From NCBI RefSeq assembly GCF_036014015.1, contig NZ_CP107905.1:434001-498000 (forward strand): DNA of 64,000 nucleotides, read 5' to 3'. Shown here piece after piece: positions 1-64,000 of this stretch. Below the pieces are notes generated by a model. The model was given only the letters and a program-made list of their open reading frames with translations, made no database searches and was not told the DNA's origin. The DNA comes from Streptomyces sp. NBC_00457 (GTDB taxonomy: Bacteria > Actinomycetota > Actinomycetes > Streptomycetales > Streptomycetaceae). Position numbers and translations under genes: made by a program. Numbering within the stretch: position 1 is the first letter of the stretch; the number at the start of each line of letters is the position of its first letter.

Positions 1-1098
1 GTCCGTCGCCTCGGTGGTGGCGAGCACCACTGAAGAGGCGGACAGCAGGGCGAGCCCCACGGCTGACACCGCGCGCATCCCCATGCGTGGCGTGAGAACG
101 CCCGCCAGTGGTCCGGCAACCAGCAGCGCGAGCGCGGCCGGGCCGAGCCGGAGCCCTGTCTGCCCGGGGCTGTACCCGAGCACCAACTGGAAGTGCTGCA
201 CGGCCACGAACAGCGTGCCGATCAGCGCGAACGCACCCAGCAGCACCAGCAGGTCGCCCGTGGCGAGCGGCCGGTGCCGGAAGATCCTGGACGGCAGCAT
301 CGGGGACGCGGCCCGGCGCTGCCATGCGAGGAAGGCGACCAGCAGGAGGGCACCCGCCGCGAAAGCGGCCGGCACGGCAGAACTCGTCCAGCCGCGGTCG
401 GGCCCTTCGATGACCGCCCAGAGCACGCTTGCCACGGCCACCACGGACAGCAGCGCCCCGGCGGGATCCAGTCGCCCGCTCTCGGGCGCACGGGAGTTGG
501 GCACGAGCAGGGCTGCGGCGATCAGGCCCGCGATGCCTATGGGGAGGTTGATCAGGAACACCGCGCCCCACCAGTAGTGGCTCAGCAGCCAGCCGCCGGC
601 CATCGGCCCGATCACCGTCCCGACGCCGACGGCCGCCGACCAGATGCCGATCGCCTTGGTGCGTTCGGCGCCGCGCGGGAAGACGTTCCCGATGACGGCG
701 AGCGTGGCGGGCATGATCAAGGCCTCGCCGACTCCCATGGCTCCACGGGCGAGAACCAATGTGGTGACGGTTCCGGCGTATGCGGCGACCACGGACGCTG
801 CCGTGAACAGCGCCAGGCCGGTCATGAAGATCCACTTACGGCCGAGCCGGTCCGCCAGGCTGCCGCAGAACAGCACCAGGCTGCCGGACATCAGCGCATA
901 GCTGTCGACGATCCACTGCAACTGGCTAGTGGAGGCGCCGAGTTCACCGACGAGGGTCGGCAGGGCGACGTTCAGCACGGTGGTGTCGAGGCCGACGACC
1001 AGCAGGCTCACGCTCACGACGGCGAGGGTGAGCCAGCGTCGGACCGGCGGGTCGGCCGTCTGCGGTAGGGCGGTTTCCCGATGCGTCACGGAAGGCAC
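1..1098 (-). CDS. MFS drug efflux transporter, DHA2 (EmrB/QacA) family, partial at window edge
   Basis: The protein is a proton-driven multidrug exporter of the cytoplasmic membrane. The first 365 residues are present and the C-terminus lies beyond base 1. Near residue 25 is a first membrane segment containing LDTTVLNVALPTL, the DHA2 motif, followed by QLQWIVDSYAL and the loop motif GSLADRLGRK. At least nine hydrophobic segments follow. The start is a GTG at 1098 preceded by AAAGGGGA at good spacing. It is divergent from a TetR gene and shares with it a promoter carrying palindromic operators, so it is probably the repressed target of that regulator. The substrate cannot be inferred. The family call is sure. 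Confidence 0.9.
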   Translation of the reverse strand, partial: MPSVTHRETALPQTADPPVRRWLTLAVVSVSLLVVGLDTTVLNVALPTLVGELGASTSQLQWIVDSYALMSGSLVLFCGSLADRLGRKWIFMTGLALFTAASVVAAYAGTVTTLVLARGAMGVGEALIMPATLAVIGNVFPRGAERTKAIGIWSAAVGVGTVIGPMAGGWLLSHYWWGAVFLINLPIGIAGLIAAALLVPNSRAPESGRLDPAGALLSVVAVASVLWAVIEGPDRGWTSSAVPAAFAAGALLLVAFLAWQRRAASPMLPSRIFRHRPLATGDLLVLLGAFALIGTLFVAVQHFQLVLGYSPGQTGLRLGPAALALLVAGPLAGVLTPRMGMRAVSAVGLALLSASSVVLATTEATD

Positions 1099-1143
1099 GA
1101 GGTCCCCTTTCTCGTGCACGGTCTCGCTCGACCGCGCGACTAA

Positions 1144-1189
1144 CTGAACCATACTGTTCAGTTCATATGAACTCAACCGTACAGTTCAG
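1144..1189. promoter_or_regulatory. TetR operator cluster between the efflux pump and its regulator
   Basis: Three overlapping symmetrical elements are present. CTGAAC and GTTCAG flank six bases at 1144-1161. A perfect 12-bp palindrome GTTCATATGAAC lies at 1161-1172. A second copy of AACCRTACWGTTCAG lies at 1175-1189, matching the one at 1147-1161. The divergent arrangement of pump and regulator suggests the TetR protein represses both promoters from here. The binding is inferred from symmetry and position. Confidence 0.7.
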
Positions 1190-1210
1190 GTGGGTGCTAG
1201 GGTCGAGCCC

Positions 1211-1858
1211 ATGAGCGTGGACAGCGTCAAGCAGCCCCCCAGCGGACCCCGCGCGGAGCTCAAGCGGCAGGCCATCGTGCGGGCCGCCCGCGAGCTGTTC
1301 CTACGGGAGGGCTTCGGCGTCGGTATGGACACCATCGCCGCCGAGGCAGGCGTGTCGAAGGTGACCGTCTACAACCACTTCGGCAGCAAGGAAGCCCTGT
1401 TCACGGCCGTCATCACCAGCGCGCTCGACGAGCCGCTCGCCGGGGAGTCGTCGGCCGCACTGGAAGGCCTGGCCGAAGCCGAGGACCTGCGGGCCGCCCT
1501 CGTCGAAGCGGCCCGCACCTGGGTCCACGCCGTCCGCACCAACCACGAGGTCACGGCTCTTCGCAACCTCGTCGCCGCCGAACTCCACCGCTTCCCCGAG
1601 CTGGGCGAGGCCTGGAGACACCGCGGCACGGAAAGCCACCACCCCGCCGTCGCAGGCGCCCTGCGCGCCCTCACCGAGCAAGGCCGGCTGGAGATCCCCG
1701 ACCTACAGGTGGCGATCGTCCAGTTCTACGGGCTCCTGGTCTTCCCCCACATGGTCTTCAGCTCCTACGGCACGCATATCGACGAGGACCTGACGGACCG
1801 TCTCATCACCAGCGGCGTCGACATGTACCTCGATCACTACGGACCTCGGGGCGCATAG
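1211..1858 (+). CDS. TetR/AcrR family transcriptional regulator
   Basis: This 215-residue one-component regulator has an N-terminal helix-turn-helix (KRQAIVRAARELF, then DTIAAEAGVSKVTVYNHFGS) and an AefR-like C-terminal ligand domain. The ATG at 1211 is preferred to an in-frame GTG at 1190, because the GTG abuts the operator repeats and the HTH fits without the extra residues. It is divergent from the DHA2 pump and most likely represses it and itself. The inducer is unknown. Confidence 0.88.
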   Translation: MSVDSVKQPPSGPRAELKRQAIVRAARELFLREGFGVGMDTIAAEAGVSKVTVYNHFGSKEALFTAVITSALDEPLAGESSAALEGLAEAEDLRAALVEAARTWVHAVRTNHEVTALRNLVAAELHRFPELGEAWRHRGTESHHPAVAGALRALTEQGRLEIPDLQVAIVQFYGLLVFPHMVFSSYGTHIDEDLTDRLITSGVDMYLDHYGPRGA

Positions 1859-1886
1859 CCGCCCATCCGCGTCGAGTTGAGCCCGA

Positions 1887-1920
1887 CAGGGGCGGAGCAC
1901 CGTGCGGTGCCCCGCCCCTG
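1887..1920. terminator. Bidirectional hairpin between convergent genes
   Basis: Sixteen-base arms (CAGGGGCGGAGCACCG and its partner) have one mismatch and a two-base loop. The hairpin sits between the converging TetR and MFS genes. No U-tract is needed in high-GC actinobacterial terminators. It fits termination from both sides. Confidence 0.75.
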
Positions 1921-1938
1921 CGCCGGAGAGCCGTTGGG

Positions 1939-3240
1939 TCAGGCGGTGGCGGACAGCGGCTCGGCGGCGGCTGGCGCCGTCAGTCGGCCGGTACGGTGCA
2001 GGCCGTACAGGGCGGCCGCGCACGCCAGGCCCAGCACGCACAGCGTGATCCACGGCAGGGCGGGCATCCCGGCCGCGCGGGCGGCGTCGAGTGCGGCACC
2101 CGTGCCCAGGTTTCCGACCGTGATGCCGATGCCGCAGATCGTGTTGTACAGCCCGTAGTGGGTGGCGACGAGGCGGTCACCGGAGAGACGGACGATGGTG
2201 TCCATCTCGAAGGGGTAGGCGATCATCGTGCCGACGGCCAGCAGCAGGGCGGCGAGCGTCGGCGGCACCGCCGCGAGCAGCCACAGGCCGATCCCCGACT
2301 CCGGTACGGGCACGGCAGTGGCCACCAGCAGGGGAACGAAGGCCAGCCCCATCACCGCCAGCCCTAGCACGAGCGCCTGCCCAGGCTCGTACCGCGCCTT
2401 GCACCACGCCGTCACCCGGGTCTGGCCGAGGATCGTGCTCAGCCCCGAGACGGCGAAGAGCACCGCCACCGCCGCCGTGCCGAACTCCCCGTCGCCGCCG
2501 AGCCGGCGCACCTCCAGCGGCAGCGCCAGATAGACCTGGAAGGACAGGACGTACGAGCCGATCATGGCGACGGAGAAGAGCAGGAAGGGCCGGTTGGCGA
2601 GGATGCCGCGCCACTGGGCGAACACACCCTGACCGCCGTCGCTGTCCTGCCGCTTGGTGTTCTCGGACCGCCGGGCGGGCAGCGCGCGGATCTGTACGAC
2701 GCTGAGCAGCGCGAAGATCCCGGCCGCCACCAGGCAGGTGATGCGGAAGTCCACCCCGGTCAGCACCATGCCGACCAGCGGACCCAGCAGGATGCCGGCC
2801 TGGTAGAACACGTTGAACAGCGCGAACGCCTCGACCCTGCGCTCCCCCGCGTCGGCCGCGAGGTACGCCCGTACGGCCGGGTTGAACAGCGCCCCGGCCA
2901 GCCCGGTGGCCGCGGAGGCGGCGAGCAGGGCGGGCAGGGAATCGACCAGTCCGAGCGTCGCGAAGCCGAGGGTGCGCAGCACACACCCGGCGACGATCAT
3001 CGGCTTGTAGCCGAGCCGGTCGGCGAGCGTGCCGCCGACCAGGAACATGCCCTGCTGGCTGAAGTTCCGTACGCCCAGGACGAGTCCGACGATCCAGCCG
3101 GCCAGCCCGAGCGTCCCGGACAGGTGGGCAGCCAGGTAGGGCATCAGCATGTAGAAGCCGAGGTTGATGGTGAACTGGTTGACCATCAACAGCTGGACGC
3201 TGCGTTCGTACGACCGAACCTGGGTGAGCAGCCCCTTCAC
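1939..3240 (-). CDS. MFS transporter coupled to a cysteine-synthase-like gene
   Basis: This 433-residue major facilitator protein has about twelve hydrophobic segments. A conserved loop [13 protein letters not shown] lies near residue 70, and [20 protein letters not shown] follows helix 4, as in MdtH/YfmO-like drug exporters. The start is a GTG at 3240 inside the stop of the upstream PLP enzyme (GTGA overlap), so the two are translationally coupled. The pairing suggests that it exports the PLP enzyme's product or a related amino acid, which is inference. The C-terminus ends just before a strong bidirectional hairpin. Confidence 0.87.
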
Positions 3241-4331
3241 CGGTCCTGCTCCGCGCTGCGCAGGGTGAGGGGGTCGACCACGGTGGTGCACCGGGTCCAG
3301 CGGGTGACCTCTTTCTCGTCCAGGCGGCCGATCAACTCCGGTTCGGGCGCCGGTGGCAAGTCCAGCAGACGGTGGGCGGCGCAGTAGTCGTCGTCGTAGA
3401 CGGTTCCCAGGTAACGCTGCGGGCCATCGGGGAAGATCGCGACGATCCGTGCGTCCGCGGGCATCGTCCGGGCCAGCCAGCCGGCCACCAGCGCAACCGC
3501 GCCGACGCTCCAACCGCCGGTGGCGTAGTGGGAGGCGGCCAGTTGGCGGCAGGTCCACACCGCCTCGGCCGGGGAGACCCAGTGCACCTCGGAGAAGTTC
3601 TCGTAGGCGACGTTGCGGGGGTAGATGCTGGAGCCGAGTCCGCGCATCAGCCGCGGCCGGGCGGGCTGGCCGAAGATCGTCGAACCGGGGGCGTCCACGC
3701 CGACAACGGTCAGCTCCGGGTAGAGCTGGCGCAGGACCCGTGAGATGCCGGCCGAGTGACCGCCGGTACCCACGCTGCACACCAGCACGTCGATGTGGCC
3801 CATTTCGGAGGCGAGTTCGAGAGCCAGCGGGGTGTAGGCGGCGACGTTGTCGGGGTTGTTGTACTGGTCCGGGCACCAGGAGTCCGGGTGCTGCTCCAGC
3901 AATCGCTGTACGCGGTCGCGGCGGGCCTGCTGCCAGCCGCCCGTGGGATGGGGCTCGGAGACGACGTTGACCTGGGCGCCGTACGCGCTCAGCAGCCGGG
4001 TCATGGACAACTCCAGTCCCGGGTCGGTGACCAGGGTGACCGGGTGGCCGTACACCATCCCGGCCAGCGCCAGCCCAAGACCCAGGGTGCCGCTGGTGGA
4101 CTCGATGATCCGTCCGCCGGGCCGCAGGTCGCCACGGGCACGCGCCCGCTCCACCATGTGCAGCCCCGGGCGGTCCTTGATACCGCCGGGATTGAAGCCC
4201 TCAAGCTTCGCCCAGAAGCCGCGCCCAGCTGGTGTCAGCGGCTCCGACACCCGCAGCAGCGGGGTGTTGCCCACCAGCCCGGACAGGGCCGACTGGCCGG
4301 AGGCGGCCGCGGTCTTGATCAATGAAGCCAT
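3237..4331 (-). CDS. PLP-dependent cysteine synthase family protein
   Basis: This 364-residue fold-type II PLP enzyme has the Schiff-base lysine in [10 protein letters not shown] (Lys52) and the phosphate-binding loop [11 protein letters not shown]. The substrate loop is unusual: TSGTLG replaces the TSGNTG usual in O-acetylserine sulfhydrylases, so the asparagine that normally contacts PLP is absent. A C-terminal extension of about 40 residues follows the core. This looks like a specialised beta-substituting enzyme rather than housekeeping CysK. The ATG at 4331 is chosen; an in-frame GTG at 4364 is possible. The gene overlaps the following MFS gene by four bases. Confidence 0.82.
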
Positions 4332-4468
4332 GTCTGTGTGTTCACTCTCGCTCGATGAAGGCACGGTGCGGGTTCATCTCGCGCCCCAGGGCGACAGGAC
4401 GGACCGTGGGTCCGCGCTCAGGCCACGGGTGCGCGGCAGCCGAAGTCGGTCGGCTGCGAACGAGTGGT

Positions 4469-4894
4469 CTAGATCCGCCACCGCGACGTACGCACGAGCG
4501 CCTCGCGGCCGGTGCGTACGCGGCGACGTCTGCGAGAGTCATGCCGTACGAGGGGTCTCGCCAACGCCATGGTCACGGCGACGAGTACGACCACGGTCAG
4601 CGCGGCGAGGGAAAGATCCTCCGTCGACTGGGCCGCTGTACGGATGATCAGGTCCGTCGCGCAGTCCTCGTCGCCGTGGGGGGCGTGGTGCCCGTGAGAC
4701 TCCCCACCGACAGCCATCGCTGAAGTAGCTGCAGGAAGGGACACCGGCCCGTGCGTCTTCTCCAGCACACCGTGCATGGCGGCGCACAGCATGAGCGCCA
4801 CCACGAGGGTGCCGCGGATGGCAGAGACGAGTCGGCGCCACCGCGATGAGCCGTATCGCGCCCACGGCGCGAGCGTTCGGGAAAGTGTCGGCAC
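4469..4894 (-). CDS. Small His-rich two-helix membrane protein, function unknown
   Basis: The protein has 141 residues. A hydrophobic segment near 27-43 is followed by a loop with GGESHGHHAPHGDEDC. A second hydrophobic segment lies near 97-112, before an Arg-rich tail. The histidine cluster and its place in the copper block suggest metal contact, but no family is recognised with confidence. The GTG start at 4894 has GGAGAACCT upstream. The 182 bases to the next gene hold nothing else that I recognise. Confidence 0.6.
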   Translation of the reverse strand: MPTLSRTLAPWARYGSSRWRRLVSAIRGTLVVALMLCAAMHGVLEKTHGPVSLPAATSAMAVGGESHGHHAPHGDEDCATDLIIRTAAQSTEDLSLAALTVVVLVAVTMALARPLVRHDSRRRRRVRTGREALVRTSRWRI

Positions 4895-5076
4895 AGGTTC
4901 TCCGCGCGGCTGCCACCTCTCCGCTGAGGGCGGAGGGAGGCGCAGACATGGGTGGGGGGCAGGACGGCATCGACGAGCGAGATCGGCCCATCATGGGCAT
5001 GGAATCCGGAGCTCGTCGTGCGTGATCAGCCGAACCGGTGACAACCGGCAGGCCAGTTGGCGGACTCTGCGTACTT

Positions 5077-5532
5077 CTAGACCTGCTGCACCACGGATGC
5101 TGCTCTCAGCGCCGCCGGTGATGCCCCGCCCATTGGCTCACGAGCGGCAGGCCCACGCACGGCCGAGGTGTCGTCGGCACTGGTTGATTCGCGAACCGAC
5201 GCTGCAAAGCAGGGCGTTACGAGGACAGGACCCTGCTGAGGCTGCCCGGATGCGCACTGCTCACCAGGGCGCGAGGACTCGTGACCACCATGGTGGTCGT
5301 CGGCTCCCGCGGCGAACTGGGGGGCAGGATCGACGGCAGCGTGAATGCCATCAAACGGCGCTGCCGCAGGGGCCGTTGCACTGGTGGAGAGATGTCCCCG
5401 GACGCTCTCGACGTGCACGCCGTGTGTCACGAGGACACCGAACAGGAGCACGGCGATGGCCAGCACGCGCAGCAGCGGACCCGCACCGGAGCGGGTTCTT
5501 ACTGTGCGCCAAGGCGACCGAGCCGTAACCAT
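5077..5532 (-). CDS. DUF6153-like small membrane/secreted protein
   Basis: This 151-residue protein has one N-terminal hydrophobic segment (LLRVLAIAVLLFGVLVTHGV) and then a soluble part with DDHHGGHES and two cysteines. The pattern of a membrane anchor followed by a short His/Cys-bearing region matches the actinobacterial DUF6153 group found near copper genes. The biochemical role is unknown. It lies on the same strand as the His-rich protein downstream and the secreted protein upstream. Confidence 0.65.
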   Translation of the reverse strand: MVTARSPWRTVRTRSGAGPLLRVLAIAVLLFGVLVTHGVHVESVRGHLSTSATAPAAAPFDGIHAAVDPAPQFAAGADDHHGGHESSRPGEQCASGQPQQGPVLVTPCFAASVRESTSADDTSAVRGPAAREPMGGASPAALRAASVVQQV

Positions 5533-5637
5533 GCCGTGATCCTAGCTGCCGGGGAGCGTTGATCGACCACCAACCCGGAAACGTCGGGTTAACTCGCCAG
5601 GCGATTGGCCGGTTGCTACGGCGAGTGTGCACGCGCC

Positions 5638-6546
5638 TCAGTGCGCGTGCCCCGCCGCACGCACCGTAAAGGCTGCCGTGCGCACCTTGCCCTCGTGCTG
5701 GAAGTCCAGGAACAGGCGGTACGCGCCGCCGCTGGGCGCCGTAGCCGTGAAGGAGACCTCGGGGCCGGGCTGGGTCTTGCCGTCGCCGGGTTCGCCGTTG
5801 GGGTGGACGTGTAGGTAGGCGAGGTCACCGGAGCGCAGGGCGACCAGGTGGCCGTAGGCGCCCAGGTAGGGCTGGAGGTCCCGGACCGGCTTGCCGTCCT
5901 TGTTCACCGTCAGCGTCAGTTCGCCGGCCTTGCCGGGGGTCAGGTCGCCGTCGAGCTTCACCTCGTAGCCATCGGTCCTGGCGGTCGTGTTGCGCTCGGG
6001 CAGCTCAGTGGGCTGGTACGTGCCGGACGCCGCGAGGTCCGCGCCGAGGGTGAGCGCCTCGCCGCCCTTGGGCTTGAAGTCGGCGAAGACACGGTAGCTG
6101 CCGGCCTCGGGCAGGTCCACCGGGGTGGACCAGGTGCCGTCCGCGGCGCGGGAGGGGTGCAGATGGCGATAGACGCTCAGATCTCGCGAGGCGAGGATGA
6201 GGTGCAGCTCCTTGCCGTGTTCGCGCTGGTAGGCGGTGACCTTGCGGCCGGTGCTGTCCTGTACGACGGCGAAGCGCAGCTCGGCCTTCTTGCCGGCCTC
6301 GATGCGCGGGGTCTTCAGGTCGAGTGTGTAGCCGCCTTGTGAGATCTCGAGGCCTCCAGGCGCTACCGCCTCATGGCCGCCACTCGCCTCCTCGTGCCCT
6401 GCGGTCACGTGACCGTCGGGACCGCCGTGAGCACCGCCCTTCGGTTCGGGTGAGATCGCGTCGACCGTGCCGCCCACACCGTAGGCGGTGCCGAAGGTCG
6501 CGGCGAGCGCGGCGGCGAACACGGTGATCCGCAGTCCTGTGTTCAT
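5638..6546 (-). CDS. Secreted/anchored copper-responsive protein
   Basis: The protein has 302 residues. An N-terminal hydrophobic segment (ITVFAAALAATFGTAYGV) is a probable signal or anchor, and His-rich stretches follow (GGAHGGPDGHVTAGHEEASG). Two similar extracellular beta domains come next, each ending in an HLHP- or LHVHP-type motif (YRHLHPSRAADG near 145, YLHVHPNGEPGDG near 250). The C-terminus is GHAH. Secreted proteins of this type are common beside actinobacterial copA, and metal binding outside the membrane is likely. The start at 6546 is fixed by GAGGAG upstream. The gene is divergent from the chaperone/CopA operon and is read from a promoter holding a palindromic copper operator. 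Confidence 0.78.
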   Translation of the reverse strand: MNTGLRITVFAAALAATFGTAYGVGGTVDAISPEPKGGAHGGPDGHVTAGHEEASGGHEAVAPGGLEISQGGYTLDLKTPRIEAGKKAELRFAVVQDSTGRKVTAYQREHGKELHLILASRDLSVYRHLHPSRAADGTWSTPVDLPEAGSYRVFADFKPKGGEALTLGADLAASGTYQPTELPERNTTARTDGYEVKLDGDLTPGKAGELTLTVNKDGKPVRDLQPYLGAYGHLVALRSGDLAYLHVHPNGEPGDGKTQPGPEVSFTATAPSGGAYRLFLDFQHEGKVRTAAFTVRAAGHAH

Positions 6547-6598
6547 GACCCACTCCTCATCTCCGGGCCGCTCGTGGGTGCGGCCGATGCACTTCAAC

Positions 6599-6615
6599 AT
6601 ACCCCCAGGGGGTAT
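6599..6615. promoter_or_regulatory. CsoR-type copper operator (box 1)
   Basis: ATACCCCCAGGGGGTAT is an exact inverted repeat around one base and matches the known actinobacterial CsoR operator. It lies about 50 bases upstream of the secreted protein's start and probably overlaps its promoter. No csoR gene is in the window. Confidence 0.88.
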
Positions 6616-6653
6616 GAAGTCCAGTGGCGATCAGCCTTGCGATGAATACGGAT

Positions 6654-6695
6654 GGGGGGTATACATGAAGCCGTTGCCGGTACCCCCTGGGGGTA
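6654..6695. promoter_or_regulatory. CsoR-type copper operator (box 2) plus half-site
   Basis: TACCCCCTGGGGGTA at 6681-6695 is a second copper operator, 26 bases before the chaperone ATG. A lone half-site, GGGGGGTATAC, lies at 6654-6664 between the two boxes. The arrangement implies copper-induced divergent expression. Confidence 0.85.
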
Positions 6696-6720
6696 TAAAC
6701 CACTAGCTGCGGAGAATCCC

Positions 6721-6996
6721 ATGCCGAACAGTTGCTGCACCTCTGACGGAAGCTGCCACACCAGCGCGGAGATCAAGACCACCTACAAGGTCGATGGCGT
6801 CGGCAGTGCCCACTGCCAGGGCGTCGTCGCCAAGGCGGTGGGCGGTCTGGACGAGATCACCAAGGTCGACGTCGAGATCGGCACCGGCCTGGTCACCGTG
6901 ACCACCGCCACCGCGCCCGACGAGGAGCTCGACGTGCTGATCGCCAAGACCGTCGACGAGGCCGGCTACGACTTCGCCGGCCGCGTGCCCGCCTGA
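6721..6996 (+). CDS. CopZ-like heavy-metal-associated domain protein with altered metal motif
   Basis: This 91-residue HMA-fold copper chaperone is expected to pass Cu(I) to CopA. The usual MxCxxC loop reads VGSAHC (26-32), so the first cysteine is replaced by Ser29 and only Cys32 remains. An N-terminal tail with CC at 5-6 and Cys12 could supply replacement ligands. The fold pattern (TYKVDGVG, then GLVTVTT and EAGYDFAG) is intact. GGAGA precedes the ATG at 6721. It lies 80 bases before copA in the same orientation, downstream of a copper operator. Confidence 0.82.
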
Positions 6997-7075
6997 CCCC
7001 CTGCATCGGCGGGGCCGCCTTGCCCGACCGGCCCCGCCTCTCCCCCATCGAGTCCGTGAGCTGCGAGGAGCAGAC

Positions 7076-9337
7076 ATGACCACCACCACGCCCGGCGCCG
7101 AGGTCGAACTCGCCATCGGCGGCATGACCTGCGCCTCGTGCGCCGCCCGGATCGAGAAGAAGCTCAACCGCATGGACGGCGTCGAGGCCACCGTCAACTA
7201 CGCCACGGAGAAGGCCAAGGTCACCTTCCGCGAGGACATAGCCGTGGCGGACCTGATTGCGACGGTCGAGGCCACCGGCTACAGCGCCCGCGAGCCCGAG
7301 CCCGTACGCACCGAGCCGGAAGCCGGCGGCGGCCCCGCGCAGGACGAGGGCGACGAACTGCGGCCGTTGCGCCAGCGGTTGACGGCCGCCGTGGTCCTCG
7401 CTGTGCCCGTGATCGCGATGGCCATGATCCCGGCGTTGCAGTTCGAGTACTGGCAGTGGCTTTCGCTCACGCTGGCAGCGCCCGTGGTGACGTATGCCGC
7501 CTGGCCCTTCCACAAGGCGGCCTGGACCAACGCCAAGCACGGCGCCGCCACCATGGACACGCTGATCTCCGTCGGCACCTCGGCGGCGTTCCTGTGGTCT
7601 CTGTGGGCGCTGTTCTTCGGTACGGCCGGGACGCCCGGCATGACGCATCCCTTCGAGTTGACCATCGCCCGCACCGACGGCGCCGGGAACATCTACCTGG
7701 AGGCCGCCGCCGGTGTCACGGCGTTCATCCTGGCCGGGCGCTACTTCGAGGCCCGCTCCAAGCGGAAGGCGGGCGCGGCGCTCAAGGCCCTGCTGGAGCT
7801 GGGCGCCAAGGAAGTCACCGTCCTGCGCGACGGGCGCGAAGAGTTCATTCCCGTCGGTGATTTGAAGGTCGGCGACCGGTTCCTCGTACGGCCCGGGGAG
7901 AAGATCGCCACCGACGGTGTGGTCGTCGAGGGCTCGTCCGCCGTGGACGCCTCGATGCTCACCGGAGAGTCGGTGCCGGTCGAGGTCGGCGCCGGGGACG
8001 CCGTCACCGGGGCCACGCTGAACGCCGGCGGCCGCCTGGTCGTCGAAGCCACCAGGGTCGGCGCTGACACGCAGCTCGCCCGCATGGCCAAGCTCGTGGA
8101 GGACGCGCAGAACGGCAAGGCCTCCGCCCAGCGGCTCGCCGACAGGATCTCCGCGGTCTTCGTCCCGGTCGTGATCGCCCTCGCGCTCGGCACCCTGGGC
8201 TTCTGGCTCGGCAACGGCGCTGGCTTGACCGCCGCCTTCACGGCAGCGGTCGCCGTCCTGATCATCGCCTGCCCGTGCGCCCTGGGCCTGGCGACGCCGA
8301 CCGCGCTGATGGTCGGCACGGGGCGCGGCGCCCAGCTCGGCATCCTCATCAAGGGCCCGGAAGTCCTGGAGACGACGCGCAAGGTCGACACCATCGTCCT
8401 GGACAAGACCGGCACCGTCACCACCGGCAAGATGACCCTGCTCGCCGTACACACCGCCGACGGCACCGACGAGGACGAGGTCCTGCGCCTCGCGGGCGCC
8501 CTGGAACACTCCTCCGAGCACCCCATCGCCCAGGCCGTCGCGGCCGGCGCCGCCACCCGGGTCGGCGCGCTCCCCACGCCGGAGGACTTCGCGAACATCG
8601 CCGGGCTCGGCGTCCAGGGCATCGTCGAGGGTCACGCGGTCCTCGTCGGCCGCGAGAAGCTGCTCGGCGAGTGGGTCATCTCCCTGCCGGAGGAGTTGCA
8701 GCGCGCCAAGACCGGGGCCGAAGCGGCCGGACGTACCGCCATCGCGGTCGCCTGGGACGGCGAAGCCCGCGCGGTCCTGGAGGTCGCCGACGCCATCAAG
8801 GAGACCAGCCCGGAGGCCATCCGGCGGCTGCGCGCCCTCGGCCTGACGCCGATGCTGCTGACCGGTGACAACAAGGCGGTCGCCGAATCGGTCGCCGCGG
8901 AGGTGGGCATCGCGCCTGAGCACGTGATCGCCGAGGTCATGCCGCAGGACAAGGTGGACGCCGTCAAGCGGCTGCAGAGCCAAGGCCGTTCGGTCGCGAT
9001 GGTCGGCGACGGCGTCAACGACGCCGCCGCACTGGCCCAGGCCGACCTGGGTCTTGCGATGGGTACGGGTACGGACGCCGCGATCGAGGCGGGCGACCTC
9101 ACGCTGGTGCGAGGCGACTTGAGGGTCGCGGCGGACGCCATCCGCCTCTCCCGCAAGACGCTGGGCACCATCAGGTCCAACCTCTTCTGGGCCTTCGCCT
9201 ACAACGTCGCCGCCCTGCCGCTCGCCGCGGCCGGCCTGCTCAACCCGATGATCGCGGGCGCCGCCATGGCCTTCTCCTCGGTCTTCGTGGTCGGCAACAG
9301 CCTCCGCCTGCGCGGATTCCAGCCTGCCGGCCGCTGA
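7076..9337 (+). CDS. copA: Copper-translocating P1B-type ATPase
   Basis: This 753-residue Cu(I) exporter of the cytoplasmic membrane has an N-terminal HMA domain with GMTCASC (Cys19, Cys22). The translocation motif is CPC (399-401), phosphorylation is at Asp443 in DKTGT, and the A-domain TGES and the hinge [10 protein letters not shown] are present. The nucleotide-domain SEHP motif (in [10 protein letters not shown]) and the terminal helices with YN and MxxSS signatures ([28 protein letters not shown]) mark a copper-type P1B-1 ATPase. Length is normal. It forms an operon with the CopZ-like gene. Confidence 0.96.
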
Positions 9338-9339
9338 GC

Positions 9340-9766
9340 AGCCAACAGGGGCTTCGGCCCGCGCCGACCATTTGGTGGCCGAGGCCAAGAGGCCGTCCTG
9401 GTAGGGCAGTTCGTACAGCATGCCCGGTCCCCGGCCGACCAGCCCGGAAGGGATGTCCGCCGCCACGCACAGCATCGGCGACGAGCACGCGTACCCGGTG
9501 GCCACGGCGGTCAGGGCGTTGAGCACGCCGGGGCCGGGGACGACCAGGCAGACGCCGGGGCCCGGTGGTCCGTGCGTATGCCTCCGCCGCGTGGGCCGCG
9601 CCCTGCTCGTGCCGGCGGCGATGTACTCGATCGGCCCACCGGCGGCCCGGGCGCGGGCCAGGGCGTCCAGGACGTGGTCGAGCTGGACGCCCGGCGCGCC
9701 GAAGACATGACGGACACCGTCCCGCTCCAACTGGCCCACCAGCGCCTGGGCCCCGCTCAGCTCCAT
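9340..9766 (-). pseudogene. Truncated, frame-disrupted thiamine-diphosphate enzyme (acetolactate-synthase-like) N-terminus
   Basis: Reading from 9766, MELSGAQALVGQLERDGV, VFGAPGVQLDHVLDAL and, later, PGVCLVVPGPGVLNALTAVA are the N-terminal PYR domain of acetolactate-synthase/oxalyl-CoA-decarboxylase-type enzymes. The conserved RHEQGAAH stretch is read only in another frame (about 9590-9640), so there are two compensating frame changes. Homology stops at about 9345, next to the copA stop, with only about 140 of the usual 550 residues left. It overlaps the end of the antiporter remnant, as in an ancestral operon. Confidence 0.72.
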
Positions 9767-9990
9767 CTCACCGCCGCCTTCTCCTCCTGGGGTGCCGCCT
9801 CACGGGGCCGTGTCCTGGCGTCCCGGCGATCCAGCCAGCTCAGTGCCGGAACCGTCATGGCCGTGGTGACCAGGGCCACGAGGACCAGCGCGGCGAAGAG
9901 TTCCTGGCTGACGATGCCGGCCGCGAGCCCGATGTTGAGCGCGATCAGCTGCATCTGCCCGCGGGCGTTCATCAGGGCGCCGACCCGGCC
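9757..9990 (-). pseudogene. C-terminal remnant of a CPA2-type cation/proton antiporter
   Basis: The stretch GALMNARGQMQLIALNIGLA followed by an ELFAALVLVALVTTAMTVPA helix matches the last two membrane segments of Na+/H+ or K+/H+ antiporters. In intact relatives about 350 residues precede it. Upstream (about 9990-10160) no related sequence is readable in any frame, so only the tail survives. Confidence 0.65.
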
Positions 9991-10002
9991 GGCTGTGCGC
10001 CG

Positions 10003-10237
10003 CCGGCACGCCTGGTGATGCCGTCGTACTACCCGGCGGACCCGGAGACCGCCGCCTACTTCACGACGTCCGAGGGCCACTCCGGGCGACAAGCGGCCAT
10101 CCGGCCCTGGTCGACGAGGGTTGGAGGGCCGCTGACGCGGACAACTCTCACCGCGTCCGCTTGAAGTGGCTCAGCGAAGGGCACCCCCGAACCGCGAGTG
10201 GCATGAGGCAGTGCCGCGGAATGGGTCGGCCGATCGG
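10003..10237. other. Gene-free decayed stretch
   Basis: I see no supported gene, repeat or RNA here. It lies between the antiporter remnant and the enoyl-CoA hydratase stop and probably belongs to the same decayed locus. Confidence 0.5.
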
Positions 10238-11014
10238 CTACTTCCCCCGCCACAGCGGCGCACGCTTCTCGGCGAAGGCCCGGGCGCCCTCCTGGGCGTC
10301 GGTGGAGGCGAGAACGGGGGCGGCGATTTCCTGCTGCTCGGTGTAGGCGCGGGCGTCGGTGTAGCCGGTGGACGCCGACAGCATGTGCTTGGCCGCGCGG
10401 ACCGCGAGTGGTCCGTTGGCCGTGATGCGGGCTGCCAGTTCACGGGCGCCGGCGAGGGCTCCGCCCGGCTCGGTCAGCATCGTGACCATGCCGTGGCTGT
10501 GGGCGGTCTCGGCGGAGATCGGGTCACCGGTGAGCGCGAGTTCCATCGCGAGTTGGTACGGCAGAACCCGGGGCAGCCGCAGCAGTCCGCCGGCAGCCGC
10601 GACGAGGCCTCGTTTCACCTCCGGCAGCCCGAACTGAGCGCCCCGTGCGGCGACGATCAGATCGGCGGCCAGCGCCAGTTCACAGCCGCCGGCCAGAGCC
10701 CAGCCCTCGACCGCCGCGATGAGCGGTTTGGACGGCGGTCGCTCGGTGATCCCCGCGAAGCCACGGCCGGGTATCGAGGGGCGCTCGCCCCGAGCGAACG
10801 CCTTGAGGTCCATGCCCGCGCAGAAGGTGTTTCCCGCCCCGGTGAGGATGCCCACTAAAACGTCGTCGCGTGCCTCCAACTCATCCATGGCCCGGGCCAG
10901 TTGCACGGCGACGTACAGGTCGACCGCATTACGGACCGCAGGCCGGTTGATCGTGACGACTCCGACGCCGTCGGCGAACTCCGACAGCACGCTGCTCTGA
11001 TGATCATCCGTCAT
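10238..11014 (-). CDS. Enoyl-CoA hydratase/isomerase (crotonase) family protein
   Basis: This 258-residue crotonase has the oxyanion-hole segments NTFCAGMDLKAF (near 62) and EGWALAGGCELALAAD (near 105). A catalytic glutamate in the position usual for hydratases is present (FGLPEVKRGLVAAAG near 130). It probably hydrates an enoyl-CoA in acyl-CoA degradation. GGGAGAGGG precedes the ATG at 11014. It is divergent from a thiolase, with a palindromic operator between them. The neighbouring thiolase, SDR and TetR support a small beta-oxidation regulon. Confidence 0.9.
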   Translation of the reverse strand: MTDDHQSSVLSEFADGVGVVTINRPAVRNAVDLYVAVQLARAMDELEARDDVLVGILTGAGNTFCAGMDLKAFARGERPSIPGRGFAGITERPPSKPLIAAVEGWALAGGCELALAADLIVAARGAQFGLPEVKRGLVAAAGGLLRLPRVLPYQLAMELALTGDPISAETAHSHGMVTMLTEPGGALAGARELAARITANGPLAVRAAKHMLSASTGYTDARAYTEQQEIAAPVLASTDAQEGARAFAEKRAPLWRGK

Positions 11015-11043
11015 CTACCCTCTCCCTCACCCTGGCTCCCTTA

Positions 11044-11059
11044 CTTATCGCTCGCTAAG
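11044..11059. promoter_or_regulatory. Probable TetR operator between hydratase and thiolase
   Basis: CTTATCGCTCGCTAAG is an interrupted inverted repeat with symmetrical CTTA, CG / CG, TAAG positions. Repeats of this TTAGCG-type are common operators of TetR regulators of acyl-CoA genes. The TetR at 13324-13953 is the obvious candidate. Confidence 0.5.
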
Positions 11060-11132
11060 GTACGGGGCAGGACGGCAGCGCGCGCAAGAACGCGTACCGC
11101 TCCTCAAGGGGCCCTCGCGGAAAGGGAGTTCC

Positions 11133-12296
11133 ATGACCGACGCCGTCATCGTCGATGTGGTGCGCACCGCCTCCGGGAAGGGCAAGCCCGGCGGGGCACT
11201 GGCCGGCCTGCATCCCGCGGAGCTGCTCGCCACCGTTCTGCGGGAGCTGCTGGCTCGCAACGAACTCGACCCGGCCCTGGTCGACGACGTGATCACCGGC
11301 TGTGTCTCGCAGTCCGGGGAACAGGCCCTCAACATCGGGCGGACGGCGCTGCTGGCCGCCGGCTTCCCGGAGTCCGTGCCGGCCACCACGGTCGACCGGC
11401 AGTGCGGCTCCGGCCAGCAGGCGGCGCACTTCGCCGCGCAGGGCGTACTGGCCGGGGCCTATGACGTCGTCATCGCCTGCGGTGTGGAGTCGATGAGCCG
11501 GGTGCCGATGTTCAGCAGCACCCAGGGCCGGGATCCGTATGCTCCCCTTGCCCGGCGGTATCCGAACGGACTGGTCCAGCAGGGGGTCAGCGCCGAACTC
11601 GTCGCGGCCCGCTGGAAATTGAGCCGCGGGGAACTGGACGAGTTCGCCACACGCTCGCACCGGTGCGCCGCCGCCACCGCGGCGGCGGGCGGTTTCGACG
11701 GCGAGATCGTCCCTGTCGGCGGCCACGCGGTGGACGAGACCGTCCGTCCGTCGACCACCGTCGAGGGCCTGGCCGGCCTGAGCCCCGCCTTTGCCGACCC
11801 TGCTCTCGCCCGGCGCTTCCCGGAGATCAACTGGTCGGTCACGCCGGGCAATTCCTCGCCGCTGACCGACGGGGCGGCGGCCACGCTCATCATGAGCGCC
11901 GAGCGAGCCGACCGGCTGGGGTTGCGGGCGCGCGCCCGCTTCCACTCCTTCGCCGTCGTCGGAAGCGATCCCCTGCTGATGCTCACCGGTGTCCTGCCGG
12001 CCACGGAGAAGGTCCTGGCCCGCGCCCGGCTGTCGCTCGACGACATCGACGCCTATGAGGTCAATGAGGCCTTCGCGCCCGTCCCCCTGATGTGGCGGCG
12101 GGAGTTCGGGGCCGACCCGGCACGCCTCAACCCGCGCGGCGGGGCCATCGCGCTCGGCCATCCGCTGGGCGCGTCCGGCATCCGCTTGCTGGCCACTCTC
12201 GTGAACCATCTGGAGGCCACCGGGGGCCGCTACGGCCTGCAGACCATGTGCGAGGGCGGCGGCATGGCCAACGCCACGATCATCGAACTGCCCTGA
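11133..12296 (+). CDS. Acetyl-CoA acetyltransferase / 3-ketoacyl-CoA thiolase
   Basis: This 387-residue biosynthetic/degradative thiolase has the nucleophile Cys91 in [10 protein letters not shown], the NEAFAP motif, His in [14 protein letters not shown] and the second catalytic Cys in CEGGGMANA. All catalytic residues are present. It cleaves 3-ketoacyl-CoA or forms acetoacetyl-CoA-type products. GGGAG lies before the ATG. An SDR follows after 62 bases, suggesting one transcript. Confidence 0.93.
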
Positions 12297-12358
12297 GAAG
12301 CGGCTCTGAGAAGCGACCGCGACTCCGCGCGAAACGGCTCGGAAAGGGGAACGGCACC

Positions 12359-13129
12359 ATGCACCTCACCGGCACCGATGTAGCGCTCGTCACCGGCGGC
12401 GCTTCCGGCCTCGGTCTGGCCACGGTACGGCGGTTGGTGGCCGACGGCGCCCGGGTCGTGGTCGTCGACCTGCCGTCCTCCGACGGCAAGGCGGTTGCCG
12501 CCGGTCTCGACGGCCGTGCGGTCTTCGCCCCGGCCGACGTCACCGACGAGGCCCAGATCACCGCCGCCCTGGACACGGCCGTCGGCCTCGGCACGCTCCG
12601 CGTGGTCGTCAACTGCGCGGGCATCGGCACCGACGTCTTCCGGGTGGTGGGCCAGCAAGGCCCGTTCCCCTACGCCGAGTTCCGCCGCACCGTCGAGGTC
12701 AATCTGATCGGGACGTTCAACGTCATCCGGCTGGCCGCCGCGTGCATGATCGCCACCGCGGAACCGGTCGGCGAGGAGCGGGGCGTCATCGCCAACACGT
12801 CCTCCGTGGCCGCCTTCGACGGGCAGATCGGGCAGGCCGCGTACTCCGCCTCCAAGGGGGGCATCGTCGGCATGACGCTGCCCGTCGCCCGTGATCTGGC
12901 CCAGCATCTGATCCGCGTCGTCACGGTCGCGCCGGGCCTGTTCGCCACTCCCCTGCTGGCCGGCCTCTCCCAGGAGGCGCAGGACTCGCTGGGCGCCCAG
13001 GTGCCGCACCCCAGCCGTCTCGGAAAGCCCGAGGAGTACGCCGATCTGGTCGCCCACATCGTCGCCAATCCGATGCTCAACGGCGAGACGATCCGTCTGG
13101 ACGGCGGCATCCGCATGGCACCCCGCTGA
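12359..13129 (+). CDS. SDR, 3-hydroxyacyl-CoA dehydrogenase type 2-like
   Basis: This 256-residue classical SDR has [16 protein letters not shown] for NAD(H), the acidic residue of VVVVDLPSS that favours NAD over NADP, NCAGIG, Ser in [11 protein letters not shown] and YSASKGG. The [13 protein letters not shown] insert and [21 protein letters not shown] segment are typical of HSD17B10-like hydroxyacyl-CoA dehydrogenases. It would supply the dehydrogenase step between the hydratase and the thiolase. The start at 12359 has AAAGGGGA upstream. Confidence 0.9.
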
Positions 13130-13323
13130 GCGTGCGCCCACCAAGCGCCGTGCCCGCTACAGCCGCGTCCGCTTCGCGGCGGTGACCGCGCCCCGCGCGC
13201 CTTCGGTGGCCGGCGCCGAGCTCGTCGCCGGATGCCGCTGAGTCCGCCGCACCCGCTGTCGTCCTCGAACCCTTCAGCCTTGCCCGCCGTTGGACCGCGA
13301 CCTGGCTCGGGACGCGGCCCCCG

Positions 13324-13953
13324 CTACCGTCGGTGCCCCACGGCGTCCAGGGCGATCGTGACGTACCGCTCGGCGATCCGGTCCGGGGTCAGGGGCCCGT
13401 CGGGCCGGTACCACTGGGCCACCGCCTGGCACATCGCCAGCACCGCCCGGCCGGCGTCCACCGGCACCGGCGTGGTGAACACGCCCGTCGCCACCCCGTC
13501 CCGCACCGCCTCACGCAGCAGCCCTTCCAGTTCGTCCCGCAGAGCGACGTAGCGTGCCCGGTTGTCGGGCTCCAGGCTGCGCATCTCCGTGTCGAGGAAG
13601 GCGAGCGGGGCCCGGTGGGTCATGTAGAGCACGACGCACTCGACCAGCGCCGAGAAGCGGTCGACCGGGTCGTCGCCCGCCTCCGTCAGGGAGGTGCGGC
13701 AGCGCCCCAGCACGGAGTCGAGTGAGCCGAAGAGCAACTCGACGAGGATCGCCTGCTTGTTGGCGTAGTGGTAGTACAGGGCGGGCACGGTGACGCCCAC
13801 GCGGCGGGCCAACTCTCGGACGGTGGTGGCGTGATAGCCCCGCTCCACGAAGGAGTCGAGGGCGTGCGCGAGGATCGGCGGCAGCTCCAGCGGGGCGTAC
13901 GTCCGCCAGTCGGGGTGCGTGTCCGAGCGCAGATCGGCGACGGTGTCCGCCAT
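13324..13953 (-). CDS. TetR/AcrR family transcriptional regulator
   Basis: This 209-residue regulator has the HTH ILAHALDSFVERGYHATTVR / ELARRVGVTVPALYYHYANK near residues 25-65 and a TetR C-terminal domain. The ATG at 13953 has GGAGG eight bases upstream and is preferred to an in-frame ATG at 14034, which would add 27 residues. Regulators of this type control acyl-CoA degradation, and the adjacent hydratase/thiolase/SDR genes are the likely targets. Confidence 0.88.
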   Translation of the reverse strand: MADTVADLRSDTHPDWRTYAPLELPPILAHALDSFVERGYHATTVRELARRVGVTVPALYYHYANKQAILVELLFGSLDSVLGRCRTSLTEAGDDPVDRFSALVECVVLYMTHRAPLAFLDTEMRSLEPDNRARYVALRDELEGLLREAVRDGVATGVFTTPVPVDAGRAVLAMCQAVAQWYRPDGPLTPDRIAERYVTIALDAVGHRR

Positions 13954-14397
13954 GTCCCACGCCTCCGCAGATCCGCTCGACTTCGGCCCTTCAGCGTACC
14001 GGGTGGTCCGTTCCGGAGCACTTGCCGAAGTCATAGCCGGGAACCGGACAATCCGGCGGTGAGAGCCCGCCGCAACGGGCCGCGCACGGCTCCCGACATT
14101 GAGGGTGATTCCCGACAGAAAACCCTTCACGGAAACGGGTCGCGCATCCTTGAACAGCACTTACCGTGAGTCAGCTCACAGACCGAATAATCCTCGTGAT
14201 TTGGCGCCGACTTCGAGCCCTCCCAAAACAAGCGTGCAGCCTGCACCGTAATCAACCGGCAACAGAAAAATGGTTCGTGATTCAGCGACCTCGCGTCATG
14301 GTCCGCACATAGCCGAGAAAGCTCGATGGCCGTCAGTCATCGACGAGCCCGGAGATACGATCCCCATAACCGCGCATCACCTAAGGGGAATTCCAGC
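13954..14397. promoter_or_regulatory. Intergenic promoter region between TetR and the LuxR-type regulator
   Basis: There are 444 bases without a supported gene, clearly less GC-rich near 14180-14300 than the flanks, as in promoters. GTGCAGCCTGCAC at 14234-14246 is a perfect 6-bp inverted repeat around one base and a candidate regulator site. No sigma-factor boxes are convincing. Confidence 0.45.
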
Positions 14398-15018
14398 ATG
14401 GGCGTGATGATCGTTGACAGCCACCCTTCCATGCGTCTGGCACTCAGCACACTGGTCGAATCCCATCTCCGCATGCCCGTCGTCTGTTCAGCGGCGACCG
14501 CGGAGCAGGCCTACGCCGCGCTGCTGAGTCAGCGTCCCAGCATCGTCGTGACAGAGCTGGAGCTCGGCGCCGCCCACGAGGGTGCGGCGCTGTGCCGACG
14601 CGCGAGGTCACTACCGCTGCGGCCGCGCGTCATGGTCTTCTCCGGCAGCAGCTCTCCCGACCAGGTCGCGGCTGCCCTGACCTCCGGCGCGGACAGCTTC
14701 GTCCACAAGAGCGCCTCCGTCACCGAGCTGGTCGACGCGATCCGGCAGACCGCCTGCGGCCGGCGCGTCTGGCTCCTCGGCGACACGGGCAGGCGACAGG
14801 AGTCGGACCGCCGCCGCATTTCTCCGCTCACGCCACTGACCGAGCGGGAGGAACAGATTCTCGCACTCCTGCTGCGCCGCTATACGAATGACGAGATCGC
14901 GCGCGAGCTGACCCTGGCCGGACAGACCGTCAAAAACCATGTGAGCAATATTCTGCACAAGGTCGGAATCCGCAACCGCAGGGAACTTTTCCTCGACCAG
15001 TCGGCGTTGTCCGCGTGA
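14398..15018 (+). CDS. Atypical LuxR/NarL-type response regulator
   Basis: The protein has 206 residues. An N-terminal receiver-like domain (VMIVDSHPSMRLAL) is followed by a C-terminal LuxR HTH (LTEREEQILALLLRRYTNDE, then AGQTVKNHVSNILHKVGIRN). The strand that normally ends in the phospho-accepting aspartate reads VVTELELG, so Glu53 stands at that place. The switch lysine in FVHKSAS is kept. No histidine kinase lies nearby. The protein may act without phosphorylation or mimic the phosphorylated state. It lies at the end of the core minus-strand operon, convergent with it, and could control it. Confidence 0.85.
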   Translation: MGVMIVDSHPSMRLALSTLVESHLRMPVVCSAATAEQAYAALLSQRPSIVVTELELGAAHEGAALCRRARSLPLRPRVMVFSGSSSPDQVAAALTSGADSFVHKSASVTELVDAIRQTACGRRVWLLGDTGRRQESDRRRISPLTPLTEREEQILALLLRRYTNDEIARELTLAGQTVKNHVSNILHKVGIRNRRELFLDQSALSA

Positions 15019-15046
15019 ACGCGTGCGGGTGAGCCCCGGACCGTCG

Positions 15047-15709
15047 TCATTCGACGGGCGGGACGGGGCTGACGCAGCCATCGGTGCCGTCGAACACCTC
15101 ACACCATTCCCGTCTCGTCCGCGTGCGAAAGACGCCGGCAAAGAGGCGTCTCAGCTCCGCCCAGACCGAGGGGTCCCGGTGATCGGGCACCATCTCCCAG
15201 ACGCCCAGCAGCCGGACGAGCTCCCGGTAGCCGTCCGGTTCCAGGGCGCGGACTGCCATCCGGTGACCGTCGGCGGTGCGATAGACGGCGTAGAACGGGC
15301 AGCCCACGAGGGTGTCGTCGACGATCCCGCCCTCCCCGGTGCGCGCCGCCTGTGCCAGTGCCGCCAGCACGGCCACCGCCAGGTGCAGCGCGGCTGCCGG
15401 ATCGTCGGCGCCGCCTGCCATGATCGTACGTCCGTAGACGAGCCGCGGATTGCGGGCCAGGCACCGTTCGGGGCCGGGCCCCCGGGCGTCGGCCGATGAC
15501 TCCACCACGACGTCGGCGCCGACGGCGAGTTCGAGCACCGCCTCGGCGTCCGCGGACCGGTCGACGCGTACGATCTCGGCGCCGAGGCCGGCGAGCAGCA
15601 CCCCGCAGAGAGATGCGTCGCCCGGTGGTACCAGCTCGACGACCCGCAGTCCTTTGAGTGGAGTCGTCGTGAGGTCCGGAAGACGGGCGCCGCCTTGGAG
15701 AGCGGACAT
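15047..15709 (-). CDS. Shortened CaiB/AMACR-like (family III CoA-transferase) protein
   Basis: The protein has 220 residues against about 350-400 for the family. The N-terminal LKGLRVVELVPPGDASLCG and AEIVRVDRS Rossmann part and the C-terminal PFYAVYRTADGHRMAVRALE and TRREWCEVFDGTDGCVSPV match alpha-methylacyl-CoA racemase-like members. The middle region, with the GHDxxY segment that carries the catalytic His in racemases, is missing: LVYGRTIMAGGADD runs straight into the next helix. It may be non-catalytic or decayed. It is the last gene of the minus-strand operon, preceded by GGGAGGGG. Confidence 0.72.
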   Translation of the reverse strand: MSALQGGARLPDLTTTPLKGLRVVELVPPGDASLCGVLLAGLGAEIVRVDRSADAEAVLELAVGADVVVESSADARGPGPERCLARNPRLVYGRTIMAGGADDPAAALHLAVAVLAALAQAARTGEGGIVDDTLVGCPFYAVYRTADGHRMAVRALEPDGYRELVRLLGVWEMVPDHRDPSVWAELRRLFAGVFRTRTRREWCEVFDGTDGCVSPVPPVE

Positions 15710-15712
15710 GTC

Positions 15713-16486
15713 TCACCCCTCCCGGTCACCGGTCAGCCGGGTGATCGACGCACGGGTGCCGGCCCGGCTGGTCGTAGGACTCACGTGGAGCACCGGGCCC
15801 ACGCTCACCCGTGGCGGCCGGGTCACCGCCCACAGCACGGTCTCCGCCACGTCCTCGGGGGTGAGCAACTCCTCTGCGCCGACGCCCAGTTCGTCGGGAT
15901 CGGCCGACAGCTCCGTACGCACCCAGCCGGGGCAGATCGCCACGGCTCGCACGCCGTGGTCCCGGTTCTCCAGCGCCACCAGCTCGCTGAGCACGTTGAG
16001 GCCCTGCTTGCTGACGGCGTAGCCCGCGGTGTGGCTGAGCGTCTCGCGGGTGATGGAGGAGCCGATGTGCACGATCGTGCCTCCGCCGTTCTTGCGCATG
16101 TACGGCAGGGCCGCGTGGCACAGCAGATACGGCACGGTGAGGTTGAGGCGGATCATCAACTCCCAGTGTCTGGGCGGGAGTTCGTGGACCTGTGCGAGCC
16201 GCACCACGCCGGCGCAGTGCACCAGCGCCGTGGGGGTACCGAACAGTTCCACGGTCTGCGCGACCACCCGCTCCGGCTCGCCCTCGGCGGCCAGGTCGGC
16301 GGCGAGGACACTCGCCCGTCCGCCGCGCGAGTGCACCTCCTCGGCCACCCGGGACAGCGGCTCGATGCGCCGTGCGACCAGGACGACGTGAGCCCCGGCA
16401 TCGGCCAGCGCCCGGGCTACGGCCGCTCCGATGCCCGACGAGGCGCCGGTCACCACCGCCACTCCGGAGAACCCGACGGTGCTCAT
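15713..16486 (-). CDS. Short-chain dehydrogenase/reductase
   Basis: This 257-residue SDR has VVTGASSGIGAAVARAL, VLVARRIEPL (Arg-Arg suggests NADPH), HCAGVV, HIGSSITRET with the catalytic Ser and AGYAVSKQGL with Tyr/Lys. It is probably a 3-ketoacyl or ketone reductase. Its ATG overlaps the stop of the fused SDR (ATGA), so translation is coupled. C-terminal length is normal. Confidence 0.9.
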   Translation of the reverse strand: MSTVGFSGVAVVTGASSGIGAAVARALADAGAHVVLVARRIEPLSRVAEEVHSRGGRASVLAADLAAEGEPERVVAQTVELFGTPTALVHCAGVVRLAQVHELPPRHWELMIRLNLTVPYLLCHAALPYMRKNGGGTIVHIGSSITRETLSHTAGYAVSKQGLNVLSELVALENRDHGVRAVAICPGWVRTELSADPDELGVGAEELLTPEDVAETVLWAVTRPPRVSVGPVLHVSPTTSRAGTRASITRLTGDREG

Positions 16487-18141
16487 GCCAGGCCCCCGTT
16501 CCCGGCCAGCGGTGGCAGTCCGCCCAGGGCGAGGCCGCCGTCGACATGCAGGACGGCACCCGTCACGTACGCGGACGCGTCCGACGCCAGATAGGCCACG
16601 AGCGGCGCCACATCGCCCGGCAGACCCGCCCTGCCCTGGGGGATCCTGGCGAGCCATGCGTCCTGGAACCCTTCGTGCGCCGACGCGTCGGCCATCGGGG
16701 TGGAGATCAGGCCGGGCTGCACGCAGTTGGCCCGGATCCGGTGGCGTCCTCCGGAGACGGCGAGGCTCCGGGTGTGCTGGATCAGGGCGGCCTTGCTCGC
16801 GGCGTAGCTCTCCAGCCCGGGCACGAAGCCCGCCCCGGCGGAGCCGATCGCGACGACGGCGCCGCCGCGCCGGTCATGTGCCCAGCGTCGTACCAGCGCG
16901 TCGGCGAGGGTGACGTATCCCCGGTAGTTGACGTCCAACGTGCGTTCCCGCAGGGCGGGTTGGTCCTCCGGGGCCTCCGGTTCGCACAGTCCGGTCGCGT
17001 ACACCAGGGCATCGATCCGCGCCGCGGACCACAGCCGCTCCACCAGCGGCTCGAGCGCGTCGAGTTGTTGCACGTCCTGGCGCACGGCCTCGGCACGACG
17101 GCCCAGGGCGCTGATTTCGTGAGCCACGGCGAGGATTTCGCGCTCGCGCCGCGCCACGACCGTGACGTCGGCCCCCCGCCGCGCCAGCTCCAGCGCCGCC
17201 TCCCGTCCGATGCCGCTGCTCCCGCCGACGACCAGGCAGTGCCGTCCGCGCAGGTCGAACAGGTCGGCTCCGCCCCGGGATTGATCGAAGGGTTCCGTGC
17301 TGTCGGTGCGTGCGCGGGACGGGCGCAGGGGCGGAACCATCGTCAGTCCCATGCCGCCGTCGACCGGGATCGTCTCGGCCACCGTGTAGGTGCAGCCATC
17401 CGACGCCAGATGCAGGACGGCGGCGGCCAGGTCCGCGGGCTGGGCGACGCGGCGCAGGGGCAGGTGGCGCAGGACTGCGGCGGTGCGGTGCGCGCCGGGC
17501 CGGTGCGAGAGGCAGGGAGCGACACCGACGCGGATCTGGTTGGCGAGGACGCCGCGGCAGGACAGGCGGGCCGCGAGCTGCCGCCACCAGGCCAGGTCGG
17601 CTGCCCGCGCCGCCGCCTCGTCGGCCGGGACGCCGGTGTGCAGTCCGCCCGCCCCGTCCAGGACGAGGATCATCCGGCCCGATCCACGGTCCGCCATGGC
17701 CGCGGCGATCCGTGAGAGGGTCCTGCGCGGCAGGGGCGCGGACGGGGTGGCGCTGTCGAGGACGGCGGTGCCGGTGAGCAGGGCGCAGCAGATGTCGGGG
17801 ACCGCCACGTCCTGCCCACCGGTGTCGTCGACCAGTGCCCCGGCAGGCAACGTTTGCCCGTCAAGGAGCGGCGTCCGGTGCGTGCTCTCGGCGTGCCGGC
17901 CGGAAGGCCCCGTCGATGGACCGGATGTACTTGGGCTTCCGGCCGGTGCGGCGAGTGGGGGCACCCCCGGCCGAAGGCTGGGGGAGCGTGCCGGGCGTCG
18001 CGACGGGGCGAACGTTGCCTGTTGGGGCACCAGCTTCACGCCGACGCTTTCGAAGGCCTCGCGGAGGACGTCGTACGCCGTCCCGCGTGGGCCCAGGACG
18101 AGCGCGGTGGAACCGTGGATCGGCAGCGGGTCCTTGGTCAT
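16483..18141 (-). CDS. Tandem SDR fusion with a degenerate first half
   Basis: The protein has 552 residues. The first half (1-270) keeps the SDR outline: STALVLGPRG near 11, VLANQIRVGVAPC, and ASDGCTYTVAETIPVDGGMG at the end. It lacks the TGxxxGxG loop and the YxxxK pair. The second half (295-552) is a complete SDR with GGSSGIG (306-312), Ser434 and Tyr446-Lys450. A Pro/Ser-rich stretch lies at 46-80. The architecture resembles beta-ketoacyl reductases with a structural and a catalytic half, here without other domains. It overlaps both neighbours by four bases. The ketoreductase role is inferred. Confidence 0.82.
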   Translation of the reverse strand: MTKDPLPIHGSTALVLGPRGTAYDVLREAFESVGVKLVPQQATFAPSRRPARSPSLRPGVPPLAAPAGSPSTSGPSTGPSGRHAESTHRTPLLDGQTLPAGALVDDTGGQDVAVPDICCALLTGTAVLDSATPSAPLPRRTLSRIAAAMADRGSGRMILVLDGAGGLHTGVPADEAAARAADLAWWRQLAARLSCRGVLANQIRVGVAPCLSHRPGAHRTAAVLRHLPLRRVAQPADLAAAVLHLASDGCTYTVAETIPVDGGMGLTMVPPLRPSRARTDSTEPFDQSRGGADLFDLRGRHCLVVGGSSGIGREAALELARRGADVTVVARREREILAVAHEISALGRRAEAVRQDVQQLDALEPLVERLWSAARIDALVYATGLCEPEAPEDQPALRERTLDVNYRGYVTLADALVRRWAHDRRGGAVVAIGSAGAGFVPGLESYAASKAALIQHTRSLAVSGGRHRIRANCVQPGLISTPMADASAHEGFQDAWLARIPQGRAGLPGDVAPLVAYLASDASAYVTGAVLHVDGGLALGGLPPLAGNGGLA

Positions 18142-19397
18142 CGTTCCTCCAGGTGCTCGATCAGCAGGGACGTGGCGTCTCCCCCGCCGCCCGCCACCAT
18201 CACGAGGGCGTGCCGCCCGGTCAGCGGGGCGCGGTCGCGCTGGACCGGGGTCGCGTCGAGCCGTGCGTAGGGAGTGCGGCAGCCGGTCACGGGGGCGACG
18301 GTGCCGTGGTGGAACATGAGGGCCGAGGCGACGAACTTCATCAGCCCGACGAAGCCGAAGACGTGCCCGAAGGCGGCCTCCTGGTTGGTCAGCAGCAGCG
18401 GGCCGTCGTAGTCCATCGCTTTGCGCAGGCCGTCGAGGGCCTCGCAGAAGAGGTTCTCCACGTGGCGTGAGCCGTCGGCGAAGCTGTTGACGAAGGCCAG
18501 CCGGTCCATGCCGATGCCGGCGGCGGTGAGCAGGGCGTGTCCGTCCCGGGCGAAGTTGTCGGGTGGTCCGGAGATCATCGGGTTGGTGCCGTTGCTGCGC
18601 GAGGAGCGGAACGCGAGGCGCAGCGGGATCCCGGCCGTACGACCGGATTCCAGTACGACGGCCAGGGCGCCCTCGCCGGGGGCGTTGCCGTCCTGCTCCT
18701 CGTCGTGCGGACGTACGGACCGCGGGTCCGGTGACCAGGTGGAGATGCGGAAGCCGCGGCTGCGGCTCTCGTGCGTGGTGCTGGAGACGCAGACCGGGTC
18801 GAGGGTGGCGTCCGCTCCGACGACGATCGCCCGGTCCACGGTGCCGTCGCGGAGCAGGGCGGCGACCACTTCCAGGGCCCGCAGGGAGCAGTTGCAGGCG
18901 CCGGAGACGGTCAGGGTCTGCGGGCCGATGCCGAGGACGGAGCAGATGCCGCTGGTGACGCTTCCGGGGGTGCCGGTGAGCCAGTACTCCATGCCGAGCG
19001 CGTCCGGGCCGCCCCGCTCGTACAGCGTGAAGTAGCGGCGTGCCTCCTGGAAGGCGAACTGCAGGGAGGCGACGACGAGGACGGTACGGCCGTCGTCGAT
19101 GTCCTGGGCCGTCAGCCCGGCGTCGGCGAGCGCGTTCTTGACGGCGCCGGTGGCCAGCGCGGTGACGCGGGCCATCCGGTCGCCGACCCGCTGGGGCACG
19201 CCGAGTGCCGTCACCGGATCCCAGCCGGTGACCTGGCCCGCGATGCGCAGCGGGAGGTCGTCGAGGGCGAAGGGGGTCAGGCAGGTGGCGCCGGTGCGGA
19301 TGATGTCCCACAAGGCCGGGACGTCGGTGCAGGGCCGTCCGTCGGGGCCGGGCAGGACGGCACCGATGCCGGTCAGGGTCAGCGGCTCAGTGCTCAT
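18138..19397 (-). CDS. Beta-ketoacyl synthase-like protein with altered active site (KS-b)
   Basis: This 419-residue thiolase-fold KS keeps the nucleophile (Cys168 in TVSGACNCSLRAL) and the second histidine (EAAFGHVFGFVG). The first histidine motif HGTGT is replaced by VNSFADGS (His to Phe), and the lysine of KSxxGH is Glu. The N-terminal LTGIGAVLPGPDG and APGEGALAVVLES are typical of FabF-like KS. The residues lost are those used to decarboxylate malonyl donors. It is overlapped with KS-a, which carries parallel changes, so the pair may be a heterodimer. No carrier protein gene is nearby. Confidence 0.83.
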   Translation of the reverse strand: MSTEPLTLTGIGAVLPGPDGRPCTDVPALWDIIRTGATCLTPFALDDLPLRIAGQVTGWDPVTALGVPQRVGDRMARVTALATGAVKNALADAGLTAQDIDDGRTVLVVASLQFAFQEARRYFTLYERGGPDALGMEYWLTGTPGSVTSGICSVLGIGPQTLTVSGACNCSLRALEVVAALLRDGTVDRAIVVGADATLDPVCVSSTTHESRSRGFRISTWSPDPRSVRPHDEEQDGNAPGEGALAVVLESGRTAGIPLRLAFRSSRSNGTNPMISGPPDNFARDGHALLTAAGIGMDRLAFVNSFADGSRHVENLFCEALDGLRKAMDYDGPLLLTNQEAAFGHVFGFVGLMKFVASALMFHHGTVAPVTGCRTPYARLDATPVQRDRAPLTGRHALVMVAGGGGDATSLLIEHLEER

Positions 19398-20784
19398 CGT
19401 CACCCGCCGGGTGTCCGTACTCCGCGGCGCAGGGTTCCGGCGCCGCGAGCAGCAGCGCGCCGGCGGCGCCCATCTGGTAGTTGAAGCTCAGGGCCAGGTC
19501 GAAGGAGAGCGGCCGGGCCTCGCCGGTGACGACCGTGCAGGGGGCCTCGGGGACGACCTTCTCGCAGTTCGCGGTGGGGCAGACCTGTCCGTTGCGCATC
19601 ATCAGCAGGGTGGCGGCGGCGCCGATGACGCCGAGCGGTGCGCCGTTGTGCCCGAAGCACGCCTCGTGGTTGGTCAGCAGCGGTCCGTCGGCGGGGTCCG
19701 GGCCGTAGAGGGCGCGCAGGGCGCTGAACTCCATGAGGTGGAAGAGCGGGTCGCCCTCGGCGCCGCCGTTGACGACGGGGACGGCGGCGGGGTCGATCCG
19801 CTCGTGGCTGTCCGTGGCGCGCAGGGCGCTGCGCACCGCGCGGACGAGGGCGGCGCCGTCCTCGTCGGGGGTGAGTGCGCTGCCGGTGGCGGCACGCCGG
19901 ACGGCCTGGCCGAGGATCCGCCCGTAGGGCCGGCGGTCGCGGCGTTCGGCGTGCTCGCGGCTTTCGAGGATCAGGGTGGCCGCGCCCTCGCCGAGGTTGA
20001 AGCCCTCGGCGCGTTCGTCGTAGGGGCGCATCGGCCGGTCGTAGCGCAGCCGGGTGGTCGGGGCCGAGTAGGAGGAGGTGCGGCCGGTCCCCTCGGAAGC
20101 CCGGCCCAGTTCCTCGAAGTGGTCGATGTAGTCGAGGCTGTACGCGTCGACGCCGGTGACCACGGCGAGGTCCACCTCGCCGGAGGCGATCTGCTGGGCG
20201 GCGACGCCGAGCAGCGCGTTGGTGGAGGCGCAGCCGCAGGACAGGGAGTAGCTGGGGCCGCCGCTGCGCAGCAGGGCGGCCTGCACCGAGGCCACGTCGG
20301 TCGCGGTGACGGACAGCAGGATGCGCATCAGCAGTGCGCGGGCCTCGGCGGGACCGGTCCGTGAGGGCTCGGCGGTCACGCCCGCCATGTACGTCTCCAG
20401 GACCGTGTCGAACCCGGCCCGCCCGGTGAGGACCGCGGCCTCGGCGAGGTCGTTGCCGCGCCAGTTCAGACCGGCGTCCTCACAGGCCTCGACCAGGGCG
20501 ACGAGGCCGTAGCGGTGGACGTCGTTGTAGTGGGCCCGGAAGCGTTCGTCGAGTTCGGGGACCGCCGCCGCGAACTCCTCCTCGGCCAGGTGGACCCGGC
20601 CGTAGAACAGGCCGTCGTTGTCCAGGTGGGAGGCCGCGCGGGACACCGTACGCCACAGGTCGCCGCCGGTCCGGCAGACCGTGCGGTGGGGTCCGGGCAG
20701 GCAGAACCCCATGCCGGTCACCAGCACATCGCGCCATCCGGCCGTCACACTCACCACGTCAACTCGCTTCCGTTCAAGGGACAT
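19387..20784 (-). CDS. Beta-ketoacyl synthase-like protein with altered active site (KS-a)
   Basis: This 465-residue FabF-type thiolase-fold protein has its nucleophile at Cys185 in SLSCGCASTNALL and the second histidine in EACFGHNGAPLG. The HGTGT motif reads NGGAEGD (His to Gly) and the KSxxGH lysine is Glu, the same substitution as in KS-b. GFNLGEGAATLILE and the NYQMGAAGALLL C-terminus support the fold. It probably acts with KS-b on CoA-bound substrates, as acyltransferase or in non-decarboxylative condensation; this is inference from the missing residues. Confidence 0.83.
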   Translation of the reverse strand: MSLERKRVDVVSVTAGWRDVLVTGMGFCLPGPHRTVCRTGGDLWRTVSRAASHLDNDGLFYGRVHLAEEEFAAAVPELDERFRAHYNDVHRYGLVALVEACEDAGLNWRGNDLAEAAVLTGRAGFDTVLETYMAGVTAEPSRTGPAEARALLMRILLSVTATDVASVQAALLRSGGPSYSLSCGCASTNALLGVAAQQIASGEVDLAVVTGVDAYSLDYIDHFEELGRASEGTGRTSSYSAPTTRLRYDRPMRPYDERAEGFNLGEGAATLILESREHAERRDRRPYGRILGQAVRRAATGSALTPDEDGAALVRAVRSALRATDSHERIDPAAVPVVNGGAEGDPLFHLMEFSALRALYGPDPADGPLLTNHEACFGHNGAPLGVIGAAATLLMMRNGQVCPTANCEKVVPEAPCTVVTGEARPLSFDLALSFNYQMGAAGALLLAAPEPCAAEYGHPAGDDEH

Positions 20785-20806
20785 TGATGACCTGGGCAGT
20801 CCGAGC

Positions 20807-21814
20807 TCACAGCCGGAACAGCAGCCCGCCCTCGTAGAACCCGGAGCCGATCGCCGGGGTGAGGTACAGCTGGCCCGGACGGGTGCGGCCGCTGTCGATC
20901 AGCTCGGACAGGGCGATGGGGATGGAGGCGCTGGAGGTGTTGCCGCGCGTCTCCATCGTGACCACGAAGCGGTCGGGGTCGATGCCGGCCTTCTCCTGGA
21001 CGGCGGTGTGCAGCGGGTCGGTGCCGGGGTGGATCAGCACCCAGTCGATGTCCTCGATCTCCAGGCCGTTGCGTTCCAGGAGGAGTTCGATGGCCCGCAG
21101 ATTGCCCTCGATGGCCCGCTCGATGAGGTCGGGGGTGCTGGTGAGCCAGCCATTGGGGCGGCGGGCGTGGATGACGCGCGCGTCCTCGCCGTCACTGAAC
21201 AGCACGGAGTCGATCAGCCGTGGGGCGGTCGGCGCGAGGCCGTCGGTGCGTTCCAGGACGACGGCTCCCGCCGCGTCGCCCGCGACCAGCTCGCCCTTGC
21301 TGCCGGGCCGGGTGCCGCGCGAGAGCTGCTCGGAGCTGACGACGACGGCGGTGCGCCAGGGGCCGGGCGAGGACAGCATCGCGGCGGCGGACTGCACCCC
21401 GTGCACGAATCCGGCGCAGGCCCCGCACAGGTCGAAGCCGAGGGCGCGGCGGGCGCCGAGCTCGTGCGCCACTGTGGGGCCGTACTCGGGGATGAACTGC
21501 CGGTCGGTCCAGTTGGTGACGATGACCAGGTCGACCTCGCGCGCGGTGCGGCCGGCCTCGCGCAGGGCGTGCTCGGCCGCGCGGACGGCCATGTAGTCGA
21601 TGGTCTCCGCCTCGTCGGCGACGTGCCGCGACTTGACGTTCAGCCGGCCGATCACGGCCTGGTCGATCGCGTTGAACCGCTCCTCGGCGCCGACGGCGTC
21701 CGGCGTGTTGTGCACGACGCGTTCGGGGAAGTAGTGCCCGACGCCGGTGATGCGGATTCCGGCCCCCGCCCAGGTTCCTCCGCTGCGGATGGGTCCAACT
21801 GCCGTGTCGGTCAT
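20807..21814 (-). CDS. 3-oxoacyl-ACP synthase III (KASIII/FabH)-like protein
   Basis: The protein has 335 residues. The triad is complete: Cys133 in LCGACAGFVHG, His in LIHPGTDP (instead of the usual HQAN) and Asn in ETRGNTSSASIP. RITGVGHYFPERVV near the start and PAIGSGFYEGGLLFRL at the end are typical. KASIII members in secondary metabolism start chains from CoA esters or transfer acyl groups. The ATG overlaps the stop of the ligase gene. A second KASIII lies five genes upstream, so heterodimer formation, as in LstAB, is conceivable. Confidence 0.87.
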   Translation of the reverse strand: MTDTAVGPIRSGGTWAGAGIRITGVGHYFPERVVHNTPDAVGAEERFNAIDQAVIGRLNVKSRHVADEAETIDYMAVRAAEHALREAGRTAREVDLVIVTNWTDRQFIPEYGPTVAHELGARRALGFDLCGACAGFVHGVQSAAAMLSSPGPWRTAVVVSSEQLSRGTRPGSKGELVAGDAAGAVVLERTDGLAPTAPRLIDSVLFSDGEDARVIHARRPNGWLTSTPDLIERAIEGNLRAIELLLERNGLEIEDIDWVLIHPGTDPLHTAVQEKAGIDPDRFVVTMETRGNTSSASIPIALSELIDSGRTRPGQLYLTPAIGSGFYEGGLLFRL

Positions 21815-23415
21815 GGGTGTTCGGTGTCCTCTCGGTGGATGGTGACCGGGTCGCGGCGGACGGTGTGGCCGGCCGTCTCGCGGTCCCAGGTGTCGGCGGT
21901 GACGCCCGCGTCGCGCAGCAGGTCCTTGCGGACCTTGCCGGTGGGTGTGACCGGCAGTTCGGGCTGAGTGCGGATGTAGCGGGGAAGCATGAAGTGGGCC
22001 ATGCGCGGGCGCAGGAAGCGCAGCAGCGCTGCGGGGTCGAAGTGCTCACCGGGTACGGGGCTGACGACCGCGAGGACTTCCTGTTCGCCGTGCTCGCCGG
22101 GAACTCCCACGGCCGCGGCGTCGCGGACGGCCGGGTGGGCGCGCAGTTCCTCCTCGACCTCGAAGGAGGAGATGTTCTCGCCGCGTCTGCGGATGGCGTC
22201 CTTGATCCGGTCGACGAAGTACAGCTCACCGTCGGCCTCCTGACGGAAGGCGTCGCCGGTGTGGAACCAGCCGTTGCGCCAGGCGGCCGCGGTCGCCTGC
22301 GGCATGCCGTGATAGCCGTGGCTGAACGCCCAGGGCACCTCCGCCCGCAGCACCAGTTCGCCGACGCTGCCGCGCGGGACTTCTCGGTCGTACGAGTCGA
22401 CGACGCGTGCCTCGATGCCGGGGCGCGGCCTGCCGCAGCTGCCGGGCCGGGTGGGCCGGGGGCCCGACATGACCGGACAGGACGTCTCGGTCATGTTGAA
22501 CAGCGTGCGCACCTCGACGCCGAACCGGGAACCGAAGGCGAGGGCCGTCTCCGTGAAGGGGATGACGTAGGCCGTGCGCAGCGGATGCCGGGTGTCCTCG
22601 GGGGTGGGCGGCTGCTCGGTGAGGAAGGCCGCCATGGCGCCGAGGAGGGTGCAGGCGGTCGCGCCGAGGCCGCGGACCTGCTTCCAGAAGGCCTCGGTGC
22701 GGAAGTGCGACGCGACGGCGACCGATCCGCCCAGGCCCAGCATGCCCAGGACGCCGAGGACGCCTCCGGCGTGGAAGAGCGGCAGGGTGACGAGGTAGCG
22801 GTCGTCGCCGGTGAGCCACTGCCCGTAGGCGGCCGTGGCGCTGGTGTGGAGGTGGGCGTGGCTGCACAGCACGCCCTTGGAGTGACCGCTGGTGCCGGAG
22901 GTGTGGATGATGGTTTGGGTGTCCCAGGGCTCCAACGGGGCGTCAAGGGCGGTGAGTTGGTCGGCATGGGTGGCCAACGGGTCGCCCGTCCGGCCGTCGA
23001 CGACCAGCACCCTGAGGTCCGGTCCCAGGTCGAGGCCGTGCAGGTGCGTCGCGAGGTCCTGGCAAGTGATCAGCAGCCGGGCGTCCAGGCCCCGTACGAC
23101 CCGCTCCAGCATCCGCCATCGGTAGGCCGTGTTGAGCGGTGCCCACACGCCTCCGGCGGCGACGGTGCCGAACCAGGTCCGCAGCTGGTCGGGGCCGTTG
23201 GGCAACCAGCTGATCACCACGTCCCCGCGGCCCACGCCTTCCTGTCGGAGCGCCGCACCCGTCGACCGGGCCTGCCGCCAGGCGTCGGCGTACGTCCATC
23301 GCTCGCCGTCCTCGAACAGGGCGAAGAGCCGGTCGGGATGGCGGGTGGCCTGCCGGGCGAGCTGCTCGCTGACGACGCACTCCTCGCGCGCGGGCACGGA
23401 GCCGTGCGGGCTCAT
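21811..23415 (-). CDS. AMP-dependent acyl-CoA synthetase/ligase (CaiC-like)
   Basis: This 534-residue ANL enzyme has the P-loop IIHTSGTSGHSKG (169-181), TLFNMTETS, GWFHTGDAF, DRIKDAIRRRGENISSFEVE and the A10 lysine in TPTGKVRK. It activates a carboxylic acid to its AMP ester and CoA thioester. It is a close paralogue of the ligase at 33827-35449, sharing SHGYHGMP, AAAWRNGWFHTGDA and IRRRGENISSFEVE. It overlaps both neighbours (ATGA), and the upstream neighbour is again a CocE-type hydrolase. The acid substrate is unknown. Confidence 0.92.
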   Translation of the reverse strand: MSPHGSVPAREECVVSEQLARQATRHPDRLFALFEDGERWTYADAWRQARSTGAALRQEGVGRGDVVISWLPNGPDQLRTWFGTVAAGGVWAPLNTAYRWRMLERVVRGLDARLLITCQDLATHLHGLDLGPDLRVLVVDGRTGDPLATHADQLTALDAPLEPWDTQTIIHTSGTSGHSKGVLCSHAHLHTSATAAYGQWLTGDDRYLVTLPLFHAGGVLGVLGMLGLGGSVAVASHFRTEAFWKQVRGLGATACTLLGAMAAFLTEQPPTPEDTRHPLRTAYVIPFTETALAFGSRFGVEVRTLFNMTETSCPVMSGPRPTRPGSCGRPRPGIEARVVDSYDREVPRGSVGELVLRAEVPWAFSHGYHGMPQATAAAWRNGWFHTGDAFRQEADGELYFVDRIKDAIRRRGENISSFEVEEELRAHPAVRDAAAVGVPGEHGEQEVLAVVSPVPGEHFDPAALLRFLRPRMAHFMLPRYIRTQPELPVTPTGKVRKDLLRDAGVTADTWDRETAGHTVRRDPVTIHREDTEHP

Positions 23416-25091
23416 CCGCCGTCCTCCCCCGGTTGCCGGCGGCCCAGCACGGGCAGTCGGAGCAGCGAGGGCCGGGCCGCGTCGTGGAAGACGGACTGGT
23501 GGGCCACCACTCCCTGGGTGTCCTGGCCCGGGCGCCGGCCGGTGTTCATGTTCCGGTCCAGATGCGGGAAGTTGCTGCTGGTGACCAGCAGCCGCAACCG
23601 GTGTCCGGCCTCGAACCGCCAGGCGGTGTGCCCGAGGTCGACGGTGCACCGCTCGGGCACCGACGGGGTGAGGGGCTTCTCGCTGTCGAAGCCCTCGCGG
23701 TAGCGGGTGCGCAGCGCGCCGTCGCAGACCAGGATCGAACGGCCGTCGGGGAAGACGTCGGTGAGCTTGACGACGATGTCCGTGTCGGGCGCCGTGCTGG
23801 CGAAGCAGAGGGAGGCGGTGACGTGCCCGACGGCCTCGATGGCGACGGCGAGTTCGGGTCCGGTGTAGACGACGGTGTCGGCGCGCTCCTCCAGGTGCCG
23901 CTGGTTGAGCGGCCCGCCGACGAGTTCCCCGAGGGCCAGGACGCGGCCCCCGTGGGTGGGGGACGGGTCGTCCGGATCGTAGGTGTAGGTGTCGGCGGGC
24001 TCGTCGTCCTGCGGCGGATAGAGGGCGAGCCGGCCGCCCTCGCGCAGGTACCACAGTCCGGCGGCCGACTCCTCTGGCGGCCAAGTCCCGGCCGTACGCC
24101 ATTCGTTGGCGCCCATCATGAAGTAGCTCACGGGCTCGGCCGCGCGCTCGACGCCCTTGAGGTGGGTGTCGAAGAAGTCCAGGACCCGTTCGGCCACCGG
24201 GCCGTACTCCCCCGCCGCGGTGAGCCCGAAGTTCAGCTCGCCCTGGTACTGCGGCAGGGTTCCGGAGTGGCCCCAGGGCCCGATGACGAGGCGGTGGCCA
24301 CCCGGATCGCGGCGGGCCAGCTCGTCGTGGAGGGCGATGCTCGGCCCGTTGTAGATGTCGAACCAGCCGGTGAGCGACAAGGTGGGGACGGTGACGTCCG
24401 TGGTGCGGATGTCGGGCCCGTACGTGTGGCCCCGCTCCACCATCGCCCCCAGGGACAGCGGGCTGTCCGGCACGTCCAGGATGCGGCCGAGGGGAAGCCG
24501 ACGCAGTTGCTCCTGCGGGGAGTTGAGATAACGGAGCAGGGACGAGAAGCCGTGCCCGCGCCCCTTGGCCGTCTGCCGGCGCATCCAGTCGACGGCCATG
24601 AAGCCGAGCCATCCGGCGAGGTGGGACAGGCGCACCGCACCGCCGGTGGCCAGCGGGTCGTGCGCGGCCGAGGTGGTCATCGCCGGGGCGATCGCCCGCA
24701 GGTGCGGGGGCTTCAGCATCGCCCCGAGCCACTGCACGATGCCGAGGTACGACATCCCGCTCATCCCTACGGCGCCGTCGCACCAGTCCTGGACGGCGAC
24801 CCACTCGACGGTGTCGTGGGTGTCGCGGGCCTCGGTGGCCCACATCCCGGTGTCCCACTCGCCGTCGGAGGCGAAGCGTCCCCGGGTGTCCTGCACGACG
24901 GCCGCGTATCCCGCCCGGACGCAGCGGTCCGGGGGCAGCGGGTCCATCCTGGTCGCCGCCTTGTCGTACGGCGTGCGGTAGACGATCGCGGGGCGGGCCT
25001 CGCCCGGCACCCGCCAGACGTCGGCGCGCAGCACGGTACCGTCGCGCATGGGGATCTCGACGTCCTGGTCGACGACAATTCCGCTCGCCAA
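23412..25091 (-). CDS. CocE/NonD-type alpha/beta hydrolase (X-Pro dipeptidyl-peptidase S15 family)
   Basis: The protein has 559 residues. The nucleophile is Ser114 in SGMSYLGIVQW. The acid is in TLSLTGWFDIYNGPS and His in LVIGPWGHSG. The C-terminal jelly-roll domain contains DLGHTAWRFEAGHRLRLLV. Relatives hydrolyse esters or amides of bulky acids, such as cocaine esterase. The start is TTG at 25091 with GGAGG seven bases upstream; no ATG fits. It is coupled to the following ligase, suggesting hydrolysis and then CoA activation, or product release. It is one of three paralogues in the window. Confidence 0.9.
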   Translation of the reverse strand: MASGIVVDQDVEIPMRDGTVLRADVWRVPGEARPAIVYRTPYDKAATRMDPLPPDRCVRAGYAAVVQDTRGRFASDGEWDTGMWATEARDTHDTVEWVAVQDWCDGAVGMSGMSYLGIVQWLGAMLKPPHLRAIAPAMTTSAAHDPLATGGAVRLSHLAGWLGFMAVDWMRRQTAKGRGHGFSSLLRYLNSPQEQLRRLPLGRILDVPDSPLSLGAMVERGHTYGPDIRTTDVTVPTLSLTGWFDIYNGPSIALHDELARRDPGGHRLVIGPWGHSGTLPQYQGELNFGLTAAGEYGPVAERVLDFFDTHLKGVERAAEPVSYFMMGANEWRTAGTWPPEESAAGLWYLREGGRLALYPPQDDEPADTYTYDPDDPSPTHGGRVLALGELVGGPLNQRHLEERADTVVYTGPELAVAIEAVGHVTASLCFASTAPDTDIVVKLTDVFPDGRSILVCDGALRTRYREGFDSEKPLTPSVPERCTVDLGHTAWRFEAGHRLRLLVTSSNFPHLDRNMNTGRRPGQDTQGVVAHQSVFHDAARPSLLRLPVLGRRQPGEDGG

Positions 25092-25249
25092 GGGACACCT
25101 CCGTCAAGGGAGTTGGTCGTACGAGGGGAGGGGCGCCGCCCACGCTAGGCAGCGCGGCCGGCGATCACATCGGCCGCCGAGTACCTGCTCGGCGGGCGGG
25201 CCGGGACTTCCAGTACTGGTCACCGGCTCAAGGGAATTGCAGGGCCGGT
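25092..25249. other. Short gap inside the minus-strand operon
   Basis: The only non-overlapped junction above 25 bases in the operon. I see no strong hairpin or operator. It may hold an internal promoter for the hydrolase-to-CaiB part. Confidence 0.35.
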
Positions 25250-26041
25250 TCAGGGAATGCGGGCCGGGAACCCCCCACCGGCGACCTCGATCACGGTGCC
25301 GGTCAGGTACTGGTTGGTCACGGCGTGCAGCACCGTCTCGGCGACCTCGTGCTCGGCGGCGAACCGGCGCAACGGCACCTGTTCGCGCAGCCGCTCCATG
25401 TAGCGGGCGTGGGCCGGGTGCCGTGCGCCCTTCTCGCGCAGTGCGGCGCCGTCCACCACACCGGGCGCGACGGCGACGACCCGGATGCCGAACTCGCCCA
25501 GTTCGAGCGCCCAGCTGCGGGTCAGCGACACCACGCCGGCCTTGGCGGCCGCGTACGCCGACTGGCCCCAGGAGCCCTGCCAGGTGCAGCTGACGACGGG
25601 GACGAGCACGCCGCCGGTGCCCGCCTGCGCCATGGTGAGAGCGGCCTCGCGGCCGGCGAGGAACGTGCCGGTGAGGTTGAGGTCGACCGTGGCGTGCCAC
25701 TCCTCGATGCCGTGCGCGCTCCAGGCGCCGCCCGCCTCGCGGGGTGGACGCAGCAGTCGCTGGGAGAGGTTGCGGCCCGCGGCCATGACGCACACGTCGA
25801 GTTGGCCCCGTTGTGCCAGGTCGGTGAAGAGGCGCCGCACGTCGGCCGGCGCGAGCGTGTCGACCTGTGCCGTCGACAACTCCACGCCCCGCTCGGCGGC
25901 TTCCTTGCGGCAGCGCTCCAACTGCTCGGTGTCCCGGGCCGCGACGGTCGTCGGCCATCCCGCGGCGCCGAGCGCGTACGCGATGGCGGCACCGAGGCCC
26001 CGGCTGCCGCCGATGACGACGGCCTGTCCCCGCCTCGGCAT
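25250..26041 (-). CDS. Short-chain dehydrogenase/reductase
   Basis: This 263-residue SDR has VVIGGSRGLGAAIAYAL (the first Gly of TGxxxGxG kept, Thr replaced by Gly), TVAARDTEQ, VMAAGRN in place of NNAG, Ser in VVSCTWQGS and YAAAKAGVV. The NNAG variant and an insert SQRLLRPPREAGGAW suggest an unusual substrate. The start ATG shares one base with the KASIII stop (TGATG), so the two are coupled. It is probably a beta-ketoacyl-CoA reductase acting on the KASIII product. Confidence 0.87.
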   Translation of the reverse strand: MPRRGQAVVIGGSRGLGAAIAYALGAAGWPTTVAARDTEQLERCRKEAAERGVELSTAQVDTLAPADVRRLFTDLAQRGQLDVCVMAAGRNLSQRLLRPPREAGGAWSAHGIEEWHATVDLNLTGTFLAGREAALTMAQAGTGGVLVPVVSCTWQGSWGQSAYAAAKAGVVSLTRSWALELGEFGIRVVAVAPGVVDGAALREKGARHPAHARYMERLREQVPLRRFAAEHEVAETVLHAVTNQYLTGTVIEVAGGGFPARIP

Positions 26042-27048
26042 CACTGCTCCCACGGGCGGGGGCGGCCGTAGCTGAAGAGCATCGCGCCCCAGCTGAAACC
26101 GCGCCCGATGGCCATGCTCAGGATGCGGTCGCCGGGCGTGATCGTGCCGTCGTGGACGTACTCCGACAGACAGCTGGGCACGCTGACGCTGGAGGTGTTG
26201 CCGCGCCGCTCGATGTTGAGCAGGACGCGTTTGTCGTCGCGGATGCCGAGGGCGTCCTGCACGTCGTGGATCAGGTTGATGTTGCCCTGGTGCGGGATGA
26301 TCCAGTCGACGTCGTCGAGGTCGGCGTCCGCCTGCCGCAGGACCCGTCGGGTCGCGTCCGCCAGCACGCCGGGCGCGAACTCGCCGACGACCTTTCCCTT
26401 CATCACCATCGTGTCGTGCTCGTCGATGTCGAAGGCGTCGTAGTGGGTGGCGTCGGAGTGCAGTGTCACGGCGTGCAGGCCGTCGTCCGCACCGGGGTTC
26501 GCCCGCCACACGCCCGCGGCGGCGCCGCCGCCGAACAGGACGGAGTTGCGGTAGGAGAAGTTGAGGATCGGCCGGGGGTTCTCGGCGCAGACGATCAGTA
26601 CGGTGCGGTGGCCGGTGGCGATGAGGCCGCGGGCGACGGCGGAGGCGTGCAGGAAGCCGGAGCAGGCGACGCCGGTCACGTCCAGGCACATCGCCTTCGG
26701 GGCGCCGAGGCGGCGCTGCACCGGCAGGGCGACGTCCATGTAGTTGTTGCCGGGGCTCGTGGGATTGACGCGGGGGCGCGCGGTGGCGCTCGTGCCGAGG
26801 ATGACGTCGACGTCGCCGGGCTCCAGCTCGGCCTCGGCGAGCGCGCGGCGGGCGGCGCGCTCGGCCATGTCCACGTGCCGTTCGCCCTCGGGCGGCCAGT
26901 GCCGGGCGGCGACGCCGGTGTGGCGCAGGATCCACTCCTCGTCCACGCCCAGTTCGGGCCTGCTCGTGAAGTGGTCGTTGCGGACCGGCTCCCCGGGGAA
27001 GTCGTGGCCGATCCCGGCGAGTTCGACGGGTGGGCAGAAGACGGTCAT
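26041..27048 (-). CDS. 3-oxoacyl-ACP synthase III (KASIII)-like protein
   Basis: This 335-residue KASIII homologue has a complete triad: Cys129 in DVTGVACSGFLHA, His in WIIPHQGNINLI and Asn in ERRGNTSSVSVP. The N-terminal ELGVDEEWILRHTGVAARHW matches FabH substrate-cap residues. It differs strongly from the KASIII at 20807-21814. It probably condenses or transfers an acyl group from a CoA ester. It overlaps the CoA-transferase stop by four bases and is coupled to the SDR downstream. Confidence 0.88.
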   Translation of the reverse strand: MTVFCPPVELAGIGHDFPGEPVRNDHFTSRPELGVDEEWILRHTGVAARHWPPEGERHVDMAERAARRALAEAELEPGDVDVILGTSATARPRVNPTSPGNNYMDVALPVQRRLGAPKAMCLDVTGVACSGFLHASAVARGLIATGHRTVLIVCAENPRPILNFSYRNSVLFGGGAAAGVWRANPGADDGLHAVTLHSDATHYDAFDIDEHDTMVMKGKVVGEFAPGVLADATRRVLRQADADLDDVDWIIPHQGNINLIHDVQDALGIRDDKRVLLNIERRGNTSSVSVPSCLSEYVHDGTITPGDRILSMAIGRGFSWGAMLFSYGRPRPWEQ

Positions 27049-28727
27049 CGGTAGATCCCTTCGGGGTCGATCGAGCGCAGGAGGGCCAGTTCGCCGGCGG
27101 TCGGGGGCGGTTCGTGCCGCAGCGGGTCGGCAATCCTGACCTGCCATCCGGTGCGGTCCCGCACGGTCTCGGCGGGGCCCGCGGCATCGGTGCTGACGAG
27201 GCCGGGCGGAGGTGCCCAGGACGCGAGGCGAAAGGGCTCGCACGTCTTGTCCCGTTCGAAGCAGCCGAACTCGGTCACGACCTGGCTGACGTTGCGGCCG
27301 GGGCTGGTGACGAAGCCGACCGTCTCGGGGCAGCGGCGCGGTGATGCGGCCGTCACCACGATCGTCTCCACATGGCTGGCCACGTCGTTGGCGCCGCCGG
27401 AGCCGACCAGGAAGCCGCCGCCGGGCGTACGGCTGGTGTTGATACGGCCCTGCTGATCGATCTGCGCGGCGGACAGGACGCCCAGGGTGCGGTCGGCGCC
27501 GCCCGCGACGAGGCCGCCGAGCACCTCCCACGTCCCGGCGTGCTGACGGCATCCCTGCACATGCCGTTGGGAGAACAGGAACGTGTCTCCGGCCTGCGGC
27601 AGGAAGTCGATCATGCCGAGTTCGTTGACGACCTGGACGTGGACGCCCTCCTCCCGCAGCAGGCTTGCGGCCAGCCAACTGGCCAGGTGGGCCGTGCCGA
27701 TGCCGGCGAGGACGGTGCCGTACCCCCGTGTTCGCAGGGTGCGGGCGATGGTGCGGGCGGCCAGCACCAGGTGGTGTTCGCGGTCGGTCGGTGGCGCGGA
27801 GCGGGCGATGACGTCGGGCACCGCCGCGGTGACCGGCGCGTCCGGGTGGAGGCCGGCCAGCCGCGTCTCCCCCAGGCGGGCCAGGTATCCCTGGTGTCCG
27901 CCCGTTCCCGTGACCCACCGCTCGAACCACTCCTCGGTGAGCGCGGGATCGGCACACGCCTGCGCCAGGTCCTCCAGGAACAGGTAGTCGTCGAGGTAGC
28001 CCTCCACTCCGGCGTCCGCCAGCGGTGTGAGGCCCTGCGGGTGGGCGCCGTACGGGCAGGGGGCGAGGCCCAGCACCCGCTCGGCCGGGATCTGGCAGGC
28101 CGCGCCCGCGGGTGGGTCCGCGCGCACCGTCTCCACCGTGGCGAGGACACCGTGCTCGGCCGCCAGCGCGCCCCACCAGCCCTCCGCGACGGGACCGGAG
28201 AGATACAGGTTGCCCCGCTCGTCCGCACACTGGGCGTGCAGCAGCGTCACATCCGGGCGGAGCGCGGGCACCAGCACGGCCTCCCCTGCCTCGTGCCGCA
28301 GGGCGTCCAACTGCCGATGCCCCTGCGGCAGATCGGAGCCGGACAGCGAGGTGCTGACCGCGAACGGGGCGCCCGTGGCTCCCGCCATCAGCCGTTGCAG
28401 CAGGGAGAGCAGGCTCCACTCCTCGACCGGGAACGGGTCGCCCTCGGGCAGCCTCGCGTAGAGCCGGTTGGGACGGGACGTCGGGAAGGTGTCGCCCGCG
28501 AAGCCGATCACTGCGTGCTCGACCACTCCCGCCATGGTCAGCGCGTGCACCCCCGCGTGCAGGGCGTTGACGCTGATCCGGAACCGGCCCGTGCCCCGGA
28601 AGACCCGGGCGAGCGCCAGCACCAGGGCGTTGGGGCGGGACATGGTCGAGGCGATGTGCACCCGCATGCCCGGCGCCAGGAACCGCCTGCACAGCTCGTC
28701 GGGATCGGCGGCCACCACCGGGCTCAT
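27045..28727 (-). CDS. Fused alpha/beta family I CoA-transferase
   Basis: The protein has 560 residues. The N-terminal half resembles glutaconate-CoA-transferase alpha subunits (PGMRVHIASTMSRPNALVLA, PDVTLLHAQCADERGNLYLS). The C-terminal half from about 320 resembles beta subunits (VLAGIGTAHLASWLAAS, VQVVNELGMIDFLPQAG, GGFLVGSGGANDVAS). The glutamate in NELGMID is the likely catalytic residue. Such enzymes move CoA between acids, and IpdAB relatives in sterol catabolism hydrolyse rings instead. The two subunits are usually separate genes. Coupled by ATGA overlaps to the KS upstream and the KASIII downstream. Confidence 0.83.
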   Translation of the reverse strand: MSPVVAADPDELCRRFLAPGMRVHIASTMSRPNALVLALARVFRGTGRFRISVNALHAGVHALTMAGVVEHAVIGFAGDTFPTSRPNRLYARLPEGDPFPVEEWSLLSLLQRLMAGATGAPFAVSTSLSGSDLPQGHRQLDALRHEAGEAVLVPALRPDVTLLHAQCADERGNLYLSGPVAEGWWGALAAEHGVLATVETVRADPPAGAACQIPAERVLGLAPCPYGAHPQGLTPLADAGVEGYLDDYLFLEDLAQACADPALTEEWFERWVTGTGGHQGYLARLGETRLAGLHPDAPVTAAVPDVIARSAPPTDREHHLVLAARTIARTLRTRGYGTVLAGIGTAHLASWLAASLLREEGVHVQVVNELGMIDFLPQAGDTFLFSQRHVQGCRQHAGTWEVLGGLVAGGADRTLGVLSAAQIDQQGRINTSRTPGGGFLVGSGGANDVASHVETIVVTAASPRRCPETVGFVTSPGRNVSQVVTEFGCFERDKTCEPFRLASWAPPPGLVSTDAAGPAETVRDRTGWQVRIADPLRHEPPPTAGELALLRSIDPEGIYR

Positions 28728-30016
28728 CCGGCGGCCTCCATGATCAGCGCGGAGCTCTGGCTGCCGATGGCGAAGGCCAGGGACATCGCCATGCGCACCT
28801 CGCCGGGGCGGGCGCCTTCGGTGACGTGGTCGTGGTCGCACTCGGGCTCCACGGTCTCGCAGTTGATCGTCGGCGCCAGGCACTGGTGTTTGAGCATCAG
28901 GGCGAGCGCGGCGCAGTTCACCAGGCCCGCCGCGCCGAGCAGATGGCCGTAGACCGGTTTGACGGAGCCGAGCGGTGTCCAGTCGCCGCGCCGGGGTCCG
29001 AAGAGGTGGCCGAGCGCGCGGCTCTCGGCCAGGTCGTTGTAGCGGGTGGCGGTGCCGTGACCGCAGATGTAGTCCAGTTCCCCCGGCGCGGCGCCCGCCG
29101 TCTCGAGGGTGTCGGCCATCAGCCGCGCCGTGCTCTGCCCGCTCAGGTCCATCCGGGTCGCGTGGGCGGCCTCGCTGATGCTGTGGCAGGCCCGCAGCGC
29201 GGCGTAGACCGGTGCCTGCCGGGCCTGGGCGTGCTGCCTGCGTTCCAGTACGGCGACCACGGCGCCCTCGCCGAGCGCGAAGCCGTCCCTGCGCAGGTCG
29301 TACGGCTTGATCGCCCGCCGGGGTTCGGTGTCCCGGGACAGCACGCTCGTGCCCGACGCCGAGTAGACCTGCAACACCTCGGGGGTGAGCGGGAGTTCGT
29401 GGCCGACGACGAACATCACGTCGGCGGCGCCGCGCTGGATCTCGTGGGCTGCCAGGGCCAGCGCCTGATGGCCGCCCACGCAGGCGTTGCTGACGGTGGA
29501 GACCAGTGCCTGCGCGCCCAGCCGGATGGCGCTGAGCGACGCGGGTGTCCCGGCGAGTGAGGCGAAGACCGCCTGGGCCGGGGAGACCGGCGGGCGGGCC
29601 GGATCCCAGGCCGTGCCCGAGGCGGTCTGGGACCACCACTCGGCCGGTCCGCGGGAGCAGGAGGCGACGACCCCGGTGCGTGGCGGGTCGATCGCTCCGT
29701 CGTCCGCCAGGCCGGCGTCCCGCGCGGCGTTCTGCACGGCCGAGAGGACGACGAGGATCTCCCGGCTGTACCGCTTGGCGAAGTTGTCGGGCAGGTCCGG
29801 CAGGTAGGGCGTGTGCTCGAAGTCCCCCAGCCGGCCGGCGCTGTGGATGCCGGTGCCGGAGGAGAGGACCGGCGGCAGCGCGCTGAGCTGGGAGTCGCCT
29901 TCCCGTAATTGTCGCCAGACCATCTCTGGACTGTCGGCGCCCGGCAGTACGAAGCCGAGACCGGTGATGAGCACGTCCTCGAACGCCGTACCGGTTACGC
30001 GGGCCGAATGCGGCAT
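28724..30016 (-). CDS. Beta-ketoacyl synthase (FabF-like), first gene of the minus-strand operon
   Basis: This 430-residue KS has an intact active site: Cys179 in SNACVGGHQAL, His320 in GHGTATRYND, Lys353 and His358 in KPVYGHLLGAAG. It should condense with a malonyl-type extender, unlike the two altered KS later in the operon. The start ATG at 30016 has GGGAGG upstream. Earlier in-frame codons are less likely. No ACP gene was found in the window, so its donor is either an ACP encoded elsewhere or a CoA ester. Confidence 0.88.
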   Translation of the reverse strand: MPHSARVTGTAFEDVLITGLGFVLPGADSPEMVWRQLREGDSQLSALPPVLSSGTGIHSAGRLGDFEHTPYLPDLPDNFAKRYSREILVVLSAVQNAARDAGLADDGAIDPPRTGVVASCSRGPAEWWSQTASGTAWDPARPPVSPAQAVFASLAGTPASLSAIRLGAQALVSTVSNACVGGHQALALAAHEIQRGAADVMFVVGHELPLTPEVLQVYSASGTSVLSRDTEPRRAIKPYDLRRDGFALGEGAVVAVLERRQHAQARQAPVYAALRACHSISEAAHATRMDLSGQSTARLMADTLETAGAAPGELDYICGHGTATRYNDLAESRALGHLFGPRRGDWTPLGSVKPVYGHLLGAAGLVNCAALALMLKHQCLAPTINCETVEPECDHDHVTEGARPGEVRMAMSLAFAIGSQSSALIMEAAG

Positions 30017-30261
30017 GGGGGCCTCCCTGTCGACAGCGGTTGGTCGCCGGAGCGTGGTGAGTGAGCCGGGAAACGCGCTCCCCATCAGCACATCCCGTCA
30101 CCGCCCGGGCGGCCAGGCACGACAGGTACCGCCCGGAGGGCCGCGCCGGGACTCGCGGTACCGGCCGGTCGGCCTCCGCGCCCCCGCCCCGGTGCTCCGG
30201 CGCCGCCCGCCGGAGAAACCTCGTGCGCACCGCCTTGACAGTCCGTACATCCTCCCGGACA

Positions 30262-30279
30262 TTAATGAACATTCATTAA
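30262..30279. promoter_or_regulatory. Palindromic operator between the two divergent core operons
   Basis: TTAATGAACATTCATTAA has 8-base arms around a two-base centre, in a gap of 286 bases between the KS gene on the minus strand and the thiolase on the plus strand. A copy with one change lies before the P450 gene at 45091-45108. This TetR-type site probably controls both operons. The rest of the gap holds no gene. Confidence 0.75.
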
Positions 30280-30302
30280 CCCTCGTGAAGCGGGGTCTTC
30301 CC

Positions 30303-31490
30303 ATGGATGGAACGGGAGTTGTCATCGCCGGCGCCGCGATCACGCGGCACGGCTTCTTCCCAGCGCGGGACTGGAAGGACCTCGTCGTCGAATCCGCGTT
30401 CTCGGCCCTTGAGGACGCACGCCTCGACGCCGGGGACATCACCGACGGCTTTGTGTCGGTCTCGCTGCCGGAGACATTCGAGCAGCAGAACCTCGGTGCC
30501 GTCGCCGCCGACGAACTCGGCCTCGCCCCAAGGGCTTTCAGCCAGATCAACGCCGCCTGCGCCGGAGGAACGGTGGCCCTGCGCAGCGCCGTCGCCGCCC
30601 TCGCCTCCGGCATGGCGCGGGCCGTGCTGGTCATCGGCGTGGAGAAGGTGTCGGACACGGCATCGACCGCCGACTCGATGCTGCACTTCCCCGACGCCGA
30701 GTTCGAGGCGCCGGCGGGCTTCGACTACGTCGACCTCATGGCGCTGATGCAGGACCAGTACATGCGCAAGTACGGCGCCACGCGCGAGGCGATCGCCCAG
30801 TGGGTCGTACAGGACCGCTGGTACGCCACGCGCAACCCGAACGCCGTCGACCACGGTCGGCCCGAACTCACCGTGCCGCAGGTCCTCGACAGTCCCATGG
30901 TGTCGCGGCCCATCACGCGGGCGGCCTGCGGACGGGCCTGCGACGGTTCCTCGGCGGTCGTCCTGATGCGCCGCGAGGACGCTCCGGGAGCGTGCGAGCC
31001 GGTGGAGATCGCGGGCATCGCGCAGGCCACCGGGCCCAACGTCCTGGCCGCGAAGTTCGGCCATCCGGCCTCCGCAGGCGCCGACATCGCCGAGGCGGTG
31101 CCGACCGCGGTGGCCGCCAAGGCCGCCTATGCGCAGGCCGGCATCGAGCCGCAGCACATCGGGCTGGCCCAGGTGCACGACTGCTTCAGCGTGATGGGCG
31201 CGCTGCACCTGGAGGGGCTGGGGATCTTCCCCACGGGCAAGGCCGCGGCGGCGGTGGCCGACGGGGAGACGGCGCTGGAGGGCCGCTGCCCCGCCAACAC
31301 CGACGGCGGCCGGATCGGCCTCGGTCATCCCACCGGTGCCACCGGGATCAGCGTCGCCGTGGAGTCGGCACTCCAACTGCGGGGCCGGTGCGGGGAACGC
31401 CAGGTGCCGGACGCGGATATCGCGGTCTGCCAGTCCATGGGCGGCTCCAACGCCACCAGCGCCGTCGCCGTGCTGCGGCGCCCGCGCTGA
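30303..31490 (+). CDS. Thiolase-superfamily acyltransferase (PhlC/SCP2-type)
   Basis: The protein has 395 residues. Cys86 in NAACAGGTVALRSA is the nucleophile, HDCFSVMGALHLEGLG follows near 290, and the histidine is in GGRIGLGHPTGATG. The C-terminal cysteine of degradative thiolases is replaced in CQSMGGSNATS by a non-thiolase pattern, as in SCP2-type members. With the DUF35 gene and the HMGCS-like gene directly downstream this matches PhlC of the PhlACB C-acyltransferase, the archaeal acetoacetyl-CoA thiolase, or the Ltp2 aldolases of sterol catabolism. First gene of the plus-strand operon. Confidence 0.86.
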   Translation: MDGTGVVIAGAAITRHGFFPARDWKDLVVESAFSALEDARLDAGDITDGFVSVSLPETFEQQNLGAVAADELGLAPRAFSQINAACAGGTVALRSAVAALASGMARAVLVIGVEKVSDTASTADSMLHFPDAEFEAPAGFDYVDLMALMQDQYMRKYGATREAIAQWVVQDRWYATRNPNAVDHGRPELTVPQVLDSPMVSRPITRAACGRACDGSSAVVLMRREDAPGACEPVEIAGIAQATGPNVLAAKFGHPASAGADIAEAVPTAVAAKAAYAQAGIEPQHIGLAQVHDCFSVMGALHLEGLGIFPTGKAAAAVADGETALEGRCPANTDGGRIGLGHPTGATGISVAVESALQLRGRCGERQVPDADIAVCQSMGGSNATSAVAVLRRPR

Positions 31491-31522
31491 ACACCCACGC
31501 AGGAAAGGAGGGACAGCGCTCC

Positions 31523-31975
31523 ATGTGGTCCCCCACGGAACCGATCTACCGCATCGCCACCCCGACCCCCGCCAAGGCCTGGCGCTCGCGCGCCGGTCGC
31601 TACCGCCTCGTCGGCAACCACTGCACGAGCTGCGGGCTGACGTTCTTCCCCGCACGCCGTGTCTGCCCCGACTGCCGATCGCGCGACCTGCGCGAGAGCG
31701 AACTGGCGCCCTTCGGCCGGGTGGTGAGCACGGCGGAGGACCACACCCCGCTGATCGGCCACGCCGGCCGCGCCGCCAGGCCGTTCGCCATCGTGGCCCT
31801 GGAGGACGGGCCCCACGTGCTCACCGAACTCGTCGACGTCGACGCCGGTCACGACGGCGATCCCCCGGCGGTGGCCGAAGGGACCGAGGTCGAGCTGGTC
31901 GTCCGCAAGTGGCGGCGCGAGGCCTCGGGGCCCTACCAGTACGGCTACAAGTTCCGGCCGCGGAGGGCGCGATGA
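31523..31975 (+). CDS. DUF35 OB-fold/zinc-ribbon protein
   Basis: This 150-residue protein has a rubredoxin-like zinc ribbon with Cys34, Cys37, Cys48 and Cys51 (CTSCG and CPDCRS) and an OB-fold ending in KWRREASGPYQYGYKFRPRR. DUF35 proteins scaffold thiolases and gate CoA esters (PhlB, ChsH2, archaeal thiolase/HMGCS complex). AAGGAGG precedes the ATG at 31523. The stop overlaps the next start by four bases, indicating stoichiometric production with the HMGCS-like subunit. Confidence 0.92.
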   Translation: MWSPTEPIYRIATPTPAKAWRSRAGRYRLVGNHCTSCGLTFFPARRVCPDCRSRDLRESELAPFGRVVSTAEDHTPLIGHAGRAARPFAIVALEDGPHVLTELVDVDAGHDGDPPAVAEGTEVELVVRKWRREASGPYQYGYKFRPRRAR

Positions 31976-33096
31976 GCGGCGACTGGCCCCGGCTCACCGG
32001 CATCCCCGTGGACGTCACCGACGCCGCCGGGAACACGTTCGGTCCCGCCACGAACGACGTCGGGATCTCCGCGATCGGCACGGCGCTGCCCGCCGGCCGG
32101 CTCGCCGTGGAGGAGATCCATGAGGTGTGGCGCAATGTTCCGCTGGACGTGGTGCGGCGCAAGGGCGTCACCCACCGCGCGGTGTGCGACCCCGACGCGG
32201 ACGCGGTGACGCTGGCGGCCGAGGCCACGGCCATCGCCCTGCGCGAGGCGTCCGCGACACCTCAGGCGGTCTTCTTCGGCTCGCAGACCGGCCCGTACCT
32301 CACCAAGGCCAGTGCGGCGCTGCTGGCCGACATGGCCGGGCTGCCGCCCGCGTCGTTCGCCGCCGACGTGCAGTTCTCCGGCAAGTCCGGGACGGCCGCC
32401 CTGCTGTGCGCGCTGGCCTGGGTGCGGGCCGGCTTCGCCGAGGCGGCGCTGGCGGTGGGGACGGACACGCTGGGACCGCATGTCGCGCCGGGCGATCCGC
32501 AGGAGTACACCGCGGGCTCCGGAGCGGCTGCGCTCCTGGTCACCCGCGACGCCACGCTGGCCACCGTGGACGCGGTCGGATCGGCGGTCTCCGACACCAA
32601 CGACGGCTTCCGCGCCGACGGCGAGCGGCACATCCGCACCGGTGGGGCGGTGATGACGGCCACCGACATCGGGCTGTACGACCACTGCGTCACCGCCTGG
32701 GAACAACTCGGCCCGCCCAGCAAGCCGTTGCGTTTCCTGGCCGGCCCGCAGCCGGACGCCATCACCCCGATCCGGCTGGCCCGCCGCCTCGGGCAGTCCG
32801 ACCGCTCCGCCCTGCCCTGCGTCGTCGCGCACGGCATCGGCGACACCGGCGCGGCCGCACCTCTGCTGGGACTTGCCCGGGCACTGGAGCTGGCCGTCCC
32901 CGGCGACCGGATCGCGGTCCTCGGCTACGGCTGCGGCGCGGGCAGCGACGCCCTGCTGCTGACCGTACGCACCCCGGCCACGCACACCGGACTCGAAGCG
33001 GCGCTCACGCGGCGGCGCCCGGTGAACTACGCGACGGCCAGCAGGCACGAGAGGCACTTCCAAGCACTGGAGCGACTCGTGGGGAGCTACGAATGA
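31972..33096 (+). CDS. HMG-CoA synthase-like protein lacking the catalytic cysteine (PhlA-like)
   Basis: The protein has 374 residues. VGISAIGTALPAGRLAVEEI and the C-terminal VLGYGCGAGSDALLLTV are signatures of HMG-CoA synthase/KASIII relatives. Where archaeal HMGCS has FACKAGT this protein has FSGKSGT, so the nucleophile is Gly137. HGIGDTG stands where a catalytic His could be. It is therefore probably a structural partner of the thiolase, as PhlA is in PhlACB. The fixed order thiolase-DUF35-HMGCS supports a three-protein complex. Confidence 0.82.
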   Translation: MSGDWPRLTGIPVDVTDAAGNTFGPATNDVGISAIGTALPAGRLAVEEIHEVWRNVPLDVVRRKGVTHRAVCDPDADAVTLAAEATAIALREASATPQAVFFGSQTGPYLTKASAALLADMAGLPPASFAADVQFSGKSGTAALLCALAWVRAGFAEAALAVGTDTLGPHVAPGDPQEYTAGSGAAALLVTRDATLATVDAVGSAVSDTNDGFRADGERHIRTGGAVMTATDIGLYDHCVTAWEQLGPPSKPLRFLAGPQPDAITPIRLARRLGQSDRSALPCVVAHGIGDTGAAAPLLGLARALELAVPGDRIAVLGYGCGAGSDALLLTVRTPATHTGLEAALTRRRPVNYATASRHERHFQALERLVGSYE

Positions 33097-33830
33097 ACGA
33101 ACTGTTCAAGGGACGCACCGCGCTGGTCACCGGCGGTGGCAGGGGCATCGGCGCGGCGATCGTCACCCGGCTCGCCGAGGAGGGCGCGACGGTCGCCGTC
33201 AACGACATCGACGAGGAGGCCGCCGAGCGCATGGCCGCGCAGGTGGGCGGACTCGCCGTACCGGCGAACATCGCCCACGAGGAGCAGGCCCAGGACGTGG
33301 TGGACCGCGTCGAGCGGGCCTGGGGCGGACTCGATGTCCTGGTGAACAACGCGGGCATCGGATTCCGCGGAACGCTCGCGGACCACACGCCGAAGATCTG
33401 GCACAAGGTGCTGTCCGTCAACCTCCACGCGCCCTTCTTCCTGTCGCGCCGCGCCGCGGCCCTGCTCGCCCAGGCCGACGGCGGCGCGGTGGTCAACCTC
33501 TCCTCCGTGGCGATGATCGGCAACGTCGGGCAAGTCGCGTACGACGTGTCCAAGGGCGGGCTCGCCACCCTCACACGGTCACTCGCGGCCGAGCTGGGCC
33601 CGGCCGGCGTGCGCGCCAACGCCGTCTGCCCGGGCTTCGTCGACACCCCCATGCTCGCCATGGCCGAGGACCTCGTCCGGATCGGCGAGAAGCACGTACG
33701 CACCCAGCCGATCAGCCGTTTCGGCACTCCGCAGGAGGTGGCGGCGGCCGTGGCATGGCTGGCCTCCTCAGAGGCGAGCTACGTGACGGGTCAGTGCCTG
33801 TTCGTCGACGGCGGATGGATACGGTCATGA
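33093..33830 (+). CDS. Short-chain dehydrogenase/reductase, FabG-like
   Basis: This 245-residue SDR has LVTGGGRGIGAAIV, NNAGIGFRG, NLSSVAMIGNVGQVAYDVSK with Ser-Tyr-Lys, and the terminal FVDGGWIRS. All catalytic residues are present. VAVNDIDEE suggests NAD(H). It overlaps the HMGCS-like gene by four bases and the ligase downstream by four. It may reduce the ketone made by the thiolase complex or, in catabolism, oxidise a hydroxyacyl-CoA before it. Confidence 0.9.
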   Translation: MNELFKGRTALVTGGGRGIGAAIVTRLAEEGATVAVNDIDEEAAERMAAQVGGLAVPANIAHEEQAQDVVDRVERAWGGLDVLVNNAGIGFRGTLADHTPKIWHKVLSVNLHAPFFLSRRAAALLAQADGGAVVNLSSVAMIGNVGQVAYDVSKGGLATLTRSLAAELGPAGVRANAVCPGFVDTPMLAMAEDLVRIGEKHVRTQPISRFGTPQEVAAAVAWLASSEASYVTGQCLFVDGGWIRS

Positions 33831-33864
33831 CACCGCCGGTGGATACGGTCATGACTCCGCCGGT
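33817..33864 (+). repeat. 24-bp tandem duplication at the SDR-ligase junction
   Basis: Two adjacent 24-base units, 33817-33840 and 33841-33864, differ at one base. The repeat covers the SDR stop and the ligase start, creating in-frame ATG codons at 33815, 33827 and 33851 and the peptide DTVMTPPV twice. Confidence 0.9.
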
Positions 33865-35449
33865 GCGGATCCTGGCGATGGACGATCCACGGGTGCCGGA
33901 CGCCGCGTCCTGCACGGTGGCCGGACTGCTCACCGCCCGTGCCCGCGCGCACCCCGACCGGGTGTTCGCCGTCTTCGCCGACGGGGAGAGCTGGACGTAC
34001 GGCGAAACCCTCCGGCGTTCCCTCGGCGCCGCGGCGGCCCTCGCGGCCTACGGGGTGCGACCGGGTGACCGGGTGCTCTCGTGGCTGCCCAACGGGCCGG
34101 ACGCGCTGCTGGCCTGGTTCGGCACCAACCTCGCGGGCGCGACCTGCGTGCCCGTCAACACCGCCTACCGGGGCCGGATGCTGGAGCACGTACTGGCCAA
34201 CTCCGGGGCGGCGCTGGTCGTCGCGCATCGCGAGCTCGCCCCGCGACTGGCGGAGATCGAGCCCGGGGACCGGCGCCCCACGGTCGTCGGCCCCGATGAA
34301 CTCCACGCCGATCCTGGCGACTTCGAGCCGTATCCAGCGGAGCCGTGGGACACGTTCGGGATCATCTACACGTCAGGCACGACCGGCCCCTCGAAGGGCG
34401 TGCTGTGCTCCTACGTCCACCACTACTCCGCGGCCGTCGCCGCCTTCGCCGGCCGGGCCGGGGAGGGGGACCGCTACCTCGTCCAACTGCCGCTGTTCCA
34501 TGCGGGCGGGACGATCGGGGTCTACGCGATGCTGCTGCTCGGCGGGTCCGTTCTCGTGGTCGACTCCTTCGCCACCGACGCGTTCTGGGACGTCGTCCGC
34601 GCCCACCGCGTCACCTGCTGCACCCTGCTCGGTGTCATGGCGTCCTTCCTGCTCAAGCGCGACCCGGCGGAAAGCGATGCCCAACATCCGCTGAAGTGGG
34701 TGTGGTTGCTTCCGCTCGGCGACAACAGCGCTGAGCTGTCGCAGCGCTTCGGCATCAAGGTCCACACCCTGTTCAACATGACCGAGACCTCGGTCCCGCT
34801 GATCTCCGAGCCGGATCCGAAGGAGAGCGGACTGTGCGGAACGCCGCGCCCCGGCATCGAGATCCGCGTGGTCGACGCGTACGACCGGCAGGTGCCCCCG
34901 GGCCACAGCGGTGAGCTCGTGCTGCGCGCCGACCGGCCGTGGTCGCTGTCGCACGGCTACCACGGGATGCCTGAGGCGACGGCGGCGGCCTGGCGCAACG
35001 GCTGGTTCCACACCGGGGACGCGGTGCGCCAGGACGGTGCGGGCCGGGTCTTCTTCGTCGACCGCCTCAAGGACGCGATCCGCCGCAGGGGGGAGAACAT
35101 CTCCTCCTTCGAGGTGGAGTCCGAGGCGATGACCCATCCGGCGGTGCGCGAGTCGGCCGCGGTGGCCGTGCCGAGCGAACACGGCGAGGACGAGGTCCTC
35201 CTCGCGGTCGCCCCCGCACCGGGCCGAGCCGTCGACCCGGCCGAGTTGATCGAGTACCTCGTCCCGCGCATGCCCCACTTCATGGTGCCGCGCTATGTCC
35301 GCGTCCTGGACGAACTGCCCAAGACGCCCACCGCGAAGGTGCTCAAGCACGCGCTGCGCGCGGAGGGGCTGACGGACGACACCTGGGACCGGCGGCAGGC
35401 CGGGATCACGGTCAAGCGTGAGTCCCTCGGGAGGAGCCGACAGCCATGA
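33827..35449 (+). CDS. AMP-dependent acyl-CoA synthetase/ligase
   Basis: This 540-residue ANL enzyme has its P-loop at YTSGTTGPSKG (181-191), then HTLFNMTETS, GWFHTGDAV, DRLKDAIRRRGENISSFEVE and the A10 lysine in TPTAKVLK (the usual Gly is Ala). It is paralogous to the ligase on the other strand. ATG 33827 is chosen because it overlaps the SDR stop (ATGA); 33815 and 33851 are alternatives created by a tandem repeat. It activates a carboxylate as CoA ester, probably the acid released by the CocE-type hydrolase with which it overlaps. Confidence 0.9.
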   Translation: MTPPVDTVMTPPVRILAMDDPRVPDAASCTVAGLLTARARAHPDRVFAVFADGESWTYGETLRRSLGAAAALAAYGVRPGDRVLSWLPNGPDALLAWFGTNLAGATCVPVNTAYRGRMLEHVLANSGAALVVAHRELAPRLAEIEPGDRRPTVVGPDELHADPGDFEPYPAEPWDTFGIIYTSGTTGPSKGVLCSYVHHYSAAVAAFAGRAGEGDRYLVQLPLFHAGGTIGVYAMLLLGGSVLVVDSFATDAFWDVVRAHRVTCCTLLGVMASFLLKRDPAESDAQHPLKWVWLLPLGDNSAELSQRFGIKVHTLFNMTETSVPLISEPDPKESGLCGTPRPGIEIRVVDAYDRQVPPGHSGELVLRADRPWSLSHGYHGMPEATAAAWRNGWFHTGDAVRQDGAGRVFFVDRLKDAIRRRGENISSFEVESEAMTHPAVRESAAVAVPSEHGEDEVLLAVAPAPGRAVDPAELIEYLVPRMPHFMVPRYVRVLDELPKTPTAKVLKHALRAEGLTDDTWDRRQAGITVKRESLGRSRQP

Positions 35450-37152
35450 CCACCACGCCCCAGGTGGAGACGATCGAGCGCGATGTGCCCGCCCCCATGC
35501 GGGACGGCGTGGTCCTGCGCGCCGACGTGTGGCACCCGCCCGCCGACGGCCTCACCCCCGCACTGCTCTACCGCGGCCCCTACGACAAGCGCCGGATGCC
35601 GATGCTGGACGTCCTGCCCGCATCCCTGGCCGTGGAGGCCGGCTACACCGTCGTCCTCCAGGACAGCCGGGGCCGGTTCGCCTCCGACGGCGACTGGCAG
35701 CCGGTCATGTGGCGGCAGGAGGCGCTGGACACCCACGACACCGTGGAGTGGATCGCCACCCGGCCGTGGTGCGACGGCAACGTCGGCATGGTGGGGCCCT
35801 CCTACCTCGGCATCGTGCAGTGGGTCGGCGCCGCGCTGCGCCCGCCGCACCTGCGCGCCATCGCCCCGGCCATGTGCGCGGTCGGCGACTACGACGCCCG
35901 CGCCACCGGCGGAGCACTGCGCCTGGACCAACTGGTCAGCTGGGCCGCGGTGTTGATGGCGCCGGAATGGCTGCGCCGCCGGCTGGCCGACGGCGATCCG
36001 CCACCGCGCAAGACGATCGAGGCGATCGCGGACTGCGCCAGGAATCCGCGGCGCGCGATGGAACAGCTCCCCCTCACCGACATTCTCGACCTGGAGGACT
36101 TCCCCCCGCTGCTCAGGGACGTCCTCGCGGGCCAGACCGAGATCCCGGACGTCCACGCCGAGGACATCGACATCCCCACGCTCTCCCTCAGCGGCTGGTA
36201 CGACATCTACGCCACCGCCACCCTCGGCCTGCACCAGGACCTGACCTCCCGCGCGGGCCACCACCACCTGATCATGGGCAGCTGGGCCCACCTGAGCTCA
36301 CTGCTGCCGATCCAGGGCGAGATGAACTTCGGCCTGGCCTCCTCCGCGCGCTTCGGCGGGCTCGCCGAACAGCACCTGGCGTTCTTCGACCGCTATCTGC
36401 GGGGCGCGCAGCGGGAGTTGCCACGGGTGCGGTACTTCCTCATGGGCGCGGGAGAGTGGCGTACGAGCGCCCGGTGGCCGCCGCCGCGCGCGGTGACCCG
36501 GCGGTGGTACCTGCGGCAGGGCGGCATCCTGGGCAACGCGCCCGAGCGGCACGAGCCGGCCGCCCACTACCGCTACGATCCGGCCGACCCGGTGCCCAGC
36601 CACGGCGGGCGGGTGCTCAACCTGGGCGACCTGGTACCCGGGCCGCTCGCCCAGAACCATCTCGAACACCGCCCGGACGTGCTCAGTTACACCTCCGAGC
36701 CGCTGCCCGAGACCCTCGATCTGGCGGGCCCCGTCCGGCTGGTGCTGTCGGTCGAAAGCAGCGCACCCGACACCGACTTCACCGGCAAAATCCTCGACGT
36801 CCTCCCCGACGGCCGCGCCCTGCTCGTCGCCGACGGCATCACCCGTGCCCGCTTCCGCGAGGGTCCGGACAGGGAGCGGCCCCTCAAGCCCGGCACGGTC
36901 AGCACGCTCCGCCTCGACCTGGGGCACACGGCCTGGCGCCTTACTGCCGGGCACCGCCTGCGGATCCACGTCTCCAGCAGCAACTTCCCCCAGTACGACC
37001 GCAACCTCAACACCGGCGGCCCGATCGGCCAGGAGAGCGTCCCGGCCGTGGCCGAACAGACGGTCCACCACAACCCCGAGAACCTCTCCTGGCTCGAACT
37101 CACCACGCTCCACGGCACCGACACGACGGCCGAAGGCGAGCAATCCCCATGA
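35446..37152 (+). CDS. CocE/NonD-type alpha/beta hydrolase (S15 family)
   Basis: The protein has 568 residues. Ser119 is in MVGPSYLGIVQW, Asp in LSLSGWYDIYATAT and His in LIMGSWAHLSS. The C-terminal beta domain has DLGHTAWRLTAGHRLRIHV. It is a paralogue of the hydrolase at 23412-25091 with shared VQDxRGRFASDG-type and SNFPxxDRNxNTG motifs. No signal peptide, so it is cytoplasmic. It is the last gene of the plus-strand core operon, overlapped with the ligase. The ester or amide substrate is unknown. Confidence 0.9.
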   Translation: MTTTPQVETIERDVPAPMRDGVVLRADVWHPPADGLTPALLYRGPYDKRRMPMLDVLPASLAVEAGYTVVLQDSRGRFASDGDWQPVMWRQEALDTHDTVEWIATRPWCDGNVGMVGPSYLGIVQWVGAALRPPHLRAIAPAMCAVGDYDARATGGALRLDQLVSWAAVLMAPEWLRRRLADGDPPPRKTIEAIADCARNPRRAMEQLPLTDILDLEDFPPLLRDVLAGQTEIPDVHAEDIDIPTLSLSGWYDIYATATLGLHQDLTSRAGHHHLIMGSWAHLSSLLPIQGEMNFGLASSARFGGLAEQHLAFFDRYLRGAQRELPRVRYFLMGAGEWRTSARWPPPRAVTRRWYLRQGGILGNAPERHEPAAHYRYDPADPVPSHGGRVLNLGDLVPGPLAQNHLEHRPDVLSYTSEPLPETLDLAGPVRLVLSVESSAPDTDFTGKILDVLPDGRALLVADGITRARFREGPDRERPLKPGTVSTLRLDLGHTAWRLTAGHRLRIHVSSSNFPQYDRNLNTGGPIGQESVPAVAEQTVHHNPENLSWLELTTLHGTDTTAEGEQSP

Positions 37153-37419
37153 CCGGCGCACGCCCTGCCACGTCAGCGCCCCTCCCCGCGGCCGACGGGC
37201 CCACCCCGTCCGTCCGCCGCCCCCGCACGCTGCACTCGGCTCCCCGGAGGCGACCGGTGTTCCGCATCGGGCGCCGGCCCGGGCGACCGGTGTATGCGAC
37301 ACCGCACACCGCGGTCCTGCCCGTACCGGAGGACCCACCGGTCCCCCACCACGGACGAAGACCGCTCCGACGGCCGGGCAGGGTCGGGACCCCGCCCGGC
37401 CTCACCGAAGGAGCCGCAC

Positions 37420-38334
37420 TTGTCCAACCAAAGCCCCTCTCGCACCCGCCGGATCCACACCCTCCTCCGGCTGGCGTGCGTGACCGCACTCGCCGCAGTG
37501 GCACTGGGCCTGCCGTCCGCGTCGTCCTCGGCCCAACCCGAGCCGCACCACCGATTCGCGGCCGTCGACGACGCACCGCCCGCCCCACCACTGCCCGGAG
37601 CCAACGACTGGCGGTGCCGGCCCACCCGGCAGCACCCCGAACCGGTCGTCCTGGTCCACGGCCTGTACGCCACACCGGACGTCAACTGGCCGTTCGTATC
37701 GGAAAACCTTCATAAGGCCGGGTTCTGCGTCTACGCGCTGACCTGGGGCACCGGGCAGGGGAAATACCCGCTGCCGGGCGTCGCGCCGCTGGAGGAATCC
37801 GCCAAGGATCTCAAGGCGTTCGTCGACCGGGTCCGGATCACGACGGGTTCCCTCAAGGTCGACCTGGTCGGGCACAGCGCCGGTGGCCTGATGCCCCGTC
37901 AGTATCTGCGCTTCGAAGGCGGAGCCAGGTGGGTGGACGACTTCGTCGCGCTCGGACCACCCAATCACGGCACGACGTTCCACTCCCCCTGGCACGACAT
38001 GCCCGAGTGGGTCGCCACCGCGTTCTGCCCGTCGTGCCTGCAGTTCGACGTCGGCTCGGCGTTTCTCACCCACCTCAACGAGAGCCGTGAGGTGGAGCCG
38101 GGCGTCAGCTACACGACGATCAGCACCGAGTTCGACGAGTACATCCTGCCGTACACCAGCGCCCATCTGAAGGGAGCTTCCAGCCAGGTCACCAACGTCA
38201 CCGTCCAGGACAGGTGCCCGGACAGCACGATCAACCATCTCAACCTCGCCTTCGACCAGGTCCCGCTGCAGTGGATCACCAACGCCCTGCAGCGCCCCGG
38301 TCCCGCGGACCCGGAGCTCAGGCCCACGTGCTGA
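37420..38334 (+). CDS. Secreted lipase (class 2 / EstA-type triacylglycerol lipase)
   Basis: This 304-residue lipase begins with a signal peptide (RIHTLLRLACVTALAAVALG, cleavage near 40). It then has PVVLVHGLYATPDVNW with the oxyanion residues, the nucleophile elbow VGHSAGG, ALGPPNHGTTFHSPW and a late His in STINHLNLAF. Several cysteines may form disulfides outside the cell. The start is TTG at 37420 with GAAGGAG six bases upstream; no ATG fits the signal peptide. The 267 bases before it hold no gene that I trust. It could release an acid from an external ester for the downstream importer. Confidence 0.88.
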   Translation: MSNQSPSRTRRIHTLLRLACVTALAAVALGLPSASSSAQPEPHHRFAAVDDAPPAPPLPGANDWRCRPTRQHPEPVVLVHGLYATPDVNWPFVSENLHKAGFCVYALTWGTGQGKYPLPGVAPLEESAKDLKAFVDRVRITTGSLKVDLVGHSAGGLMPRQYLRFEGGARWVDDFVALGPPNHGTTFHSPWHDMPEWVATAFCPSCLQFDVGSAFLTHLNESREVEPGVSYTTISTEFDEYILPYTSAHLKGASSQVTNVTVQDRCPDSTINHLNLAFDQVPLQWITNALQRPGPADPELRPTC

Positions 38335-38365
38335 GCCGGAGCCGGCGAGCGACTGCTCGCCCCCG

Positions 38366-38395
38366 CCCGCCCCTTCCCGCCGACGAAGGGGCGGG
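38366..38395 (+). terminator. Hairpin terminator after the lipase gene
   Basis: Perfect 11-base arms (CCCGCCCCTTC and GAAGGGGCGGG) surround an eight-base loop, 31 bases after the lipase stop and before the ABC operon. Confidence 0.75.
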
Positions 38396-38450
38396 CCCGG
38401 GCAGCGCCACCACGCAACGAATCCACGTACACCCAGGGAGAGGGAGCGCC

Positions 38451-39698
38451 ATGCAACTGTCACGTCGCGATCTGCTGCGCAGCAGCGGGCGGTTCGGCCT
38501 CGCCGCCGCGATGGGGCTGGGGGCGGCCCCCGCCCTGGCCGCCTGCGGCGGCTCGGACAACGCCGGCGACGCGGACGGACAGGCCCGGCTCGGCTGGATC
38601 CAGCCGGCCTCCGGCGCCTTGGCGTCCGCGTACAAACCGGCCTACGCCGCGGCCCGGCTCGCCGTGCGGGAGATCAACGAGGCGGGCGGGCTGCTGGGCC
38701 GGCCGCTGAAACTCCTCGAGGAGGACGACGAGGGCAAGCCCGGGACGCAGCCGATGGTGGCCCGGCGGCTGCTGCGTGACAGGCCGCAGTTCGCGCTGGG
38801 GCCGACGGGCAGTTCCCAGGCGGTGGCGTCGGCCAGTGTGCTGGGCCGCGCGGAGGTGCTCCAGTCCGCCTGGGGTGTGGCCGAACGGCTCGGCGACGGA
38901 GGGCAGTTCCCCTTCCACTACCAACTGGTCTTCAACACCCGGCAGCAGGCGGCCGCCGTGGCCCGCTACCTGTGCGAGGTACGTGACCTCAGAAAGGTCG
39001 GGCTGCTGGTGGAGAACTCCGAGTACGGGGAGGCGATTCGGGACGCCTTCACCGCCGTACTCGACGACCGCTACGGCACGCGCCCTGTCTCCGTCCAGGT
39101 CTTCAACCAGGCCGCCCCCGACATGACCCCGTTCGTCAAACAGCTCGACCGGGACGGCGCCGCCGCCGTCGGCCTGTTCAGCGGCCAGCCGCAGACCTCC
39201 GTGCTGACCCTGCGGGCGATGGCCGCAACCGGCTTCGCGCCGCCGGTCGTCTCCCACGAACTCAGCTACATCAAGGCCTACGACGCCTTCCCCGAGGAGC
39301 TGATGGAGCGGCTGTACACCACCACCTACGCCGCCTTCAGCTACCGGCCGGGCGAGACGCCGGCCCAGGGCCCGGCGATGGAGTACGCCCGGCGGATCGC
39401 GGCCGAACCCACGGCCGCCGGGCTGGAGTTCACCGCCGCCACCTCCCCCTACTACGACTTCCTCAAGCTGCTGGCCGACCTCGTCGAGCGGGAGAAGACC
39501 CTGGCCCCGGACAAGCTCAAGGCCGCCTTCGACAAGGTGACCGACCATCAAGGTCCCCGGGGACGGATCTCGTTCACCTCCGCGCGGCACACCGGCATCG
39601 ACGACGGCGCCCTCGTCGTCGCCTCGCTGCTGTCCGCCAAGAAGGAGCAGTCGGTGCACGGCATCTTCCGCGAGCTGGCCCCGGGCGGCCAGACATGA
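38451..39698 (+). CDS. Liv-type ABC transporter substrate-binding lipoprotein
   Basis: The protein has 415 residues. A Tat-like signal with SRRDLLR at 4-10 is followed by a lipobox LAACGG, so it is a lipid-anchored binding protein. The mature part is a periplasmic-binding type I fold (LGWIQPASGALASAY, FALGPTGSSQAVA, KVGLLVENSEYGEAIRDAF). Family members bind branched-chain amino acids, amides, urea or aromatic acids. With an adjacent lipase and CoA ligases, uptake of a carboxylic acid is a fair guess. It overlaps the permease gene by four bases. Confidence 0.9.
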   Translation: MQLSRRDLLRSSGRFGLAAAMGLGAAPALAACGGSDNAGDADGQARLGWIQPASGALASAYKPAYAAARLAVREINEAGGLLGRPLKLLEEDDEGKPGTQPMVARRLLRDRPQFALGPTGSSQAVASASVLGRAEVLQSAWGVAERLGDGGQFPFHYQLVFNTRQQAAAVARYLCEVRDLRKVGLLVENSEYGEAIRDAFTAVLDDRYGTRPVSVQVFNQAAPDMTPFVKQLDRDGAAAVGLFSGQPQTSVLTLRAMAATGFAPPVVSHELSYIKAYDAFPEELMERLYTTTYAAFSYRPGETPAQGPAMEYARRIAAEPTAAGLEFTAATSPYYDFLKLLADLVEREKTLAPDKLKAAFDKVTDHQGPRGRISFTSARHTGIDDGALVVASLLSAKKEQSVHGIFRELAPGGQT

Positions 39699-40561
39699 TC
39701 AACGACGTGCTGGTGCCCGGTCTGGTGTACGGCAGCCTGTACGGGCTGGTGGCCGTGAGCCTCACGGTGCTGCACCGGCCGACGCGGGTGCTCAACTTCG
39801 CCCAGGGGGACCTGGTGATGCTGGGCGCGATGACCATGGCGGTGCTGACCCTGCCCTGGCCGCTCGCGGCGGCCATCGCTGCCGCCGGGGTCGCGGCCGT
39901 GGCGCTGGTCGAGGAGCGGGTGGCCGTGGCGCCCGTGCTGCGGCGCTCGCCGTACGGCAGTGCCTGGGTGATCACGACGCTGGCGTTCTCGCTGGCGCTC
40001 AATCAGCTGGCGGGCCGGCTGTGGACCGACGAACCGCGTACCGTCGAGCCGCCCGCGTCGCTGTCCCTGGACCCCCTCACGTTCCTCGGTGTCCGCTTCA
40101 ACAGCTACCAACTGGCCGTCGTCCTGGTCACGTTGGGCGTGGTCGCCGCCTTGGAGGCGCACGCGCGGACCCGCACCGGCTGTGCCGTGCGGGCGGTGGC
40201 GGCCGACCGGGACGCGGCCCGGCTGCGCGGCATCGATCCCGCCAGGCTCAGCCGCCGGGCCTTCCTGCTTGGCGGGGCGCTGGCCGGGCTGACCGGTGCG
40301 CTGGCGGCGCCGCTGACGCTGGCGTCGGTAGCGATGGGCTTCGGGCTGCTCATCAAGGGCTTCTTCGCGGCCGTCCTCGGCGGGGTCGGCGATGTGCGCG
40401 GGGCACTGCTCGGGGGCTGGATCGTCGGTGTCGTCGAGGCCGCGGGCGCCGACTACGTCTCACCGGGCGCCCAGACCGCCGTCCTGTTCGCCGTCACGCT
40501 CGCCATCCTCCTGGTCCGACCGCAGGGGCTGCGCGGGAGCGAGGAGCTGCGCCGTGTCTGA
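39695..40561 (+). CDS. Liv-type ABC transporter permease, LivH-like
   Basis: This 288-residue permease has about eight membrane segments. LVYGSLYGLVAVSLTVLHRP at the start, RVLNFAQGDLVMLGA, the loop RGIDPARLSRRAFLLGGALAG and FFAAVLGGVGDVRGALLGGW are standard LivH features. It would form the channel with the LivM half of the next protein. Confidence 0.93.
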   Translation: MINDVLVPGLVYGSLYGLVAVSLTVLHRPTRVLNFAQGDLVMLGAMTMAVLTLPWPLAAAIAAAGVAAVALVEERVAVAPVLRRSPYGSAWVITTLAFSLALNQLAGRLWTDEPRTVEPPASLSLDPLTFLGVRFNSYQLAVVLVTLGVVAALEAHARTRTGCAVRAVAADRDAARLRGIDPARLSRRAFLLGGALAGLTGALAAPLTLASVAMGFGLLIKGFFAAVLGGVGDVRGALLGGWIVGVVEAAGADYVSPGAQTAVLFAVTLAILLVRPQGLRGSEELRRV

Positions 40562-42362
40562 GTTCATGTCACCTACCGTGCGGCGCACGGGACTTGGCGT
40601 CGCCCTCGTCCTGGCCGCCGTGCTGCCCCCGCTCACCCAGGACGGGTACGTCCTCCACGTCGCCACCGTGGTCGGCATCTATGTGCTGATCGCCATGGGC
40701 CTGAACGTGCTGTTCGGATACGCCGGGCAGGTGTCGCTCGGGCATGGCGCCCTGGTGGCGGTCGGCGCCTACACCGCGGCCGTGCTCACCGTCGACCACG
40801 GCTGGTCGTTCTGGGCGGCCGTCGCCCCCGCCATGGCCGTGTCGGCCGCCGTCGGCGGGCTGATGGCCCTGCCGGCGCTCCGGCTGTCCTCCTGGCATCT
40901 GGCGCTGATCACCCTCGCCTTCGCCATGGTGGTGGGCAGTCTGCTGACCGAACTGCGGGACCTCACCGGCGGGTTCGCGGGCATCATCGGTGTCCCCCTG
41001 CCCGAGGCGGGCGGCGCGCCGCTCACCGAGGAGCAGCTGTACTGGCTGGTGCTCGCCCTGGTCGTGGTGGCCACCTGGCTGGTCGCGAACGTGCTGCGCT
41101 CCCGGATCGGCCGGGCACTCACCGGCGTACGCGACGCACCCGACGCCGTACGCACGGTGGGCGCGGCTCCCGTCCGGCTGAAGATCTTCGCCTTCTGTCT
41201 GTCCGCCGCGCTCGCCGGACTCGGGGGTGCGTTGCTGGCCACGACGCGCGGCATGGTCACCCCCGACGACTTCCCCATCGAGTTCTCGCTGTTCTTCCTC
41301 CTCGTGGTGATCATCGGCGGCGCCGGTCGCACGGCCGGGCCGTTCCTGGGCACGCTGGCGTTCTTCGTGGTGCCCGAGCTGCTGGACGACCTGGCCGAGT
41401 GGCGGCTGCTCATCTATGCCATAGCCCTGCTCGTGCTGATCGTGTACGTGCCGCACGGCATCGCCGGGGCGTGGGAGGAGCACGGGCCCAGGATCGTGGC
41501 GCGTCTGACCGCGGGAGGACGACACCGCTCCGAGGGAGCAGGCGCGGTGCCGTCCGTGGACGCGCCCGCGCCGCGGCCCACTCCCATGACCAGTCGCCCG
41601 GGGAGTGGGCTGCGGCTGCGCACGACGGACCTGCGGCGCTCCTTCGGCGGTGTCCACGCGCTGGGCGGCGTCGAGCTGTCGGTGGAGCCGGGCACCATCC
41701 ACGCGCTGGTGGGCCCCAACGGATCGGGGAAGACCACGCTGCTCAACGCCGTGACCGGTCTTGTGCCCGCGGAGCGCGGCCGGGTGCTGCTGAGCGGGAC
41801 GGAGGTGAGCGGCCGGGCTCCCGAGCGGATCGCCCGCCTCGGGGTCGCGCGGACCTTCCAGACTCCGCTGCTGCTGCCCCGGCTGAGCGCGCTGGAGAAC
41901 GTCCTGCTCGGGGCGTATGCCAGGGAGCGGGTCAGCGTCGTCGAGCACGCACTCGCGCTTCCCCGGGGGCGGAGCGAGTCCCGTCTGCTGCGCGAAGAGG
42001 CCGCCGGCTACCTGGACTTCGTGGGCCTGACCCCGTACGCCCGGACCCCGGCCGGGATTCTGCCGCACGGCAACCAGCGGTTGCTGGAGATCGCCCGCGC
42101 GCTGATGGCGCGTCCCCGGCTGCTGCTGATGGACGAACCGGCCGCCGGCCTCTCACCCGCCGAACTCGCCATGCTGGACGGCCTGTTGCGGGAGATCAGG
42201 GCCCACGACATGACGGTACTGCTCGTCGAGCACCACATCGAGCTGGTGGCGGCCGTCGCCGATCACGTCACCGTGCTGGACGCGGGAGTCACCCTCGTCT
42301 CGGCCGAGCCCTCCATCGCGCTGCACGACGCCCGTGTACTCCACGCCTACCTGGGGAGCTGA
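40554..42362 (+). CDS. LivM-LivG fusion: ABC permease joined to ATPase
   Basis: The protein has 602 residues. The first 320 residues are a LivM permease (LNVLFGYAGQVSLGHGALVA, IIGGAGRTAGPFLGTLAFF). A linker rich in Pro and Arg (330-360) follows. Then comes an ATPase with Walker A GPNGSGKTT, a Q-loop in ARTFQTPLLLPRLS and Walker B LLLMDEPAAGLSP. The signature motif is altered: ILPHGNQRLLEIARAL stands where LSYGxQR is usual. The start GTG at 40554 has GAGGAG upstream and overlaps the LivH stop. The two subunits are usually separate genes. Confidence 0.9.
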   Translation: MSEFMSPTVRRTGLGVALVLAAVLPPLTQDGYVLHVATVVGIYVLIAMGLNVLFGYAGQVSLGHGALVAVGAYTAAVLTVDHGWSFWAAVAPAMAVSAAVGGLMALPALRLSSWHLALITLAFAMVVGSLLTELRDLTGGFAGIIGVPLPEAGGAPLTEEQLYWLVLALVVVATWLVANVLRSRIGRALTGVRDAPDAVRTVGAAPVRLKIFAFCLSAALAGLGGALLATTRGMVTPDDFPIEFSLFFLLVVIIGGAGRTAGPFLGTLAFFVVPELLDDLAEWRLLIYAIALLVLIVYVPHGIAGAWEEHGPRIVARLTAGGRHRSEGAGAVPSVDAPAPRPTPMTSRPGSGLRLRTTDLRRSFGGVHALGGVELSVEPGTIHALVGPNGSGKTTLLNAVTGLVPAERGRVLLSGTEVSGRAPERIARLGVARTFQTPLLLPRLSALENVLLGAYARERVSVVEHALALPRGRSESRLLREEAAGYLDFVGLTPYARTPAGILPHGNQRLLEIARALMARPRLLLMDEPAAGLSPAELAMLDGLLREIRAHDMTVLLVEHHIELVAAVADHVTVLDAGVTLVSAEPSIALHDARVLHAYLGS

Positions 42363-42366
42363 CGCC

Positions 42367-43149
42367 ATGTCCACCGAGCAGGACGCACCGGAGGGAAACC
42401 GCACGTCGACGACGCCCGAACCGCCGCTGCTTCGACTGAGTGGCGTGCACTCCGGCTACGGCCCCGTCCCCGTCGTCCACGACGTCACGCTCGCCGTGCG
42501 CGAAGGCGAGATCTGCGCTCTGATCGGCGCGAACGGAGCCGGAAAATCGACCTTGCTCCGCACGATCTCGGGACTGCTGCGCCCGACCGCGGGCACGGTC
42601 GAGTTCGCCGGCACCGACATCACCCGCGACCGGCCCGAGGCGATCAGCCTGCGCGGACTCGTCCAGGTGCCGGAGGGGCGGCGCGTGTTCCACGGGCTCA
42701 CCGTGCGCGAGAACCTCGAACTGGGCCTGTGGAAGCGGAAGGTGACCGCACCCGAGGAACGCGAGCGTCTGGAGTGGACGTTCAGCCTCTTCCCCGTCCT
42801 GGAACACAAGCTGCGGGCGCGGGCCGAGGTGCTCAGCGGCGGGGAACAGCAACTCCTCGCCATCGCCCAGGCGTTGGTGGCCAAGCCGCGGATGCTGCTG
42901 ATCGACGAGCCGTCGCTGGGCCTGGCACCGCTCGCCGCCGAGCGGGTCCTGGCGACGGTCGCGAAACTGCGTACGACAGGCCTGACGGTGCTCCTCGTCG
43001 ACCAGGCGGTCGAGCGTGTCCTCGGCCTGGCCGACCGGGCCTACGTCATGCGGACGGGCCGGATCGTGGCCGAGGGACCGGCCGCCCGGTTGCGTGAGGG
43101 ACCGGCGCTGCAGGAGGCCTACTTGGGCCCGCTCGCGGACAGCGACTGA
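42367..43149 (+). CDS. Liv-type ABC transporter ATPase, LivF-like
   Basis: This 260-residue ATPase has Walker A IGANGAGKST, the Q-loop LVQVPEGRRVFHGLTVRENL typical of LivF, the signature LSGGEQQLLAIAQAL and Walker B LLIDEPSLGLAP. It completes the importer. Its 3' end overlaps the convergent TetR gene by 31 bases. Confidence 0.94.
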   Translation: MSTEQDAPEGNRTSTTPEPPLLRLSGVHSGYGPVPVVHDVTLAVREGEICALIGANGAGKSTLLRTISGLLRPTAGTVEFAGTDITRDRPEAISLRGLVQVPEGRRVFHGLTVRENLELGLWKRKVTAPEERERLEWTFSLFPVLEHKLRARAEVLSGGEQQLLAIAQALVAKPRMLLIDEPSLGLAPLAAERVLATVAKLRTTGLTVLLVDQAVERVLGLADRAYVMRTGRIVAEGPAARLREGPALQEAYLGPLADSD

Positions 43150-43790
43150 ATCTCGTCATGGCCGACCCCCGCCGCCCGCAACACCAGGACGCCGTACTGC
43201 TCGGCGATCTCCTCGGCGCTGAGCCTGCCCTCCGGACGGAACCAGAGCCCGGCGTGGATGCACATGTCCAGCAACGCCTTCGCGGTGACGGGAATGTCCG
43301 CGTCCCGCCCACCGGGCAGCGCGGCCCGGAACGCCCCCCGTGTCCGCCCCTGCTCCAGCATCCGCTCAAACTCCCGCCGTATGCGGCGCTCGCTGTCGCG
43401 GATCTCCGTGGACAGCGACGGCGGCAGGTGATGCGTCTCCGACCGGCTGACCACCGCTTCCAGGCGGTACGTCGTGTGGAAGACGGTCAGCGTCCTGGCC
43501 GCCTCCCACAGCTCGCGCACGGGATCCCCGCCGCCCCGCTCGAAGGCCTCCGCGAGCTGGCGCTCCAGTTCGGCACAGGTCCGCGAGGCGATCGAGTGGA
43601 GGAGCTCCTCCTTGGACCTGAAGTGGTTGTACATGGCCGCGGGCGTCATACCGAGGGCCGCCAGGATCTCCCGGACGCTCGTGTTGCCGTAACCCCGCCG
43701 GTAGAACAACTCGGCGGCGACCGACTCGATCTGCCTCCGCGTGCTCCCCCTGGGCGGCGGGGCGAACGCTCCCTCGGTCGACATGGCCAT
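43119..43790 (-). CDS. TetR/AcrR family transcriptional regulator
   Basis: This 223-residue protein has the HTH RRQIESVAAELFYRRGYGNT / SVREILAALGMTPAAMYNHF and the C-terminal segment LLDMCIHAGLWFRPEGRLS, as in KstR2-like TetR regulators. The ATG at 43790 is preferred over one at 43859, since the latter lies in a palindrome that is likely its own operator. Convergent with the ABC operon and divergent from the amidohydrolase. It is a candidate repressor for the 18-bp sites at 30262 and 45091. Confidence 0.85.
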   Translation of the reverse strand: MAMSTEGAFAPPPRGSTRRQIESVAAELFYRRGYGNTSVREILAALGMTPAAMYNHFRSKEELLHSIASRTCAELERQLAEAFERGGGDPVRELWEAARTLTVFHTTYRLEAVVSRSETHHLPPSLSTEIRDSERRIRREFERMLEQGRTRGAFRAALPGGRDADIPVTAKALLDMCIHAGLWFRPEGRLSAEEIAEQYGVLVLRAAGVGHDEIQSLSASGPK

Positions 43791-43842
43791 GGAGTGCTTC
43801 CCGTCCCTCGGTGGCGGCCGGCCGTCGGCGTCGCGGGGAGCC

Positions 43843-43860
43843 GGTGAATGGCCGTTCACC
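43843..43860. promoter_or_regulatory. Palindromic operator upstream of TetR
   Basis: GGTGAATGGCCGTTCACC has six-base arms and a GGCC centre. It lies 53 bases upstream of the TetR start, in the gap shared with the amidohydrolase. Autoregulation is likely. Confidence 0.6.
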
Positions 43861-44006
43861 TGCTCACTTTACGGGCTCAACCGGCCGTATGGCGATCACA
43901 CCGCAGCAGAAAGGTACGCCGGGTACTACCAGGCGGAGCCTCCTCACCGGGAGGCTCACGGACCGAGACGGGCGCGTGCTCACCGCGCCCGGGACGGGAG
44001 CAGATC

Positions 44007-45056
44007 TTGAGGGTCCTCGACGAGAACGGGACGGACGGCACGGACGGGATCAGCGCGATCGACATGTGCGCCCTGGTGTACGACCGCGAGTCGTGGGCGG
44101 CCTACTTCCGCGACCTGGGCGGCCAGGCACCGGCCTATCTGCGGGCCTTCGGCCGCCATATGACCACCGTCTTCGGCGCGGACTTCGCCCACTACCGCCG
44201 ACTGCTGGACGCCGGCGACCTGGACGCGGCCGTCGAGGTCCTCGTGGCGAACCAGCCCGACGACACCGACGTGGCGGCCCATCTGCGCGCCATGGACGAG
44301 CAGGGCGTCGCCTATCAGGTGCTGATGGGGTCCAGCGCCCGGCTGCCCGACGGCGACAGCGTCAACACCCGTGTGGCTGCCTTCGCGGCGCGTGCCCCTG
44401 GGCGGGTGGAGGCCTGGGCGGGCCTGAACCTCAGCGATCCGCACGCCGCGCTGGCGGAACTGGAGCGCTGCCACGCGCTGGGTATGCGCGGTGTCACCGT
44501 CATCGCCTTCCGGGACGGCGTCGAACCGCAGGCGCCGCGCTACGCCGCCGTCTTCGCGGCAGCCGAGCGGCTGAGGCTGCCGGTGTGGATCCACACCGGG
44601 CACCACCTGTGCACCCGACGCCCGAACGAGCTCTCGCACCCGAGGGTCATCGACACGCTCGCGGGCCGCCACCCGGAGCTGAGGATCGTCGCGGGCCACG
44701 GCGGCTGGCCGTGGCTGCACGAGATGATCTCGGTCGCCCAACGGCACCCCCATGTCTTCGTGGAGTTCTCCACCCATCGCGCGAGCTGGATGTCGCGTCC
44801 GGGCTCGGGCTGGGAGCCCTTCCTGCTGTACGGCCGCAGCACCCTGCGCCGCAAGGTCATGTTCGGGACCGCGACCTGGGTCCACTCCGTGCCCGTGCGC
44901 ACCCTTATCCGGGAGGTGGCCGAACTCGGCCTGGGCGAGGCCGTCACCCATGACTGGCTGCTCGGCAACGCACAACGCCTGCTGGGCCTGGAAGCCGACC
45001 GGCGACTTACGGCCGGATCGCTCGGGTATTCGGTCGACTCGGGGCGCACTCCTTGA
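44007..45056 (+). CDS. Amidohydrolase_2-type metal-dependent hydrolase, unusual metal site
   Basis: The protein has 349 residues. WIHTGHHLCTRRPNELSHPR, IVAGHGGWPWLHEM, HVFVEFSTHRASW and VMFGTATW are typical of the amidohydrolase_2 barrel found in decarboxylases and lactonases. The N-terminal HxH motif of the family is replaced by DMCAL (IDMCALVYDRESW), so one metal-binding pair is missing. The start is TTG at 44007 with GGGAG upstream; an earlier in-frame ATG at 43848 would give an Arg-rich, unlikely leader. Confidence 0.78.
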   Translation: MRVLDENGTDGTDGISAIDMCALVYDRESWAAYFRDLGGQAPAYLRAFGRHMTTVFGADFAHYRRLLDAGDLDAAVEVLVANQPDDTDVAAHLRAMDEQGVAYQVLMGSSARLPDGDSVNTRVAAFAARAPGRVEAWAGLNLSDPHAALAELERCHALGMRGVTVIAFRDGVEPQAPRYAAVFAAAERLRLPVWIHTGHHLCTRRPNELSHPRVIDTLAGRHPELRIVAGHGGWPWLHEMISVAQRHPHVFVEFSTHRASWMSRPGSGWEPFLLYGRSTLRRKVMFGTATWVHSVPVRTLIREVAELGLGEAVTHDWLLGNAQRLLGLEADRRLTAGSLGYSVDSGRTP

Positions 45057-45090
45057 CGGTCCGGCCTCGCGTGCCCCAGGTTATTGGATG

Positions 45091-45108
45091 TTAATGAACA
45101 TTCATTTA
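45091..45108. promoter_or_regulatory. Operator before the P450/terpene synthase pair
   Basis: TTAATGAACATTCATTTA differs in one base from the site at 30262-30279. It lies 12 bases before the P450 start, a position suited to repression. It links this pair to the core operons. Confidence 0.75.
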
Positions 45109-45120
45109 CCCAGTTCAGGG

Positions 45121-46503
45121 ATGGTGTTCATGTCTCCAAGGGCTCTGCCGTCCGTCAGGTTCACCGACCGTCTCCGCGGGTCACCGACCTTCCGACGTGA
45201 CCCGCTGGCCTTTCTGTCGCGTGGCCGCGAGCGGTACGGCGACATCTTCCGCTTCCGCACGCTCGGCGTCCCCATGGTGATGGTCAATCACCCGGATCAC
45301 ATCCGTCGCATCCTCGTCGACAAGAGCGCCCAGTACGACAAGAACGCCTTTCTCTTCAAAGCCGTCCGTCCGGTGCTGCGCACGGGACTGATCGCCAACG
45401 CGGACACAGCGCAGTGGCGTCGGCAACGTCGCATGATGGCGCCGCATTTCACCCCGGGCGCGGTCGGCTCGTTCGCCCGGAACATGACGACCGAGACCGT
45501 GAAGATGCTGGACCGCTGGGAGCGCTACCCTCGCGACGGGCGGGTGATCGACGCCATGGACGAGTTCGGCCGGCTCGCGCTCGCCATCGTCAACAGGTCT
45601 CTGTTCAGTGCGGATGTGAGCGCGACGGCCCAGGATTTCGAGCGGGCCTTCGGGGTGGCCAACAGCGTCCTCGCGGCGTTCTTCCGCCGTCCCTTCCCGC
45701 CGTTGAGCGTGCCCACCCCCGGCCACCGCAGGCTCCGGCGCGCGATCGACGCCATGGACTCCTTCGTCTCCGGATTCGTCCAGGGGCGGCTCCGCGCGAA
45801 CGCGGACACGGACAGGGACGCGGACCAGGAACCCGATCTGCTGACCCTCCTGCTGCACTCCGTCGACGAGGAAGACGGCAGCGGCATGGGCCTCGAACGG
45901 CTCCACCACGAGGTCCTCAACCTCTGTGTGGGCGCCTACGAGACCACCACCAACGCCTTGTGCTGGGCGTTCCATCTCCTCGCGCGCCATCCCGACGCCG
46001 AGAAGCGGCTGCACGAAGAGGTCGACCGGGTGCTCGGCGGCCGGATCCCACGGTTCGAGGACCTTCCCGAACTGGCCTACACGCGCATGGTCGTCGACGA
46101 GACGCTGCGCATCTATTCCCCCGCCTATCAGTTCATGCGCCACGCGAGTCAGGACGACGAGATCGCCGGGTACCGCATTCCGGCCGGCAGCAACATGCTC
46201 ATCAACAGCTATGTCCTGCACCGGCATCCGGACTTCTGGGACGAGCCGGAAACCTTCCGCCCCGAGCGGTTCGGCGCGGAAGAGACCGCCCGCCGCCCCC
46301 GGCACGCCTACATCCCGTTCGGCAGCGGGCAACGCGTCTGCATCGGCAGGCACTTCGCCCTGACCGAACTCACCCTGGTGCTCGCCACCGTCGCGCGTAC
46401 ACACCGTCTGGTCCTGCCCGCGGACGCCCCCGATGTCCATCCGGAGGCCCTGATCACGCTGCGTCCCCGAGGCGGAATGCGGCTGCGACTCGAGCACCGC
46501 TGA
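45121..46503 (+). CDS. Cytochrome P450
   Basis: This 460-residue soluble P450 has the I-helix GAYETTTNALCWAF, the K-helix ETLR (Glu327, Arg330), FRPERF and the haem loop FGSGQRVCIGRHFAL with Cys407. The AETT variant of the I-helix AGxxT motif has a Glu beside the Thr. The class resembles CYP enzymes that oxidise terpenes. It ends 20 bases before a terpene synthase, so it probably oxidises that enzyme's product. The start at 45121 or 45130 is uncertain. A redox partner is not adjacent. Confidence 0.93.
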   Translation: MVFMSPRALPSVRFTDRLRGSPTFRRDPLAFLSRGRERYGDIFRFRTLGVPMVMVNHPDHIRRILVDKSAQYDKNAFLFKAVRPVLRTGLIANADTAQWRRQRRMMAPHFTPGAVGSFARNMTTETVKMLDRWERYPRDGRVIDAMDEFGRLALAIVNRSLFSADVSATAQDFERAFGVANSVLAAFFRRPFPPLSVPTPGHRRLRRAIDAMDSFVSGFVQGRLRANADTDRDADQEPDLLTLLLHSVDEEDGSGMGLERLHHEVLNLCVGAYETTTNALCWAFHLLARHPDAEKRLHEEVDRVLGGRIPRFEDLPELAYTRMVVDETLRIYSPAYQFMRHASQDDEIAGYRIPAGSNMLINSYVLHRHPDFWDEPETFRPERFGAEETARRPRHAYIPFGSGQRVCIGRHFALTELTLVLATVARTHRLVLPADAPDVHPEALITLRPRGGMRLRLEHR

Positions 46504-46523
46504 CACGAGAAGGCCGTACGTTC

Positions 46524-47615
46524 ATGGACACCTCTCAGCAGGACATCCTCAGCGCGTTCCCGCACCGGCTCAATCCGCATGCGGAGCGGACGCGCCGTCA
46601 TGTGGCCGACTGGGTACGGCGCACGGGTCTCGTCCACCGGGAATCGGCCTGGAGACGCTTCCAGCGAGCGGACTTCGGGTGGTTCGCGGCAGCGGTGTAT
46701 CCGACCGCCGACGCCTCTCGCCTGGACCTCATGGCCGACTGGTTCGCCTGGCTGTTCCTGGTCGACGACCAGCTCGACGACGGAGGGGTCGGACGCGACC
46801 CGGCACGGGCACTGCGGATCGTGGACCAGCTGTGCGCCGTACTGAGCGGGCACCGCCCCTCCGACCCACCGAGCCCGGACACTCCCACCACTGTCTCCGC
46901 ACTGGCCGATCTGTGGGAGCGCACGGCGCCACTCGGACATCCCGGGTGGCACCGTCGGTTCGCCGGGCACCTCGAGACATGTCTGAGAACGGCGGCCGTC
47001 TGGGAGGTGGGGCATCGAGTCCACGGCACCGTCCCGTCGGAGGAGGCGTACGTCGTCAACCGCCGGCACACGGGAGCGATCTACGTCTGCATGGACCTCA
47101 TAGAGATCGCGGTGGACGTCTCGGTGCCCGACACCCTCTACACCGGCGCCGAGTTCACCTCCGCCCTCGACGCCGCGTGCAACGTCGTGTGCTGGACCAA
47201 CGACGTCTACTCGCTGGCCAAGGAGCGCTCGCGGGGTGAGGTGCACAACCTCGTCTTCCTCGTCCAGCACCACCGCGGATGGGACCGGTCGGCCGCGCTG
47301 GACCACGTCCACGCTGCCATCCAGGAGGAGACGGACCGATTCCTGCGCGCGGAGGCCCGACTGCTCACCGCACATCCCCACCGCGTCGGCCAACTCGCCC
47401 CCTGCCTCACCGGTATGCGGACATGGATGCGCGGCAACCTCGACTGGTCCAGACGCACACAGCGCTACGCCCGAGCCGTCGGCGGCGACACGGAGCGCCC
47501 CGACGAGTACCTCGAAGCCCGGCTCATGGAGGCCGGAGGATGGAAGCCGGACTGCTCACGCGGCTCCGTCGTCGACGGCCGTGGTGGTCATGATGTGGCG
47601 GATACGTTCGCGTAG
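46524..47615 (+). CDS. Class I terpene synthase (probable sesquiterpene cyclase)
   Basis: This 363-residue all-alpha cyclase has the metal motif DDQLDD (81-86), the NSE motif NDVYSLAKE (226-234, Asn226, Ser230, Glu234) and a C-terminal WSRRTQRY with the conserved Arg-Tyr. It ionises a prenyl diphosphate; length and N-terminus fit farnesyl diphosphate cyclases, but the product cannot be told. In operon with the P450. Its last 60 bases overlap the convergent LysR gene. Confidence 0.93.
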   Translation: MDTSQQDILSAFPHRLNPHAERTRRHVADWVRRTGLVHRESAWRRFQRADFGWFAAAVYPTADASRLDLMADWFAWLFLVDDQLDDGGVGRDPARALRIVDQLCAVLSGHRPSDPPSPDTPTTVSALADLWERTAPLGHPGWHRRFAGHLETCLRTAAVWEVGHRVHGTVPSEEAYVVNRRHTGAIYVCMDLIEIAVDVSVPDTLYTGAEFTSALDAACNVVCWTNDVYSLAKERSRGEVHNLVFLVQHHRGWDRSAALDHVHAAIQEETDRFLRAEARLLTAHPHRVGQLAPCLTGMRTWMRGNLDWSRRTQRYARAVGGDTERPDEYLEARLMEAGGWKPDCSRGSVVDGRGGHDVADTFA

Positions 47616-48476
47616 CAATTGATGCGTGCGGTCGTGGTGGTTACGTGGGTGCCACGCCATGCCGATGGTCAGGGACGGCAGCGCCAGGGGGATCGGGAAC
47701 GTGTGCAGCCCGAGTGTGTTCAGCATCGGCCGTCCGAGTCCGGCCGGGGCAACACTGACGACGTCGGTTTCGCGGGCCAGGAACAGCGCGGTCGCGACGC
47801 TGGGGACCACAGCCACCACGCGTCGGCTCAGGCCCAGTTCGGCGAGCTGCTCGTCGATCGGGCCGTGAGCTCGGCCGCGTCGCGACACGACGACGTGGTC
47901 GGTGGCGGCGAGCCGCCGCGGTGTGACGGTTTTCGTCCTCCTGAGTGGATGGCCCGGCCGCACAACGCCGATCAGTGTCTCCGTGAGAAGTGTTTCCGAA
48001 CGGATCTCCGGATCACCGGGACGCACGATCCCGATCTCCAGATCCACCAGTCCTTCGCGCAGGGCCGGGGTGTCCTCGAGGCTTTCCGGCCGCAACCGCA
48101 GTGAGATACCGGGCGCCTGGACCCGTAGATCGTCGAGGAGGGACGGGATGAAGGTCGTGGACAGCATGTCGTTGACCTGAAGGTCGAACGTGCGCACCGC
48201 GGTTCGGGGATCGGCGGAGTTCGACGGCGCGAACAGCGCACGCGCCCGGGTGGCGACCGCGTGTACCTCGCCACGCAGTTCCAGGGCCCGGGGTGTGGGC
48301 ACGAGGTCGCGTCCGGCACGCACGAGGAGCGGGTCGTCGAAGGCGCGGCGCAATCGGGCCAGGGCGCGGCTCATCGCCGGTGGCGAGGTGTGCAGGCGTG
48401 CCGCGGCCTTCGTCACGCTGTTCTCGGCGAGCAGCGCGTCCAACGCCTCGATGAGGTTCAGATCGACATGGTCCAT
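47556..48476 (-). CDS. LysR family transcriptional regulator
   Basis: This 306-residue regulator has the winged HTH NLIEALDALLAENSVTKAAA / RLHTSPPAMSRALARLRRAF and a NodD-like effector domain. The ATG at 48476 gives the usual MDHVDLNLIEAL start. It is divergent from the FAD monooxygenase, which it probably activates from the 191-base gap, where CCTTACCAAGG offers a dyad. It is similar in type to the LysR at 59092-59991. Confidence 0.9.
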   Translation of the reverse strand: MDHVDLNLIEALDALLAENSVTKAAARLHTSPPAMSRALARLRRAFDDPLLVRAGRDLVPTPRALELRGEVHAVATRARALFAPSNSADPRTAVRTFDLQVNDMLSTTFIPSLLDDLRVQAPGISLRLRPESLEDTPALREGLVDLEIGIVRPGDPEIRSETLLTETLIGVVRPGHPLRRTKTVTPRRLAATDHVVVSRRGRAHGPIDEQLAELGLSRRVVAVVPSVATALFLARETDVVSVAPAGLGRPMLNTLGLHTFPIPLALPSLTIGMAWHPRNHHDRTHQLLRERIRHIMTTTAVDDGAA

Positions 48477-48667
48477 CCCCGGATTATCACTGGCGAAAGG
48501 ACTCCTTACCAAGGTTGCACTGGTGTGAATCGGCTGCGCTTCCTAACGTCGAACTCACTCGACGACATGAAGGAGGTCGCAGTGGACATCCGCAGCTGCC
48601 CACCTCGCGACAGCAGGCACCAGGACGCCGGTGGTCGCGGTGCCGGCGCGGCCAAGGACGGGCTGTC

Positions 48668-49789
48668 ATGCGCGCGGTCGTGATCGGTGCCGGGATCGTG
48701 GGCCTGACCACCGGGCTCGCGCTGCGCCATGCGGGGATCGAGGTGGTGATCTGTGAGCGCGCGCCGGAGATCCGCGCCGCCGGGGCCTCGCTGGGGCTCT
48801 GGGCGAACGCGCTGGCGGTCTTCGACGATCTCGCCGTCGGCGAAGAGGTGCGCTCCATCGGCGCACCCACCGAGATGTACTTCCACGATCCCGCCGGGCG
48901 GCCGCTCGTCACCCCGGGATACAGCCCCGAGGACCATCAGTACCTGCTGGTGCACCGGGCCAAGCTGAACGACCTGCTCGCCGACGCCGTGGGGCTGGAC
49001 AACATCCGGCTGGCCACCGGGTTCACCGCGTACGAGGAGCACGCGGACCGTGTCACGGTCCACCTGTCCGACGGCAACACCGAGGACGCCGACGTGCTCG
49101 TCGGGGCGGACGGGGCGTACTCGGCGGTGCGCGCGCAGTTGGTGCCGGGCACTCCGGCGCAGGAACACACCGGCCACCACGCCTGGCGCGCGGTCATCCC
49201 GGCCACGGGGATGACGGTGCCCGAGGACCGGCTGATCCTGGGCACCCACGGCTGCCGGGGCGGCTACATACGTACCTACGACGGGGGCGTCTACTGGCTG
49301 GTGAACCAATTCAACTCGCCGCCGCCGACGGGCAGTCCGAAGCAGCAGGCCATGGATCGAGTCGTCCATCTGGAGGAGGGAGGGCGGGACGGGGTTCTGG
49401 CCGGGCTGATCGCCGCGACGCCCGAGGAACTCGTCCTGCACAACCAGGTCATGCTCGTGCCGCCGCTCTCCCGCTGGGCTTCCGCGCGGGTCGCCCTGGC
49501 CGGGGACGCGGCCCACGCGATGTCTCCGCACATCACCGCAGGCGCGACGCTGGGCATCGAGGACGCTGCCCTGCTCGGCCGCCTGCTCGCCCGCACCGAT
49601 GACGTGCCCGCGGCGCTGACCGCCTTCCAGGCCGACCGGATCCCGCGGTACGCCCATGTCGCGCGGCTGTCCGCGGCGGTGGAACACGCGCCCACGCCCG
49701 AGGAGTTCGCACGGCACTACGTCGCGTTCAGCCACTGGATGATCACCGATCAGCAGCAGTCGCCCAGGAAGAACGAGGTGGACGTATGA
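48668..49789 (+). CDS. FAD-dependent monooxygenase (class A aromatic hydroxylase family)
   Basis: This 373-residue flavoprotein has VVIGAGIVGLTTGLAL for FAD, the DG motif GADGAYSAVR, and the GD motif LAGDAAHAMSPHITAGATLG. It uses NAD(P)H to hydroxylate or epoxidise an aromatic or polyketide-like substrate. The ATG at 48668 gives a perfect N-terminus. It overlaps the hydrolase gene by four bases and starts an operon reaching to about 55 kb. Confidence 0.91.
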   Translation: MRAVVIGAGIVGLTTGLALRHAGIEVVICERAPEIRAAGASLGLWANALAVFDDLAVGEEVRSIGAPTEMYFHDPAGRPLVTPGYSPEDHQYLLVHRAKLNDLLADAVGLDNIRLATGFTAYEEHADRVTVHLSDGNTEDADVLVGADGAYSAVRAQLVPGTPAQEHTGHHAWRAVIPATGMTVPEDRLILGTHGCRGGYIRTYDGGVYWLVNQFNSPPPTGSPKQQAMDRVVHLEEGGRDGVLAGLIAATPEELVLHNQVMLVPPLSRWASARVALAGDAAHAMSPHITAGATLGIEDAALLGRLLARTDDVPAALTAFQADRIPRYAHVARLSAAVEHAPTPEEFARHYVAFSHWMITDQQQSPRKNEVDV

Positions 49790-51584
49790 GCTTCGCCGTC
49801 GAAGTGGACGTACCGGTGCCGATGCGGGACGGCATCGCGCTCGCCACCAACGTGTGGCGGCCCGAGGGGCCGGGGCCGTTCCCCGCGCTGCTGGTCCGCA
49901 CCCCCTACGGCAAGGACGCCGCCGGAACGTACGGCAACCCGAAGCTGCCGGACGTCTTCGCCTTCGTGGGAGCCGGCTACGCGGTGGTGGCACAGGACGT
50001 CCGCGGGACCTCTCGATCGCCGGGAGTGTTCGTCCCCCACGCGTTCGAGGGCCTCGACAGTGTCGACACGCTCGAATGGCTGGCCGAACAGTCGTGGTGC
50101 GACGGCGCGGTCGGCATGTGGGGCGGGTCCTACATGGGGTTCACACAGTGGCAGGCGGCCGTGCACGACGTACCGGCGCTGCGTGCCATCGCGCCCCTGA
50201 TGACCTCCGCCGACCCGTACGCGGCACCGTGGCGCTCCCCGGGCGGTGCGCTGTCGCAGGACGCCGTCCTGACCTGGGGCACGCTCTCGGCCCTGCGCAA
50301 CCTGGGCCGGGGCCCCGCCGACGGGCACTTCGGCAAGCACGGCGAGCCGGGCGACGCCCAGGCACTTCTGTCCGGTCTGGCCGACACCCGGCGGCTGCAC
50401 GACCCGCTGCCGGTCGCCGACCGGGGAGCGGTCACCCGCCATCTGCCCTGGGCCGGTCAGGTGCTCAACCACCCGGAGCGGGACGCGTTCTGGCAGGAGG
50501 TCGCCTCAATCGACCGCTGTGGCGACATCACCGTCCCCGCGCTCCACGTGGGCGGCTGGTACGACGTCTTCGTCGGGGAGACCGTACGGTCCTACACGAC
50601 GATGCGCAGCCAAGGCGGCAGCACGGCCGCCCGCGAAGGCCAACGGCTGATCATCGGCCCGTGGAGCCACGCCGACGGCACCGACCTCGGCACCTTCCCC
50701 GACCGGTCGTTCGGACTCCACAGCAGCATCAAGGCCGCCGACGTCACCGGTGCGCACCTGCGGTTCTTCGACCGCTGGGTCCGTGACCACACGGACACCC
50801 CCGACGACACCCACCGGGTCCGGATCTTCGTCATGGGCGTCGACCGGTGGCGTGACGAGGTGGACTGGCCGCTGCCCGGCACCCGTCACACCGACTTCTT
50901 CCTCGCCGGGGACGGCCGTGCCAACACCGCCGACGGCGACGGCGTCCTGACGCGCGACGCCGTGCCGGTGGAGGCGACGGACACGTTCCTCTACGACCCG
51001 GGCCGCCCCGTCCCGAGTCTGGGCGGCACCGTGCTCGCCGTCGCCTCCGATGCCCACCCCGGACCGGCCGACCAGGCGGCCGTCGAAACACGCGACGACG
51101 TGCTGTGCTTCACCGCTCCCGTCCTCGAACATCCCGTCGAGGTCACCGGCCACGTCACGCTGGTCCTGCACGTCTCCTCCTCGGCACCGGACACCGACTT
51201 CACCGGCAAGCTCGTCGACGTGCACCCCGACGGCAGGCGATCCTGCTGTGCGAGGGCGTCCAGCGTGCCCGCTACCGCAAGTCGCTCACCGACCCGGAGC
51301 TCCTGGAGCCGGGAGAGGTCTACGAGATGACGGTCGACCTGGGCGTCACCGCGAACGTGTTCCTGCCCGGACACCGCATCCGGCTCGAAGTCTCCAGCAG
51401 CAACTTCCCCCGCTACGACCGCAACACCAACACGGGCGGGACGATCGCGGCCGACGGCGAGGACGACCTGGCCGTCGCGGTCAACCGGGTCCACCACGGG
51501 CCGGCCCACCTGAGCCGCCTGATCCTGCCGCTCATCGAACAGCCGGAGCCCGAAGACGCCACGCCCACAAAGGCGCGGACATGA
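49786..51584 (+). pseudogene. CocE/NonD-type alpha/beta hydrolase interrupted by a one-base frameshift
   Basis: The N-terminal part (Ser115 in MWGGSYMGFTQW, VGGWYDVFVGE, IIGPWSHADG) is intact. At about 51236-51240 the codons for DGR-AILLCEG lose one G. The reading frame then runs to a false stop at 51330, while the true C-terminus (TVDLGVTANVFLPGHRIRLE, SSNFPRYDRNTNTGG) continues in another frame to 51584. Restoring one base gives about 599 residues, normal for the family. It is a recent mutation or a sequencing error. The stop overlaps the next start, as in a working operon. Confidence 0.78.
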
Positions 51585-52066
51585 GCGCACTCCAGGAGCT
51601 GGTGGACCGGGCGGCCGTCGCCGATGTCGTCGCCGGTCTCGCCCACGCACAGGACGACCGGGACTGGACCGCTCTGCGGCAGCTGTTCGCCAACGAGGTG
51701 CGGCTGGACCTCTCCACCCACTACTACGGCAGACCGCCGACCACGCTGCCGGCCGCCGAGCTGGTCGAACTCGCCCGCAGGACCCTGGAGGGCTTCGACT
51801 GCACCCACCACGCGGCCACCGGCCTCGTCATACGGCTGTCGGGTGACGAGGCCGAGTGCCGCGCGCACATGGTCGCCTACCACCACGTCCCCGCGGACCC
51901 CGGTGTCACCCACCACTGCACGATGCGTGGCCTCTGGCGGCTCAGGCTCCGCAGATCCGGCGAACGCTGGCTGATACACCACTGGGCCGTGGTGCGCACC
52001 GCCCCGTGGGAGGGCTCCCCCGACGTCTACGAGCTCGCCGCCGCCCGCACCGGACCTCCCTCCTGA
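51581..52066 (+). CDS. NTF2-like (SnoaL_4-type) protein
   Basis: This 161-residue cone-fold protein has ALQELVDRAAVADVVAGLAH and DDRDWTALRQLFANEVRLDL at the start, then HHCTMRGLWRLRLRRSGERW, the family pattern. Such proteins are hydratases, dehydratases, isomerases or small hydroxylases. His and Tyr in DLSTHYYGRP and HHAATG could be catalytic. Coupled to the hydrolase. Confidence 0.85.
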   Translation: MSALQELVDRAAVADVVAGLAHAQDDRDWTALRQLFANEVRLDLSTHYYGRPPTTLPAAELVELARRTLEGFDCTHHAATGLVIRLSGDEAECRAHMVAYHHVPADPGVTHHCTMRGLWRLRLRRSGERWLIHHWAVVRTAPWEGSPDVYELAAARTGPPS

Positions 52067-52100
52067 CGGCAGCCGCGAAGGACACAACGGAGAGGAACCC

Positions 52101-52415
52101 ATGTTCTACGAGATACGCACGGAACGCGCCCGCGCCGGCCGCGGCGCGGAAATGGCCCGCTACATGGACGAGACCGTCATCCCGCTGCACCAGGACATGG
52201 GGATGCACGTGGTGGGAGCGTTCACGGTGGCCGATGACGAGGACGCCTTCGTCTGGATCCGGCGCTTCGAGGACGACGCCGACCGGAAACGCGTCCTGGC
52301 CACCGTCCACGGGCATTCCCGGTGCGCGACCGTCGTCGACACCCTTTCCGCGCTGTCGGGCGGGACGGCTTCCACGGTCCGGCTGGAACCTGCCCCACGG
52401 TCCGGGCTCCGCTGA
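52101..52415 (+). CDS. NIPSNAP family protein
   Basis: This 104-residue ferredoxin-like alpha/beta-barrel protein opens with MFYEIRTERARAGRGAEMAR and has GAFTVADDEDAFVWIRRFED in the middle, the NIPSNAP pattern. The function is unknown; it is often beside monooxygenases in degradation clusters. GGAG lies before the ATG. Confidence 0.85.
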   Translation: MFYEIRTERARAGRGAEMARYMDETVIPLHQDMGMHVVGAFTVADDEDAFVWIRRFEDDADRKRVLATVHGHSRCATVVDTLSALSGGTASTVRLEPAPRSGLR

Positions 52416-52483
52416 CTCCGCGCGCGCACCTGCCCGTGCGGTACACGACCTGGATCGATCGACGACGCGAAGGGAGGCTTCGA

Positions 52484-53401
52484 ATGGTTCGACACGAACT
52501 GCCGGCGACACGGGACACCGTAGTGAACGTCTTCAGCCGGGACACCCCACCGGTTCTCACCGTGGACGCCGGCGACTCGGTGGTGGTCGGCTCGCTGGAC
52601 GCCGCAGGGTACCTGGAGCCGATGCGCACACCCGGTGACCCGAGGCCGAGGATGTTCGAGGACCGGACCAACCACTGTCTCACCGGGCCGATCGCGGTTC
52701 GGGGCGCGGAGCCGGGCATGGTCCTCGAGGTGCGCTTCGAGTCCATCAGAGCCGGCACCTGGGGGTGGACACTCGCCGGGGTGAAGGACAACCCGCTGAC
52801 GCGCCGACTCGGCGTCGCCGACGGACCCGCGTCATGGCTGTTGTGGGACATCGGCGACGAGACGGCCACCAACGACCGCGGCCGGACCGTGGACATCGCG
52901 CCTTTCCTGGGCGTGGTCGGTGTCCCTCCGGTGGAGCCGGGCCCGCATTCCACCATCCCGCCGCGAGCGGCGAGCGGGGGAAACATCGACTGCCGTGAAC
53001 TGGTGGCGAGTTCGACGCTGTACCTGCCGGTGACCGTGCCCGGCGCGATGCTCCACCTGGGGGACGGCCACGCGGCGCAGGGGAACGGCGAGGTCGCGGG
53101 CACGGCGATCGAGTGCCCCATGACGACGGAAGTGACCCTGAACCTCCGGGAGCGGGCCCCGGTTCCCGGTATCCACGCCGAGACACCTGAAGGGCAGGTC
53201 ACCTTCGGTTTCGACGAGGACCTGAACGTGGCGACGGGAGATGCGCTGGACGCCATGCTGGTCTGGCTGCGCTCGCTGTTCGATCTGGACAGAACGGCCG
53301 CGCTGGCCCTGGCAGGCGCAACCGTCGACCTGCGGATCACCCAAGTGGCCAACGGCACGCGGGGGGTGCACGCCGTGCTGCCGTACGACGCCATCCGGTG
53401 A
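52484..53401 (+). CDS. Acetamidase/formamidase family protein
   Basis: This 305-residue FmdA/AmdA-type hydrolase has the metal-site segments GGNIDCRELVA near 165 and LHLGDGHAAQGNGEVAGTAI near 195, with the upstream TNHCLTGPIAVRGAEPGM. It probably hydrolyses a short amide or formamide, giving ammonium. AGGGAGG precedes the ATG. It belongs to the oxidative operon; no sign of export. Confidence 0.9.
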   Translation: MVRHELPATRDTVVNVFSRDTPPVLTVDAGDSVVVGSLDAAGYLEPMRTPGDPRPRMFEDRTNHCLTGPIAVRGAEPGMVLEVRFESIRAGTWGWTLAGVKDNPLTRRLGVADGPASWLLWDIGDETATNDRGRTVDIAPFLGVVGVPPVEPGPHSTIPPRAASGGNIDCRELVASSTLYLPVTVPGAMLHLGDGHAAQGNGEVAGTAIECPMTTEVTLNLRERAPVPGIHAETPEGQVTFGFDEDLNVATGDALDAMLVWLRSLFDLDRTAALALAGATVDLRITQVANGTRGVHAVLPYDAIR

Positions 53402-53464
53402 CCGGCACGGGACGCCGGCTGGGCCTGTCGCGGGCCTTGTGGAAGCGAGTAGAAAGCAACCTGA

Positions 53465-54130
53465 ATGATCACTCATGACCATCATGTGACCAGCGGTGAC
53501 ACACTCTCCGAGGCCCGTCCGCGCCGGATTTCCTTCGCGGAGGTACGCGCCCGGATCGGCGAGCCCGAGGACCTGATCAAGCGGAAAATACACGACCGCC
53601 TCGACCGGCACTGCCGCCGTTTCATCGCCCACTCCCCTTTCCTGGCGATGGCCACGTCTGACGCGACAGGACTCCCCGACAGTTCACCGCGCGGTGACTA
53701 TCCGGGATTCGTCAAAGTTCTCGATGAGCGCACGCTCGCCATTCCCGACCGGCCGGGCAACAACCTCGCCGACTCTTTTCGCAATCTCGCCGAGAACGAC
53801 GGGATCGGGCTGATGTTCGTCATCCCCGGAGTGCGGGAAGTGCTGCGAGTCAACGGTCGTGCCTATCCCACCGACGAACCGGACGTGCTCGCCCGGATGC
53901 GCACCGAGGGAAAAGAGGCCGAGCTGGCGATCGTCGTGGAATTGACGGAGGTCTTCTTCCACTGCGGCCGCGCCCTGATCCGCTCCCGGCTGTGGGATCC
54001 AGCGAGCCAGGCCCTGGCCGAGGAACTGCCGTCGATGGGTGAGATCGCCGTCGACCAGATGGGGCTCGCCGACGCGGATCCGACGGTGCTGGAAGAGATG
54101 CTCGAAGACGACTACCGGCACCTGTACTGA
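53465..54130 (+). CDS. Pyridoxamine 5'-phosphate oxidase-like FMN/F420-binding protein
   Basis: This 221-residue split-barrel protein of the MSMEG_1061-type PPOX group has FLAMATSDATGLPDSSPRGD, LAIPDRPGNNLADSFRNLAE and GLMFVIPGVREVLRVNGRAY. Members use flavin for reduction or for decolouring/detoxifying reactions. A flavin role beside the VanB-type reductase is consistent. Start at 53465. Confidence 0.88.
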   Translation: MITHDHHVTSGDTLSEARPRRISFAEVRARIGEPEDLIKRKIHDRLDRHCRRFIAHSPFLAMATSDATGLPDSSPRGDYPGFVKVLDERTLAIPDRPGNNLADSFRNLAENDGIGLMFVIPGVREVLRVNGRAYPTDEPDVLARMRTEGKEAELAIVVELTEVFFHCGRALIRSRLWDPASQALAEELPSMGEIAVDQMGLADADPTVLEEMLEDDYRHLY

Positions 54131-54143
54131 AGGCGATACGGCC

Positions 54144-55052
54144 ATGCAACGAACAATCCTCGAGAAAGCGGAGCCGGTCGCCGAGGGCGCGGTCTCGCTC
54201 CTCCTGCGCGGCGCCGACGGCCCACTGGCCCCCTGGGAACCGGGCGCGCACATCGATCTGACACTGCCCAACTGGCTGACCCGGCAGTACTCGCTGTGCG
54301 GGAACCCGGCCGACCGCGACACCTACCGTGTCGCCGTCCGTCACGACCGGCTCAGCCGGGGCGGCTCCGAGTACATCCACCTGTTCCTCAACGAGGGCCA
54401 CACACTCGACGTCTCGGTACCACGCAACAACTTTCCCCTGCTGCCCGCGCCGGAGTACCTGTTCCTCGCCGGCGGGATCGGCATCACCCCCATCGTGCCC
54501 ATGCTGACGGCGGCGGTCGAAGCGGGCGCCTCGGCGACGTTGGTGTACGTGGGCAGGTCCCTGGCCACCATGCCGTTCGCCGACGAACTGCGGGCCGGGC
54601 ACGGCAGCCGGGTGCGCATCCACGCCACCGAGCAGCACGGCAGGCCCGACTTCACCTCGGAGGCGGCAGCGCTGAGCCCTCGGGCGCTGGTGTACTGCTG
54701 CGGCCCCACGTCGATGCTCGACGCGGCCGAGGCGGCGTTCCCCGCACAGCGGCTGCACATCGAGCATTTCCGGCCGGTGGCCAAGGAGTTCGCGCCCAAC
54801 AAGCCCTTCGATGTGCGCTGCGCCCAGTCGGGACGGACGGTCCAGGTCAGCGCGGAGGACTCCATGTTGGACGCGTTGAACCACGCGGGATTCCGCATAC
54901 CGTCCGGATGCCGTGAAGGCGTCTGCGGCAGTTGCGAGATCGCCCTCGTCGACGGAGAGCCGGAGCACCGCGACGACATCGGCGCCCCGCCCGGTCACAT
55001 GTACTGCTGCGTCTCACGGGCCCTGTCGTCCGACCTCACCGTCGACCTCTGA
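54144..55052 (+). CDS. VanB/PDR-type flavin-[2Fe-2S] reductase
   Basis: The protein has 302 residues with three domains: flavin-binding (PNWLTRQYSLCGNPADR), NAD-binding (FLAGGIGITPIVPML, YCCGPTSMLD) and a C-terminal plant-type [2Fe-2S] domain with CREGVCGSC plus a late Cys in YCCVSRAL. It passes electrons from NAD(P)H to an oxygenase. No Rieske oxygenase is present; possible partners are the P450 at 45121 or an enzyme elsewhere. Confidence 0.93.
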   Translation: MQRTILEKAEPVAEGAVSLLLRGADGPLAPWEPGAHIDLTLPNWLTRQYSLCGNPADRDTYRVAVRHDRLSRGGSEYIHLFLNEGHTLDVSVPRNNFPLLPAPEYLFLAGGIGITPIVPMLTAAVEAGASATLVYVGRSLATMPFADELRAGHGSRVRIHATEQHGRPDFTSEAAALSPRALVYCCGPTSMLDAAEAAFPAQRLHIEHFRPVAKEFAPNKPFDVRCAQSGRTVQVSAEDSMLDALNHAGFRIPSGCREGVCGSCEIALVDGEPEHRDDIGAPPGHMYCCVSRALSSDLTVDL

Positions 55053-55157
55053 CCCGATCCGTCCACCCCTCATAGCCGAACACCGTGATCGCCGACCAAC
55101 CCGGGAGAGATGCCCCGTGACAATCCGTCCGCACCTGACAACGAAGGCCTGGAGCTT

Positions 55158-55781
55158 ATGATCGACTGGCTCGCGCTGGCGGAATCAGTCATCACGTCAC
55201 CGTGGTTGTACGCGGTGCTCATCGCGGTCTCCTTCCTCGACTCCTTCCTCCCGCTGATCCCGAGCGAACCCGTCGTGATCGTCGCAGGCGTCTACGCCGC
55301 CACCGGGCAGACGGACATCGTGCTCGTCATCGCCGCCACGACGCTCGGCGCCCTTCTCGGCGATCTCGTTCCCTACACCGTCGGACGACTGTTGGGTGAA
55401 CGCATACTCAAGCGCCTGCCACCCGGCTCCAAACGCCGGACGGCACACGACTGGTTCGCCCGCGAACTCGACGCTCGCGGCGGCTTCATCCTGGTGACCA
55501 CACGGTTCATCCCGGTGGGGCGCTACCTGGCCACCTTGTCCACGGGGCTCGTCGGCTACCCGTTGGGAAAATACGTCCTGTTCGTCGCGTTCGCCACCGC
55601 CACGTGGAGCGCCTACACCGCACTCACCGGCTACTTCGGTGGCGTCCTGTTCCAGGAGAACACGCTGCTGGCCATCGCCGTCGGCATCGGACTGGCATTC
55701 GTGGTGACCGGTGCCATCGAAGGCATACGCCACCTCCGCCGCCGCAGAACTGCCGTCGCAGCGGACACAGCCATCGACTGA
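55158..55781 (+). CDS. DedA family membrane protein
   Basis: This 207-residue protein has about five hydrophobic segments and DedA motifs: FLDSFLPLIPSEPVVIVAG, GALLGDLVPYTVGRLLGE, FILVTTRFIPVGRYLATLS. DedA proteins move lipid carriers or maintain membrane potential. The start at 55158 has GGAG only three bases away; 55110 is an alternative. It is probably unrelated to the operon chemistry. Confidence 0.85.
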   Translation: MIDWLALAESVITSPWLYAVLIAVSFLDSFLPLIPSEPVVIVAGVYAATGQTDIVLVIAATTLGALLGDLVPYTVGRLLGERILKRLPPGSKRRTAHDWFARELDARGGFILVTTRFIPVGRYLATLSTGLVGYPLGKYVLFVAFATATWSAYTALTGYFGGVLFQENTLLAIAVGIGLAFVVTGAIEGIRHLRRRRTAVAADTAID

Positions 55782-55801
55782 CCCTTCCGCCCACTGCGAC
55801 G

Positions 55802-55833
55802 CGGCCCGGGTGACGTCGTCTGGGCCCGGGCCG
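55802..55833 (+). terminator. Hairpin after the DedA gene
   Basis: Nine-base arms (CGGCCCGGG and CCCGGGCCG) enclose a 14-base loop, 20 bases after the DedA stop. Confidence 0.6.
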
Positions 55834-55849
55834 GCGCCCGGTTCACGGT

Positions 55850-55912
55850 CTGCCGGGTGGGCGACGACCTGCACGTTCACGCCGTGCCGGCGGTGCTGAG
55901 CCGAGTAGCTGA
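55850..55912 (-). mobile_element. Transposase fragment (IS5-type DDE core)
   Basis: The minus strand reads SYSAQHRRHGVNVQVVAHPA, the start of the DDE_4-type catalytic core (GKHRRHGxNVQVxADPxGR in intact elements). The nearest relative in the window is the fragment at about 58320-58400. No inverted repeats remain. It marks the left boundary of a three-gene cassette. Confidence 0.6.
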
Positions 55913-55915
55913 TGA

Positions 55916-56428
55916 CTACAGGCTGGCGATGCTGTCCTGCACCGACTTGCCCCAAGCCACGCCTTCGGCGTGCGTGTTGGCGAAGTCCGGGTCCACGTAG
56001 ATGTGGATCCTCTTGATGAGTTCGCCCTCGAACTCGAACACATTGCAGAACAGCCCGAAGGAGGAAACACCATCAGGGAAGTCGACGCCTGACGTTGTCG
56101 TCCCCCTTTCCGCGCCCTCGACGATCACGTAGTCCCCGGACGACAACACGGTAAGGCCCCCGATGTCGTGCTCGAGCGACGCGACTCCCCGGCCGAGACC
56201 CTGAGCGAACGCTCCGATCTGCGCTTTCCCCTTCGCGATGCCGAACTTCGGGTAGAACATACGGGCGTCTTCAGTGAAGAGGTCGATGACCTCAGGATTG
56301 CCGGCGTCCACCATACGGAAGTAGTTGATGGCAATCTCTTCGCGGCGCTTCTGGATATCGATGGCGGCGTTCACTTTCCTCTTGGACGTGGCGTGTGTGG
56401 TGCGCTCTCGCGCTGGTTGAAGGGGCAC
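55916..56428 (-). CDS. NTF2-like (SnoaL-type) protein
   Basis: The protein has 170 residues. IQKRREEIAINYFRMVDAGN, EVIDLFTEDARMFYPKFGIA and VCNVF-like C-terminal strands (GLFCNVFEFEGELIKRIHIY) are SnoaL/ketosteroid-isomerase-like. The GTG start at 56428 lies directly after the SDR stop; an in-frame GTG at 56374 gives a more typical N-terminus. It is in operon with the SDR and may hydrate, isomerise or bind a small molecule. Confidence 0.82.
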   Translation of the reverse strand: MPLQPARERTTHATSKRKVNAAIDIQKRREEIAINYFRMVDAGNPEVIDLFTEDARMFYPKFGIAKGKAQIGAFAQGLGRGVASLEHDIGGLTVLSSGDYVIVEGAERGTTTSGVDFPDGVSSFGLFCNVFEFEGELIKRIHIYVDPDFANTHAEGVAWGKSVQDSIASL

Positions 56429-56430
56429 GG

Positions 56431-57162
56431 TCAGACCTGCGCCTGGCCTCCGTCGACGAACCAGTCGACGCCGTTGACGAAGCTGGAGGCGTCCGAGGCC
56501 AGGAACGTCGCCACGGCGGCGATCTCATCCGGGCGGCCGATCCTGCCGAGCGGCACCTCGGAGGCGAGCTGGTGGTCCGGGCCTACGGCGCCTACCAGGC
56601 CCGGGGTCTCGGTCGGACCGGGGCTCAGCACATTCACCCGGAACTTCCGTTCCTGCGCACTGAGCGCCCAGCTGCGCACCAGGTTGCGCACCGCCGCCTT
56701 CGATGCGCCGTAGATCTCCAGGCTCGGTCCGGGGCGGAGGGTGCTGGTCGACCCTGTCACGACGATCGAGGCGCCGTCCGACAGCAGGGGCAGCGCCTTC
56801 TGCACGGTGAAGATCGTGCCCTTCACGTTCGTGCCGAAGGTGGCGTCGATGGCTTCCTCTGTGATCTCACCGAGACGCTGAGGTACAGCGCTGCCGGCGT
56901 TGGCGACCAGCACGTCGATGCGGCCCGCCTCCTCGCGCACGACCGAGTAGAGGTCATCGAGGTCCGCCGGTACCGAAACGTCGGTCCTCACACCGGTGGC
57001 CGCCGGCCCGATCTCGGCGACGGCCGCGTCGAGCGGCTCCTGACGGCGACCGGCCAGGAACACCCGTGCCCCCTCCGCGGCGAACCGCCTGGCGATGGCA
57101 AGCCCGATCCCGCTGTTGGCTCCGGTGACCACCGCCACCTTGCCTGCGAGTACTTCCGTCAT
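56431..57162 (-). CDS. Short-chain dehydrogenase/reductase under TetR control
   Basis: This 243-residue SDR has VVTGANSGIGLAIARRFAAE, FLAGRRQEPLD (NADPH type), VANAGSAVP, TGSTSTLRPG and IYGASKAA with Tyr/Lys. It is divergent from the TetR regulator with a long palindrome between them, as in TetR-SDR stress modules. GAGGAG precedes the ATG at 57162. The substrate is probably a reactive carbonyl compound (inference). Confidence 0.91.
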   Translation of the reverse strand: MTEVLAGKVAVVTGANSGIGLAIARRFAAEGARVFLAGRRQEPLDAAVAEIGPAATGVRTDVSVPADLDDLYSVVREEAGRIDVLVANAGSAVPQRLGEITEEAIDATFGTNVKGTIFTVQKALPLLSDGASIVVTGSTSTLRPGPSLEIYGASKAAVRNLVRSWALSAQERKFRVNVLSPGPTETPGLVGAVGPDHQLASEVPLGRIGRPDEIAAVATFLASDASSFVNGVDWFVDGGQAQV

Positions 57163-57180
57163 CACGCGCCCACTCCTCAA

Positions 57181-57234
57181 TTCTTGACTGGTTCGTCCAT
57201 AACGCTAAACCGTTATGGACGAACCAGTCAAGAA
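57181..57234. promoter_or_regulatory. Long perfect palindrome: TetR operator
   Basis: Perfect 24-base inverted arms (57181-57204 and 57211-57234) flank six bases. Key core: GGTTCGTCCATAACG and its complement. It fills the divergent promoter between the SDR and TetR genes, ending 16 bases before the TetR ATG. It is large enough for two TetR dimers. Confidence 0.85.
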
Positions 57235-57250
57235 TAGGTACGCTGATCCC

Positions 57251-57847
57251 ATGGCGCGACCCAGGAAGTTCGACGAGCAGCAGGTACTGGACACCGCCCG
57301 AGAGCTGTTCTGGTCGGGCGGATACGCCGCCACGCGCATGGAAGACATCGCCGCGGCAACAGGGCTCGGCAAAGGCAGCCTGTACGGCGCGTTCGGGGGG
57401 AAGCAGGAACTGTTCCACCGCGTGTTCGACGATTACTGCGGCTCCGTCGTCGATGCGGTGAGCCGGCAACTGAGCGGCAACGACGCGGACGCCTACGCGC
57501 GGCTGTCCGCCCACGCGTACGCGGTGGCCGCGGCGACCGCCGCAGACACCGCCCACCGCGGATGTCTGCTCGCCAAGGGCGCCGCCGAACTCGCCGAACA
57601 CGACGAGACGGTGGCCAAGCGGGCGCACGAGGCCATCGAGGCGCTGCAGGCACTACTGGAGAGCGACATCGCAGCCTGCCAGCGCAACGGCGACATCGCC
57701 GCGGACACGGACCCCAGAAAGCTGGCCGCGCTGGTACTCGCCGTACTGCGCGGCATCGAAGCGCTGGGCAAGGCCGGAGCGAGCGAGCAGACGCTGACCG
57801 ACATCGCCTGCACAGCCCTTGCCGTACTGCCCCGCCCCGCTCACTGA
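57251..57847 (+). CDS. TetR/AcrR family transcriptional regulator
   Basis: This 198-residue regulator has VLDTARELFWSGGYAATRME and DIAAATGLGKGSLYGAFGGK as HTH, and a YxaF-like C-terminal domain containing TAHRGCLLAKGAAELAEHDE. Cys106 in the RGCLLAKG segment is conserved in redox- or electrophile-sensing relatives. It likely represses the divergent SDR-NTF2 pair and itself through the 54-bp palindrome. Confidence 0.9.
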   Translation: MARPRKFDEQQVLDTARELFWSGGYAATRMEDIAAATGLGKGSLYGAFGGKQELFHRVFDDYCGSVVDAVSRQLSGNDADAYARLSAHAYAVAAATAADTAHRGCLLAKGAAELAEHDETVAKRAHEAIEALQALLESDIAACQRNGDIAADTDPRKLAALVLAVLRGIEALGKAGASEQTLTDIACTALAVLPRPAH

Positions 57848-58025
57848 CGTTCCTCAAGAGGGCGTTTTGGCGCCTTACATTGGAGAATGCGACCAATTCT
57901 GGTGAGTGTCTGGGGAGTTGGATGCGGCTCGCGTTGCCTGCATGACAGACGGATGAAGACCTGGCTGCTGCGCTCCCGCTGCTCCTGTTTCGTCGCGAAG
58001 TGCGGGGCTGGGCTACCCCGGAGAC

Positions 58026-58400
58026 ATGAGCGAACGCCGCCGCTACCCCAGCGATCTGTCCGACGCCCGCTGGGCGTTGGATCCTCGATGCCGTGCTCTA
58101 CGTGGCCCGCACCGGCATCCCGTGGCGCTACCACCCGCACTGGAACACCGTCTACCACTACTTCGGCCGCTGGGCGAAGGCCGGCATCTTCGAGCACCTC
58201 AACACCCTGCTACGGCGCCGCGTCCGCGAGGAGGAAGGCCGCCGACCCGAACCGACCGCGATGGCAATCGACGCGCAGAGCATCAAGCCCTCCACCAACG
58301 CCCCAGCTGCTGGCCAGGGCGTCGGCGACAACCTGCACGTTCACGCCGTGGCGCCGGTGCCCGTGGGAGTAGCCGGCGCGGTCGCTCTCACCTTGCGGCA
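58026..58400 (+). mobile_element. Degenerate IS5-family transposase remnants
   Basis: The plus strand reads MSERRRYPSDLSDARWAL, a deletion, then ILDAVLYVARTGIPWRYHPH and AMAIDAQSIKPSTNAPAAGQ, the N-terminus of IS5-type transposases with at least two internal losses. From about 58320 the minus strand reads GYSHGHRRHGVNVQVVADA, part of the DDE core of another copy, joined in opposite orientation. No open product is left. The stretch 57848-58025 before it holds no gene. Confidence 0.7.
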
Positions 58401-58419
58401 GCGCATTAATTGCGTCTGG

Positions 58420-58461
58420 GTAACTTATCAAGTCAGATACTTGCACTTGATGTTAAGTTAC
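58420..58461. promoter_or_regulatory. Inverted-repeat operator before the oxidoreductase
   Basis: GTAACTTATCAAGT at 58420-58433 is mirrored by ACTTGATGTTAAGTTAC at 58445-58461 with a three-base bulge. GTAACTTA-type repeats are typical of HxlR-regulated reductases. The divergent regulator gene expected here is absent; transposase debris begins 20 bases away. Confidence 0.5.
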
Positions 58462-58482
58462 GGGGTCTCTAGCGTTCTCGGC

Positions 58483-59091
58483 ATGAACCTCACCGTCCTC
58501 GCGGCCTCCGGCCGGACCGGAATCGCCCTCACCCGACAGGCGCTGCGACGTGGTCACACCGTGACCGCCATCGCGCGTGATCCCCAGCGGATCGCTCTGC
58601 CCGACTCCCCGCACCTGCGCAAAGTGGTGGGTGATGTGCACGACGCGGCCAGTATCGCCAGCGCCGTGGACGAGGATTCCGTGGTCCTTTCCGCGCTCGG
58701 CACGGACCGGGCCGGAGTTCTCCTGACAGGCGCCCGGGCCGTGGTCGCCGCCGGCCCACGGCGTGTCATCTGGCTCGGTGCCTACGGCACGGGCAAGTCG
58801 GCCGAAGTGGCGGGGGAAGGCGCGGGTGTGCTCGCCACGGTGCTGGGCGACCGGCTGGCGGACAAGGTCGAAGCCGACAACACCGTTCTCGCGGCCGGGG
58901 GCACCGTCTTCCATGCCGGCATGCTTGCCGACGGGCCGGAAAGCCCTCGTCGGCGCACGGTCGGCCTGGAGGCCGCGCCTCCCTTCGACCTCGGTGCGCG
59001 AGTCAGCCGGGAAACCGTCGCCGCGGCGATGCTCGACGAAGCCGAGGCGCCTGGTTTTCCCGGTGTCGTGGCCCTGCCGTTGGCGGAGTAG
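58483..59091 (+). CDS. NAD(P)-binding oxidoreductase (NmrA/SDR_a5-like)
   Basis: This 202-residue atypical SDR has TVLAASGRTGIALTRQALRR as the dinucleotide-binding loop, VTAIARDPQRI (NADPH type), VVGDVHDAASIASAVDE and VVLSALGTDRAG. There is no YxxxK catalytic pair, as in flavin-reductase/NmrA-like members. Its stop is adjacent to that of the convergent LysR gene. Confidence 0.85.
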   Translation: MNLTVLAASGRTGIALTRQALRRGHTVTAIARDPQRIALPDSPHLRKVVGDVHDAASIASAVDEDSVVLSALGTDRAGVLLTGARAVVAAGPRRVIWLGAYGTGKSAEVAGEGAGVLATVLGDRLADKVEADNTVLAAGGTVFHAGMLADGPESPRRRTVGLEAAPPFDLGARVSRETVAAAMLDEAEAPGFPGVVALPLAE

Positions 59092-59991
59092 TCAGCAGGC
59101 GGTGATCTCCTCGATCGCCGCCCGGACCTGCTCGCGGAGCCAGGCGTGGGCGGGATCGGAGTCGTAGCGCTGGTGCCAGTTGCAGTTGATGGTCGCCGCC
59201 GGGGATTCGATCGGCAGCGGCCTGGCGACCAGGCCGAACGCCTCGATGAGCGGGCGGCCGAGGATCTCCGTGCAGGTGACCAGCGCGTCACTGCGGGCGG
59301 CGATCTGCAGGGCGGTGGACACCGAGGCCACCGCCGCGACTACCCGGCGCCGCAAGCCCTCGGCGGCCAGCGCGTCGTCGATCGGCGCGGTCAGGCGGCC
59401 ACGCCGGGAGATCACCACGTGCGGTTGCGCCGCGTAGGAGGCCAGGTCCAGTGCGGCGGAGCAAGGGTGGTCGGCGCGCATCGCCACGACGAGCCGGTCG
59501 TCGCCGAGCGGCTCGGACCGGAACTCGGGCTGAGTGGGCCTGCCGCCACCGAGTTCCAGGTCGACGCGGCCGTGTCGCAGGTCGTCGGTGTCGACGCGGT
59601 TCTCCGCCAGCACCCGCAACTGCACCCCGGAAGCCTGCTGCTGGATCCTGCCGACCAGTACCGGTACCAGTGACGCGGCCACCGCGTCGTGACACTGGAT
59701 CGTGAAGGTGCGCTCCAGTTCGGCCAGGTTCAGCTCACGGATCGGCGAGAGCACTTCGTGCGCCTGCCGGACCAGCCGGTGCACGTCTTCTCGCACCGAC
59801 AGCGCGTACGGGGTGGGGGCCATGGAGTGGCCGGTGCGCACCAGGATGTCGTCCCCGGTGACGGCACGCAGCCGGCCGAGGGTGCGGCTGACCGCGGGCG
59901 AGGACAGGTGCAGCCGCCGGGCAGCCCCCATCACGCTGCCCTCCTCGAGCAGGGCGTCCAGCACGGTCAGCAGATTCAAGTCCAATTGCAT
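59092..59991 (-). CDS. LysR family transcriptional regulator
   Basis: This 299-residue regulator has the HTH NLLTVLDALLEEGSVMGAAR / RLHLSSPAVSRTLGRLRAVT and a PBP2 effector domain. AGGA lies before the ATG at 59991. It is divergent from the monophosphatase-like gene with a 67-base gap, which it may control. Confidence 0.91.
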   Translation of the reverse strand: MQLDLNLLTVLDALLEEGSVMGAARRLHLSSPAVSRTLGRLRAVTGDDILVRTGHSMAPTPYALSVREDVHRLVRQAHEVLSPIRELNLAELERTFTIQCHDAVAASLVPVLVGRIQQQASGVQLRVLAENRVDTDDLRHGRVDLELGGGRPTQPEFRSEPLGDDRLVVAMRADHPCSAALDLASYAAQPHVVISRRGRLTAPIDDALAAEGLRRRVVAAVASVSTALQIAARSDALVTCTEILGRPLIEAFGLVARPLPIESPAATINCNWHQRYDSDPAHAWLREQVRAAIEEITAC

Positions 59992-60058
59992 AGAAGTAAA
60001 TCCTAGCCAGATATAGATCCACTTCCATCAACTCCACTTCAACTCCAGGGGTGCCCCC

Positions 60059-60838
60059 GTGAACCAGAACCTGCTTGCCGCGACCGTCGCCGCCGTCCGC
60101 CACGCCGGCGCCCGGATGATGACGCGCTATTCCACCGAGTCCCGCCAGTCCGGCCTCCCCGAACTGCTCGCGAACCTCCAGGCCAATGACGCGGCCGTCG
60201 TCGACACGTTGCGTCCCGCCTTGACCGAGGCGCTGCCGAGCGCGGGCTGGCTCAATGACGAACACGGATCGGGACCGATGGCCGCGGGCGAGTGGTGGCT
60301 CATCGACCCGGTCGGCGGCAACGTCAACGCCGTACACGGCATGCCCGACTGGAACATCGGCGTGAGCCTCGTCCGTGACAACCGCCCGGTCCTGGCCGTG
60401 GTCTACTCCCCGGTCCTCGACGAGATGTTCACCGCGACCGAGGGCGGTGGGGCGTTCCTCAACGGTGTACGGCTTCACGTTTCGGCCAAAACGTCGCTGG
60501 ACGGCGCACTGGTTGGAACCGGTCAGGCCAAGCCGGGCCACGACCCCGACCTCGCCGAGCGGATGAGCGCCGCCTTCACCGCGATGCTGAACTCCGCCCT
60601 GTGCGTGCAGGTCTCCGTACCGGTCACCGGCCAGCTCGCCCAGGTCGCCGCCGGCCGGATGGACCTGCACTGGCAGTTCGACAACGTCCGCTCCCACGCG
60701 GCAGGCGTGCTCCTGGTCCAGGAGGCCGGTGGTCTCGTGACCGACATCGACGGCAAACCATGGGAGCTGGCCACCAAGAGCTACCTCGCCGCCGCGCCCG
60801 GCGTGCACGCCGCGTCGCTGGACATCCTCACCACCTGA
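60059..60838 (+). CDS. Inositol monophosphatase-like protein with lost metal ligands
   Basis: This 259-residue protein has the FIG/IMPase outline. WLNDEHGSG stands where the first Glu lies. WLIDPVGGNVNAVHGMPDWN replaces WxIDPLDGTxNFVHG, so the second metal Asp is Gly86. FDNVRSHAAGVLLVQEAGG replaces the WDxAAG motif, so a third metal Asp is lost. Asp83 remains. Catalysis by the normal three-metal route is unlikely. The GTG start at 60059 is the only good one. Confidence 0.8.
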   Translation: MNQNLLAATVAAVRHAGARMMTRYSTESRQSGLPELLANLQANDAAVVDTLRPALTEALPSAGWLNDEHGSGPMAAGEWWLIDPVGGNVNAVHGMPDWNIGVSLVRDNRPVLAVVYSPVLDEMFTATEGGGAFLNGVRLHVSAKTSLDGALVGTGQAKPGHDPDLAERMSAAFTAMLNSALCVQVSVPVTGQLAQVAAGRMDLHWQFDNVRSHAAGVLLVQEAGGLVTDIDGKPWELATKSYLAAAPGVHAASLDILTT

Positions 60839-60935
60839 GAGAAGAACTCGCCTCGGGCGAACAGCCGTTGCGGGACCGGGCAAGACTCTCGGCGACCACG
60901 TACCCGGGCGGCCGGATCGGCGGCGCCTGGCCGAT

Positions 60936-61133
60936 ATGACGGACGAATCAAACGAAGCGGAACCCGCGGTCCCCGACGTCTACGGCCGGAGCAGGAACGC
61001 CTTCCGGGATGCGATCACCGGCCTCGTCGGCCTGCCGCATGAGCTGACCTTCACCGGATGGGCCGCCTTCTCGGCGGCGCTCCCGGCAGAGGCCTCGCTG
61101 TCCCTCCGCCGAATCCACTACCACGGCGACTGA
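60936..61133 (+). pseudogene. Barstar-like C-terminal fragment, uncertain
   Basis: The 65-residue reading frame contains DVYGRSRNAFRDAITGLVGL and LTFTGWAAFSAALPAEASLS, which resembles the second half of barstar-family ribonuclease inhibitors (YxGRNxDALxD, then a Trp-containing strand). The N-terminal strand and helix are missing. It is probably a remnant; no ribonuclease gene lies beside it. Confidence 0.4.
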
Positions 61134-61240
61134 TCCTCGGCCTCGGACAACCAGCTCAACCGGCATGTCCTGCGCGGCTCCCCGGGCTGCCACTGGCCGC
61201 GGAAATGAGCCGCTGGACGACCTGAGGCAAACGGGAAGGA

Positions 61241-61265
61241 GTGGGGTTGGGGAAAGAGGCCCCAC
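61241..61265 (-). terminator. Possible terminator after the permease
   Basis: GTGGGG and CCCCAC pair around 13 bases, downstream of the minus-strand permease stop. A short stem and modest evidence. Confidence 0.4.
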
Positions 61266-61301
61266 ACCCACCCCCCGGCCGCTGTCGGCGATCCGCGGCG
61301 G

Positions 61302-62765
61302 CTACCGCGGTACGACCGTCTCCTCCGTGTCCTTCCCGCGGGACCGCTCCCGGACCAACGAGATCGCGATCACCACGGCGGCGACGAGCACCGAGAGGAG
61401 CACCTGGCTCCGGCCGCCGCCCTCCTTGTCGTCGGTGAGCATGTAGACGAGGACGAACGCGATCATCCCGATGGTCGCCCACGTCAGATACGGGAACAGC
61501 CACATCCGCACGACGAGCTTCTCCGGGCTCTCGCGCAGGATGATCCCCCGCATCTTCAGCTGCGAGAAGCAGATGACCAGCCACACGAAGAGCGCGACGG
61601 CGCCCGAGGAGTTCAGCAGGAACTGGAACACCGTGTCCGGCCACAGGTAGTTGAAGGCGACCGCCACGAAGCCGAAGACCACGGAGGCCAGGATCGCGGC
61701 CTGCGGGACACCTCGCGGGTTCGTCCGGACGAAGGACCGCGGGGCGTCGCCGCGCTGTCCGAGGGAGAAGGCCATCCGGGAGGCCGTGTAGAGGCCGGAG
61801 TTGAGACAGGACAGTACGGCGGTCAGCACGATGAAGTTCATGATCTCGCCGGCGTGCGGGATGCCGATCGAGTCGAGGGCCGCGACGTACGAGCCCTTCT
61901 TCTCGATCGAGGGGTCGTTCCACGGCACCAGGGCGACCACGACGAGGATCGAACCGACGTAGAAGACACCGACCCGCCAGATCACGCTCCTGGTGGCCTT
62001 CGCCACCGCCCGTGCCGCGTCCGAGGACTCGCCGGCGGCGAGAGTGACGATCTCGCTGCCCATGAAGGAGAAGACGACCAGCAGGATGCCGGTGAGGATC
62101 GCGCCCGGCCCGTTCGGCAGGAAGCCGCCGTGTTCGGTGAGGTTGCCGAAGCCCGTCGCGGCGTTGTCGGAGCCGGGCAGCACACCGAAGATCGCCAGAC
62201 CGCCGAGCACGATGAAGCCCGTGATGGCGACGACCTTGATGCCGGCGAACCAGAACTCGAACTCGCCGAAGGAGCCGACCGAGGCCAGGTTCGTGGCGGT
62301 GAGCACCACCATCACGATCAGGGCCCAGCCCCACTGCGGTACGGCCGGCACCCACCCTTCCAGGATCACCGCGCCCGCGGTCGCCTCCACGGCGAGGACG
62401 ACGACCCAGAAGAACCAGTACAGCCAGCCGATCGAGAACCCGGCCCAGCGGCCGAGCGCCCGGTCCGCGTAGGCGGAGAACGAGCCGGAGGTCGGGTTGG
62501 CCGCGGCCATCTCGCCGAGCATCCGCATCACGAAGACGACGAGAGCGCCGACCAGTGCGTAGGACAGCAGGATGCCGGGGCCCGCGGCGGTGATGCCGGA
62601 GGCGGAGCCCACGAAGAGACCGGCGCCGATCACCCCGCCGATGGCGATCATGGACAGATGGCGGTTCTTGAGACCGGCCTGGAGACCTGCCTGCTGCTCC
62701 GGAGGCTGACCACTGGTGGGGGGAGCGGTGTCGGAGGCCAGAGAATCTGGGGGACGTGTAGTCAT
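61302..62765 (-). CDS. Amino acid permease (APC superfamily, GabP/AAP type)
   Basis: This 487-residue transporter has twelve predicted helices. LKNRHLSMIAIGGVIGAGLF is the APC signature at helix 1, followed by MLGEMAAANPTSGSFSAYAD, and SCLNSGLYTASRMAFSLGQR near helix 8. Helix 6 contains FSFMGSEIVTLAAGE, the substrate-site glutamate of the AAT family. It imports an amino acid or GABA by proton symport. The ATG at 62765 is chosen; 62777 is an alternative. A PucR-type regulator is the next gene upstream on the same strand. Confidence 0.93.
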   Translation of the reverse strand: MTTRPPDSLASDTAPPTSGQPPEQQAGLQAGLKNRHLSMIAIGGVIGAGLFVGSASGITAAGPGILLSYALVGALVVFVMRMLGEMAAANPTSGSFSAYADRALGRWAGFSIGWLYWFFWVVVLAVEATAGAVILEGWVPAVPQWGWALIVMVVLTATNLASVGSFGEFEFWFAGIKVVAITGFIVLGGLAIFGVLPGSDNAATGFGNLTEHGGFLPNGPGAILTGILLVVFSFMGSEIVTLAAGESSDAARAVAKATRSVIWRVGVFYVGSILVVVALVPWNDPSIEKKGSYVAALDSIGIPHAGEIMNFIVLTAVLSCLNSGLYTASRMAFSLGQRGDAPRSFVRTNPRGVPQAAILASVVFGFVAVAFNYLWPDTVFQFLLNSSGAVALFVWLVICFSQLKMRGIILRESPEKLVVRMWLFPYLTWATIGMIAFVLVYMLTDDKEGGGRSQVLLSVLVAAVVIAISLVRERSRGKDTEETVVPR

Positions 62766-62878
62766 GTCGACATCCATGGGGTGGTTGGGAGTGCCGTGCG
62801 GAGCGGGCGATCAGGGCACTGACGATTTCCGGAAGCGTTCGCGGTGCGATGGGCGGTATCCGGGGGTGAACCGCATCA

Positions 62879-62902
62879 CTTGCGGAAATTGATTTGCGCA
62901 AG
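62879..62902. promoter_or_regulatory. Weak dyad in the permease promoter region
   Basis: CTTGCG and CGCAAG are separated by 12 AT-rich bases, 114 bases before the permease start. A possible binding site for the PucR-type regulator; position and symmetry only. Confidence 0.35.
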
Positions 62903-62989
62903 CGTATGAGCGGTCATGGGGCCCTGTGTTTGTGAAGGTCGAACAAACTCGCCCTCAATGGCTGTCCGTCCGTCCAATGCGGAACCGGG

Positions 62990-64000
62990 TCAGTCGTCGG
63001 GCGGCAGCCGCAGTTGGAGCATGGCCAGCAGACGCTGGTCGGGACGGCCCAGATCGAGGCCGGTCAGCTCCTCGGCCCGGCGAAGCCGGTATCGCAGGGT
63101 GTTGGGGTGCACATGGAGCCGGGTGGCGGCGGCCCGTATGTCACCCAGGCAGTTCAGGTACGTCAGCAGGGTCTCGGCGAGCCGGCCCTGGTGCCGACTG
63201 TCGTGCGCGACCAGGGCGGTCAGTCGTGGATCCCGTATCTCGCGGTGGGCGGCGAGCAACGTCACCATCTCGCTGACCAGTACTTCCGCCTGGATGTCCA
63301 CAAGCGCGGCGACGGCGGTGGGCACACCGGCGCTCACCATGGCGTCGAGAATGCGGTCGGCCTCCCAGCGTGACTCGGGGACGTCCCCGAGACCGGGCAC
63401 CAGGCAGCCGACCGAGCCGCGCAGCGGCAGGCCCAGGTGGCGGCGTACGGCGTCGGTGATCTCCTGGGCCCAGCCGCGCAGCGTGTCCGTGTCGATGCCG
63501 CGGGGCAGCTGAGGCAGGAGCACGTAGATGCGGGGATCGACCTGGGTGACCAGGGCGCTGCGGTGCCGGGCGGCGATGTGCACGGAGACCAGGTTGGTGA
63601 CCTCGGTGTGGGTCAGCTCGGGCGCGGCGACGACCTCCGCGGTCTCCTGCGCCTCGGTGGTCCGGTACGAGAAGCCCAGCACGGCGGCCGGGCGACGGGC
63701 GTCGAATCCCAGGTGGGTGGCGAGCGGCTGCGGTCCGGTACTCCCTTCCAGGAGTCCGGCCAGCAGGGTCCGGGTGAGCGTCACGTCCTCCGAGAGCTCT
63801 CGGCGCCGGCGTACGAGGTGGAGCGCGGCGACCCGGGCGGCACCGAGCAGTGCCTGGGGCGCGCGGTCGGACAGCGGAGTCGAGCCCTCCTGCACCCAGA
63901 TGGTGCCCAGCTGCCGGTCCCCGGACCGGATGGCCACCGCGAGACGGCGGCGGATGCCCAGCTCGGGGTGGCTGTCGATGGCGATCACCTCGTCGCTGGA
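62990..64000 (-). CDS. PucR/CdaR family transcriptional regulator, partial at window edge
   Basis: The C-terminal 336 residues are present; the N-terminus lies beyond base 64000. RRLAVAIRSGDRQLGTIWVQ is the end of a GAF-like sensor. A GGDEF-like middle part follows, and then the PucR HTH NCLGDIRAAATRLHVHPNTL / RYRLRRAEELTGLDLG. Members control purine, amino-acid or GABA use, which fits regulation of the adjacent permease. The frame is open to the window end, so no start is assigned. Confidence 0.9.
   Translation of the reverse strand, partial: SSDEVIAIDSHPELGIRRRLAVAIRSGDRQLGTIWVQEGSTPLSDRAPQALLGAARVAALHLVRRRRELSEDVTLTRTLLAGLLEGSTGPQPLATHLGFDARRPAAVLGFSYRTTEAQETAEVVAAPELTHTEVTNLVSVHIAARHRSALVTQVDPRIYVLLPQLPRGIDTDTLRGWAQEITDAVRRHLGLPLRGSVGCLVPGLGDVPESRWEADRILDAMVSAGVPTAVAALVDIQAEVLVSEMVTLLAAHREIRDPRLTALVAHDSRHQGRLAETLLTYLNCLGDIRAAATRLHVHPNTLRYRLRRAEELTGLDLGRPDQRLLAMLQLRLPPDD

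Follow-up and report, generated by a model that had tools for sequence, protein, structure and literature searches.

Type II synthases without a carrier protein (ACP), described for nonactin and the macrotetrolides, have been in print since 2000–2001 (cited in PMC10817512 and PMC8866825). The pamamycin cluster includes an ACP, pamC (PMC8176718), described as being used above all for larger derivatives, and therefore the carrier-free state is not universal among these relatives. The pam operon is reported in the order pamA,B,D,E,O,K,J,M,N,L,H (PMC10644645). Dinactin producers include one S. globisporus strain (PMC10817512) and another whose 16S is 99.93% like that of S. anulatus (PMC8866825), and genome mining has given "macrotetrolide" clusters of low similarity (PMC7601586).

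The 64,000-nucleotide stretch of Streptomyces DNA analyzed here (the window) contains a cluster of two divergent operons (Table 1). Operon 1 comprises 12 minus-strand genes, A to L, from 30016 down to 15047. The sequence-only reading had delimited this operon correctly but missed the second half of the cluster, operon 2, at 30303–43149. A synteny search, which that reading had proposed, found the ordered set of operon 1 in 21 of the 22 fetched loci, indicating that the gene set is not a product of chance. Of locus L042, only I-J-K is visible, next to the end of a contig; in L041, I is displaced; and several other family loci are truncated where the contig or the locus ends. With this recurrence and the published ACP-less synthases, the idea of a new system was not supported.

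The loci from species with dinactin-making strains carry five KS genes, four KR genes, a ligase, and a NonS-like hydratase, which is the published content of the macrotetrolide synthase. The S. globisporus and S. anulatus loci are candidate dinactin clusters, judged by species, and operon 1 is grouped with the ACP-less macrotetrolide kind on gene content, gene order, and species. Protein searches for labelled NonJ, NonK, and NonS gave only generic names among the matches listed, and a curated-name search for the NonS-like protein gave nothing specific. Judged from these comparisons, the cluster kind appears to be a known one, an ACP-less macrotetrolide-type synthase, and the novelty would lie in the variant of the window's clade, which lacks NonS and carries operon 2.

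Synthases of this kind are rare, as the I-type KS was present in 9 of 392 genomes of the same genus, the window's own genome included. The same cluster kind was found in a gut Lachnospiraceae genome (L040), so the strategy reaches beyond actinomycetes.

Enzymes of operon 1

Gene calling and Pfam/NCBIfam matches confirmed the enzyme set listed in the sequence-only reading: three KS, two KASIII, a CoA-transferase, a ligase, a hydrolase, and SDRs. The operon is also mostly overlapping, as that reading had noted, with overlaps of 1–11 bases at 8 of 11 junctions and gaps of 158 bases at D/E, 79 at G/H, and 3 at K/L. Together, the two operons contain five KS-type genes (A, C, G, H, and I) and four KR-type genes (D, J, K, and one SDR of operon 2, which sits elsewhere than its place in related loci). 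Both F and the operon 2 ligase are related to the ligases of macrotetrolide-type loci and are candidate NonL-type enzymes, and they form separate clades in the tree.

Table 1 Features of the cluster and its flanks, with positions in the window
Feature	Position	Strand	Evidence or remarks
LuxR-type response regulator, convergent to operon 1	14398..15018	+	
L: shortened alpha-methylacyl-CoA racemase relative (CaiB, family III), 220 aa	15047..15709	-	CoA_transf_3
K: SDR ketoreductase	15713..16486	-	PF00106
J: two-part SDR, 552 aa, reductase domain in C-terminal half	16483..18141	-	PF13561, two stretches
I: KS-fold partner of H	18138..19397	-	PF00109
H: KS-fold protein	19387..20727	-	PF00109
G: KASIII	20807..21814	-	PF08541
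F: acyl-CoA ligase	21811..23415	-	PF00501 (AMP-binding)
E: CocE/NonD hydrolase	23412..25091	-	TIGR00976, 464 bits vs cut-off 66
D: SDR ketoreductase	25250..26041	-	PF00106
C: KASIII	26041..27048	-	PF08541/PF08545
B: family I CoA-transferase, fused alpha/beta	27045..28727	-	PF01144
A: KS, FabF-like, position of pamA	28724..30016	-	PF00109/PF02801
Palindrome TTAATGAACATTCATTAA, operon 2 promoter region	30262..30279	.	
Thiolase, PhlC/archaeal type	30303..31490	+	Cys, HDCF, GHP motifs kept
DUF35, PhlB type	31523..31975	+	CxxC...CxxC zinc site
PhlA-type HMGS homologue without catalytic Cys	31972..33096	+	PhlA-type chain E 9.8e-66, shared QFSGKSGT motif
Operon 2 SDR	33093..33830	+	
Operon 2 acyl-CoA ligase	33851..35449	+	
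Operon 2 CocE/NonD-type hydrolase	35446..37152	+	
Operon 2 lipase (class 2)	37420..38334	+	
Branched-chain-type ABC importer	38451..42362	+	Binding protein 38451-39698, permease 39695-40561, permease-ATPase 40554-42362
Second ABC ATPase, operon 2	42367..43149	+	
TetR regulator	43119..43790	-	
Amidohydrolase-2 protein	44007..45056	+	Relative of one in macrotetrolide-type loci
Second palindrome copy, before P450 start (45121 or 45130)	45091..45108	.	
P450 and terpene synthase behind palindrome	45121..47615	+	P450 to 46503; terpene synthase 46524-47615

The active site residues Cys, His, and His of A were intact in 20/20 family rows, and Cys-His-Asn was intact in 23/23 rows for C and 22/22 for G. 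The two halves of B match glutaconate CoA-transferase A and B, and its catalytic Glu (E of ExG) was kept in all 23 rows. In H, the Cys and the second His were present in 21/21 rows, and the first His was replaced by Asn in all 21. In I, the Cys and the second His were found in 20/20 rows, while the first-His site held Asn in 18, Ser in one, and Asp in one. By alignment comparison, this pattern is compatible with a KS-fold pair making C–O bonds, and we propose that H is a NonK/PamK-like ester former and I is NonJ/PamJ-like. In CerJ and Pau29, acyl transfer is reported to accompany the loss of the His needed for decarboxylation (PMC4425429); these enzymes belong to another KS subclass and support ester formation by H and I only by analogy. 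H is not confined to this cluster kind: a plasmid search placed distant relatives of it beside type I PKS genes in the four records opened, and an operon-1-type cluster was absent from these four records. J may be FabG4-like; the solved relatives among the matches listed for it span only residues 287–546, i.e., the C-terminal half. The LuxR-type regulator is kept beside the cluster in L023, L025, L026, and S. gobiensis (G139).

Carrier protein and type of pathway

A Pfam scan covering all 59 predicted genes of the window (E ≤ 0.001; 1e-5 for the last 19 genes) gave no PP-binding, acyltransferase, PPTase, or PKS match, in line with the earlier statement that ACP, malonyltransferase, PPTase, and modular PKS are missing from the window. 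No ACP was found just outside it either: a six-frame search of the whole 10.8-Mb genome located PF00550 at 17 places, of which the nearest on the left, within a 1973-aa frame, is 274 kb away and the nearest on the right 2.4 Mb away. A crude profile of five ACP domains (three of eight had been dropped by a motif filter) revealed no ACP in 21 family loci and added stretches of G100, G101, G102, and G139; three of its four controls scored E < 0.001 and one (L021) 0.29. L044 was also matched by this profile. Operon 1 is best read as a carrier-free, CoA-based synthase, in which CoA, rather than an ACP acting in trans, would carry the intermediates.

The synthase could instead borrow an ACP from fatty acid synthesis or another cluster, and the 17 PF00550 places, as well as the use of pamC in pamamycin, would allow this; we consider it unlikely, since the window and the loci searched with the crude profile are devoid of an ACP and published accounts of the nonactin synthase present it as lacking one. 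Catabolic operons, too, contain CoA-transferases, ligases, hydrolases, and SDRs, and the sequence-only reading had left it open whether a product is built or degraded on CoA. CoA-based assembly fits best, while a purely catabolic operon for a defined substrate is highly improbable and was rejected, given the intact KS/KASIII sites of A, C, and G in all rows and the synteny with macrotetrolide-type loci. A pathway of the OleABCD/LstABCD kind, leading to a beta-lactone or olefin, would likewise employ thiolase-fold enzymes, an SDR, and a ligase on CoA esters, and these systems had been named as a precedent. The macrotetrolide kind is closer in gene content and order. Five condensing enzymes do not fit an Ole/Lst pathway, the gene order is as in non/pam, and among the matched NCBIfam models C and G fell to FabH-type ones, none of them named OleA; this reading was rejected and retains a negligible probability.

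Losses in the window's clade

No NonS orthologue was present in the four genomes of the window's clade (G000, G100, G101, and G102), where the best match reached 37–38%. In the family loci, by comparison, a copy at 51% or more to that of L026 was present in 16 of 20, a count that includes L026. The loss of NonS was one event in one clade. The segments of L with the His and Asp, which we take to be the catalytic residues of alpha-methylacyl-CoA racemase, were absent in all four clade members and present in L026 and G139. Therefore, L, noted before as a CaiB-like protein, is a relative of this family but not an intact CaiB/racemase. One SDR and the ABC exporter of related loci are also missing in the clade.

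S. gobiensis has both NonS and operon 2, which led us to reject operon 2 as a replacement of NonS and suggests that NonS was probably lost after operon 2 had been gained; this order is the most sparing reading on the tree. No report of a NonS-lacking variant was found in the literature searched, which left most subscription journals outside.

The missing NonS copies, SDR, and exporter, together with the shortened L and its dN/dS of 0.70 versus L023, could point to a cluster that is in decay in this clade and yields no product. However, ten other genes have dN/dS of 0.04–0.26 versus L023, without internal stops in the genes compared, and the promoter palindrome is conserved. Versus L024 and L025, L itself shows 0.34–0.35, similar to the other genes (0.17–0.35). 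Decay of the whole cluster is very unlikely and was rejected on the low dN/dS of the ten genes and the retained palindrome.

Operon 2, the product, and known systems

One divergent promoter region serves both operons in all five genomes. The palindrome in the operon 2 promoter region occurs twice in the genome; its second copy has one mismatch, outside the 14-base core. Operon 2 and the P450/terpene synthase pair would form one regulon through this palindrome, and the TetR protein, conserved in G100, G102, and G139, is its possible reader, judged from gene position. The P450/terpene synthase pair is conserved in G100 and had no match in the fetched part of G102. The amidohydrolase-2 protein, at 44–53% in related loci, is present in G100 and G102 and was not found in the G139 stretch.

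The thiolase Cys is kept in five of five genomes, and the Cys-less PhlA-type motif was matched in four, G139 being unmatched by the pattern. The lipase is probably secreted, considering its signal-like N-terminus (read by eye), and its best solved relative is named "putative secreted lipase." Searches for the importer ligand gave nothing specific.

It is a serious possibility, although short of probable, that operon 1 alone is biosynthetic and operon 2 serves for salvage. The secreted lipase would open an ester outside the cell, the importer would take up the hydroxy acid, CocE and the ligase would yield its CoA ester, and the SDR and thiolase/DUF35 would degrade it. The lipase, importer binding protein, ligase, SDR, SCP2-like thiolase, and palindrome lie in one region with TetR at its end, and in S. 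gobiensis a separate NonS-like hydratase is encoded within operon 2; run backward, this enzyme could open the ring. On the other hand, operon 2 has the divergent promoter region in common with operon 1, the ligand searches for the importer gave no specific hit, and the PhlABC complex, which the trio resembles, is known from biosynthesis. Alternatively, and with some doubt, the trio could perform C-acylation or a non-decarboxylative Claisen reaction, and with its own ligase and hydrolase operon 2 would supply a second acyl unit for a mixed ester. The two separate ligase clades, the conservation of the Cys-less motif and of the thiolase Cys, and the reported assembly of pamamycin from two unlike hydroxy acids (PMC10644645) favor this function, but it leaves the importer and lipase unexplained, and the thiolase has the HDCF motif lacking in PhlC, which makes thiolysis or condensation on CoA esters as likely.

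On the sequence comparisons, we regard it as likely that operon 1 is a nonactin/pamamycin-type type II PKS without ACP and that the product of the clade is an ester lacking the nonactic-acid tetrahydrofuran. A, C, and G would perform single, non-iterative condensations on CoA thioesters, the ketones would be reduced by the SDRs D, J, and K, and free acids would be charged with CoA by CoA-transferase B and the two ligases. The H/I pair would then join hydroxy acids by ester (C–O) bonds. With the NonS-type oxa-Michael cyclase and intact racemase gone, the product would be an open-chain or otherwise processed hydroxy-acid ester without this ring. Operon 2, controlled by the palindrome, would act on the same or a companion acid through ester cleavage, import, CoA charging, and thiolase-type chemistry. 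Gene content, motifs, synteny, the distribution of NonS and operon 2, and the palindrome are observed; we infer the substrates, the use of CoA in place of an ACP in trans, the ester step, the palindrome control, and the direction of operon 2. Since the presumed ring-closing enzyme was lost and a second operon would serve to join or split and import acids, the clade probably makes a related but new compound. A fuller scenario is rather unlikely and offered tentatively: the lineage would have gained a PhlABC-type acyltransferase with an uptake and ester-cleavage operon and then dropped ring closure and racemization, making ring-open esters, taking up product or monomers again, and co-switching the terpene synthase and P450. 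The clade is a natural experiment in which NonS ring closure and racemization are separated from chain building and ester closure, and the cluster is a compact system for testing polyketide assembly wholly on CoA.

Among known systems, OleABCD/LstABCD share thiolase-fold, SDR, and ANL chemistry on CoA esters with the cluster and differ in the KS set, the proposed ester-forming KS pair, and gene order. Operon 2 resembles PhlABC (2,4-diacetylphloroglucinol; PpATase) in its thiolase/DUF35/HMGS-like trio, including the Cys-less PhlA-type subunit with the shared QFSGKSGT motif. In contrast to PhlC, its thiolase keeps HDCF and scores nearer other acetyl-CoA acetyltransferases, and no type III PKS (PhlD) was found among the window genes. 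The genes pamA,B,D,E,O,K,J,M,N,L, whose enzyme types we mostly presumed in matching them to operon order, correspond to macrotetrolide-type KS, CoA-transferase, KASIII, KASIII, SDR, KS, KS, SDR, SDR, and ligase. Between E and K there is a single gene (O), at a place where two SDRs are present in macrotetrolide-type loci, and the pam order as printed names no hydrolase gene before L. Unlike the window, pam has the ACP gene pamC in a second operon, as well as aminotransferase and methyltransferase genes, while the window has its hydrolase and ligase placed between D and G. The macrotetrolide (non) cluster is described as ACP-less and shares with the window five KS-type and four KR-type genes and a ligase; H and I would correspond to its KS-fold pair for C–O bonds. 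Related loci occur in S. globisporus, S. anulatus, and S. microflavus. Relative to the non cluster, the window's clade lacks a NonS orthologue, showed no ABC exporter within the cluster, and has a shortened racemase, while operon 2, with the Phl-type trio and importer, and a second ligase/hydrolase pair are added.

Gene content and the carrier protein search

Gene calling predicted 59 genes in the window (bases 434001-498000 of one 10.8-Mb contig), and the Pfam scan covered all 59. Gene calling with Pfam and NCBIfam assignments recovered twelve minus-strand genes, A to L, between 30016 and 15047, overlapping at 8 of 11 junctions; the gene list of the sequence-only reading is correct.

Features of the cluster and related loci
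Feature	Position	Strand	Assignment
Gene A		minus	KS
Gene B		minus	family I CoA-transferase
Gene C		minus	KASIII
Gene D		minus	SDR
Gene E		minus	CocE/NonD hydrolase
Gene F		minus	acyl-CoA ligase
Gene G		minus	KASIII
Gene H		minus	KS
Gene I		minus	KS
Gene J	16483-18141	minus	two-part SDR
Gene K		minus	SDR
Gene L		minus	CaiB-like
Operon 2	30303-43149		thiolase, DUF35, HMGS-like, SDR, ligase, CocE, lipase, branched-chain-type ABC importer
TetR	43119-43790		TetR
Palindrome	30262-30279		operon-2 promoter region
Palindrome copy	45091-45108		precedes P450
Adjoining set	10238-13953		hydratase, thiolase, SDR, TetR (beta-oxidation type)
Third CocE-type hydrolase	49786-51330, 51327-51584		PepX_C 4-125 and 156-216
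L040 cluster	1943-18273		KS cluster
L043 region	9974-16035		I-type KS, CocE

Among named genomes the nearest is Streptomyces sp. GESEQ-4 (L023), to whose proteins those of operon 1 were 90-100% identical; the organism is accordingly taken as a Streptomyces. SDR J has 552 residues versus 486 in its L023 counterpart, with about 66 extra residues in a low-complexity stretch. The beta-oxidation-type set adjoins the cluster, and its hydratase shares 54% identity with a hydratase close to the L042 cluster. Two overlapping frames apparently make up the split third CocE-type hydrolase.

The Pfam scan of the 59 genes detected neither an ACP nor an acyltransferase, PPTase or PKS, and the earlier view of operon 1 as carrier-free is sound. 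The genome search for a partner ACP that had been proposed with it, a six-frame PF00550 search of the whole 10.8-Mb genome, yielded 17 places, all lying at least 270 kb from the window. Alternatively, though less probably, the synthase may use an ACP in trans; pamamycin synthesis uses an ACP, pamC (PMC8176718). Mirror-image matches at nearly equal distances (about 160 and 261 kb) from both chromosome ends point to long terminal inverted repeats, with the window lying inward of them.

Catalytic residues, and probable loss of NonS and the intact racemase

Residues were counted in 20-23 family rows per gene, including the window. Cys-His-His was found in all 20 rows of KS A, Cys-His-Asn in all rows of KASIII C (23) and G (22), and Glu in 23/23 rows of CoA-transferase B. 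KS H retained Cys and the second His in 21/21 rows, with the first His replaced by Asn in each, and KS I retained both in 20/20, with Asn (18), Ser (1) or Asp (1) at the first-His site. The acyltransferase-type KS homologues CerJ and Pau29 are described as having lost a His needed for decarboxylation, and NonJ/NonK are named as ester-forming KS homologues (PMC4425429 and PMC10006239). H and I may thus be an ester-forming pair, by analogy only, since CerJ and Pau29 belong to another KS subclass.

A protein like NonS, the hydratase-fold cyclase of macrotetrolide synthase (at least 51% to the copy of L026, itself counted), was present in 16 of 20 family loci, with L037, which ends before that place, left out; it was missing from L023, L024, L025 and L040. 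Genome-wide, the best match to the NonS-like protein in the window-clade genomes G000, G100, S. albicerus (G101) and S. scabichelini (G102) was 37-38%, the level of paralogues in other genomes, and the L040 genome had one remote match. Gene L lacks the segments with the His and Asp of the racemase in all four clade members. Its dN/dS between the window and L023 was 0.70, versus 0.04-0.26 for ten other operon-1 genes (gene A not among them). The values against L024 (0.35) and L025 (0.34) lie within the 0.17-0.35 range of the other genes, and the shortened protein may therefore retain a role.

The most likely mechanism is CoA-based: single-step condensations would yield a hydroxy acid, the SDRs would set its hydroxyls, the ligases would recharge free acids, and H/I would join hydroxy acids through ester bonds. 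Because NonS and the racemase are absent in the window clade, the acid would be expected to remain open-chain or to undergo some other processing.

Operon 2 and its possible roles

Operon 2 runs divergent from gene A and is followed by a convergent TetR gene and an amidohydrolase gene. The two operons adjoin in G100, S. albicerus, S. scabichelini and S. gobiensis (G139), the S. albicerus and S. scabichelini draft contigs ending within the cluster; a search of the S. gobiensis stretch did not find the amidohydrolase. S. gobiensis carries operon 2 and two NonS-like genes, along with the extra SDR, a relative of the ABC exporter and an uninterrupted, full-length racemase. It branches just outside the window clade (support 99/98) in a tree built on five concatenated proteins with 16 rows, from which L023/G100 were left out as nearly identical to the window. 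The most parsimonious interpretation is that operon 2 was gained first and NonS lost later, once. Replacement of NonS by operon 2 was rejected, since S. gobiensis carries both.

The best solved relatives were PhlA-type chains for the HMGS-like protein (E 9.8e-66), and PhlB for the DUF35 protein; for the thiolase, an acetyl-CoA acetyltransferase ranked first, followed by an archaeal thiolase and then PhlC. The HMGS-like protein shares the motif QFSGKSGT with PhlA at the Cys site of the archaeal enzyme; PhlA is described as lacking that Cys, acyl transfer involving PhlC residues only (PMC6392133). The thiolase Cys is kept in 5/5 genomes, and the thiolase retains HDCF, whereas PhlC lacks it. Operon 2 may serve salvage, as its lipase, importer, ligase and thiolase would allow, or may be a second biosynthetic arm.

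A TTGACA hexamer precedes the palindrome TTAATGAACATTCATTAA. The 14-base core of this palindrome is conserved in 4/4 clade genomes and, with one change, in S. gobiensis. When up to one mismatch is allowed, the 10.8-Mb genome has just two copies of the core, and the reversed-core control gave no match. The second copy links operon 2 with the P450 gene and its neighbour, a sesquiterpene-synthase-like gene. From its position, TetR is the putative palindrome-binding protein.

Relationship to macrotetrolide-type clusters

Species genomes of genome_contigs scanned with an alignment of KS I gave 22 loci. The previously suggested synteny search recovered the operon-1 set in 21 of them, several truncated at contig or locus ends; L042 holds only I-J-K before the contig end, and in L041 gene I is displaced downstream. 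The set is absent from L044, where an ACP-like frame occurs. Among 392 own-genus genomes, I-type KS (E <= 1e-60) was found in 9, own genome counted, and the PhlA-type gene (E <= 1e-40) in two of these nine, the own genome and S. gobiensis.

KS H is a less specific marker: proteins related to it at below 60% identity are common and include 477 plasmid records. On four linear Streptomyces plasmids (L019-L022), distant KS H relatives (44-46%) immediately precede a large gene for a type I PKS, in two of the four behind a small DUF5988 gene. The gut Lachnospiraceae locus L040 (Mediterraneibacter agrestimuris) has the same kind of KS cluster, in which no ACP was seen. Its further genes encode a carboxyltransferase, an acyl-CoA dehydrogenase, a CoA-hydrolase and a hydratase, the last reaching only 23-28% against the NonS-like proteins. 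In L043 (Allosalinactinospora), the I-type KS and CocE genes are each broken into several frames.

L028-L036, L038 and L039, all from Streptomyces except L035 (Catenulispora), share the order KS, CoA-transferase, KASIII, KASIII, SDR, SDR, KS, KS, SDR, SDR, CocE, ligase, with CocE and ligase fused in one frame in L039. All have the hydratase-fold protein, directly behind the ligase in 7/7 gene-called loci (L028, L029, L030, L032, L035, L036 and L039). The pamamycin operon agrees with this macrotetrolide-type order, given the enzyme types that we take most pam genes to encode. Its genes run pamA,B,D,E,O,K,J,M,N,L,H (PMC10644645). The species agree as well: related loci come from S. globisporus and S. 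anulatus, and dinactin producers include a strain of S. globisporus (PMC10817512) and a strain whose 16S matches that of S. anulatus at 99.93% (PMC8866825). The sequence-only reading had proposed a new system; from its recurrence, matching order and the dinactin species, the set instead groups with a known kind. The best reading, based on gene content, order and species, is that the cluster belongs with the macrotetrolide type, of which the window clade is a distinct variant.
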